Origin: Globomyces pollinis-pini
Taxonomy: Eukaryota; Chytridiomycota; Chytridiomycetes; Rhizophydiales; Globomycetaceae
DNA length: 38,785 nucleotides
Assembly: GCA_025399215.1 (NCBI GenBank)
Contig: MU621131.1
Coordinates: forward strand, 55,620-94,404
Direction of reading: 5' to 3'
The stretch's first letter is position 1, and each line of letters begins with the position of its first letter. This document shows, in pieces, positions 1-38,785 of this stretch. The notes beneath the pieces are model-generated. The model was not told the DNA's origin. It worked only from the letters and a program-made list of their open reading frames with translations, and did no database searches. Both the position numbers and the translations under genes were made by a program.

Positions 1-575
1 CTGTTTGAGAAAATAACGTGTAGTAAAGGAGTTTAATTGATTTGTGGTACTATCATGCGTTGTAGAACCATATGATCAACTTAGTAAAAAAAGGACGCTC
101 GATTGTCGAGTCCCTTGAAATTAGGCTTGAACTTAGATGGAGTAGAGTGGATCAGAGCCAAAACGGATGCGGACAAACATGCAACTGAAGTTTGAAAAAA
201 CCCATATATTGATAACGGGTCTGCTAGGTGCACCAGTGAAAAAGATAAGGGTTTAGTTGGGAGTGTTAGTACAATTACCCTGATATCATTTTAAGTAAGT
301 AAAATATAAGTGATTTCATTGGAATGTTTTAGATACTGACAAAGATGGCAGTTTCGTGATCGACAAACACACAGCATCTTGTACACCAACCATACCAAAA
401 CATTACCTAAACAAAGCTCAAGACAGTATTTTGTTTCGATAATCGTTTGACACCAGTGTACAGGGTTGCCTCATTTCAGCCTTTCAAAAGCTTGGACAAT
501 CAGTTACGAAACAGGTTTCAATTATCAAACATGGGAAAGGCTTTCAATTGCAGCCGCCTATAGTCCGTCGTGACA
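1..575. other. Left flank, no gene seen
   Basis: No open frame here looks like a protein and no splice structure joins short frames. The last part is the upstream region of the first bHLH gene. I see nothing else that I can support. Confidence 0.5.
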
Positions 576-583
576 TATAAATA
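576..583 (+). promoter_or_regulatory. TATA box of bHLH-1
   Basis: TATAAATA lies 29 nt before the ATG at 613. It makes the out-of-frame ATG at 588 unlikely to be the start, because a transcript begun about 30 nt downstream would start after it. The same element stands at a similar distance before bHLH-7, -8 and -9. Confidence 0.6.
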
Positions 584-612
584 CAAAATGCCATCCGTTT
601 TGAATTCTAGTT

Positions 613-990
613 ATGACACCTCAAGACAAAAAAGAAGCTTCTCAACATCATTCGATGGTAGAACGACAACGTCGTGATAGGATAAAGGATTGTGTTCAAC
701 AATTAAGACAAATCGTACCTGCTAGTGCTTCAAAGAAGAAAATCCAAAAGTTACAAATTCTCGAGAATGCTATTCGATACATTAAACAAAATCAAGCAGT
801 TTGGGAATCAAACAACAAAAACTTTACTCCTTTTGTAGGATTAGTAGAAAGTCATTCTTCTTATCAAAGTGATAATGATTCCAATTCCGTTTATTCCGAA
901 AATCAACGAAATGTTCTTGAACATCGTACACCACCTTACTCACCAGAGAAAAAGTTTAGAAAGATGAGTATCGAAAACTTATTATCGTGA
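613..990 (+). CDS. Small bHLH transcription factor (bHLH-1, subfamily I)
   Basis: A 125-residue intronless basic helix-loop-helix protein, expected to bind E-box DNA as a dimer in the nucleus. The basic region begins near residue 13 and has His13, Glu17 and Arg21, the H-E-R set of group B factors that read CACGTG-type sites. Helix 1 follows (RIKDCVQQLRQIVP), then a short lysine-rich loop and helix 2 (IQKLQILENAIRYIKQ, to about residue 60). The rest is Ser/Asn-rich and probably disordered, except for the last eight residues, MSIENLLS, which match the tail of the other eight bHLH proteins here. The helices group it with bHLH-8 and bHLH-9, about 25 kb away. The start at 613 is supported by the TATA box 29 nt upstream. 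The targets are unknown. Confidence 0.9.
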   Translation: MTPQDKKEASQHHSMVERQRRDRIKDCVQQLRQIVPASASKKKIQKLQILENAIRYIKQNQAVWESNNKNFTPFVGLVESHSSYQSDNDSNSVYSENQRNVLEHRTPPYSPEKKFRKMSIENLLS

Positions 991-1108
991 TCTGTATTTC
1001 AGATACTATTTATCTAAATTATTAATATAAAACTTTTTATCAATACTCTTCATGTATTTGTTTTGGTTGTACTACAATAGGCTGTGATCCCATAAACTCT
1101 TTTACATC

Positions 1109-1440
1109 ATGAATAGTAACGATACATCAATTCAGAATCAAGTTGATGAAGTGATCGTTGTCATGGAGGGTATACAAATATTAGACTCATCATAGACAAC
1201 CTTCAAAGAGTTTATATGAGGCAAGAAAAACTAGAAGACTTGAATTTAAAAAGTGCAGAATTAGAACAGAAATCTAAACAATTCAAAAAAGGTGCTAAAG
1301 TTGTCAAGAAACAAGTTTGGTGGAAAGAATTCAAAATCAAGTTGTTTATATTCTTTGTATTGTTTATGATTTTGGTAGCAGTTGGAGGTATTCTTATGAT
1401 TTTCATTAACCATTTAGCTATTCTTATCCTACAAAAATAA
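1109..1440 (+). CDS. SNC1: Synaptobrevin/VAMP-type R-SNARE
   Basis: Two exons, 1109-1169 and 1196-1440, joined across a 26-nt intron (1170-1195), give 101 residues. The first exon is too short to stand out alone; splicing yields VIVVMED-NLQRVYMRQEKLEDL, the standard start of the R-SNARE motif. The zero-layer Arg is in YMRQEKL. The motif continues to the juxtamembrane WWKEFKIK, followed by a C-terminal hydrophobic anchor of about 22 residues (LFIFFVLFMILVAVGG onward). The protein should sit on secretory or endosomal vesicles and pair with Q-SNAREs for fusion. The order SNARE motif, WWK, anchor and the total length are those of yeast Snc1/2 and animal VAMPs. Which vesicle class it serves cannot be read from the sequence. 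Confidence 0.93.
1170..1195 (+). other. 26-nt intron in the synaptobrevin gene
   Basis: GT...TAG intron. Removing it restores the frame and the conserved MEDNLQRV sequence. It represents the modal intron size of this window (26-29 nt). Confidence 0.85.
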
Positions 1441-1837
1441 ATAGGAATGTTTCTAAGAATTATTTGAATTCATATCTACAAATTCAATGAAAATGACTGT
1501 TTTAAATTCATAACTATCTCAACTTGATCGATACATTCATAACTAATCGATTCATTTCGAGTTTACCAGGGATCATAATCAAGTGAAGCCATCAAGTTTC
1601 ATACTTTCATGTTCCAATTTCAGTTTCATCCTTTCATTGATCCTAGTTTCATGAATATCTGGCTTTGCCCTTGAAACCAGTGATGCGTGCAATCATAAAG
1701 AATGAATTGTGGCTCGTGGAGGGGGGTGAGTGATGTCAATTGGGTGACTCTCTTGTGTATTTGAGCCAGTTGTTGACCAACTAAAGAACAATCGACGGTT
1801 CATGTCATTCAAGCCATTCATTTAAACCGAAGTGTGC

Positions 1838-1883
1838 ATTCACGCCATTGCCTTTTTTTAGTTTCAATCGATTCACGCCATTG
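1838..1883. repeat. 13-bp direct repeat
   Basis: ATTCACGCCATTG occurs twice, starting 33 nt apart. No function is evident. Confidence 0.5.
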
Positions 1884-2156
1884 ATTTTATTTCATTCCAG
1901 TATTTGGTTAATGAATCTAGGATTTATATCGATATTCTACAATTTATTCACTTCATTTAACCTAGACACCATGAATGATTATGGAAGGTGTTTATTGCAT
2001 TCCTTTTATGAAATTGTTAGTGTTATCAATTAAACAGTTTTAAGTCACTGTAATAAGTTTTCAGGTTTTAAACAAATTATTGTCTTTTAGATCTACGTTA
2101 ATGATTGAATTGATTCTCGTGTCTGTGTGACCCAAAAAACTCATTTTTAAACTCTT

Positions 2157-2180
2157 TGAGTCATTGTGACAGTTGAGTCA
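2157..2180 (+). promoter_or_regulatory. Two AP-1-like sites upstream of MLRQ-1
   Basis: TGAGTCA at 2157-2163 and again at 2174-2180, the second inside GTTGAGTCAACAT. They lie about 60-85 bp before the TATA box at 2241. The same heptamer stands before MLRQ-2 and globin-1, which suggests bZIP (Yap/Gcn4/Atf class) control; this is inference. Confidence 0.4.
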
Positions 2181-2240
2181 ACATGATATTTCCATGAACA
2201 AAGACAAATCAAACTTGATTCAAAATGACCAGTAAAGGGA

Positions 2241-2248
2241 TATAAAAA
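2241..2248 (+). promoter_or_regulatory. TATA box of MLRQ-1
   Basis: TATAAAAA, 44 nt before the ATG at 2293. An ATG at 2254 opens an out-of-frame 7-codon reading frame, but the transcript start may lie beyond it. Confidence 0.55.
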
Positions 2249-2292
2249 CCAATATGGAATTATCATCACATCCATAATCAAAACAATTCAAT

Positions 2293-2571
2293 ATGGCAAT
2301 TGCAATCAACTCTCAAAACAACATGGGTCTTGGTAATTTCTTCAAATTCAAGAAAATCCCACTTGGAATTTACCCTCTATTAGCTATTATCGGTGGTGCA
2401 GTCTCTGGAGGAACCTATTTCATGTACTTTTGTATAACAGGACCTGAAATTCAAATCCGTAAAAATACTGATAGTATTCCAGCCAATATGTTACTTCAAC
2501 CAAATGAAACTGTAAAGTTCTACCGTCCAACTGATAATCATTTCGTCCATTGGAAAAGACAATTCAAATAA
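2293..2571 (+). CDS. MLRQ/B12D (NDUFA4-like) mitochondrial membrane protein, copy 1
   Basis: A 92-residue intronless protein of the B12D / NADH-ubiquinone oxidoreductase MLRQ-subunit family. Family members are small single-span inner-membrane proteins associated with respiratory complex I or IV. Visible features: a basic stretch (FFKFKKIP), one hydrophobic span (about residues 25-47, YPLLAIIGGAVSGGTYFMYF), then GPEIQIRKN, which matches the family's post-membrane N/GPD-V segment. The C-terminal NETVKFYRPTDNHFVHWKRQ resembles the family's YKFYS-V-Y ending. Two closer paralogues lie at 19959 and 22693; this copy is the most divergent of the three. Family assignment is by motif; the partner complex is not certain. 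Confidence 0.75.
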   Translation: MAIAINSQNNMGLGNFFKFKKIPLGIYPLLAIIGGAVSGGTYFMYFCITGPEIQIRKNTDSIPANMLLQPNETVKFYRPTDNHFVHWKRQFK

Positions 2572-3057
2572 TTCTATGCATTCTTAAACACTTATCGATA
2601 CGATAATATATCTTTTTTTTTTCCTCTATGTTCTAGTATTGACCTCATAATATATCCATTCCAATTTAAATCTCGTTATTTTTTTAGTTTTGCTAATTAT
2701 GTCCATTAAAAATCATGATTTCATCAAAGCCACTACCATTTAAAAAAGCCATTGAAACTAGTGAAAAATGTTTCAATTAAAGTCATTGAAAGTGAATGTG
2801 GAAAAATGTGATTGTGTTGAATCAATTGATGATGTCAACTATGGCAGTGACTGATCAAATATTGGATAGTCATAATGATTACCATTCGTTTGGGATTAGT
2901 GTACAGATTATTCTTTGTTTCTCTATTATTGTCGCTTTGTTGTAATGGGTTTGTGGAATTGTTAGGTTGTTTGAATGGGATTAAAATAATATAATTAATA
3001 ATGAACATGAATATGTACACAATGTTTTTTAAAATTGAGTCAATGAGACAATAATAA
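2572..3057. other. Intergenic region between MLRQ-1 and PEX14
   Basis: Convergent 3' ends of MLRQ-1 (+) and PEX14 (-). A 75-residue minus-strand frame at 2835-3062 is AT-driven and has no recognised domain. Nothing else seen. Confidence 0.5.
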
Positions 3058-3095
3058 TTCATACAAGTTGATATATTGAGAATTCTAAACCAGCA

Positions 3096-4224
3096 TTAAC
3101 CAGATACTGAAGTGGTAGGAAAGTTTCGTCTGGATAATAAGATACCTTTCAAACTACGAATTTCACTCTTGATTGCTTGTACATCCTTTTGTGATGCGCT
3201 TCGACCTTCGGATGGATAATAGACTGCTTGGCGTACATCTCTAGCCAATTCTTTGACTGATTCATTAACGCTGTTCAAATCTAATCCTTCAGATTTTTGA
3301 ATATCTTGAATGATTATCTGAGTTTTGGATAAATTCTTGGAATTGTTGTACACCATTTGTTTAAATGATTTTAGTATGCTAAGGTCAGTTTCTTCACAAT
3401 CTGATATTTTTTTGAATAGATTAAAGTAAGGTAGATTATCCATTAAATGGTTTTGCATTAGTGTTAATCGGATTTGAAGGTGTTCCTTGTACAATTTAAC
3501 AAAAGGACGATACACGTTTACAACCCATTCCTGTATAAAGAATTAGAATTTAGATTGAATTATTACCTGCCATTTCTTTATCATAAATACTACACCACCA
3601 CCAACTGATATCATTATTAATCCAATGATATATTTTGACATTAGATATGATTTTTGAATGGGTTGTTCATGGATAGGTTGTGTATAGTTTGGTACTATTG
3701 TACTTGGTCGTGAAGGAAGTGGTGGTTGGGTGTTTACTGGTGGATTAACCACATTTTGAACTGCATTTTGAGTTGAAGTTACGTTTGTATTTGACACACG
3801 ACTAGAACGATTAGATTAGATTTATTTACCTAAATGCAATATTAATCTCTTCCATAGATAATCCTTTTGATTTTAAAAACTCTATCTTTTTATCTTTTGG
3901 AGCTGATATAACTTTTGTCAAGAATTGAACGGCTATTTGAATTTGATCCTCTCGAATGGGACTTTTCACTTGTTCCTTTTTGTTTTCGATTTCGACAAGT
4001 GTATTTGGTTTACTGCTAGTTTGGTCTTGATTACCAATGGTATTTACTGTACTATTGCCTGACTGATTCATATTTGTAACGTCACCTGTTGAGAGTTTTT
4101 CTTCCGTTACAGAAGACATTGAATTCTTCAAACTATTTTGTGATTGGATATGTTTTTCACTCTTTATTTCCAAGTTCTCATTTCCTTCTTTTGAAAGTGG
4201 GTTGCTCTCAAGTTTCTTATCCAT
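3096..4224 (-). CDS. PEX14: Peroxin-14 (peroxisomal import docking protein)
   Basis: Three exons on the minus strand (4224-3830, 3801-3567, 3530-3096) separated by introns of 28 and 36 nt give 354 residues. Residues 91-133 form the conserved Pex14 N-domain (REDQIQIAVQFL ... FLKSKGLSMEEI), which binds WxxxF motifs of the PTS1 receptor Pex5. A PPLPSRP proline motif near residue 160 resembles the Pex13 SH3-binding site of yeast Pex14. A single glycine-rich membrane span follows (about residues 190-206, IIGLIMISVGGGVVFM), then a helical C-terminal region. The protein should be in the peroxisomal membrane as part of the docking and translocation pore. Start: the frame is open further upstream but runs into the neighbouring gene, so the ATG at 4224, 109 bp after that gene's stop, is preferred. 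Confidence 0.92.
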
Positions 4225-4333
4225 AAAAAATAAAAAAATTGGAAAGACATTGAAGGAAAGAGATGGTAGACTACTGATCCTTACTGTTCTTAGAAACTTC
4301 ATGTCATGAGAACATTCAAAGAAATGTTTATTA

Positions 4334-4675
4334 CTATTTACAACTACAACATTTCTTCTTTTTTCTTGAAAATGCAACTGCAGAATAGAGTTCCTTCAAT
4401 TGACCATTTGTAATAGAATTTTGATAAATAGTCATATTCTTTTGATAGTTATCCCAATCAAGTTTTTCATTTTGATGTTCATCACCAACAAAATCAAACT
4501 GATTATCATTCAAATGATCTTGTGAAGAGGTCATTAAACAGTCATCATTAATGTTGTGATGAATTTGATTGCAAGATTTACATAAATCAATTTTTTCACA
4601 ATGACAATCACAATAATGAGTACCTTCACAGACTTGCTTTTCACACACCAAACACCAATTTACAAAGTAATCCAT
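4334..4675 (-). CDS. Ecl1-like small Cys-rich protein 1 (CxxC type)
   Basis: A 113-residue intronless protein starting MDYFVNWCLVCEKQV. Cys8-x2-Cys11 and Tyr21-Cys22 ... Cys26 match the C-x2-C ... YC-x3-C signature of fungal Ecl1/2/3-type zinc-binding proteins (extender of chronological lifespan). Extra cysteines (16, 24, 32, 35) and two histidines nearby could bind more metal. The usual YCS is YCD here. The middle is acidic and Asn-rich and the C-terminus ends in a basic and Cys-rich tail (KKKKCCSCK). Its start is nearly identical to that of the next gene at 5770. In fission yeast this family answers nutrient and zinc or sulfur limitation; the role here is inferred only from family resemblance. 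A TATA box lies at 4786-4793. Confidence 0.6.
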   Translation of the reverse strand: MDYFVNWCLVCEKQVCEGTHYCDCHCEKIDLCKSCNQIHHNINDDCLMTSSQDHLNDNQFDFVGDEHQNEKLDWDNYQKNMTIYQNSITNGQLKELYSAVAFSRKKKKCCSCK

Positions 4676-4785
4676 TCTTGATTTTCAATTCGATAGTATG
4701 AAGAAGAGTAGCTTTAATACAATCAAGTAGGATAATAGTTTGTTTTGATAATAATTGACTAGGTTTTTCTGCATTGAATTTCATA

Positions 4786-4793
4786 TTTTTATA
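4786..4793 (-). promoter_or_regulatory. TATA box upstream of Ecl1-like 1
   Basis: TATAAAAA on the minus strand, 110 nt before the ATG at 4675. The distance is longer than for the other genes here, so the assignment is tentative. Confidence 0.35.
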
Positions 4794-5357
4794 GTCATTT
4801 TGTCACACAACGAATGAAAAATCAAAACGGATCGAAGGAGATATTCGGAATGAACGGAATTGAATAAAGAATCAGTCCGTGATGTTATTGAAATCTTTAT
4901 AAAGTAGCTTATTAATTTTATCCTTTCTTTAACGTCTGACCGTTTTAGTGATTACAATGCCACGTAGGTTTGTGTTCATGTGTTTTTTTATCAGATAATA
5001 AAAAGTTGATACTATCAATTGGAATTGATTGCTGTGGTCCTATGATAACTGTCAATACGCAATGATATGTTCTTTATATTTTCATAACGTGAATATGATA
5101 TAATTGTACGTACCAAGGATAAGTATGGAATAGTAGATCTGCATAAGCAAGGGTATATGTATAATATTTATGCAATGAATCCATCTTATTGAATATTTTT
5201 AAATCTGGACTCTTGTGCATAGTTTTTATGCAAGGGTAAACTCAAACAGGATTCTTCATAAACTTATAAATAACTATGTTTTTTTTATTTTACTTTTTAA
5301 TAGCGATAAACTATAAATAATCATTTTTTTTACATTGGGGATGAACATCATACAAGT
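4794..5357. other. Intergenic region between two Ecl1-like genes
   Basis: Promoter side of Ecl1-like 1 and 3' side of Ecl1-like 2, both on the minus strand. AT-rich with no coding signal. Confidence 0.5.
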
Positions 5358-5770
5358 TTATACCTTTTTTTTGAAGGGATTTGATTTTTTTTTGTTTACA
5401 AAAGTAGGGAAGGTATAAGTGACTTGATTAAGTGAAAGCGTTCCAGTAGAACTAGCAGTACTTGACATAGAAGTAGAATTTGAGTGAATCGAAGAATGTA
5501 AGGTTGAAGAATTTAAAGAATTCTGATCACAATAAGAAGTCATTGAATTATTTTGACAATCAAATATATCCACATCATTACAAGTTAATGGAATTTTGGT
5601 AGAATTTAGTCTCAAGGCAGTGTAATCATCCAAATAAGATAAATGACTGAATTCATTGAATTGACAATTTTCAGAACAATATAGACAATCTGACTAGGAA
5701 GGTCAAAATAACAAACACTTACAGGAATAGACTTTTCACAAACCAAACACCAACCAATAAAATAATCCAT
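5358..5770 (-). CDS. Ecl1-like small Cys-rich protein 2 (CxxC type)
   Basis: Two exons, 5770-5723 and 5693-5358, with a 29-nt intron (5694-5722) give 127 residues. Without splicing the zinc motif is lost. The spliced start is MDYFIGWCLVCEKSIPSDC, with Cys8-x2-Cys11, then LYCSENC (Cys22, Cys26): the exact C-x2-C ... YCS-x2-C form of the Ecl1 family. After about residue 40 it is Ser/Thr/Asn-rich and ends in a basic SNPFKKKV. It shares its first 13 residues, with a few changes, with the gene at 4334-4675, so the pair is a tandem duplication that has diverged in the tail and in intron content. Confidence 0.65.
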
Positions 5771-6438
5771 TATTTCTTGTTTCCCTTTCTGTATCTTTTA
5801 ATTGGTTTCTTTAAAGTTTTTGAAGGAAAGAAATTCAAAGATAAGTTTTTGATAAATTCATGAAATTGATAATGATTTTAAATTCATTAATGACAAGGTC
5901 AGATGTGCAATCTCGTGGGCGGTCAGCAAAAACGTGACTGATAACAGACTCCCCACTAATCAATACCACATAAATGGATTCACTGAATCAATATGGATTG
6001 AATTTAATAACTATCAAAAGGGATTGGTTTAACCAATGAACGACATGGACTCGGGACGTGTTTTGTTATCCGTGTTTTTCTCATTACGACAATCCTTGTG
6101 GTGTTGTCAGACGATCCACCTTTGTTTGTTGTCAGATCAACTTGTATCTTATAACCTATTAATTTAGCAAAATCAATCATCATCATTAGGTGATTCGTGT
6201 TTGCATAATATTACCAAAATCGGAACGCAATAAAATACCACCAAACCGGAACATATAACCAACTTCACTGGAGCACAACACTCCGCATAGCACTTACAAG
6301 GCATGATCCAATTCAAACGACTCTCACTATCAGTTTCTTCAATCAACTATGTGGCAATCGGTCGTTTTACATTTATCTACCTACTTACAAACCTCAATAG
6401 ATAAGAAAAAAAAACAGTTGGGTAACGGAATAGATTTA
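5771..6438. other. Intergenic region, no supported gene
   Basis: Between the promoter of Ecl1-like 2 and the 3' end of the dehydrogenase gene. A 60-residue minus-strand frame at 6004-6186 is not recognisable. The frame at 6349-6663 (+) is a shadow of the dehydrogenase. Confidence 0.45.
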
Positions 6439-7428
6439 TTACCAAGACCAATCTTTACGAAATTGATCTTGAAGAATTCTCTTGGTCCATTTGGCAGTTT
6501 GGTCAATGAAATCCTGATTAGTGGCATCATTGGATGGAATTGTTTTGGTACAATAACAAGCAATATATTCCCCTTTATAATTTTCTTTTTCAATTCGATC
6601 ATCTCCAGCTACAAAAATTTGTGTGAGTGCACCATTGGAAACATCAATGTAAGGAAATGGTGAGTATTTCAGATACCATGGTGCATTATCGAAAATGTTG
6701 GTTTTAATGATTCCAGGATGGACAGCATTCACAAAAATATCTCTTTCTGATTTGTCAAAATATTGTTGTAAAAATTTTGTGAAATGTAGGTTGGCTAATT
6801 TGGTTTCTCCATATCTCTGATCACCACCAGTAGATACATAGAATGCTTCATTGTTCAAATCTTCATATCGAATCCCACCAGCAGGAATATTACCGGAATG
6901 GGCAAGACTACTCAAATTCACAATACGAGCTTTTGGTGCTAAAGTTGGAAGTAATCGCATTGTAAATACAACAGCAGCAAAATGATTCACAGCAAATGTA
7001 GATTCAATCCCTTGTTTTGATAGTTCAAAAGGTGATTCCATAGTTCCAGCATTGTTTACCAAGACATGCAATGGGACACCTTTGGCAATAAATTCATCAG
7101 CAGCGCGTTCTACTGTTGTCAAGTCCAAGAAATCAGCAACAAGATAATGAAAGTTAGCATGGCCACATTTTTGTTTCAACTCCTTCACCAATTCAATCAA
7201 TTTGTTCTTGTTTCTACCAACACAATAGATTGTAGCTTCCTTACGACCCAACTGTAAACAAGTTTCTTTTCCTAAACCAGAAGTGGATCCAGTAATTATA
7301 ATATTCTTGCCTTTTAGTGAGGGTAGTTGATCTACTTTCCACCACGATGGAATAAAATACTGAGCTAGTGCTGCCAGAAGCAAACGAGGAACAATTGTAA
7401 GCGTATAGTAAAAGGCATATAGTGACAT
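6439..7428 (-). CDS. Short-chain dehydrogenase/reductase, retinol dehydrogenase-like
   Basis: A 329-residue intronless classical SDR. A hydrophobic N-terminal segment (about residues 5-27) probably anchors it in the ER or a lipid-droplet membrane. The Rossmann cofactor motif TGSTSGLG is at residues 46-53 and NNAG at 125-128. The catalytic Ser is in VNLSS (about 173) and Tyr206-x3-Lys210 in YGETKLANL. This arrangement is that of RDH/WWOX-like NAD(P)-dependent oxidoreductases acting on lipid-type alcohols or ketones; the substrate cannot be deduced. It is divergent from the MAT2B-like gene with only 46 bp between the two start codons, so the genes may be co-expressed. Confidence 0.88.
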   Translation of the reverse strand: MSLYAFYYTLTIVPRLLLAALAQYFIPSWWKVDQLPSLKGKNIIITGSTSGLGKETCLQLGRKEATIYCVGRNKNKLIELVKELKQKCGHANFHYLVADFLDLTTVERAADEFIAKGVPLHVLVNNAGTMESPFELSKQGIESTFAVNHFAAVVFTMRLLPTLAPKARIVNLSSLAHSGNIPAGGIRYEDLNNEAFYVSTGGDQRYGETKLANLHFTKFLQQYFDKSERDIFVNAVHPGIIKTNIFDNAPWYLKYSPFPYIDVSNGALTQIFVAGDDRIEKENYKGEYIACYCTKTIPSNDATNQDFIDQTAKWTKRILQDQFRKDWSW

Positions 7429-7474
7429 TAGAGTAATCTGTTATAAATGACGGCTGTTGATTGAATTTCTACTG
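7429..7474. promoter_or_regulatory. 46-bp divergent promoter
   Basis: This is all that separates the start codons of the dehydrogenase (-) and the MAT2B-like gene (+). A TATAAAT at 7442-7448 lies on the plus strand. If the MAT2B ATG at 7511 is used instead of 7475, the plus-strand leader is longer. Confidence 0.5.
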
Positions 7475-8583
7475 ATGCTTGATCTTCAAAAGTCTGAAAA
7501 AAAAAATTCAATGATAGTGATAACAGGGGCATCCGGACTCCTTGGCAGAGCAGTATTCGAACGGTTTACACAAAGCTATCAAGGAAAACAAAAAGTTTTG
7601 GGAACAGCTTTCAGTCGTTCATCTGACACGTTGGTGAAACTGGATTTGACTGATTATACAAAATTGGAAGAATTCATTGTTTTAAATTCACCTTCAATTG
7701 TAATTCATTGTGCAGCAGAAAGAAGACCAGATGGTAATCATTTCCATGTAATCTTGTAGTTGCTGCTAAAGATGAAGAAGGAACATTGAGAGTATTATCA
7801 TTGTGGAATTAAAATCGTTAGCTAAATGTCGAAGCGACCAAAAAATTGGGAGAGCTCTCTACAAAATATTCATTTTATTTGGTTTATATATCTACTGACT
7901 ATGTATTTGATGGAACTGAACCACCCTATGAACCATCAGACAAACCAAATCCATTAAACTTTTATGGAAAATCAAAGTATCATGGTGAACTTGCTTTACA
8001 AGAATATCCAAATACATTGATATTGCGTGTCCCAATCTTATACGGAAGGGTAACAGACAATTCAGAATCAGCAGTGAACTTGTTAATTGATGTAATTAAG
8101 GTATACTATGTCATTGGCTGATATTTAAGGGACAAAAAGCAGGACTAATGGATCACTTTCAATCTCGATTTCCCACCAATGTATCTGATGTTGCCCTAGC
8201 TTTGAACAAGATTGTTGGTAAGATTTATTGCTTCTCCCCATTATTTTAAAATTACATTGATCAATTATGTATGGAAAAACTAATTGGTAGACAAGAAATT
8301 GAGAAATGAAATAATCACTGGTATTCATCATTTTAGTGCCAAAGAGAGGATGACCAAATATGATATGTGTAGAATATTTGGTGATATTTTGAACATCCCA
8401 ATCTCACATTTAACACCGATCACTGAAGCTCCAAAAGATCCCATTGCAACTAGACCAAATGATTGTCAACTCTCTACTTTAAAACTCGAATCTCTAGGTA
8501 TCAGAATTTGTTTAACATTAGGGGTTTCCATTGATTGTGTCTCTTTTCGAGTGTGGTTCACGGAGTATCTCAAAAACCCATGA
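7475..8583 (+). CDS. MAT2B: MAT2B-like protein (regulatory subunit of methionine adenosyltransferase; RmlD fold)
   Basis: Six exons (7475-7733, 7760-7791, 7822-8100, 8130-8217, 8291-8497, 8522-8583) with introns of 26, 30, 29, 73 and 24 nt give 308 residues. The pieces join into an extended-SDR protein close to animal MAT2B: TGASGLLGRAV dinucleotide motif, IHCAAERRPD, LNVEATKKL, YISTDYVFDGTEPPY, FYGKSK with the Tyr-x3-Lys pair, LRVPILYG, MDHFQSRFPT, FSAKERMTKYDM and a terminal FRVWFTEYL. In animals MAT2B binds the catalytic MAT2A that makes S-adenosylmethionine; dTDP-rhamnose reductase is the bacterial relative. Start: 7475 gives 12 residues before the first beta strand; ATG 7511 is the alternative. 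The last intron is 24 nt, frame-neutral, and its retention would add 8 residues. Confidence 0.88.
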
Positions 8584-9137
8584 TAAAGTTGATTGGTCGC
8601 AAGTGGATCAATATATTTTAGATCAGAACATTGTGACAAATTTGTTGTATACGATTTCTTCACGAAATGAGATAATATGCCAAGCAAACGCTATGATAAA
8701 CCACCAACAATTGGTTGTCTATGTATTAATGAAGAATGATGCAATTTTGTAAGACAATGAGCACAACGCCTGATTCGGTCACGCATTTGAAGAAAACACA
8801 AAGGGAATGGTAAAAACATTCCAATATACCTATATAACTACTAAGCAATTACCATCGCGTTGGTTCAAAGGGGTTTTTGAATCAAACGTGATTCTACTTG
8901 ACTGAACAATAGAATATACAATGAACTCTAGTTTCATGATGACGTAAAAAAATCTTTGTTTTGGGAAATGTGACTGGTTTGTAAAACTTTTCGCAGTCAC
9001 CTGTCCGTTTTTGTTTCTTATTTAATTAAAGAAAACTCGATTGACCAACTAAAAAAATCTCGTTCTTTTGAATATCATCCGATATCGTAATTGACTACAA
9101 ATTCAAATTTAATTACCTATTGTCCAATCAAATTATA
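8584..9137. other. Intergenic region before Ecl1-like A
   Basis: Downstream of MAT2B and upstream of Ecl1-like A. A 73-residue frame at 8531-8752 overlaps the MAT2B end in another frame and is not supported. No clear TATA box for Ecl1-like A. Confidence 0.45.
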
Positions 9138-9395
9138 ATGGAAGATTTCACCAGTTGGTGTCGATGCGATAAAAAAGTCCCTCATGATGTAGTTTACTGC
9201 TCAAATGAATGTCTCGTCAATGATTTCTCGTCTATTGATTCTTCTACTGTATATTTATGTCCATCTCAACGTTCTTGTCAATATTCTACTACTCAACCTC
9301 CATATGTGGATTATATTCATTCTCAAATGCATTTCACCAGAAAAACTGTTCATCATAATTTAAAATCTAGAATAAGAAAGTACCATTCTTTTTAA
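9138..9395 (+). CDS. Ecl1-like zinc-binding protein A (CxC type)
   Basis: An 85-residue intronless protein. The first 32 residues are shared with proteins B and C. Cys8-x-Cys10 (WCRC) is followed by His16 and the YCSNEC block with Cys21 and Cys25, then LVNDFSS. This is the Ecl1-family pattern with one residue less between the first two cysteines than in the two genes at 4.3-5.8 kb. The remainder is Ser/Tyr/Gln-rich and ends in a basic stretch with RKYHSF, an eroded form of the KRYN-HEYFL end of B and C. It is convergent with bHLH-2. Length agrees with the 80-90 residues of fission yeast Ecl proteins. Family call is by motif only. Confidence 0.65.
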   Translation: MEDFTSWCRCDKKVPHDVVYCSNECLVNDFSSIDSSTVYLCPSQRSCQYSTTQPPYVDYIHSQMHFTRKTVHHNLKSRIRKYHSF

Positions 9396-9746
9396 TAAAT
9401 AATTTAAAATCTGATTTGATATTGTGCAAGAAATGTTTACATGGTTATAATAAACGGAACAAGTCGGAACTGGATAACCTCCGAACGGAATCAACCTTTT
9501 TGAATATACACACAATCAAGTGCGGAAGCTCATTGAACGTAGATCATTATTGAAATTGGCCACACCGTGATAAACGTGATGACTTTCAACATGTTTCTCA
9601 ATAGAATGAAGATTCCATTTCAATTAAATAAAAAATACAGTTAGAAACATGTTACTAGTTCTTTATTGTTGAACAAGCGGGGGAATAAAAACACGAAATG
9701 GAATCAGGTGATAAGTCATTAAACTTTAATGAAAACATAGCCAAGA
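9396..9746. other. Intergenic region between convergent Ecl1-like A and bHLH-2
   Basis: The 3' flanks of two convergent genes. Nothing further seen. Confidence 0.5.
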
Positions 9747-10028
9747 TCAGTTAAATATTATCAAGTTGGAAATATTCATTGGATGATCAGTATCTCGAAG
9801 TTTTCGATTTGATTCATTCAAATTCAATTCCAATTGTATGTTTTGTAAATATTCAATGGTGTTTGATAAGATCTGAAAAGTCCCTAGGTTCAAATTGTTG
9901 GTTGATTCTCTGTTTTTGGGAACAAGTTCAACCAATCGTTGTAAACATTTTGATATTCTTTCTCGACGTTTCTTTTCAATTTGTGAATGTCTAATCTTTC
10001 TTTGTCGAATTTTCTCTGATTCATTCAT
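9747..10028 (-). CDS. Small bHLH transcription factor (bHLH-2, subfamily II)
   Basis: A 93-residue intronless protein, the shortest of the nine. Basic region with His14, Glu18, Arg22 (RHSQIEKKRRER), helix 1 ISKCLQRLVELVP, a 13-residue loop with NLG, and helix 2 TFQILSNTIEYL. It ends HPMNISNLI-IFN, with the common tail motif set three residues in from the terminus. It belongs with bHLH-6 and bHLH-7. Start: ATG 10028 matches the N-termini of its relatives (M-x-x-SEK); an in-frame ATG at 10055 and open frame to 10094 would extend it. It is divergent from Ecl1-like B, sharing a promoter with two CACGTG sites, one of which may be bound by the bHLH itself. Confidence 0.85.
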   Translation of the reverse strand: MNESEKIRQRKIRHSQIEKKRRERISKCLQRLVELVPKNRESTNNLNLGTFQILSNTIEYLQNIQLELNLNESNRKLRDTDHPMNISNLIIFN

Positions 10029-10118
10029 TTTAGTTTCAATAATTAAATTTGACATTGGGAGTTTGAGTGTGTCAAAGTCATCAAATGAAATCAAACCAAT
10101 ATACCTTCATTTGTTTAA

Positions 10119-10124
10119 CACGTG
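10119..10124. promoter_or_regulatory. E-box CACGTG
   Basis: A perfect CACGTG 90 bp upstream of the bHLH-2 start, in the region shared with Ecl1-like B. Confidence 0.5.
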
Positions 10125-10259
10125 TGTGTTTAGTGATTTCGCGTATTTTGAATTTCCTAATGAACCATAACTGGTGGAGCAAAATTGGAGTTACGGGTAA
10201 TTGAATGGATTCGTGGGTAACAGTAACCTATCATTCCTAGCTTGTATAACTAATAAGTG

Positions 10260-10277
10260 AGTGTTCACGTGAACACT
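10260..10277. promoter_or_regulatory. 18-bp perfect palindrome centred on an E-box
   Basis: AGTGTTCACGTGAACACT is its own reverse complement; CACGTG occupies 10266-10271. It lies midway between bHLH-2 (starts 10028, -) and Ecl1-like B (starts 10404, +). Group B bHLH dimers bind this core, so auto- or cross-regulation of the pair is plausible. Confidence 0.6.
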
Positions 10278-10329
10278 ACTACTTTTAGCAACCAACACAT
10301 GCACATCAGGTGAAGAAGAAATTTATGTT

Positions 10330-10337
10330 TATAAAGA
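10330..10337 (+). promoter_or_regulatory. TATA box of Ecl1-like B
   Basis: TATAAAGA directly before an in-frame ATG at 10338 and 66 nt before the ATG at 10404. A transcript begun downstream of it would miss 10338, which decides the start in favour of 10404, as does alignment with proteins A and C. Confidence 0.5.
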
Positions 10338-10403
10338 ATGAAGTTTCGTAACAAATCAACACATTTCTTTAAATCAAAAATCCACTCCACTTTGATCTAT
10401 ACC

Positions 10404-10658
10404 ATGGAAGATTTCACCAGTTGGTGTAGGTGTGGTAGAAAAGTTCCTCATGATGTTATTTACTGTTCAAATGAATGCCTAGTCAATGATTTTTCTTCTG
10501 TATATACTTTTCAAACGTTGGACTCAAATGGTTACCCAATTTCTTGTACAAATCAATCCCAATATCTCAAATACCTATACCGTCATCTGAAATTTTGTAG
10601 TAGGAAACCGCTTCGACAAAAGCGATACAACGATCATGAATATTTTTTAACAACATAA
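10404..10658 (+). CDS. Ecl1-like zinc-binding protein B (CxC type)
   Basis: An 84-residue intronless protein. It has Trp7-Cys8-Arg-Cys10, His16, and YCSNEC with Cys21 and Cys25, then LVNDFSS. The middle is polar with two further cysteines. The C-terminus, RKPLRQKRYNDHEYFL plus two residues, is shared with protein C and was probably the ancestral end. It stands head-to-head with a subfamily II bHLH gene, as protein C does. The frame is open upstream to 10338, but the TATA box and the paralogues favour 10404. Confidence 0.7.
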   Translation: MEDFTSWCRCGRKVPHDVIYCSNECLVNDFSSVYTFQTLDSNGYPISCTNQSQYLKYLYRHLKFCSRKPLRQKRYNDHEYFLTT

Positions 10659-11199
10659 CTTTCAATAAATTAAACGTTTTTTGCTCATTCAATATCGCTT
10701 TCACTGTACATGGTGTCAATTTAAAAAGATAAGACTTGCTAATAGAACTAACGAAAGACTCTATAGTTATTCTTGAAGTGTTTATTGCAACTTTTGTCAC
10801 CTTTACTTACACAATGGTTTTCCAAGTTCAACGGCCTTGAATTCTGTCCAAAATTTTGTAGTTATCAAAGATCAATATTTCATTAATGTCAATATTCGAT
10901 TGGGGTGTGAATAACGAAACTCGCGCTACATGAGTCATTATTACCCACATTCAATTCGGATAGTGCAAACTGATATTAAGAAAGAGAGGAGCTGACTGCT
11001 ATTTTAAACATCTTATCCGAACAATCACTGACACTGTATCTTTTAATCCCCTGATATGTTTAGTTTCCCCTAAATTGAAATAAATCTTTGGTTGCTTTTT
11101 TCAGTGGGTTCAATAACGCAAAGAGGACAGAATTTAACTAATTACTCAACAAATCAGAGGAGCAACAATACTAAATGATATAACTATTGAATGTGTTAG
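10659..11199. other. Intergenic region left of the assembly gap
   Basis: No supported gene. A minus-strand frame at 10567-10800 overlaps Ecl1-like B and is a shadow. Confidence 0.45.
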
Positions 11200-11539
11200 N
11201 NNNNNNNNNNNNNNNNNNNNNNNNNNNNNNNNNNNNNNNNNNNNNNNNNNNNNNNNNNNNNNNNNNNNNNNNNNNNNNNNNNNNNNNNNNNNNNNNNNNN
11301 NNNNNNNNNNNNNNNNNNNNNNNNNNNNNNNNNNNNNNNNNNNNNNNNNNNNNNNNNNNNNNNNNNNNNNNNNNNNNNNNNNNNNNNNNNNNNNNNNNNN
11401 NNNNNNNNNNNNNNNNNNNNNNNNNNNNNNNNNNNNNNNNNNNNNNNNNNNNNNNNNNNNNNNNNNNNNNNNNNNNNNNNNNNNNNNNNNNNNNNNNNNN
11501 NNNNNNNNNNNNNNNNNNNNNNNNNNNNNNNNNNNNNNN
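11200..11539. other. Assembly gap (340 N)
   Basis: Unknown sequence. Apparent frames across it are artefacts. The true length may differ from 340. Confidence 1.
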
Positions 11540-11668
11540 TGAGAAGATGATAATCATATTATAATTAACAAATAAAAAACATCTGCAATATTCGTGTGAA
11601 TACATTTACTGGTCATGTAAAATCAAGTTTAACACCGATACAAACCCCCCTTACAAATTGATTATACT

Positions 11669-11692
11669 AGTGTTATACAAGGGTATAACACT
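11669..11692. repeat. Perfect 10-bp inverted repeat (hairpin)
   Basis: AGTGTTATAC and GTATAACACT flank a 4-nt loop AAGG. It lies 27 bp beyond the stop of the minus-strand frame ending at 11719 and could fold in its 3' region. It is close to the assembly gap. Confidence 0.55.
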
Positions 11693-11718
11693 TGAAGAGA
11701 TAAATCCGGTTAAATTAA

Positions 11719-12012
11719 TTATTTTTTTCCGCACAAATTCCGCAATATAGACTCATTTTGTAACAATTTGATGATTCTGTATTGCCAAAGCCAAACTTGC
11801 TCACTGAACACTCCGATAAAATGTTGGAAACAATAATGAAAATAAACGATCATCATTTGGTTGATGGATATTGAGAGATTATAAAGTATAAGGTTTCTTG
11901 AATTAAGGCGTTCACCATGAACATTGTCGAAGTGGTCATGTAAATGGACTGATAATCCACTAAATAAAGCTTCCGATAATTTAAAAATTAGTTTATCAAT
12001 AATTGTTCCCAT
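11719..12012 (-). CDS. Uncharacterised 97-residue frame divergent from the MFS gene
   Basis: Starts with an ATG (MGTIIDKLIFKLSEALF) 41 bp from the start of the MFS transporter. Such tight head-to-head spacing occurs elsewhere in this window. The N-terminal Met-Gly could be a myristoylation site. The sequence has aromatic and hydrophobic stretches (MMIVYFHYCFQHFIGVF) but no domain that I recognise. It may be real, the first exon of a longer gene running towards the gap, or chance. Confidence 0.3.
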   Translation of the reverse strand: MGTIIDKLIFKLSEALFSGLSVHLHDHFDNVHGERLNSRNLILYNLSISINQMMIVYFHYCFQHFIGVFSEQVWLWQYRIIKLLQNESILRNLCGKK

Positions 12013-12053
12013 GCGATGATTAAACTCACGGTCCGATTGAAAAAATCACACTG

Positions 12054-13914
12054 ATGTCAATGAACCCAACCAATGACACGGCCGAACGTCCAAGGTTTCG
12101 CTTTCAAAATCTAGACTCAATTTACACAAAAATGAATTCAAATGTACAAATTACAGTAGAGGAAAATGAACCATTATTGGATAGACCTATCAAGAAATTA
12201 TCACCATTTACAATTTGTATTCCAGTATTTTTCCATGTCTTGTTTTTGACTATGTGTGTTGGAGTTCTTCAACAGTGGATGCTACTGTACCTGTGTAGGT
12301 ATATCCCTGCTGTTCCTGATACCGACGGTGTTGGTTATGCTTTTAAACATACCTTTTTGGCTGGTATTTTCAATACATTTCCCATTTTGCAAACTAGTCC
12401 AAATTGGGATCAATGCAGAGTGGATCCGGATATTCAAGTAAGTCTTCACATCAACTAGTCAATGTTGATCTCATTTCATTTTTTTTCTCAAGAGAGGATT
12501 CATGAGATTGATTTTTTAGGCTTTGGCTGCACAATGGTCAATGGTGTTGCAAATATTCAGTGGGATTCCAGCTTTGATCTCTGTACCAATCTATGGGTAC
12601 CTATCTGATCGTTATGGTAAAGGAAATGTAGGTTCATTTTAGGTCGAAAACCAATTTTGTTAATCTCAATGATATCTTCTGTAATTACTGTAACAACATT
12701 ATATTGTATATCTTTGTTTAATTTGGGATTATGGTTATTGATCTTGACCAATTTTATCTCTGGCTGTATGGGAAGTTATTTCATCATGATTGGTAATGTC
12801 ATGTTTAGGTTTATATTATAGGTACTACTTTGGCTTACTTTTCTGATACTACTGAACCGCATGAAAGATCAAAATCATTTATCTTTGGCGAAGCAGCGTT
12901 TTTCGCTGGATTTGCATTTGGTCCGTTATTGGGAGGTTTTGGAGCAAGAGTAACTTTTTAATTTTTATTGATGATGTTAGAATTTGCCAAATGGACCACA
13001 AGATGTGTTTTTGATTACGTTGATTTTGGATTTGTTTGTTGTGTTGTATACTATTGTATTTTTACCTGAATCACTCAATCATTTGAAAAACAATCAAAAT
13101 CATGATCAAACTGTCACTGATACTGATGTGGATGAAAAACCTTCCAATTCAAGTATTTTGACTTTAACGAGTCAAATTTTGTCTCAAACAAAAGAATTGT
13201 TTGTCAAAGCTTCCATCTCAAGAACTTTCTTGTTGTTGTTGGCAATTGTACTATGTTTGCCATTAGCAACATCAAGTAAATCACTCTTCTTTTTTTATGT
13301 ATCATTCAAATTTGGTTGGGACTCTCAAGATGAAGGTCAATACGGTTTTGTAAGTATATATATTTTAATCATTCTAGTTCACTAGTATCTGTGTGATCAC
13401 TTGTATGCTTATCGTTTACCCAATCTTGCTACGAGTTTTTGAAAAGCATATATCAACTACAAAAGGCAAGATCAAATTTGATTTAAATCTAATTCGTGTT
13501 GGGTTGAGTTTCTCCACTATAACCACTTTAATTCAAGCTTTAGCATCGAAAGGATTGTATTTTTACTTTACAACTCCATTGATTGGATTTGCAACATTGA
13601 TATCACCCAATTTGAAATCACTTCTTTCCAATTCGGTTGAATCAAAATCTCAAGGATTACTCTTTTCTTCCATTTCTTTTCTAGAACAACTTTTAGGAAT
13701 TGTGTGTGTGATCTTTTACTCCAACTTGTGGAAATGGACTTTGAAAATCCATTTTGAAAATTTGTTCTTCTTTATTGCTGTATTTATCTTTATGACAGCT
13801 TTGACGATTTCTTGTTTTACCAAATCAACTGATTTAAACAGTTGGATTGAAAAAGTGAAACTTGAGAATGGATCTTTTGACTATGAAGAAGAAATTGTGG
13901 TCATGGAACCTTGA
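12054..13914 (+). CDS. Major facilitator superfamily transporter
   Basis: Six exons (12054-12437, 12520-12616, 12643-12792, 12822-12949, 12981-13349, 13378-13914) with introns of 82, 26, 29, 31 and 28 nt give 554 residues. The hydrophilic N-terminus carries an acidic dileucine-type signal (ENEPLLDR, about residue 40), seen in vacuolar or lysosomal proteins. The MFS signature between helices 2 and 3 appears only after splicing: YGYLSDRYG-RKP. About twelve hydrophobic spans can be followed, with a polar central loop (about residues 275-305, rich in Asn and Asp) between the two halves. It resembles the tetracycline-resistance/HIAT1-like or SLC46-like MFS group more than sugar porters. Substrate unknown. 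Confidence 0.88.
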
Positions 13915-14259
13915 ATATTGATGAACATTGTGCAATAAATGCTTTTACAAAATTAGTCTTTTAGTCAATGCACAATGACACCTATTCAGATTCAACTTGT
14001 CCAAATTAGGATTAATATTGACCAACATCTGCCAATATTCTGAAGAATCAAGCCAAATGTCTCAAAATTGATGAACATCATTCATCAGAAGGTGTTGTTC
14101 AATGAAATAGATGTTCAAACGAGGTGTTGCTATACTATGGACGAGTTAGTTGTTCAATGAGGGTGTCGTTCAATTAATGAGCTGTACAACTAAGGAGTTG
14201 TTTAATGAAAAGACTTAAATATCAGTCATTTGACGTATCTTTTTTCTCCCACAATTGTC
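13915..14259. other. Intergenic region with degenerate GTTGTTCAATGA copies
   Basis: Between the MFS gene and BNA1, same strand. From about 14095 to 14210 a loose motif GTTGTTCAATGA recurs about four times with changes. No gene seen. Confidence 0.4.
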
Positions 14260-14848
14260 ATGATTCCTCCAATCAACTTTCAAAAATGGATTACCGAAAA
14301 TGAACACCTTCTAAAACCACCAGTAAATAACTTTTGTCTATGGAATGAATCCAATTTCACAGTGGTAAGGAATTGAAATAGTTGATGATAGATGGCTGTT
14401 GGAGGTCCAAACAAAAGAACAGATTACCATATAAATGAAACTGAAGAATGGTTTTATCAATACAAGGGAGATATGTTACTCAAAATTGTTGAGAATGGTG
14501 AATTCATTGATTTACCAATTAAAGAAGGTGAAATGTTTTTACTCCCAGGTTTGTTTAAAAATGATTCTCATTTGTAGCAAATATTCCTCATAATCCTGTT
14601 CGTTTTACAGATACAATTGGAATAGTATTGGAAGTTAAACGACCAGAAAATTCATTAGGTAATTTGAATTGAAATTGATAAAAGATCGATTACGATGGTA
14701 TTGTTCAGGATGTAAGGAAATCGTATATGAAGAAGCATTCCATTGTGTTAATTTGGGTACCCAGTTGAAACCAGTGATTGAAAAATATGCTGGAGATGTT
14801 TCATTACGGACTTGCAAAAAATGTGGGGTCATTAATGAAGCAAAATAA
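14260..14848 (+). CDS. BNA1: 3-hydroxyanthranilate 3,4-dioxygenase
   Basis: Four exons (14260-14364, 14392-14548, 14578-14658, 14685-14848) with introns of 27, 29 and 26 nt give 168 residues. It opens 3-hydroxyanthranilate to 2-amino-3-carboxymuconate semialdehyde in the cytosolic kynurenine route to quinolinate and NAD. The cupin iron ligands are His48 ([13 protein letters not shown]), Glu54 and His92 (IPHNPVRF), with the spacing of the bacterial enzyme. Flanking conserved blocks are [11 protein letters not shown] and GEMFLLP. The C-terminus carries the rubredoxin-like second metal site, Cys121-x2-Cys124 and Cys158-x2-Cys161, found in bacterial and many fungal forms and absent from vertebrates. 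None of the exons alone shows the full motif set. Confidence 0.95.
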
Positions 14849-14950
14849 AGCATTGATGTTTTCATATCTATTTTTTTGATAAATTCATTTATATTAGACT
14901 GTATATATTAGAGTGATTAATGTATCGCAAATGCATTCAAGTATAGGAAA

Positions 14951-15355
14951 TTAAGTTAATAGATCATTGATTTTAATTTTTTTCTTTACATGAGTTTGTT
15001 CATCCGTATTGAATTGATTATCGGTTAAAGTAGAAGATGATACGATTGAATCTTTTGAAATGCTATCAGAATTTGAAGGAATTGAGTCTTGTTTTGAAGG
15101 AGGAACGTACATTTCGAATTGTAATTGATTTAAAGATTTAAAATCATTTACATTAATATTTCTTTCTTTTTGTAATTTTTCAATATATTCTACAGTATTT
15201 TCTAATATAGTTAATTTTTGTAAGAATTCATGTTGATGATTTTTAGGGACGATTTTTTTCAATTTGTCCATACATTCAGCAATTCTTTCTCGTCTCTTTC
15301 TTTCTATAGCAGAATGAGATTTCTTCCTTTGAGTTTCTTTTTCTTTTAAATCCAT
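14951..15355 (-). CDS. Small bHLH transcription factor (bHLH-3, subfamily III)
   Basis: 134 residues, no intron. Basic region HSAIERKRRERI with His14, Glu18, Arg22; helix 1 AECMDKLKKIVP; helix 2 FLQKLTILENTVEYIEKLQ with a short leucine/glutamate extension. The C-terminal half is Ser/Asp-rich and ends KKKIKINDLLT, the most divergent version of the shared tail (Met replaced by Ile). Its closest relatives are bHLH-4 and -5 just to the right, but it lacks the intron that both have after the codon for Val in NTV-E. Convergent with BNA1, 102 bp apart. Confidence 0.9.
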   Translation of the reverse strand: MDLKEKETQRKKSHSAIERKRRERIAECMDKLKKIVPKNHQHEFLQKLTILENTVEYIEKLQKERNINVNDFKSLNQLQFEMYVPPSKQDSIPSNSDSISKDSIVSSSTLTDNQFNTDEQTHVKKKIKINDLLT

Positions 15356-15898
15356 TTTTTAATTGGTTGGTATTTCAGTTTAGATTACGTTTGAAAATAC
15401 ATGGGAATGTTTAGTCACATGCATGTGGCTGGCCTTATCGATAAACTCATTGAAACTGTTACTATCTAAAGAGAGCCTAATTTTTTAAGACTGGAATTAG
15501 ATTGATGGTTGTTGAATGGTTGTTGTTGATGGTATGAATGTTGATGGTATGGTAGTCTGGTCTGAGGTTATATTAAAATGTGTCACACTGATCATTAGAT
15601 TAGGTGCTTGAATTAACAAATATGAGTGTTGTAGTATTGTGGCATCCTTGTCCTTATCATAAAAGCAATGAGATACATTTCTTACGTAGTAAATACCGAG
15701 TCACTCAATTATGCAACATACAGACACATTTTAATGTAGATGCTCTAGAGTAAACTACTCTTTTTTTCCTATTCCAACCAAGTTGTGTGACGGTGGAACA
15801 GTCCACTCTTATCAATTGAACCACATATCCACTACAGATACAAATAGTTGTGTAAGACTATCAGCTTTATTCATTTCGGTCATTACAAATGAAATCTG
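15356..15898. other. Upstream region of bHLH-3
   Basis: Contains the CACATGCATGTG palindrome at 15416-15427. A frame at 15783-16046 (+) is the antisense shadow of bHLH-4. No other gene seen. Confidence 0.45.
15416..15427. promoter_or_regulatory. 12-bp E-box palindrome upstream of bHLH-3
   Basis: CACATGCATGTG is a perfect palindrome made of overlapping CANNTG half-sites, 60 bp before the bHLH-3 start. A candidate bHLH binding site. Confidence 0.4.
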
Positions 15899-16299
15899 TC
15901 AAGTCAGCATGTTATCAATAGACATCTTTCTACATTTGACCTTTTTACTTGGGTTGCTAACCTCCACCATTTCTACAGTCCCATCTCCACTGGTCTTTTC
16001 ATTTACATATATATCACAAATTGTATCTACTGATTCTAAATCATAGATCTTTGGTAGTGGAAATGTATATTGTTGGTGTTTTTGCAGATACTGCAAATAC
16101 TCTACAAAAACGATGAGAATGATAAGGTATTACCAACTGTGTTTTGTAATATGGTGAGTTTTTGTGGGTTCTCTTGATGTTGATTTGCAGGTACCAATCT
16201 TCGTAACATTTCCATACATTCACTTATTTTTTCTCTACGTTTTCGTTCAATGGCTGAATGGTGTTCTTTCCTTTTCTTTATCTTTTCTTCATATTTCAT
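15899..16299 (-). CDS. Small bHLH transcription factor (bHLH-4, subfamily III)
   Basis: Two exons, 16299-16134 and 16101-15899, with a 32-nt intron (16102-16133) give 122 residues. Splicing joins helix 2 (QKLTILQNTV-EYLQYLQ), so the bHLH domain is broken unless the intron is removed. Basic region HSAIERKRREKI with His14, Glu18, Arg22. The C-terminal part is polar and ends KCRKMSIDNMLT, the shared tail. The N-terminus MKYEEKI-KRKE is almost identical to bHLH-5; exon 1 is 166 nt in both with the intron at the same phase-1 position, so the two are recent tandem duplicates with fast-diverging C-terminal regions. Confidence 0.9.
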
Positions 16300-16350
16300 T
16301 TCAGTCTTCCTTAGTTTTGTAAAATTATATTTGCGATTGATTTGAATCTA

Positions 16351-16370
16351 CATGTGATTCCAACGTGATT
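16351..16370. promoter_or_regulatory. CATGTGA-AACGTGATT module upstream of bHLH-4
   Basis: CATGTGATTCCAACGTGATT lies 52-71 bp before the bHLH-4 start. A near copy stands at 18025-18043 before bHLH-5. It combines a CATGTG E-box with an ACGTG half-site. Confidence 0.5.
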
Positions 16371-17189
16371 TGTTTGACACGATAGGTGGTCTCATTAGCC
16401 GCAATTTATTATTTAGTAGGGCCGTGTTATTCAGCCCCCATTAGATTTCCTTAATTGTATACTTTGCGTTGTATATATAAAATACCCGTTTTGGTGATTA
16501 AATCCATTGGCAAGTCTTACATCTGATGTAGAAATTCTATTCAGTACTAAATAACATAAAAGTAGCAATAAATTAATTCTCATTTTTTAAAATGATAATC
16601 TAAATATTTAGTTAAACATCAATGTTTTTTGACCATACTCTGTTGAAACTTTAACAAAAGTATATCTCAATTATTGATTAAATCCAGTATCAATGATTAC
16701 CTCACTTCTATTTAATAGATTTAAATTACAAATTCTACCAAGCAATAAACCTATTAGATTCGATTCGCCATGATCATCTAATGACTCACTGACAGACCCT
16801 TGAATTACGTGTATCTTTTTCAAGTTTGTGGTCACATGCTGTAGTACCCCTCTGTTAGTGTTCAATTGATCATTTTTTGTCAAAGGATTTCATTTACTTT
16901 AATCAAACCAAGTATTTCACAAGGTCAAATGACAGAACAGGAATCCGATGATTTAAATGTGATCAGTTTTTTAACCAGGGTTACAAATATCAATCAAGAG
17001 TAGAAAATCAAGGTTCTAAACATTTATTCCAAAAATACTAGAGACCTGAACTTATTTACATATATGTTAAAAGAATGTTAGAACCGTAATCTTGTAAGAG
17101 ATCTCTCTGATCAGAATAAATTGGTCAGCCCTTGACTGGCACTTTGTATCAATACATTTAGCAATTGAGGATGCCAGGGCCAAAAGGAT

Positions 17190-17249
17190 CAATCGCTTGA
17201 AATCACAAACAATAGGTGTCAATCACTTGAAATCACAAACAAAAGGTGC
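17190..17249. repeat. Tandem repeat, 2 x 30 bp
   Basis: Two adjacent 30-bp units beginning CAATCGCTTGAAATC and CAATCACTTGAAATC differ at three positions. Only two copies are present; no coding role. Confidence 0.7.
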
Positions 17250-17449
17250 CAAACAAATGTAATTGGAATGATCTAAATCCTTAACATCACATCAAGTGTT
17301 TAAAAAACACAAGATCAGATATTAAGATCATGTGAAGGTATAAAGTTCATAAACCTGTACAACAGGGTACCAAACCATCAAGTTATTGAACAGTAAAGTA
17401 GAACAATGTTTTTTTTTCAAAGATTAATGTATTTATAAGATTTCAATAT

Positions 17450-17967
17450 TTACGATAACAAATTAGTAATACGCATTGAGCTATGCTGTTGACGCGGACT
17501 AGCTGATATAAAAGTATTCAAGTTGAGATATTGTTCTTGACTGGAATGTAACAGATTGACAGTAGTTATGGATGGACTTTGTTCAGATCTACCCAAGATA
17601 GCATGTTTTTCATTCATTTCACCATTGTAAACAGTCACACCGGAAGTTGTTTCGTTATTCAATAGAAAGATTTCGTTTGTGATTGGGCTACTATGGAGGA
17701 GATCAGACTTATCGATGGTTTGTGAATCTGGTTGAATGGGTATTCCTAATAGTCGTTGTAATTGTTCAACATATTCTAAAAATGAATTATATGTAACATA
17801 CCAACAGTATTTTGTAAAATTGTAAGCTTTTGAAGACTTTCATGCTCTCGGTTTTCAGGTACCAATACTCGAAGTCTATTCATACAGGCTGCAATTTTCT
17901 CCCTTCTCTTCTTCTCTATTGCCGTATGCGCTTCCTTTCTCTTTCTAATCTTTTCCTCATATTTCAT
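17450..17967 (-). CDS. Small bHLH transcription factor (bHLH-5, subfamily III)
   Basis: Two exons, 17967-17802 and 17775-17450, with a 26-nt intron (17776-17801) give 163 residues. Basic region HTAIEKKRREKI with His14, Glu18, Arg22; helix 1 AACMNRLRVLVP; helix 2 LQKLTILQNTV-EYVEQLQRLL across the splice. After a Ser/Thr/Asn-rich stretch it ends HSSMRITNLLS, the shared tail. The intron has the same phase and position as in bHLH-4. Confidence 0.9.
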
Positions 17968-18675
17968 GGTTGTGTAAAAGCCAGATGATGATTTCTAGTT
18001 GTTTAAATACATTTGCTTACCATTCATGTGAAATAACGTGATTGATTACGACCCAGAATGAAAAAGACATTTTTGTCAATGCCATGTATTTAGGGGAAAA
18101 AAATGATGGAATTTATGGCTACTTTTTTTTTACAAGGGTGAAAAGTAAGGTCACCAAATCGTAAGATTAAAAGTGGAGGGCTGTTTAGTTTGCTGTATGA
18201 ATTGTCAACTTCGCCAATGTTTCGTTGTTTATAAATAGGCGGATTGTCCAGGGCCACCAATGTCTGTGTGATGTAATATACAAATTTTGGATAACGCGCC
18301 AGGATCTGCTAGGGGTCAAGCAATGTATTCAATTCATGTGATGAGAACCATGTGAATAACAAGTATTTCACGTCACGGTACTGATTGTAAGATATGATTG
18401 TACGCAACACTGACGTTTCATTGGGTTCCCACTATGTTCTTGTTTGCGCCGTTCAGATCTCACATAATGACCAAATGGACAAAATTTCCTACCCAGAACT
18501 CTCCGAATTCATTATTCATTCATTCCACATTGTGTCGTTTTTCGATCTATTTTATGGACTCTGGTTTATGGACACTGGAAAAACCACCAATTCACAATAC
18601 ACTGTGAACCTGACAATCGAACTCCGAAGACTCACAAAGCATCAAGATAAGTTTTCATTAAATACAACAGAATCT
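17968..18675. other. Intergenic region between bHLH-5 and globin-1
   Basis: Carries the bHLH-5 promoter module (18025-18043) near its left end. Overlapping plus-strand frames at 18394-18702 are unlike known proteins and run into the globin 3' end. Confidence 0.45.
18025..18043. promoter_or_regulatory. CATGTGA-AACGTGATT module upstream of bHLH-5
   Basis: CATGTGAAATAACGTGATT, 58-76 bp before the bHLH-5 start; compare 16351-16370 before bHLH-4. The two halves are conserved while the spacer changes by one base. Confidence 0.5.
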
Positions 18676-19172
18676 TTATTTGGAGTAGTATCTATAGAGT
18701 AAAGCTCCGCCGACAGCTAAACCGGCAGCTCCAACCAAGACATATGGTAACTGTTCATTCAATGAAAATGGTTTCTTTGGTTCACGTCCTAATACATCAT
18801 CTTTTGTGGTGGCAGCAATCGCAATTACTTCGTCAACAAGATCTTGGGAGACTCCAAGTGTGGTCATGGCTTTTGCAAGAGTTACGGCCACACGATTAAA
18901 GTGTTCTTCAGTCAAATTCAATTTTGCATGAGCAACGCGCATGTTCTTTCCATCGTATGGAGCTCCACCCAAAACATGGTTTAGGAATGATTTTTGCATC
19001 CGTCTTTGTCTTTTCATGTTGGTTTTTGCAAATAATGGACCAACAAGTTCATCTTTTAGAAGCATGTCGTAGAACAATTCCACACTAATGGTCAGATATA
19101 TACAAATAATTACGTTGCGTCAATTGCAGGTTCACCACCTAACTTTTCGTACAAAGTCTTTTCTGAGCTCAT
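18676..19172 (-). CDS. Tail-anchored truncated hemoglobin (group I), copy 1
   Basis: Two exons, 19172-19114 and 19084-18676, with a 29-nt intron (19085-19113) give 155 residues. It is a 2/2 globin: LYEKLGGEPAID N-terminus, Tyr25 (B10), Phe38 (CD1), Gln46 and Gln50 (E7/E11 region), and the proximal His72 in AHAKLNLTEEHF. This distal Tyr-Gln set is typical of group I globins that bind O2 tightly and detoxify nitric oxide. Unusually, after about residue 130 there is a C-terminal hydrophobic segment (LPYVLVGAAGLAVGGALLY) ending RYYSK, which looks like a tail anchor; the short span with basic flank suggests the mitochondrial outer membrane or peroxisome (inference). Upstream: a TATA at 19209-19216 and a TGAGTCA. 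Confidence 0.9.
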
Positions 19173-19208
19173 AATTGTTTTTATGATGGTAAGGTTATTT
19201 TTTAGTTT

Positions 19209-19216
19209 TTTTTATA
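19209..19216 (-). promoter_or_regulatory. TATA box of globin-1
   Basis: TATAAAAA on the minus strand, 36 nt before the ATG at 19172; the same element precedes globin-2. Confidence 0.55.
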
Positions 19217-19224
19217 CTATGTTG

Positions 19225-19231
19225 TGAGTCA
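19225..19231. promoter_or_regulatory. AP-1-like site upstream of globin-1
   Basis: TGAGTCA just upstream of the TATA box, in the context GTTGTGAGTCAACATTT, close to the GTTGAGTCAACAT before MLRQ-1. Confidence 0.4.
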
Positions 19232-19909
19232 ACATTTGTAAATACCCAGAGAACCCAAGTGGCTTAGGAAAACTTTAGTCAAAAATGGTCATAATCCATA
19301 ATCATATTACTGGTTGGCGGGTTTTTGGAATTGAAAAGTAAACAGCAATCACAAATGAAATGAATTGGATTTCTTTGATTCCAATAAAAAACAAAGTTTG
19401 GTTGTGGTTGTGGACATCTCTTGTAGAATTTTGTAAATTATGATTAATAGAGTCACGTCACTGAGATTAACTAGCATTAAAGAAGCAAACTACTGATTTA
19501 TTCAGAATTTCAATTGAAAGCTTGTGTTAGACACTTTTGTGTTAAGAAATTACATTTTATTTTCTAAACAAGTTCTTCAGACATATGCTAATACACTAAC
19601 GCATTCCTAGTGATTATTTAGAACAGTACTTCCATCTTCATTGTATATTTTCATCTATCACTCATTGTTTCATCAATGTGACCAGTGAACGGTACCTGAA
19701 AAACAACAGGTAATAGTCGGCAATAATAAAATGGGAACAGGTGATTGTAGGATGGCCAAACGTTTTATAAAGGGACACAGTAGTTACTGTGTACCCTTAA
19801 TGCCTGGTTTCCAGAAGCGGGATTTTTAAATTGTATCACATATTGAGTCATTTTGATACAAAAATGATTCAAATGATAACTCATTGAATAATTATTATAG
19901 ACTGACGTG
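19232..19909. other. Divergent intergenic region, globin-1 / MLRQ-2
   Basis: Shared upstream region of globin-1 (-) and MLRQ-2 (+). Apart from the TATA boxes and AP-1-like sites listed, nothing was recognised. Confidence 0.45.
19844..19850. promoter_or_regulatory. AP-1-like site upstream of MLRQ-2
   Basis: TGAGTCA, 59 bp before the MLRQ-2 TATA box. Confidence 0.35.
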
Positions 19910-19917
19910 TATAAAAT
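19910..19917 (+). promoter_or_regulatory. TATA box of MLRQ-2
   Basis: TATAAAAT, 41 nt before the ATG at 19959. The leader after it (AGAAAT-AAT-TCAATTCCA) is clearly homologous to that of MLRQ-3. Confidence 0.6.
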
Positions 19918-19958
19918 GACAGAAATTAATGTCAATTCCATCATCCTGATATCAAATT

Positions 19959-20225
19959 ATGTCCTCATCAATCAAAACTAACTCTGCCATGGGTCTCACC
20001 AGTTTCTTCCATATCAAGAAAGTTCCAGTAGGTATCTACCCCTTACTAGGAATCATTGGTTTTGCTGTAGGAGGAGCAAGCTACTTTGCCTACCATTCCC
20101 TTAGTGGACCTGAAATCCTTCTTCGAAAAGGTGAAGCTCCAAATATGTCTTTAAAATCAAACGAAACTACTAAATTCTATCGTCCTACCGAAGGCCATTT
20201 CGTACATTGGAAAAGACAATTTTAA
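19959..20225 (+). CDS. MLRQ/B12D (NDUFA4-like) mitochondrial membrane protein, copy 2
   Basis: 88 residues, no intron. Basic HIKKVPVGIYP precedes one hydrophobic span (about residues 25-47, YPLLGIIGFAVGGASYFAY), followed by LSGPEILLRKGEAP and a C-terminal NETTKFYRPTEGHFVHWKRQF. These are the blocks of the B12D / MLRQ family of respiratory-chain-associated single-span proteins. It is divergent from globin-1 and convergent with bHLH-6. In plants, B12D genes are induced by low oxygen; whether that applies here is unknown. Confidence 0.77.
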   Translation: MSSSIKTNSAMGLTSFFHIKKVPVGIYPLLGIIGFAVGGASYFAYHSLSGPEILLRKGEAPNMSLKSNETTKFYRPTEGHFVHWKRQF

Positions 20226-20443
20226 ACTCATTCATTTTAATAAAAAATACCATTACATTAAAACCTCATCATTAAATATTTTTGTTGGTCTTTCATCATC
20301 TGAAATTTTTTTAACATAAAAAAACTAGAACAAGATAACTTGAGACAGAATCAAAAAGGAGGGAAATGTTTTACTTTTATTCTTTACTTAAATACTGTGG
20401 TAACATGGAGTTAGTCAAACCACTTTTGTCAATACAATGTTAC

Positions 20444-20950
20444 CTAGGATATCAAGTTGGATAACCTCATTGGATAATTTGGATCTTGGGATGATCGCTT
20501 AAGCGATAGAACAGTTGGACAGACGGAAGATTTAACATTACTATTTGAACCACTCTTACAATGATTTTGTGAAGGAAAAACAACAGGTTTGAATAATAGA
20601 TTTGGTGTCAAACAACGATTCACATGACTTTTTTTGGCCATTGGAGGACTAGCAGAAAGATTAGGAAGGATATCATTTGGTGGGGCAAAACTAGGAAGCG
20701 AAACTGGGTACGTACAATTGGGTTTCGAAGAATCAGCACTGTTATTTTTCATCTCTTGGATGTATTCAATAGCATTTGTGAGGATCTGAATAGTACCCAA
20801 TAGATAATTATTTGGAGTGTCTCTACTTTTTGGTACCAATTGAACCAAACGTTCCAAACATTTTGATATATTTTGCCTTCTCCTCTTCTCAACCTTTGAA
20901 TGCCGAATTCTTCTTAATCTATCCTTTTCTTCTTTTAGATCAGCAGTCAT
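20444..20950 (-). CDS. Small bHLH transcription factor (bHLH-6, subfamily II)
   Basis: 168 residues, no intron. Basic region RHSKVEKRRRQNI with His17, Glu21, Arg25; helix 1 SKCLERLVQLVP; loop ending LLGT; helix 2 IQILTNAIEYIQEM. The central part is Pro/Ser-rich and polar. The end, SQDPNYPMRLSNLIS, matches bHLH-7 (SQDPNHPMRISNLIMS) and carries the shared tail. It is the bHLH member of duplication unit 1, 218 bp from the end of MLRQ-2. Confidence 0.9.
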   Translation of the reverse strand: MTADLKEEKDRLRRIRHSKVEKRRRQNISKCLERLVQLVPKSRDTPNNYLLGTIQILTNAIEYIQEMKNNSADSSKPNCTYPVSLPSFAPPNDILPNLSASPPMAKKSHVNRCLTPNLLFKPVVFPSQNHCKSGSNSNVKSSVCPTVLSLKRSSQDPNYPMRLSNLIS

Positions 20951-21440
20951 TCAAGACGTGTAGAATAGTTTAGCCGTTATATTAGTTCTGCCACGTATGT
21001 GGCTTTTCACAATACACTTTGTGTAATCCAAAATGCAGAAACAGAACCTTGGTTTTCCTTAGATAGCGGCTTCAAAGCATATAATCGGTTGTGGTCGGAA
21101 TAGTGGCTCTAAAATCATATAGCGCACCATAATCACCCGCATTTATTGGCACTCAAAGATGGATGATCTGTACAACAGCTTTCTCTTGAGCACTTCATCT
21201 AGTATCATTGCATGACACTTAACAAATTATCTGGCTAGAAATGGATCCACTGGAATAGTCTCTTGTTTGTAGTCAGAAAAGCATAACTTTGATGGAGATG
21301 GAGCACTACATATCTCTCTTTGATTTAAATTCCTGTTCACAATCTTAGTGCAACTCTTTCACATGGGACTTAAGAACACTTCACCGATTTTCATTAAATA
21401 TAGCATCAACATTAGTTTTCATTAAATACAACACGGATCT
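20951..21440. other. Intergenic region, bHLH-6 promoter side
   Basis: Between bHLH-6 and the 3' end of globin-2. Contains GCCACGTATGTGGC at 20990-21003 and a local repeat of TTTTCATTAAATA near 21389 and 21416, the second being part of the duplicated globin 3' flank. Confidence 0.45.
20990..21003. promoter_or_regulatory. GCCAC-N4-GTGGC inverted repeat upstream of bHLH-6
   Basis: GCCACGTATGTGGC, 39 bp before the bHLH-6 start, with 5-bp arms and an embedded CACGT. A possible E-box-like site. Confidence 0.35.
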
Positions 21441-21926
21441 TTATTTCGAATAGTATCTATAGAGTATAGCTCCGCCGACAGCAACTCCAGCCAAGACATA
21501 TGGCAAATGTTCATTCAATGAAAATGGTTTCTTTGGTTCACGTCCTAATACATCATCTTTTGTGGTGGCAGCAATCGCAATTACTTCATCAACAAGATCT
21601 TGGGAGACTCCAAGTGTGGTCATGGCTTTTGCAAGAGTTACGGCCACACGATTAAAGTGCTCTTCAGTCAAATTCAATTTTGCATGAGCAACGCGCATGT
21701 TCTTTCCATCGTATGGTGTTCCACCCAAAACATGGATTAAGAAGGACTTTTGCATCCGCCTTTGTCTTTTCATGTTGGTTTTTGCAAATATTGGTGCAAC
21801 AAGTTCATCTTTTAGAAGCATGTCATAGAACAATTCCACACTAATGGTCAGATAAATACAGTATTACGTGGCATCAATTGCAGGTTCACCACCTAACTTT
21901 TCGTACAAAGTCTTTTCTGAGCTCAT
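21441..21926 (-). CDS. Tail-anchored truncated hemoglobin (group I), copy 2
   Basis: Two exons, 21926-21868 and 21840-21441, with a 27-nt intron (21841-21867) give 152 residues. All heme-pocket residues described for copy 1 are kept. The protein differs from copy 1 at a handful of positions (for example Gly35Ala, Leu37Ile, Asn55Ile, Ala61Thr) and has a three-residue deletion in the C-terminal hydrophobic anchor (LPYVLAGVAVGGAILY, then RYYSK). A 209-bp core (21508-21716) differs from copy 1 at only two bases, both silent, pointing to recent gene conversion. Confidence 0.9.
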
Positions 21927-21960
21927 TATTTTTTTTTTATGCTCTGTAATGCGCTGCTCG

Positions 21961-21968
21961 TTTTTATA
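21961..21968 (-). promoter_or_regulatory. TATA box of globin-2
   Basis: TATAAAAA on the minus strand, 34 nt before the ATG at 21926. TGACTCG at 21983-21989 follows, a one-base-off counterpart of the AP-1-like site of globin-1. Confidence 0.5.
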
Positions 21969-21989
21969 CTGGACGGGATTGGTGACTCG

Positions 21990-22651
21990 ACATTTTGTTG
22001 AATCATCATTTGTCACAGAACTATGTGGCGTTTAAAGAACTTTGCCAAACGGTGGACTGTTATCAGGTTTTTGTGTAGGTTTTCTAGAAAGATTTAGATA
22101 ATAAACCTTACGGAATTGAATCGACTCTTTCAAATGGGATTGGCGAAATGAGTTGGTTGTGGCTGTGAGTCACTGGCATTTGGGGGTGTTGTTATAGATG
22201 AAAAGTAATTAAACCGTTGCTTTAAAACTCGTTAGACGTAAGTTATAAGTGGTTCATTCGAATAATATATTTTATATAGTCCGTAGTACCCAGTTTGAGT
22301 ACGAGGATTTTCCATTTGTGGGCAAACTATTTTCGTTCTACTACCATAATCTGTTCTTTCACATAGCAGTGACTGGTATACGATTATCCAGTGTTTATTA
22401 AACTAAGTGGTTCGCTTTTTATTCCTTATACCACTCCCTGTTTCAGTGTTGTAACCAGAAACGGATTTTTCTGAAAACGAATCATATTACAATTGAGGTT
22501 TTGACCCATGTTAAATTATACATGTATTGTGTCAAGCACTATAAAGAGCCGCAGTTTTCCCTGTTTCTACTCTGAAGTTCTGCTCGCAGAACAACCTAAT
22601 CTTAAAATGCGTAACAGGGTGTTTGTAGTACAACATTCAATCACTGAGGTA
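21990..22651. other. Divergent intergenic region, globin-2 / MLRQ-3
   Basis: Counterpart of 19232-19909. Carries TGAGTCA at 22166-22172. A plus frame at 22508-22750 overlaps MLRQ-3 in another frame and is rejected. Confidence 0.45.
22166..22172. promoter_or_regulatory. AP-1-like site between globin-2 and MLRQ-3
   Basis: TGAGTCA in the shared upstream region, about 240 bp from globin-2 and 480 bp from MLRQ-3. Confidence 0.3.
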
Positions 22652-22659
22652 TATAAAAT
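22652..22659 (+). promoter_or_regulatory. TATA box of MLRQ-3
   Basis: TATAAAAT, 33 nt before the ATG at 22693, in a leader homologous to that of MLRQ-2. Confidence 0.6.
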
Positions 22660-22692
22660 CACAGAAATCAATATCAATTCCAACATCAAAAT

Positions 22693-22959
22693 ATGTCCTC
22701 ATCATTCAATTTTAACTCTGCTATGCGATTCAGCAACTTCTTCAAATTAAAGAAAGTTCCAGTAGGCATCTACCCCTTATTAGGCATCATTGGTTTTGCT
22801 ATAAGTGGGGCTAGCTACTTTGCCTACCATTCACTTAGTGGTCCTGAAATCCTTCTTCGAAAAGGTGAATCTCCACATTTATCGCTAAAATCAAACGAAA
22901 CAACAAAGTTGTACCGTCCAACCGAAGGCCATTTCGTATATTGGAAAAGACAATTTTAA
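22693..22959 (+). CDS. MLRQ/B12D (NDUFA4-like) mitochondrial membrane protein, copy 3
   Basis: 88 residues, no intron, same length and layout as copy 2. It has FFKLKKVPVGIYP, the span YPLLGIIGFAISGASYFAY, LSGPEILLRKGE, and a C-terminal NETTKLYRPTEGHFVYWKRQF. Differences from copy 2 include many silent sites, so this pair is clearly older than the near-identical globin core beside it, or it has escaped conversion. Confidence 0.77.
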   Translation: MSSSFNFNSAMRFSNFFKLKKVPVGIYPLLGIIGFAISGASYFAYHSLSGPEILLRKGESPHLSLKSNETTKLYRPTEGHFVYWKRQF

Positions 22960-23769
22960 ATTACCTTATGGAACTAATAAAGACCTCATGATAAAGCTCA
23001 CAATTACGTAGTGGTTGCCTACTTTCCTACTCTTATTTGTTGCTTTTACGTGATATTTAGTAAAGGGTTCAGGTCTAGTTAACATTATCTGACTCTCCTT
23101 TTATATCGTTTGTCAAACACGGACAAAAGATTTTCTTTGATAATCTCTGATAAGGGTAAAATTGTTTCATCTAGAGTTCAACACCGTATCTTCAAGCTAT
23201 GGAAACTAGGATAAAAGAAGATTACAAAGTGAGTGGAGAATTGTTTAGATTTTCATGAGGAGAAATATGAAGTTACCTATTTGAATTATTAATCACAATC
23301 TGGATCTGAAGTTCCTCTTTCATCACTATCAAGTAGATTATGGAGATATTTACGACATTTATTGTGATGTTTAATTCTCCAGTGGTATATATGTTGAATA
23401 ACATGATTCATTTTAATTTCAACTTCAATTTTATATACTCTTTGCCAATTTGGTTCGATAAAAGAAAATCTGAATTTTAATTGTAGTGTTGGATCAGTAG
23501 TATGCAACGGATATTATGACTTTATTGGCAATGAACATGTCAAATCATTTTCGTATGGTTGATACAATTGTTTGTTTTCACTACTGTGTTAGATATAATC
23601 TTATTGTATCTGAGCTCAAAAATGGAATCGAATAAATAAAAGGTGTGTTTATGGTGTCATGTAAAGGAAATGGGGATCAAAATGGAGAATATGATTTATA
23701 TTATATTCGTTATTTAAATACAGTGTTGACATGGAGTCTGTTAAACCGCCATTGTCAATCAAATGCTGA
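22960..23769. other. 0.8-kb region present only in unit 2
   Basis: In unit 1 the MLRQ and bHLH genes are 218 bp apart; here 810 bp. A minus-strand frame 23289-23507 has its only ATG at 23411 (40 residues) with a TATATAAAA 17 nt before it, too close to serve it. No transposon signature or target-site duplication was recognised. Confidence 0.45.
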
Positions 23770-24405
23770 TTAGGACATGATCAAGTTGGATATCCTCATT
23801 GGATGGTTTGGGTCTTGAGATAATCGCTTAAAGGACGGAACTGTCGGATCGATGTACACTGTATTGTATTGGCTTGCATTATTAGAACCACCTTTGTAAT
23901 ACTTTGTAGAGGTGAAGATGGAAGGCGTTGTATAGGAGTCATAAAAATCACTTCTGATTGCATCTCGATTCCAATATTGATATGTTTTACCTAGTGTAGA
24001 GCCATCGGAAGGAAAAACTAGTGCAGGAGAAGAAGTAGTGGTAGGACTAGCAGAAGGAATAGAAGGGCTAGCAGAAGGAGTGATAGGACTGGCATATGGT
24101 GTACTGAAAAGAGGTTTAGCAGAGGCATTATGGATTGAAGGTGCAATGAAGTTGTTCGTTTTGACTATGGGAGTATCATATTTAGAAAATTTGTCAAGTT
24201 TGATTTTCTTTTCATGAAGATACTCAATAGTATTGGTCAGGATCTGAATAGTACCCAATGGAAGACAATTTTTAGATTCTGGTTCTCGATTTTTCGGTAC
24301 AAGTTCCTTCAAGCGATTCAAACAGTTTGATATCTTCCGCCTTCTCGTCTTTTCAATCTGGGAATGTTCGATTTTCCTAAGTCGGTCTTTCTCTGAATCG
24401 GTCAT
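23770..24405 (-). CDS. Small bHLH transcription factor (bHLH-7, subfamily II)
   Basis: 211 residues, no intron, the longest of the nine. Basic region EHSQIEKTRRRKI with His14, Glu18, Arg22; helix 1 SNCLNRLKELVP; loop ending LPLGT; helix 2 IQILTNTIEYLHEKK. The middle has degenerate ASP repeats (YASPITPSASPSIPSASP), a Pro/Ser/Thr-rich stretch. It ends SQDPNHPMRISNLIMS, with the shared tail. It is the bHLH member of duplication unit 2. Head-to-head with Ecl1-like C, 249 bp apart, repeating the bHLH-2/Ecl1-like B arrangement. TATA box at 24437-24444. Confidence 0.9.
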   Translation of the reverse strand: MTDSEKDRLRKIEHSQIEKTRRRKISNCLNRLKELVPKNREPESKNCLPLGTIQILTNTIEYLHEKKIKLDKFSKYDTPIVKTNNFIAPSIHNASAKPLFSTPYASPITPSASPSIPSASPTTTSSPALVFPSDGSTLGKTYQYWNRDAIRSDFYDSYTTPSIFTSTKYYKGGSNNASQYNTVYIDPTVPSFKRLSQDPNHPMRISNLIMS

Positions 24406-24436
24406 GGAGAAGTTTCGGTACAGTTCAACACCACTC

Positions 24437-24444
24437 TATTTATA
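24437..24444 (-). promoter_or_regulatory. TATA box of bHLH-7
   Basis: TATAAATA on the minus strand, 31 nt before the ATG at 24405; identical to the bHLH-1 element. Confidence 0.6.
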
Positions 24445-24602
24445 TCTGTTGTTTTGTCACAATGAATTGCGTCATTTTACAGTTGATTGGTGTGGGGTGG
24501 CTTTTGGGATGCACTTTTGTACAGAGTTCAAAAGATCACGCCATAGAAGGGTTATATGATGATACCATGACGAATAGCAAGGGATGTTAGGAAAGAGAGT
24601 GA

Positions 24603-24610
24603 TATAAAAG
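24603..24610 (+). promoter_or_regulatory. TATA box of Ecl1-like C
   Basis: TATAAAAG, 44 nt before the ATG at 24655. Confidence 0.55.
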
Positions 24611-24654
24611 CTGACAGTCATTGGCGTTGATATTCAAAATCTGAACTTAAAACA

Positions 24655-24951
24655 ATGGAAGAATTTACTAGCTGGTGCCGTTGCGATAAAAAAGTCCCTC
24701 ATGATGTAATCTACTGCTCAAATGAATGTCTGGTCAATGACTTCTCCTCCATAACCGAATCCGATCCAATACAATCAAACGAATATCTTTCAACACCTCG
24801 TGTTGGACAACCTTTATATCTAAAAAATCTGGCCTACCTGATTTCTAATCAGTCAGATAACCATCAAGATATCAGTCTGCAAATGAAATTCACAAGGAAA
24901 CCTTTTAAACCAAAAAGATACAATTCGCACGAATATTTCTTGGCTGTTTAA
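24655..24951 (+). CDS. Ecl1-like zinc-binding protein C (CxC type)
   Basis: 98 residues, no intron. Trp7-Cys8-Arg-Cys10, DKKVPHD with His16, YCSNEC (Cys21, Cys25) and LVNDFSS, as in A and B. A polar, unconserved middle is followed by RKPFKPKRYNSHEYFL plus two residues, the end shared with B. Only the N-terminal finger and this tail are conserved, so both are likely functional elements. It is divergent from bHLH-7. Confidence 0.7.
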   Translation: MEEFTSWCRCDKKVPHDVIYCSNECLVNDFSSITESDPIQSNEYLSTPRVGQPLYLKNLAYLISNQSDNHQDISLQMKFTRKPFKPKRYNSHEYFLAV

Positions 24952-25634
24952 TTTGTAAATCGATAAATAAAGATCCTCTATTCAAGGAGATACATGTTAT
25001 CATTGTAGAATGAATGTAATAACCGTTCAAGTTGTTGATTAATATATTCTTAAACACCAAGATTTGATTTTTAGTATTCAATAAGTAGTCAATGTGATGA
25101 ACAAACCAGGTTTGTTTCCCTTAAGTATTGTTCTGATTAAGCCTAGTTATACTCATATATGTTATCCCTTATCATTGATTCTTCCAGTAATTTTTTTACA
25201 ATCTCCGTATCGCAACTTGAAATTGAAAGAATGTATAATAATCAATCTCAATTTATTTACTATCCATAAATATAATTGGTAAAAGAACTTTTGGCGCGTT
25301 AAATTAGACCTTGAAATTGTACGAGTTTATGAGAATGACAAGTACGGAAAACAACACCCCTTGATTAACCAAAGTGCCCAGGTCAATCAAGGGCTGTGGC
25401 AAATTATAGGGCCAAACGACATTGATGCGTCATTAAAGGCTAATTTGTTCAAGAGTACTGTGAGAGTAAGTATCAGTTTCATTTTAAATTCCATCATAAT
25501 GACTACGTTTCAAAGTGAATCTAAAGTTTATGAATGGTAAAGCGAGTCAAAATCAAATGTGATTTATTTTTCGTGATATTGATTGAACAGCATATTGAAA
25601 AAGAAACACTACATAATTTAAATTATAACATATT
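24952..25634. other. Intergenic region between Ecl1-like C and bHLH-8
   Basis: No supported gene; a 62-residue frame at 25094-25282 has no features. A 9-bp perfect inverted repeat is at 25358-25393. Confidence 0.45.
25358..25393. repeat. 9-bp inverted repeat
   Basis: CCCTTGATT and AATCAAGGG with an 18-nt loop. Could form a hairpin; it is not near a gene end. Confidence 0.4.
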
Positions 25635-26000
25635 TTATTGTTCTAGAATGTTTGCAAGACTCATGGGATTTGGAGATGGACTTCTACTTTTGTGAGAAAC
25701 AGGACCAGCTGATGGATTAAATGTTTGGTAAATTTGATACCCAGACCGGCTGGGTTCATTCTGATAATTACAACAGTTACAATACGTACAATTGCAAGTA
25801 CAACTGTTAGCACCTTTTAGTCTTTCCTCCAATTCCTTAATGTAAGCGACAGCATTTTCTAGTATATGCAATTTTTGAATTGATTTTTGGTGTGCACTAT
25901 TAGGGACAAGTTCCTTTAGTTGTTCAACACATGATTTAATTTGAATTCTTCTTCGTCGTTCAATCATAGAATGGGTTAAACCCTCTCGCGAATTGGACAT
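25635..26000 (-). CDS. bHLH transcription factor with a cysteine cluster (bHLH-8, subfamily I)
   Basis: 121 residues, no intron. Basic region THSMIERRRRIQI with His10, Glu14, Arg18; helix 1 KSCVEQLKELVP; helix 2 IQKLHILENAVAYIKELEERL. Directly after helix 2 come six cysteines in eleven residues (Cys67, 69, 71, 74, 76, 77; C-x-C-x-C-x2-C-x-CC), resembling thiolate metal clusters of copper or zinc sensors. The polar C-terminus ends NPMSLANILEQ with the shared tail. Start: the frame is open to 26066, but a TATATA at 26031-26036 lies inside that extension and the ATG at 26000 aligns with bHLH-9, so 26000 is chosen. Confidence 0.88.
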   Translation of the reverse strand: MSNSREGLTHSMIERRRRIQIKSCVEQLKELVPNSAHQKSIQKLHILENAVAYIKELEERLKGANSCTCNCTYCNCCNYQNEPSRSGYQIYQTFNPSAGPVSHKSRSPSPNPMSLANILEQ

Positions 26001-26601
26001 TTTTTGGGAGTCGTCGTTCTCTTGGGACCATATATAAGTAACGCAGCCAGTGTTGGCGGTTCGCACTAGCCAGGGATTTTCTGGAGGCGCAATGTTTTAG
26101 GTTTTCGGATCACACTTTATCTCGAGAATTGCTGTCCTAGTTGAGCGCAATTAAGATGGGTAGGATACGGGGAAATATTATCCACATCTGCTTCTTTTGA
26201 TTTGTCTTGTGCTTAATTGCTACTCTGGTATTCAATTTCAAACATTTCTGGGCAAGTTTCAGGGACAATTCTCGAGTAGGTTTGAGATCCCTGATCAAAT
26301 TGCTTCTTCCTTACGTCATTTTAATTCTTGCTTTGCTGCTGCTCTTAAAAAAATATCTTAGTTGAATATGAGTTTGTATCACATATGTGTAAATTTACTG
26401 GAATGAATGTCTTGTTCAAGAAAATGTCAAAATCAAAGTTCAAATGCGGGAGGTAGTATTCATTTCAGGGCATATCGATATTTTCTACTTGACATTTTTG
26501 TAACGCAAACATATTGCAAACGCTGAACGAGGGTTCTTTAAAAAATAATTCTTTATTGATATATAAAAGCGAAATAATTAACTATGCACTTGAACCAGCC
26601 A
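26001..26601. other. Intergenic region, bHLH-8 promoter side
   Basis: Contains the bHLH-8 TATA (26031-26036) and an 11-bp inverted repeat with CTCGAG cores (26121-26286). No other gene. Confidence 0.45.
26121..26286. repeat. 11-bp inverted repeat with CTCGAG cores
   Basis: CTCGAGAATTG at 26121-26131 and its complement CAATTCTCGAG at 26276-26286, 144 bp apart, upstream of bHLH-8. Confidence 0.4.
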
Positions 26602-27135
26602 TTAGTGCAATAAATTCTTAATGCTCATTGGTTTATCTGATGGTACAGGTGATTCCAGCGCTGGAGAAAGGTGGGCAGATGTAATTGTATGGGTTAAAGA
26701 GGTGTCATGCGGACTTATTGTGGATGGGGTGGGAATGAGACTTGATATGAGTGGGTTGGATGTGGTTGAGATAGTAGAGTCTGAGTTAGCTCTTTGGCGT
26801 GTCACGATTTCCAGGTGTGAATTGGCAGGGCTAGCAGAATTATCATCATCATACATGTCTATGTCACTGCCTCCACTATATGTGGAGATATTTTCCTGAT
26901 CTTCTAATGCCGGGTCGGAATTGAATGGACATTTACATTTCTCCCATCTTTCATTCTGCTGTTTAATGTATCTTACAGCATTTTCTAGAATATATAGTTT
27001 TTGAATAGTTTTTTTCTTTCTACTTTCAGGCACTAGCATCTTTAGTTGTTGAACACATGTCTTTATCCTTTCTCGCCTCCTTTTTTCCACCATCGAATGA
27101 GTTAACCCTTCCTTGTCAACTTTATTTGATTTCAT
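26602..27135 (-). CDS. Small bHLH transcription factor (bHLH-9, subfamily I)
   Basis: 177 residues, no intron. Basic region THSMVEKRRRERI with His13, Glu17, Arg21; helix 1 KTCVQQLKMLVP; helix 2 IQKLYILENAVRYIKQQNERW. Two cysteines follow (Cys67, Cys69 in EKCKCP), at the positions of the first two in the bHLH-8 cluster. A Ser/Thr/Pro-rich region leads to DKPMSIKNLLH, the shared tail at the exact C-terminus. An ATATAAAC at 27173-27180 stands 37 nt before the ATG. The plus-strand frame 26621-26899 is its shadow. Confidence 0.9.
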   Translation of the reverse strand: MKSNKVDKEGLTHSMVEKRRRERIKTCVQQLKMLVPESRKKKTIQKLYILENAVRYIKQQNERWEKCKCPFNSDPALEDQENISTYSGGSDIDMYDDDNSASPANSHLEIVTRQRANSDSTISTTSNPLISSLIPTPSTISPHDTSLTHTITSAHLSPALESPVPSDKPMSIKNLLH

Positions 27136-27820
27136 TCTTGATTTTGATTTGTACGACTATTAATTTGGTGGTGTTTATATTTAGGGAAAGGCTCAAATGC
27201 CACATGAAGTCATTGCAGGTTCACCGTATCAAAATACCTCCATGTCCCAATTAATACGCCACTTAAAACCCATAAAATTTTGAAGGGTTTGCCATGGACA
27301 CCATCAGTTTCGAAAAGGAGTTTATTGGGTCTGATATTCGGACCATTCGAAGGATTATGGACATTTCACTAATGGCCGTAAGACCTCAAAGCAATGCGGT
27401 CATTGACAGCTAGTTTCAAGAACCTGTTTCAAGACTGTAAAAGCAGTCCAAGATGGTAATAGAATTAGTGATCTGAGCGTGGTACCCTAGAGCCTTAGTT
27501 CATTGACAATTTTAAGGATGGGATAGGAATCAATGAGTGCTATTAGAAAAAAGGTCCAATATTTCAACTAAATCTTCTATTACACAATGACAATAATTGT
27601 ATCTTACCCTAAACTATTCGCTGATAAGGTATTCATTTAAGCAGATTGATCAGTGGATTATTATATCCAAATTATCTTATCATTGACAGTGTAATACAAA
27701 CCAAGATTGTTAATGGAAAACAGAAATATTCAAAATGGAGCCAAATTTAATTTATATCAATGACATCAAATACGGATAAACTTGCTTTTTCTGTAAGGTC
27801 ATTGACATTTTTTCCATTAA
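27136..27820. other. Intergenic region between bHLH-9 and serine racemase
   Basis: Divergent upstream region of bHLH-9 (-) and SRR (+). Marks the right end of the bHLH array. Nothing else recognised. Confidence 0.45.
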
Positions 27821-28963
27821 ATGACAAAACACACAGTTGATTATGATGATATTAAAGCAGCAGAAACCCGAATTAAGGGGAAGGTGAATGTAACCCCTGT
27901 GTTGGAGTGCAGTACGATCAATGATATGTGTCCTTTTCCTGCAAAGATTTACTTTAAAGCTGAAAGTAAGTGTGATAAGGAATTAATCTTAACCAAAGGT
28001 ACATCAATTAAAAACACTGAATGATAGTATTTCAAAAAGTAGGTGCTTTTAAAGCGAGAGGAGCTACAAATGCAGTATTGATGTTGAATGAACAAAATGC
28101 TCGAAATGGAGTTGTCACCCATTCATCTGGTATTAATCTTAATTACATTAATATTAGGAAATCGTATCTATTTCCATTAGATTCACCGATAGATGCCCAG
28201 GCTCTTGCATTTGCAGCACGAAGTCGGGGAATTCCTTGTTATGTAGTAATGCCATCTACATCACCACAAGTTAAAAAGAATGCTGTACGGGACTATGGTG
28301 CAAAGATTATAGAGTGTGAGCCTACATTACTTGCACGAGAAACAACAGCAGATGAAGTCATTAAACGTACAAATGCAACATTCATTCACCCATACAATAA
28401 TTTAAACATTATTGCCGGACAGGGAACCCTTGCTTTAGAGTTTTTAGACCAAGTATCAAACTTGGATTGTATGGTAATACCTGTCGGAGGGGGTGGATTA
28501 TTAAGCGGAACGTGCATAGCAGCTAAATCCCGAAATCCAAATATCAGAATCTTTGCAGCTGAGCCTGCAAAAGTTGACGACTGCTTTCGGTCATTTAAAT
28601 CAAAGAAATTGCTCCTAGGTGCAGATAATGCGCGTTCCGTTGCCGATGGATTACTGACGTCACTTGGTGATTACACCTGGCCGATAATTCAATCATTGGT
28701 AGAAGACGTGTTTATTGTTACGGAGCAACAAATCATTGATGCTATGAGGTTGATATGGGAGAGGATGAAAGTATTACAGATGGTTTTTTCTAATTTACTA
28801 GCTTATAGTTGAACCAAGTGCAGCTGTTGCAGTTGCAGTCTTGTTATATAATGTTGAATTTGCGAAACTAAAAGGCATTAAATCGATTGGAATAGTATTG
28901 GAAGGAGGTAATGTTGACTTGGCAAAATTACCGTGGCAAATACAATCAAGTGCGAGGCTGTAA
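27821..28963 (+). CDS. SRR: Serine racemase (PLP fold type II)
   Basis: Five exons (27821-27965, 28028-28129, 28158-28163, 28193-28770, 28802-28963) with introns of 62, 28, 29 and 31 nt give 330 residues. The third exon is only 6 nt and supplies the centre of the invariant SSGNHAQ motif (residues 81-87); without it the motif is lost. PLP-binding Lys57 is in FQKVGAFKARG, and the phosphate loop VGGGG is in VIPVGGGGLLSG. Further blocks are AGQGTLALE, FAAEPAKVDDC, SVADGL and WERMK-LIVEPSAAV. These match eukaryotic serine racemase/dehydratase over the full length. It interconverts L- and D-serine or removes ammonia from serine; the balance cannot be judged from sequence. Confidence 0.93.
28158..28163 (+). 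other. 6-nt microexon of the serine racemase gene
   Basis: GAAATC between a 28-nt and a 29-nt intron, each GT...AG. Joining TCTG + GAAATC + ATGCC gives Ser-Gly-Asn-His-Ala, the conserved motif. Direct joining of the outer exons gives Ser-Asp-Ala in frame but removes Gly-Asn-His. Confidence 0.8.
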
Positions 28964-29130
28964 TAGTCAATAAACTTCATTTTAAGATTAGACATGTTGC
29001 TTGTTATTTTTGGTGTGGGTGGGGGTCAAAAAGTTGGACCTTGGTTGAGGTGGATGGGACCAGATGTACACATGTGCCAAATGGGTTCTCGGGTATTTAA
29101 ACTGGTTCAAAAGGATATAGTCAGCATAAG

Positions 29131-31532
29131 ATGAAATTAACTTGGTTAAATATTTCTTTATTGGCACTCTCGGTTGCTGCCGCTGATCTTTCTTCACTCT
29201 TAGAATTTGATCCACCAACGTTAAACCTAAAGGACGATGCCTTAGACAATAAATTCAAATGCAGACTAAAGAAAAAGCTTGATAAACCAGTTCAGGTTTT
29301 CTTTCAAGGAACAGGTATTACATTTGATAAATGCTCGATTGAAATTGGTCCAAATGACTTCCAAAACTGGAAAGAAATCAATTTGTCTACTGTTCCAGTC
29401 TTTGAATATCGTCCTGCTGTGGATGTGACCATTCTTGCTCGTGCATTCTATGATGGGGGTAAAGTTGATCATGAATATAAAGGGAAACGATCTCTTGCTC
29501 CAGGTGGTTATTGTTCATCTATTGGTGACCCCCATTACAAGGTATATTCTCAATGGTGTTTTCTAATTGATAGACGTTTAACTCAAAAGCTGTGACGCAT
29601 ATGGGTGATGGATATTTCCACTTATTCCAACATGACTTTTTAAATATCCAAGCTGCTCAAGGAAACTGCTGGGGTAAAGCAACCTGTAACCATGGTGTCG
29701 CTGTCAGATATGGTGGTTCAATCATGATTATGGACGTTCGAGGAGTTGGTGACCTAAAGAAATACAAGATGCAATCTCTTACTCCAAACAATGATGGTAT
29801 TGTTTATGCTGCTCCTTCACAAGCTGATTCAACTCACACTCTGACACTTCCTTGTGGAACAGTTATCAAGTTAACCATTCAACACAACGATAAAGATAGA
29901 TGGATTGATATATCACTTCATATCGCTCCAGGTTACTCAAACCATGGTGGTATTTGTAACCGAATTGGTGATAACTCTGACGATTATCATTGTCAAGGTG
30001 GTTATAGAGCAAAGGAAAAAGAAGTTGACCGATTCATGAAGAGTTGGATTGTCACTGAAGCCGAGTTGCTATTCAAAGGAAATTACAAACCAATTTCCCC
30101 ACCTGCTAAAAACCCTGGATTTATCTGCAAAGCCCCAGAAAAACCCACAACTGTTGCTCCACCACCTGTTAACCCACCGCTTCAGACGTATGTCCCTCCA
30201 GTTATCACTACTACAACTCTTCTCTTGCCAAACTTACAATCAAGTACTAGCAATTACGTATCAAGCTCTAGCAATTACGTATCAAGCACCACATCCAACC
30301 CTCTTACAAGTGTTAAGCCTCAATTGACTTCCAGTTCTTTAGTCAGTAGCTCAAAGGCTCCTTCAACATCTGATGGTAGTTATACTTCTACATCGGCTGG
30401 ACCTCAATCATCATCAAGTGGACCTCAATCATCATCCACTGGACCTCAATCATCATCAAGTGGACCTCAATCATCATCCAGTGGGCCACAATCATCATCA
30501 AGTGGACCTCAATCATCTTCCAGTGGACCTCAATCATCTTCCAGTGGACCTCAATCATCTTCTAGTGCCCTTACATCAGGCAATCCAAAGTCTAGTTCTA
30601 CTACTTATGGACCTCAAACTAGTTCAAATATAGGTTCTGCCACTACAAATGGTGCTTTGACATCAAGCCCACTCTCAGGGTCATCCACTTCCTCCATAGC
30701 CAAATCTTCAACCTCTAGCCAAGTTGTTGGTGTAACCAGCACTTTCACATCCATTTTACCAACTGTTACTTCATCACCAGTTCCACCACCACCACCTAAA
30801 TATGTTGAAGAAGTTACCAAGAGATGCAATGAAATTTTCACTGTCAAGGGTTGTAGTGCTCTTGTAGACGTCAACTTTTACATTAAAGCATGTATTTCTG
30901 ATTGTCAATTGACTGGAACTTTTGCATTAGCAGAAACATCAAGACTTAGTTTCATGGCCGCCTGTAATACCATTACTCAATACATGATTCATGACCCTGA
31001 TCAAGAAATTAGCAACAAAGCCATTACAATTCAAAAGAATTGTGGATTGGGAACCAATGAATGTTTAAACAATTGTTCTGGACATGGTGTATGTGGTCGT
31101 AATGGTTGTCGATGTAATTCTGGTTGGGGAGGTATTGATTGTTCAAATGATTTATCAAAACTTATGGGATATAATCCAGATACCAAGAAATATGAAAATA
31201 ACACTCCAGCTTATTTGTTTGCAGTTGATCCTATCCTTGCACCTGTCATTATCCCTAAAGAAAATTATCCTGGTTACGACAGTTACGTTCATAACTCTGG
31301 AAGATTACTTTGCAAAGATGATATCAAAGAAGATGATAAAGTTTATGTTAGTGAAGAAAAAGTCAAAGCTAATCCAACTACTTATAATGTTGAAGAGAGT
31401 GATATGAAGAGTTATGAAGCTGTGTATCCAACTCCTGGTGCACAAGGTCCATACGGAAATGTTGCATCTGGATCTATTTTACAAGCTATTGGTGCAGGTG
31501 CTTTGTTACCAATTATTGCTGCTGCGTTATAG
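29131..31532 (+). CDS. Secreted vWD/EGF-like cell-surface protein with Ser-rich repeats and GPI-type tail
   Basis: Two exons, 29131-29541 and 29574-31532, with a 32-nt intron, give 789 residues. An N-terminal signal peptide (MKLTWLNISLLALSVAAA) is followed by a beta-rich region and a von Willebrand factor D-like domain (about residues 127-285). The latter starts YCSSIGDPHYK-TFNSK, restored by splicing, and has GDGYFHLF and GGICNRIGDN with a calcium-site look. A Ser/Thr/Pro-rich stalk holds eight perfect 7-residue GPQSSSS repeats (one with Thr), about residues 413-468. A Cys-rich domain and an EGF-like module (CSGHGVCGRNGCRCNSGWGG) come next. The hydrophobic C-terminus (ILQAIGAGALLPIIAAAL) after a Gly/Ser region fits GPI attachment. 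Likely an adhesive wall protein. Confidence 0.85.
30399..30566 (+). repeat. In-frame tandem repeat, 8 x 21 bp
   Basis: Eight units starting GGACCTCAATCATC encode GPQSSSS. Units are nearly identical at the DNA level with silent TCA/TCT changes, so copy number is likely to vary between strains. Confidence 0.9.
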
Positions 31533-32240
31533 TCTCACTGCTTCCTGGGATTATACAATAAACTTTAAAATGAATCTGATTAGTTGGGTTTGAAATTCTC
31601 GGTTTATTTTATTCTAGTTTATAATTTACTGGTATGGAATAATCAAAACGCGTGATGCCATTAATCCAACACTTAGGATCTACGTTTACCCTGTATAAAC
31701 CAACTCTGCTTTATAATCTTGTCCGATGTTGTCTATTCGTACACCAATGCCAAAAATATACAAATAACCCTGTAATTCATCAGAAAAGACTATCCACCAA
31801 TTCATTGGATCTATCTATGATAATGGATGATAATATTGTCTTTATTTATATCTTTTTGGACAGATTACATCATTTTAATGGTCGGGAGTTATCCACACTT
31901 AAGACAACATGAAACTCATTGAATGACATCATTGTTGTCGTAACTTGTGTGCTAATATCATTTCCCAATCATGAATCATCACCAATACCAATGACATAAT
32001 ATCTAACGTGTGTTTTTTTGTTTGAATGAATCTAGTGCTTAAGCATGTAAAAGCTTTTACATTGCAGATATTACGAGCATGATTAACAGTATATATATTT
32101 CAACTGTTGGTATTTGGTCTATAAATTAAACTGATGAATTATGATTGGAGAGGTGGTCATGGATTTCTTCTATTGACAATAGTCTAATCATTTCTTCAAT
32201 TTTCTATATTTTTTTTTTTTTTTTATAATTTTATTCAATA
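31533..32240. other. Intergenic region between the vWD gene and NOP16
   Basis: No supported gene; an 86-residue frame at 31652-31912 has no features. A long T-run (about 32207-32222) lies just before NOP16. Confidence 0.5.
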
Positions 32241-32915
32241 ATGGCTAGACCAAGAAAACGAAAAACGAATAGAAATCCTGGCAGAAAAGTGAGCAGGAAA
32301 CAGGGAAATAAGAAAAATATCTCTTTTGAGGGAGTCATGCCAATTATTAAAGAAAACTGGGATAAAACAAAAACCTTAAAACAAAACTATGATGCATTAG
32401 GTTTGGTTGCTAATTTAAATGGAAGAGCTGGAGGTGTTGGAAATGAAGGTGCTTTCCAAACAAAAGAATTGAAGAGAATTGATGAACTGAAAGATGTTAT
32501 AGAGTGGAGGACTATTGAATCTATGGATGAAGCAAAAGCTAAAGAATCAGCAGTAACGGTAGAGAGTAATCCTCTGTTTGAACCAATTGAAGGAGATGTT
32601 CATGTCGATCAACGTGTACTTCGAATTGGTGCCAAGATGAATTTAAGACGAGCTCGAGAACTTGATAGTTTAATCTCACCTCCAGAAAGTTCAAAAAATA
32701 TTGTAGCTGCAATGGAAGAGCAGGCAAAGCATGTAGTGAAAGTTATCAATCATCAATCGGAACAAGAGAATCTAGTTTTTGAAAAATTGATTGCAAAGTA
32801 TGGAGATGATTACAACGCAATGGCAAGAGACATGAAACTTAACAAATATCAACTTTCTGTTGGCCAATTGAAGAAAAAGATGAAGAAAGTCATTGGTAGA
32901 GAGTTAATAAATTGA
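32241..32915 (+). CDS. NOP16: Nucleolar protein 16 (60S ribosome assembly)
   Basis: 224 residues, no intron. The strongly basic N-terminus (MARPRKRKTNRNPGRKVSRK) is typical of nucleolar localisation. Conserved Nop16 blocks follow: NWDKTKTLKQNYDALGLVANLN near residues 43-65 and a C-terminal KYGDDYNAMARDMKLNKYQ with GQLKKKMKKV. Nop16 joins pre-60S particles in the nucleolus and is needed for 25S/28S rRNA maturation. The length agrees with yeast Nop16 (about 230). Confidence 0.93.
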   Translation: MARPRKRKTNRNPGRKVSRKQGNKKNISFEGVMPIIKENWDKTKTLKQNYDALGLVANLNGRAGGVGNEGAFQTKELKRIDELKDVIEWRTIESMDEAKAKESAVTVESNPLFEPIEGDVHVDQRVLRIGAKMNLRRARELDSLISPPESSKNIVAAMEEQAKHVVKVINHQSEQENLVFEKLIAKYGDDYNAMARDMKLNKYQLSVGQLKKKMKKVIGRELIN

Positions 32916-32973
32916 TTTTAATTGCATTGAAACAAATTTAAATGACAACGTTTGCTGTAATGTAAGAAGGGAT

Positions 32974-33012
32974 TCAAATCTAATGAGATATACATCAAAT
33001 CTAATGAGATAT
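32974..33012. repeat. 18-bp direct repeat downstream of NOP16
   Basis: TCAAATCTAATGAGATAT at 32974-32991 and 32995-33012, three bases apart. Confidence 0.6.
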
Positions 33013-33057
33013 GGTTATATAATACTTTATAAAAAAACAAACTTTCAACTAGCAAAT

Positions 33058-33418
33058 TTACACGTTTGGAGTTGAATCCTTTTTTGCTTGTCTCTTTGCT
33101 TCACCTTGAACTAATTGATCATCTATAGATTTTAATGTAGTAAAATATTACAATAACCGAATTTTATCATTGAACCTTCAATAATTCCACCCATCAACAT
33201 TCCTACTAAAAACACTTTAAAATAGAATTGTTTTGGAGCAGGAGGAGTTATTGATTTTCCAATGAATTTGAAAGGTAACTTTGGAGTTTCAGGAGATTGA
33301 AATCTAAGATTAAACTAGTTCACAATAAACCTAGAAAACATATCCGACTAATATTAATTAAGTTTCATTCTACCTTTTGAATCCATTTAAAATCATCCTT
33401 TTTTTTTGTCTCTACCAT
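33058..33418 (-). CDS. Small single-span membrane protein, four exons, function unknown
   Basis: Exons 33418-33374, 33347-33331, 33303-33152 and 33122-33058 with introns of 26, 27 and 29 nt give 92 residues. The second exon is 17 nt and is needed: skipping it gives an early stop. The protein is basic at the N-terminus (MVETKKKDDFKWIQK), has a Pro-rich stretch (ITPPAPKQFYF), one hydrophobic span (FLVGMLMGGIIEGSMI) and a charged C-terminus (VQGEAKRQAKKD). The size and layout are like small mitochondrial inner-membrane proteins, but I do not recognise the family. It is head-to-head with NUS1, only 31 bp apart. The structure rests on splice logic alone. Confidence 0.7.
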
Positions 33419-33449
33419 TCAATTGTTAAAGAATTTTTTCTTTTTTAGA
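33419..33449. promoter_or_regulatory. 31-bp divergent promoter
   Basis: The only sequence between the ATGs of the small membrane protein (-) and NUS1 (+). Promoter elements must overlap the coding regions or be shared. It contains two T-runs. Confidence 0.45.
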
Positions 33450-34227
33450 ATGAAATCCCTTTACAATTTATTGATAACAATAATTTATCAAACGTATTTA
33501 TTCTGGTTAAAATTCAATTTTCAAATTTGGTCTTGGATATGTCAACAATATTCTTACTCTTTTATATGGAATCATTCTCATCATTGGTCAAAATATCCAA
33601 TTCATATCTCTTTCATATTTAATCAAAATACTTTAATATCATTAAAAAAAAATAATATGATTCCATTAAAGAATTTATTAAAAAATTTAATATTTGGATT
33701 TTCAAGTATATCATTATATGATGAAAATGGTATTCAAATTATTATAATGAAATAGGTATTCTAATAGAAAATATAAATGAAATTCAAGAATTTTTAAATG
33801 TAATCAACAAAGATTGGATATCTTATCATGACTTGACTTCAAATAATTTAATCTTACAAAAATCAAATTTAAAGGATATCAAAAAATCAAATAAAGATAT
33901 CAAAAAAATGTATCAACAATCAATACATAAAGATGGAATACAAGCTCAAATATCAGCAATCTTAAACTCGAGTAGTGAACAACTTCATTTACAAGATATT
34001 TATAAACATACACTGATACCCAACTTAACATTTATCATTGGAGGAGAAGATTTAAGATTTTATGGATATTGTCCATGGTTACTGGCCACCAGTGAATTCT
34101 AGTAAGATACCATTTTATAATCCTTAGTCACATACCATACTTGAATTTTGACGGCAACGTGTCCACTCGAGAAATTAGAAAAGGTTTGGTTTTATATGCG
34201 AATGTCCATCAACGATTTGGAATTTAA
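33450..34227 (+). CDS. NUS1: NUS1/NgBR-type subunit of cis-prenyltransferase
   Basis: Three exons (33450-33729, 33756-34101, 34128-34227) with two 26-nt introns give 241 residues. An aromatic, hydrophobic N-terminus (about residues 1-30) should hold it on the ER. The C-terminal half is the pseudo-UPP-synthase domain: IIGGEDLRFYGYCPWLLATSEF-YH followed by IPYLNFDGNVSTREIRKGLVLYAN. The final HQRFGI contains the RxG motif that in NgBR/Nus1 contributes to the active site of the partner Rer2/DHDDS. Together they make the dolichol precursor for protein glycosylation. The end of the domain appears only after the second intron is removed. Confidence 0.9.
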
Positions 34228-34274
34228 TAAAGTCTTTCTTTGTATTTTTTTTTTTTTTGATTTTGTATGGAAGG

Positions 34275-35734
34275 ATGCCTCAGGATTTACTACAACGAAG
34301 AGCATTGATAAAACTAACTCATTCTTTAAAGTTAAATCAAGAATTAAGCTCTAATAATGAACCAAACTCATTCGAATGTTGTAAACAAAAGTTCATAGAC
34401 GAAGGATTATTGAAAAAGCATCTAATTCAAAATCACTCGGATTGGATACAATCTAAAAAATTAGAAATTGATAATCATGATAAATCAAAATTAAATCATC
34501 AACAATTCTTGAAAGAATATACCAAACGTAGATGTGATAAAGGTGGTTCAGATCCAATTGAATTGAACTGTGATTGCAATAATAATGGAACTGTACTATT
34601 ATTTTATAACTATGTAGCATTACAAGATTCGAAATCAATCACTACACTTTTATCAAATCATTGTCATCAATTGAATCTAACTGGTAAAATATGTTGACTA
34701 ACATTCTAGGAAAAGTTCGAATTTCAAATGAAGGGTATAATATCACTGTTGCAGGATCCACAAATGAAATCAATTCCTTTATTGATTTATTTTTAAACCA
34801 ATCTGATATACTTTTACCAGGATTTGATTTATTAGAAAACCAAAAGGAATTGATTGATCAATTTATATTTCAATTCTTCAAACCAACTCTTGGTTGTATT
34901 CATGGTAACATTTCTATTATTAAATCTATAGTATTTCAAAACATGAGTGTAAAGTATGTTGAAGAAATTTGTCCTTTAAATGTATCCAAATCGTATTGGG
35001 ATCCACAAATCCCATGTACATCTCTAAATGTCGCTCGAAAACTACAATCACATCATTCAAAGAATTTAAATCCAACTTCAATTACACATACAGAGACAGA
35101 TGTAATACAAACATTATTACCTTCAGAATATCATCAATTATTGAAATCATCATCTCATGATTCAAATACAATCATATTAGATGTTCGAAACTATTATGAA
35201 TCTAAATTAGGACATTTTAAAAATTCAATTACACCACCAATTAGAAAATTCTCAACTTTACCTGAATATATCAAAAACAATTCACAACAATTTAAAGATA
35301 AAACCATATTTACTTATTGTACGGGTGGAATTCGATGTGAGAAAGCAGCACGTTATATCCAAAATGAAACAGGATCAAATATTATCATGTTGGAAGGAGG
35401 TATCCATAATTATATCAATTGGATTAATGAATCTAATGAAGAATCATTATTTCAAGGTTTAAACTATATATTTGATGCTCGTCAATCTATTAAACATTCA
35501 AACGATACCATCATTACAAATTGTTTATATTGTAAACAAAAATGTGGAATTTATAAAAAATGTAGTTCAAAAAATTGTCATTTATTGGTTGAATGTTGTC
35601 AATCTTGTTTTGACTTGCATGATAAACAAATTTTCTGTTGTCATGATTGTCAACATCAAACTGGAACGATTTGTGAATGTGAACGAAATAGATTGGATGA
35701 TTTATCAATATCCAGAAATAATTTGGAAAAGTAA
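34275..35734 (+). CDS. TSTD2: Rhodanese-domain protein, TSTD2 / TrhO-like
   Basis: Two exons, 34275-34683 and 34710-35734, with a 26-nt intron, give 477 residues. A C2H2-like finger is near the N-terminus (FECCKQKF ... KKHLIQNH, Cys35/36, His49, His54). The TrhO/UPF0176 N-domain follows: FYNYVALQD ... LNLTG-KVRISNEGYNITVAG, completed by splicing. The rhodanese domain has LDVRNYYESKLGHFKNS and the active loop Cys340-TGGIRCEKAARYI, matching the Cys-x-Gly-Gly-Ile-Arg-Cys loop of bacterial TrhO, which hydroxylates uridine-34 of tRNA. The C-terminus is rich in paired cysteines (NCLYCKQKC, VECCQSCF, CCHDC), likely zinc-binding. It starts 47 bp after the NUS1 stop on the same strand. tRNA modification is the likely role. 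Confidence 0.88.
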
Positions 35735-35879
35735 ACAGTGTGTTTCTAGTACAATATATAAATTTTTGATCGCTCTTCATAAAGTTGAATTTGATTCAAA
35801 AATTCACTCATCAGATAAACTCCTAAACCGTCAATCAAATAGTTGCGAAACAATATATTGCACATTAATCTAAAATCGT

Positions 35880-37344
35880 TTACTCTAATGAACTATCCAA
35901 AACTGTGGTTACATCTTGAACCAGTTTCAAATCCTCTAAAAATGGAATCAAATCCAACAGTTCTACATCCGTTGGGTCATCAAACCAAGTGGTGATGGGA
36001 ATAGCATTAGATGGATGAAACATATAACAACTTGGTTGATTATCAATAATGATCACACTTTTTAGATTTCGACCCAGTAATGAAAGATCCTAAGATTTAA
36101 TATTGACAAACAATACTTTGACATAATTTCCTTTGTGGTGGATACATGATTCTCGAAAGAGTCTGTGTTTCACGTATCGATGTGGATCAAGCATGTCCAT
36201 TACTGGATTGGCATACTATAGGTAAATAAGAATAAAGACATACTTTAGATAGGGATGCAGTAAACACAACTAGTTCATATTGAGTAGACAACTTTCTCAG
36301 AAATTCGTCAACTCCCGGTCTTTTTAAAACATAAACTTGATGGACAGTTTTGTCGATTTCCACTTGTATAATAAAATCCGCTTTTGCAACTGGCTATATT
36401 TCTGTTAAAATTTTACTTTGGTATACCTTGAATGAAGAATGAACAAGAGTTTCATCCAAGTCAAGTACTAGACATTTCTTATTCGCAAATTCTGGCGCAA
36501 TTGGTGGTAAAAGTCCATTCTCAGCCTAAAATAAGAATGAGTAACTGTGCAAGAATGTAGTTGAAGTGATGTTGACAAGAATTTGAAATTTTAAACAAAA
36601 CTATCAATATTCAATTGAGGAGTTGTCAAATAAGAGAATGTCAAATAAGAGAATGACAACATTCAAATGATATGTTATGATATAAATGAGACTAGAAAAA
36701 GCGGGTGTTCAAATCCATCCGAATGACAAAAAATAATGAACGATATGCCATAATGAAGACTGATTCTGCTGTAATTTGAATAAAATTTGTCACACTATTT
36801 GATACTGCGTGTATTGATATTGACTGGCGAATTTGTAATATAACAAAACGGGCGATGTCATGATTGGATTTGAGGGGTGTTACAAGAATACAAATGAAAA
36901 AAGAAACACAGAAAAGAAAAAGCATACCGTTGAATGAACTCCAGACATTTTTGAAGGAGTTTGCGATAAATTTGAAAGGGGGACTGCCCTCAGTCTTGTT
37001 TCTCTTTCCGCCTGACAAAAGCAAGGAAATAGACAAGAGAGGAAAGTAGCAAATCCAGATTTATTTTCTTCATGAACGACATTAACAGTAGGTTGTAAAG
37101 ATGGTTTTTCTTGTAGTGGTTTTTGAGCTAAAAGGATGTTAAAGGGGTTAAAAGTACCTAAAGATAAGAGAAAAGGGGCAATACCATTAATATTTGAGTT
37201 TACTTTTTTCATAGCAGCCTCTAATTTAGTTTTTGAGTGAGGAACTAAAGAAGGAGCTGCCTGAGTGATAATATTAGCGGGAGAAATCTGATTTGGAGAA
37301 GGAGAAGGTTTTTTATCATTATTTGAGTCTGGAGAAGAGTCCAT
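35880..37344 (-). CDS. PSR1: FCP1/SCP-type phosphatase, PSR1-like
   Basis: Five exons (37344-36928, 36525-36427, 36393-36244, 36215-36117, 36089-35880) with introns of 402, 33, 28 and 27 nt give 324 residues. The catalytic motif DxDxT is Asp161-Leu-Asp163-Glu-Thr in [16 protein letters not shown]. Next are [36 protein letters not shown], the insertion-loop region [17 protein letters not shown], and [20 protein letters not shown], all assembled by splicing. The N-terminal half is low-complexity with a cysteine patch ([10 protein letters not shown], about residue 105) suited to palmitoylation, as in plasma-membrane Psr1/Psr2 of yeast and human SCPs. The first intron is exceptionally long for this genome and could hide a small exon. 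Exon 1 contains two possible frame-neutral introns (27 and 30 nt). Confidence 0.88.
36526..36927 (-). other. 402-nt first intron of the PSR1-like gene
   Basis: More than ten times the modal intron length. Donor GTATGC and acceptor TTTTAG join ACG and GCT in phase. It holds a 2 x 15-bp tandem repeat (36626-36655). An open frame at 36692-37036 on the same strand overlaps it in another frame and is not conserved-looking. Confidence 0.6.
36626..36655. repeat. Tandem repeat, 2 x 15 bp
   Basis: TCAAATAAGAGAATG twice in direct succession, inside the long first intron of the PSR1-like gene. Confidence 0.7.
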
Positions 37345-38752
37345 TGTTTGGTAATACTACAGCGTTCAAGTTGAGTTTTGTATGAATTATTGTCTGATTT
37401 ATGCAATGAATCAGATATTGTTTTGTGGGGTAAAAGTAGTAGAAGTAAGGAATAAGGAGCAAGAGCAAATAGTTAAAGAAGGGAGTGGCTTTGCGTGATT
37501 CAATACTCAACCAAACCTAAAACAAACACAAAAGAATTCTTGAAATTCTTGCTTATTCTTCTTCTATTTGGTTCTTTACATCAAAGAAAGTCCTTTGTTG
37601 TAACGGAAATCAGAAAATTAATTCCTCTCTTAAACTCATCCAAAAACACGAAATTAAAATCACAACAAGCCTAATGCAACTCCCTAAACTATTCTTATTA
37701 TACTTTACATTCCTCTATATAATATCCATAAACAGATCTCTCTCCCTTTCTGTTTTTGGAGTTTGGCTCAGTCGGAGCCCTAATTCTCTTTAACTACTTG
37801 ATCTCGTCTGATTAGCATTCCACATTCCTTCTTTGTATCTTTATATCTATTCCTTGATTTTTCTGTACTTTAGGTAGTTATATTGATGAATGATATATAA
37901 TCATTGACAACAACTTTAATATTTCAGTGTTGGAGGATTTTCTCTGACGAGTTTATAAAAAACAATTAGACGCGGCCTCCTTCTGGCCATTCGTTAATCA
38001 AAACTCTCGGGGTTTTATTTCAAAGCAATCAATTTAAGTTGTTTCAGATTCCACATGATTATTGTTGGGCTGTTACTATTCACGATTAACATATACACTG
38101 TTAAAAAAAAGCATATTGAAGAATATAAGTTTTAAATTCATATTTCTCTACGGCTCAAAATCTTTGTAAACTACTCAATGGTGCCTTTCGGGTTATTGGG
38201 ATCTAAAAACAAACGGTCCCAATCATACAATAGTTCAGAATATCATAGCAGATTATGAACCAGATAAGATAAATAGTAAGAAAGGCAATAATATTGATAG
38301 ATCGCTTGGTGATGATAAATCGAATAAAACCACGGTTCCTTATGGATCATCCACTCAATACTAAATAAATCAGTCACATAATAGATTTCATTTAGTCTCG
38401 ATTTAATCGTTGAGGTAAACGTTTTCAAAATCTATTATCGGATAGGTCCGTGACCCCCACCCGTCCAACAACTTGTCCAGTCCGTTTGAATAGATCATCT
38501 TAGTCAAGTAACTTGAATTGGAAATTTCATTCAATTTCACTTGATTCCAGAGAATCACATCACAAATAACAATCCGTTAAACCACTGTCACGTCAAAACT
38601 TCATGTTTCATCAACTTGGGCTACTGGGTACCGATTACAACACCTTCAAATCCCGAATACAACTCCTTCATTCACGTTGCAGCCAAGGAAGTTATTCTAG
38701 CCCAACACATTGGCTTGACTGACTATGGTAGCATCACCTTCCAAAATTCACT
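37345..38752. other. 1.4-kb right flank, no gene seen
   Basis: Upstream of the PSR1-like gene. Short frames (37319-37510 -, 38243-38428 -, 38541-38771 +) lack features or proper starts. A 5-bp GGCTC/GAGCC hairpin at 37765-37779 is too weak to call an RNA. Confidence 0.45.
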
Positions 38753-38760
38753 ATATAAAA
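38753..38760 (+). promoter_or_regulatory. TATA box at the right edge, for a gene beyond the window
   Basis: The context ACTATATAAAATCACCAC is very like the MLRQ-3 promoter (GGTATATAAAATCACAG). No ATG follows before the window ends at 38785, so the gene, if any, starts outside. Confidence 0.4.
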
Positions 38761-38785
38761 TCACCACTTGATCCATTCAAATTAT

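Follow-up and report, generated by a model that had tools for sequence, protein, structure and literature searches.

Nine small bHLH genes in an array of the chytrid Globomyces pollinis-pini: candidate minimal repressors with a common C-terminal tail

Why should a chytrid carry nine small bHLH genes close together, and what might their products do? The question is raised by a 38,785 nt stretch of the Globomyces pollinis-pini genome (hereafter the window), in which a sequence-only reading had placed nine bHLH genes of three sequence groups between positions 613 and 27135. Open reading frames, Pfam HLH matches and a tree of the domains all bear this out. To our knowledge there has been little experimental work on gene regulation in the chytrid lineage.

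Seven of the nine genes are single open frames, scoring 36.5-61.2 bits with Pfam HLH (cut-off 20.7 bits). The other two, 15899 and 17450, each have one very short predicted intron (32 and 26 nt, respectively), and both introns fall within one and the same codon, that of a Glu of helix 2. The first exons alone score 47.1 and 43.2 bits, and the spliced products 58.7 and 50.7 bits, so that the HLH domain exceeds the cut-off in all nine proteins. The His-Glu-Arg residues that read the E-box were said to be kept, and His-x3-Glu-x3-Arg is indeed present in 9/9. The upper end of the proposed size range (93-211 residues) stands, but 93 is the length of the 9747 product from its second Met and it has 102 residues from the first. 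The genes are as follows.

613..990, + strand: bHLH group I, 125 aa; ORF, HLH 61.2 bits; tail MSIENLLS at 964-987
9747..10055, - strand: bHLH group II, 102 aa (93 from second Met); ORF, HLH 36.5 bits; tail MNISNLIIFN at 9750-9779
14951..15355, - strand: bHLH group III, 134 aa; ORF, HLH 55.5 bits, identical to database protein P0001; tail IKINDLLT at 14954-14977
15899..16299, - strand: bHLH group III, 122 aa; exons 16299-16134 and 16101-15899 (intron predicted); tail MSIDNMLT at 15902-15925
17450..17967, - strand: bHLH group III, 163 aa; exons 17967-17802 and 17775-17450 (intron predicted); tail MRITNLLS at 17453-17476
20444..20950, - strand: bHLH group II, 168 aa; ORF, HLH 43.0 bits, database protein P0003; tail MRLSNLIS at 20447-20470
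23770..24405, - strand: bHLH group II, 211 aa; ORF, HLH 39.0 bits; tail MRISNLIMS at 23773-23799
25635..26000, - strand: bHLH group I, 121 aa; ORF, HLH 55.1 bits; tail MSLANILEQ at 25638-25664
26602..27135, - strand: bHLH group I, 177 aa; ORF, HLH 44.2 bits, AlphaFold2 model; tail MSIKNLLH at 26605-26628

An arrangement of three groups of three holds for groups II (support 100/97) and III (94/84), which are exclusive to the window in the domain tree, but the group I clade (99/99) is wider than the window, with C37:36496 and C103:4400 as two further members on other contigs. An HLH search of the genome gave 35 matches. One bHLH gene lies at two contig ends (273-base overlap, 1 mismatch; C126 and C422 are the sole overlapping pair among the ends that were compared) and was merged, leaving 34 distinct loci. 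By simple arithmetic, 34 loci in 18.5 Mb give about 0.05 expected per 26.5 kb, and the nine present greatly exceed what chance would produce. Thirty of the 34 loci belong to one family: nine in the window, ten in a second array, three on each of two further contigs and five singletons. Most members of a lineage-specific clade had been expected at this locus; the count of 9/30 rules the window out as home of most of the family. Nor is the family supported as a Globomyces-only clade, because in the domain tree groups II and III have a Terramyces protein and one from a metagenome next to them. The His-Glu-Arg set is present in 26 of the 30 members and absent from C287:2828, C81:31312, C126:13467 and C126:24087, the last of which is an HLH-only protein that has lost both the basic region and the tail described below.

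Local duplication is real, as the sequence-only reading had supposed: groups II and III are found in the window only, and adjoining genes have been copied too (B12D three times, Ecl1-like three times and globin twice). The two truncated globin copies are 96% identical in DNA over 300 nt, with a dS of 0.17. The copied neighbours are as follows.

2293..2571, + strand: B12D/MLRQ-like small protein, copy 1; PF06522 31.6 bits, paralogue cluster; downstream of bHLH gene 613
19959..20225, + strand: B12D/MLRQ-like small protein, copy 2; PF06522 31.1 bits
22693..22959, + strand: B12D/MLRQ-like small protein, copy 3; PF06522 30.5 bits, repeat D3
18676..19065, - strand: truncated (bacterial-like) globin, copy 1; PF01152 39.3 bits
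21441..21821, - strand: truncated globin, copy 2; PF01152 41.3 bits
9138..9395, + strand: Ecl1-like, copy 1; PF12855 21.1 bits, below its cut-off of 28.3; repeat D4
10404..10658, + strand: Ecl1-like, copy 2 (start possibly 10338); repeat D4, paralogue cluster
24655..24951, + strand: Ecl1-like, copy 3; PF12855 26.1 bits, below its cut-off of 28.3

The family members have more in common than the bHLH domain. In 28 of the 30 the protein ends in the same kind of peptide, typically M-x-[I/L]-x-x-L-L-x-stop, counted when it lies no more than five residues from the C-terminus. Shuffling the regions after the domain gave a mean of 0.16 tails and a maximum of 3 in 2000 rounds, and the pattern occurred in none of 1563 internal linker windows. 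The first residue is Met in 26 tails and Ile in two; position +2 is Ile (17) or Leu (11), position +5 is Leu in 26 with one Ile and one Met, and by pattern 28/30 members have aliphatics at +2, +5 and +6. The chain stops one residue past the motif in 24/30, and the tail is kept even where the remaining C-terminal part fails to align. In a single-chain AlphaFold2 model of the 26602 product, the ten-residue blocks of the bHLH have pLDDT values of 83-97 and the linker about 48-55; the last block (171-177) is at 71, with a short helix at 172-176. The short pattern is weak when used alone, since its loosest form was counted 56 times genome-wide and 46 times in a reversed control.

The tail is also found outside the bHLH family. 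Six C2H2-type ORFs of the same genome end in it, four of them above the Pfam zf-C2H2 cut-off and some in another tandem array, and on C6 seven tail matches lie on one strand, 1.0-1.7 kb apart. The window plus loci, several of which were chosen for having the tail, make up 292 kb and contain, with duplicates dropped, 540 ORFs of 60 aa or longer; the strict tail is present in 30 of these: 23 bHLH, the six C2H2-type and one other. The sequence-only reading, which did not remark on the tail, suggested a combinatorial dimer network, and such a network may exist. As the most revealing trait of these proteins, however, the tail suggests that they have one kind of output in common, probably repression, and not dimer diversity alone.

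Tandem copies with linked neighbours would also result from ordinary duplication without special function, with many copies heading for loss and the tail merely inherited, and C126:24087 could be a copy already on that path. However, the pairs are old: 20444 and 23770 have a dS of about 1.2 (dN 0.45), and most other bHLH pairs are saturated at synonymous sites, so the array is not dated. Frames, His-Glu-Arg residues and tails nevertheless persist in the window. The tail moreover outlasts the C-terminal part that no longer aligns and is common to the unrelated C2H2-type proteins. Ordinary duplication of this kind is distinctly unlikely as the explanation.

What might the tail bind? The N-terminus of yeast alpha2 is given as MNKIPIKDLLN in Table 2 of PMC10163088, and its hydrophobic spacing, Phi-x-I-x-x-L-L, equals that of the tail; alpha2, too, is fungal and binds DNA sequence-specifically. 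According to PMC4901127, repression by alpha2 was relieved when position 4, 9 or 10 was mutated, and the region, which contacts Tup1, is termed EH1-like, Ile replacing the aromatic residue. The Globomyces tails match this definition in spacing, with the definition's Ile first in 2/28 and Met in 26/28. The proteins differ in that alpha2 is a homeodomain protein with an N-terminal motif, whereas the Globomyces tail is C-terminal, on bHLH and C2H2-type proteins. Animal EH1 motifs, as described in the relevant part of PMC1310626, open with an aromatic residue; the tail is not a classical EH1 because its first residue is Met or Ile. Metazoan EH1 does have in common with the tail its aliphatic positions and a predicted short helix, but the tail lies at the extreme C-terminus.

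The tail might instead be an activation or Mediator-contact peptide, in which case the array would encode activators. Short hydrophobic helices of like make-up do serve in activators, which counts for this idea, but fungal activators usually have an acidic context. Such a context is not evident here, several tails having Lys or Arg just before them, and alpha2, which the tail matches, is a repressor in the sections of the papers cited above. We regard an activating role as very unlikely.

A Sin3-interaction helix, recruiting Sin3/HDAC through a PAH domain as Mad1 or Sap25 does, is a further alternative. The genome encodes Sin3 PAH domains (three matches at C35), and the alanine-free type I pattern of Sap25, PhiXPhiXXPhi, as given in the part of PMC10163088 used here, fits the tail. 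By the same source, however, alanines belong to the pattern in five of seven interactors (Mad1, HBP1, REST, Pf1 and TGIF1), whereas 0/28 tails have an alanine after the motif, the chain mostly ends one residue past it, and all four hydrophobic positions fit the alpha2 pattern. Recruitment of Sin3 is thus unlikely.

Docking on Tup1 would require a partner, and the genome encodes a tup1-like gene that is a candidate: there is a Tup_N match at C13:53558 (70.4 bits with its neighbours) followed by WD40 exons, one of which matches Tup1 1erj (rank 10 of 575 WD40 chains). The reading we prefer, at a probability of about 0.6, is that the array encodes minimal repressors, each made of a bHLH, a disordered linker and a Tup1-docking tail, and belonging to an old fungal family multiplied in arrays in the Globomyces lineage. 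Tandem and segmental duplication would have multiplied it, the window being one of two dense clusters. The bHLH domain, of the E-box-reading type, would dimerise and bind DNA; the linker after it would change fast; and the tail, amphipathic and roughly eight residues long (M-x-I/L-x-x-L-L-x), would dock on Tup1, which is the Groucho/TLE homologue of fungi, at its WD40 propeller, and so bring the co-repressor. On this proposal every duplicate would keep its reading head and output tag, and dimer preference, targets and expression could meanwhile drift. We infer that the array proteins are expressed, dimerise, bind DNA and Tup1, and repress.

This would resemble the animal HES/E(spl) proteins. 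In PMC1310631 the E(spl)-C has seven bHLH and four Brd genes. In both systems the bHLH proteins are small and tagged at the C-terminus, and their genes form a tandem cluster mixed with other small gene families. Clustering as such is present in Globomyces, of genes for putative repressors. The HES/E(spl) proteins, though, belong to another kingdom and carry a C-terminal WRPW and an Orange domain, in place of the EH1/alpha2-like tag. We found no WRPW or WRPY in 32 bHLH proteins checked from the Globomyces genome and, when the nine window proteins were scanned against Pfam at E 0.01, no Orange match, and HES membership is ruled out. On the best reading the array proteins would work like HES/E(spl) proteins without being members.

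Domain homologues of the family occur in Basidiobolus, Spizellomyces, Powellomyces, Mortierella and Racocetra. The same tail is present in 12 of 24 non-Globomyces fungal relatives and missing from the other 12, some of which are partial records. In our non-exhaustive searches there were one to few matches per genus, mostly labelled 'hypothetical' or by domain; the group III protein had, beyond the window's own, a single Terramyces relative (23 candidates), and the C2H2 search returned Globomyces proteins only (11 candidates). By comparison, 13 bHLH genes are predicted in Aspergillus nidulans, and PMC8396895 describes them as having diversified by other means than tandem duplication. A few terms searched in the open-access literature found no paper on this array or on fungal bHLH proteins that end in an EH1-like tail.

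A wider proposal, to which we give even odds, is that the HES/Groucho logic of animals has an old equivalent in fungi, in the form of a bHLH family whose proteins end in a peptide that docks on Tup1. In Globomyces this peptide would have become the standard output tag on two unrelated kinds of tiny DNA-binding protein, bHLH and C2H2-type, each in its own tandem arrays. The HLH-only C126:24087 could then act like an Id inhibitor. A chytrid in which 30 of 34 bHLH loci form one family is an independent case of the E(spl)-type array strategy, and from the common tail follows a concrete, testable prediction for the mode of action of almost all members. Should the tail bind Tup1, recruitment of the Groucho type through a C-terminal bHLH tag would have arisen or persisted in fungi, as in animals.

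Finally, we considered whether a surplus of E-boxes might point to cross-regulation and dropped the idea, since counts over the whole window are near expectation (CACGTG, 2 versus 2.9 expected; CANNTG, 205 versus 193 expected). Both CACGTG sites fall in one promoter region.

10119-10124 and 10266-10271, no strand: two CACGTG E-boxes, the sole pair in the window, between the divergent genes bHLH 9747 and Ecl1-like 10404

The nine small bHLH genes placed at 613..27135 by the sequence-only reading are borne out by open frames and Pfam HLH matches, and all nine carry the His-Glu-Arg residues of the basic region that had been claimed for them. Seven are uninterrupted open frames; 15899 and 17450 (genes are named by their start) have one predicted intron each, both very short and splitting the same helix 2 Glu codon.

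16102-16133: predicted intron of bHLH gene 15899, 32 nt
17776-17801: predicted intron of bHLH gene 17450, 26 nt, at the same position as in 15899

The Pfam HLH score rises from 47.1 bits for the first exon to 58.7 bits for the spliced protein of 15899, and from 43.2 to 50.7 bits for 17450. The window is the terminal 38.8 kb of contig C42 (94,404 bases), in an assembly of 18.5 Mb and 459 contigs.

A Pfam HLH model search of the genome of this chytrid (order Rhizophydiales) gave 35 matches. Contigs C126 and C422 share 273 bases at their ends, identical but for 1 mismatch, so one gene is seen twice and the matches represent 34 loci, a lower bound because genes were matched exon by exon. Four of these loci (on C165, C1, C22 and C40, the last known from a partial match alone) look, from their sequences, like other bHLH classes. 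One family accounts for 30: nine in the window, ten on C126 and C422, three on C81, three on C37 and one each on C19, C103, C275, C287 and C293. The suggestion that most of the family maps to the window is therefore not upheld (9/30). A frame on C81 has the same sequence as the Globomyces pollinis-pini protein BC833DRAFT_564835 (P0004). The His-Glu-Arg set is kept in 26 of the 30 members. There is one HLH protein that has neither this basic region nor the C-terminal tail described below, though it keeps a linker motif of its neighbours, and its sequence could be that of an Id-like inhibitor or of a copy in decay:

L011:4030-4362 (C126:24087): 111-aa HLH protein, frame intact, HLH score 25.6 bits

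The division into three subfamilies of three holds in part. In a domain tree (63 columns and 46 rows, excluding C22, C40 and one relative, with 20 of its 43 inner branches open), group II (9747, 20444, 23770) and group III (14951, 15899, 17450) consist of window genes only (support 100/97 and 94/84), but group I (613, 25635, 26602; 99/99) also includes C37:36496 and C103:4400. C37:2198 and C37:772 join group II at 97/86. The C126 and C422 genes form two further groups, one including the C81 genes, with weak support (93/62, 92/61). Terramyces and one metagenome protein adjoin groups II and III in this tree, so the split may in part be older than Globomyces, and the 30 family genes are not shown as one clade exclusive of relatives.

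Other genes accompany the family outside the window. Closely similar genes are present on two short contigs (L018:1168-1920, which matches DUF4097, and L020:284-1036) next to bHLH genes that have diverged, which probably reflects segmental copying. Near the second bHLH array, and also on C19, there are small families whose products look like membrane proteins (L009:3972-7051, L010:1679-2140, L022:5361-6379); the 7tm_1 match of one frame is weak and falls short of the cut-off, and another frame has no Pfam match.

The notable finding is a C-terminal tail common to two unrelated DNA-binding families. The C-terminal parts of the bHLH family are barely alignable apart from the last ~8 residues. 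The pattern [MI]-x-[ILV]-x-x-[ILM]-[ILVM], ending no more than 5 residues from the C-terminus and defined after the sequences were seen, is present in 28/30 members, with exactly one residue beyond it in 24. Shuffled post-domain regions gave a mean of 0.16 matches and a maximum of 3 (2000 rounds), and internal linker windows gave none (0/1563). The two misses are C126:24087 and C103:4400, where MSIRHLV is followed by ten further residues. The pattern is also present in 12 of 24 non-Globomyces relatives, several of the non-matching ones being partial or unnamed records: Basidiobolus (four), Spizellomyces, Powellomyces, Mortierella, Entomortierella, Racocetra and three further records. Terramyces, with MDIDNLLS inside a longer C-terminus, is excluded from this count.

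The genome was searched with DNA patterns for the tail. The totals are not far above those of a reversed-pattern control (21 vs 6, 21 vs 9, 16 vs 8 and 56 vs 46), and the argument rests on where the matches fall. Contigs C6 and C136 matched, and the loci picked by that pattern hold six C2H2-type frames ending in the tail: three in L028 and one in L029 (both C6) and two in L030 (C136, a frame of which has the sequence of the database protein BC833DRAFT_595531, P0029). Four of the six proteins pass the zf-C2H2 Pfam cut-off; the L028:5380 protein scores 23.2 against 25.2, although its DNA match exceeds the cut-off, and the L029 protein has a single irregular finger (21.4 bits). Among 540 ORFs in 292 kb (the window plus the loci, with L001-L008 and L040 dropped as duplicates) there are 30 strict tails: 23 bHLH, counting one fragment at a contig end, six C2H2-type and one other. 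The small C2H2 genes with this tail stand in a tandem array on C6, and the two on C136 are at L030:2959-4377. There are seven tail matches on one strand at C6:109516-116991, spaced 1.0-1.7 kb; three are the L028 ORFs, and upstream of the match at 116965, at a distance of 243 bases, there is a Pfam zinc finger, as at 111716.

The tail resembles the co-repressor region of yeast MAT alpha2, printed as starting MNKIPIKDLLN (Table 2, PMC10163088). Repression-defective alpha2 mutations fall at positions 4, 9 and 10, and alpha2 has the spacing of the animal EH1 motif with Ile replacing the aromatic residue; EH1 forms a short amphipathic helix when bound to the WD40 propeller of TLE1, and the yeast Groucho homologue is Tup1 (PMC4901127). 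The chytrid tail has the alpha2 spacing, its first residue being Met in 26/28 and Ile in 2/28. The genome encodes a Tup_N domain followed by WD40 exons, one of which matches Tup1 (1erj, rank 10 among 575 WD40 chains). An AlphaFold2 model of 26602 is confident in the bHLH (ten-residue blocks 83-97) and falls to ~48-55 in the linker, and the last block, at 71, includes a helix spanning residues 172-176. The genome further encodes Sin3-type PAH domains. Among the Sin3-binding interactors listed in PMC10163088 the tail fits the Sap25 pattern, but it lacks the alanines found in the pattern of 5/7.

We propose that the bHLH dimer would read an E-box and that, beyond a disordered linker, the tail probably recruits Tup1, leading to repression. 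Duplication would then add reading heads while output stays constant. The link between EH1/alpha2 and Tup1 is already published for homeodomain proteins, so the tail is not a new category; here the link would extend to bHLH and C2H2-type proteins.

The sequence-only reading was sound in its observation and partly so in its interpretation: the array is a local duplication, but inside a genome-wide family expansion. Non-bHLH genes of the array were copied too:

2293, 19959, 22693: B12D/MLRQ-like genes, three copies
9138, 10404, 24655: Ecl1-like genes, three copies (two scanned, both below the Pfam cut-off)
18676, 21441: truncated globin genes, two copies

The repeat spacing is 2.73-2.76 kb for globin and B12D and 3.46 kb for the adjoining group II bHLH genes. 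Within 18676-24405 identity is 96% over 300 nt between the globin copies and ~60% in aligned codons between the linked bHLH copies. Divergence varies along the block, from the globin pair (dS 0.17, dN 0.026) through the B12D pair (dS 0.41, dN 0.10) to the group II bHLH pair (dS 1.2, dN 0.45); stepwise duplication would account for this, as would gene conversion affecting the globin end. In the animal Enhancer of split complex, seven bHLH repressor genes are intermingled with four Brd genes (PMC1310631), and by analogy only the mechanism proposed for the Globomyces array would share its logic. The only two CACGTG sites of the window (10119-10271) lie in the upstream region common to bHLH 9747 and an Ecl1-like gene. 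Just ahead of the array, upstream of the window on C42, a gene pair is present in three tandem copies (L026:1-5423); the single frame scanned had no Pfam match.
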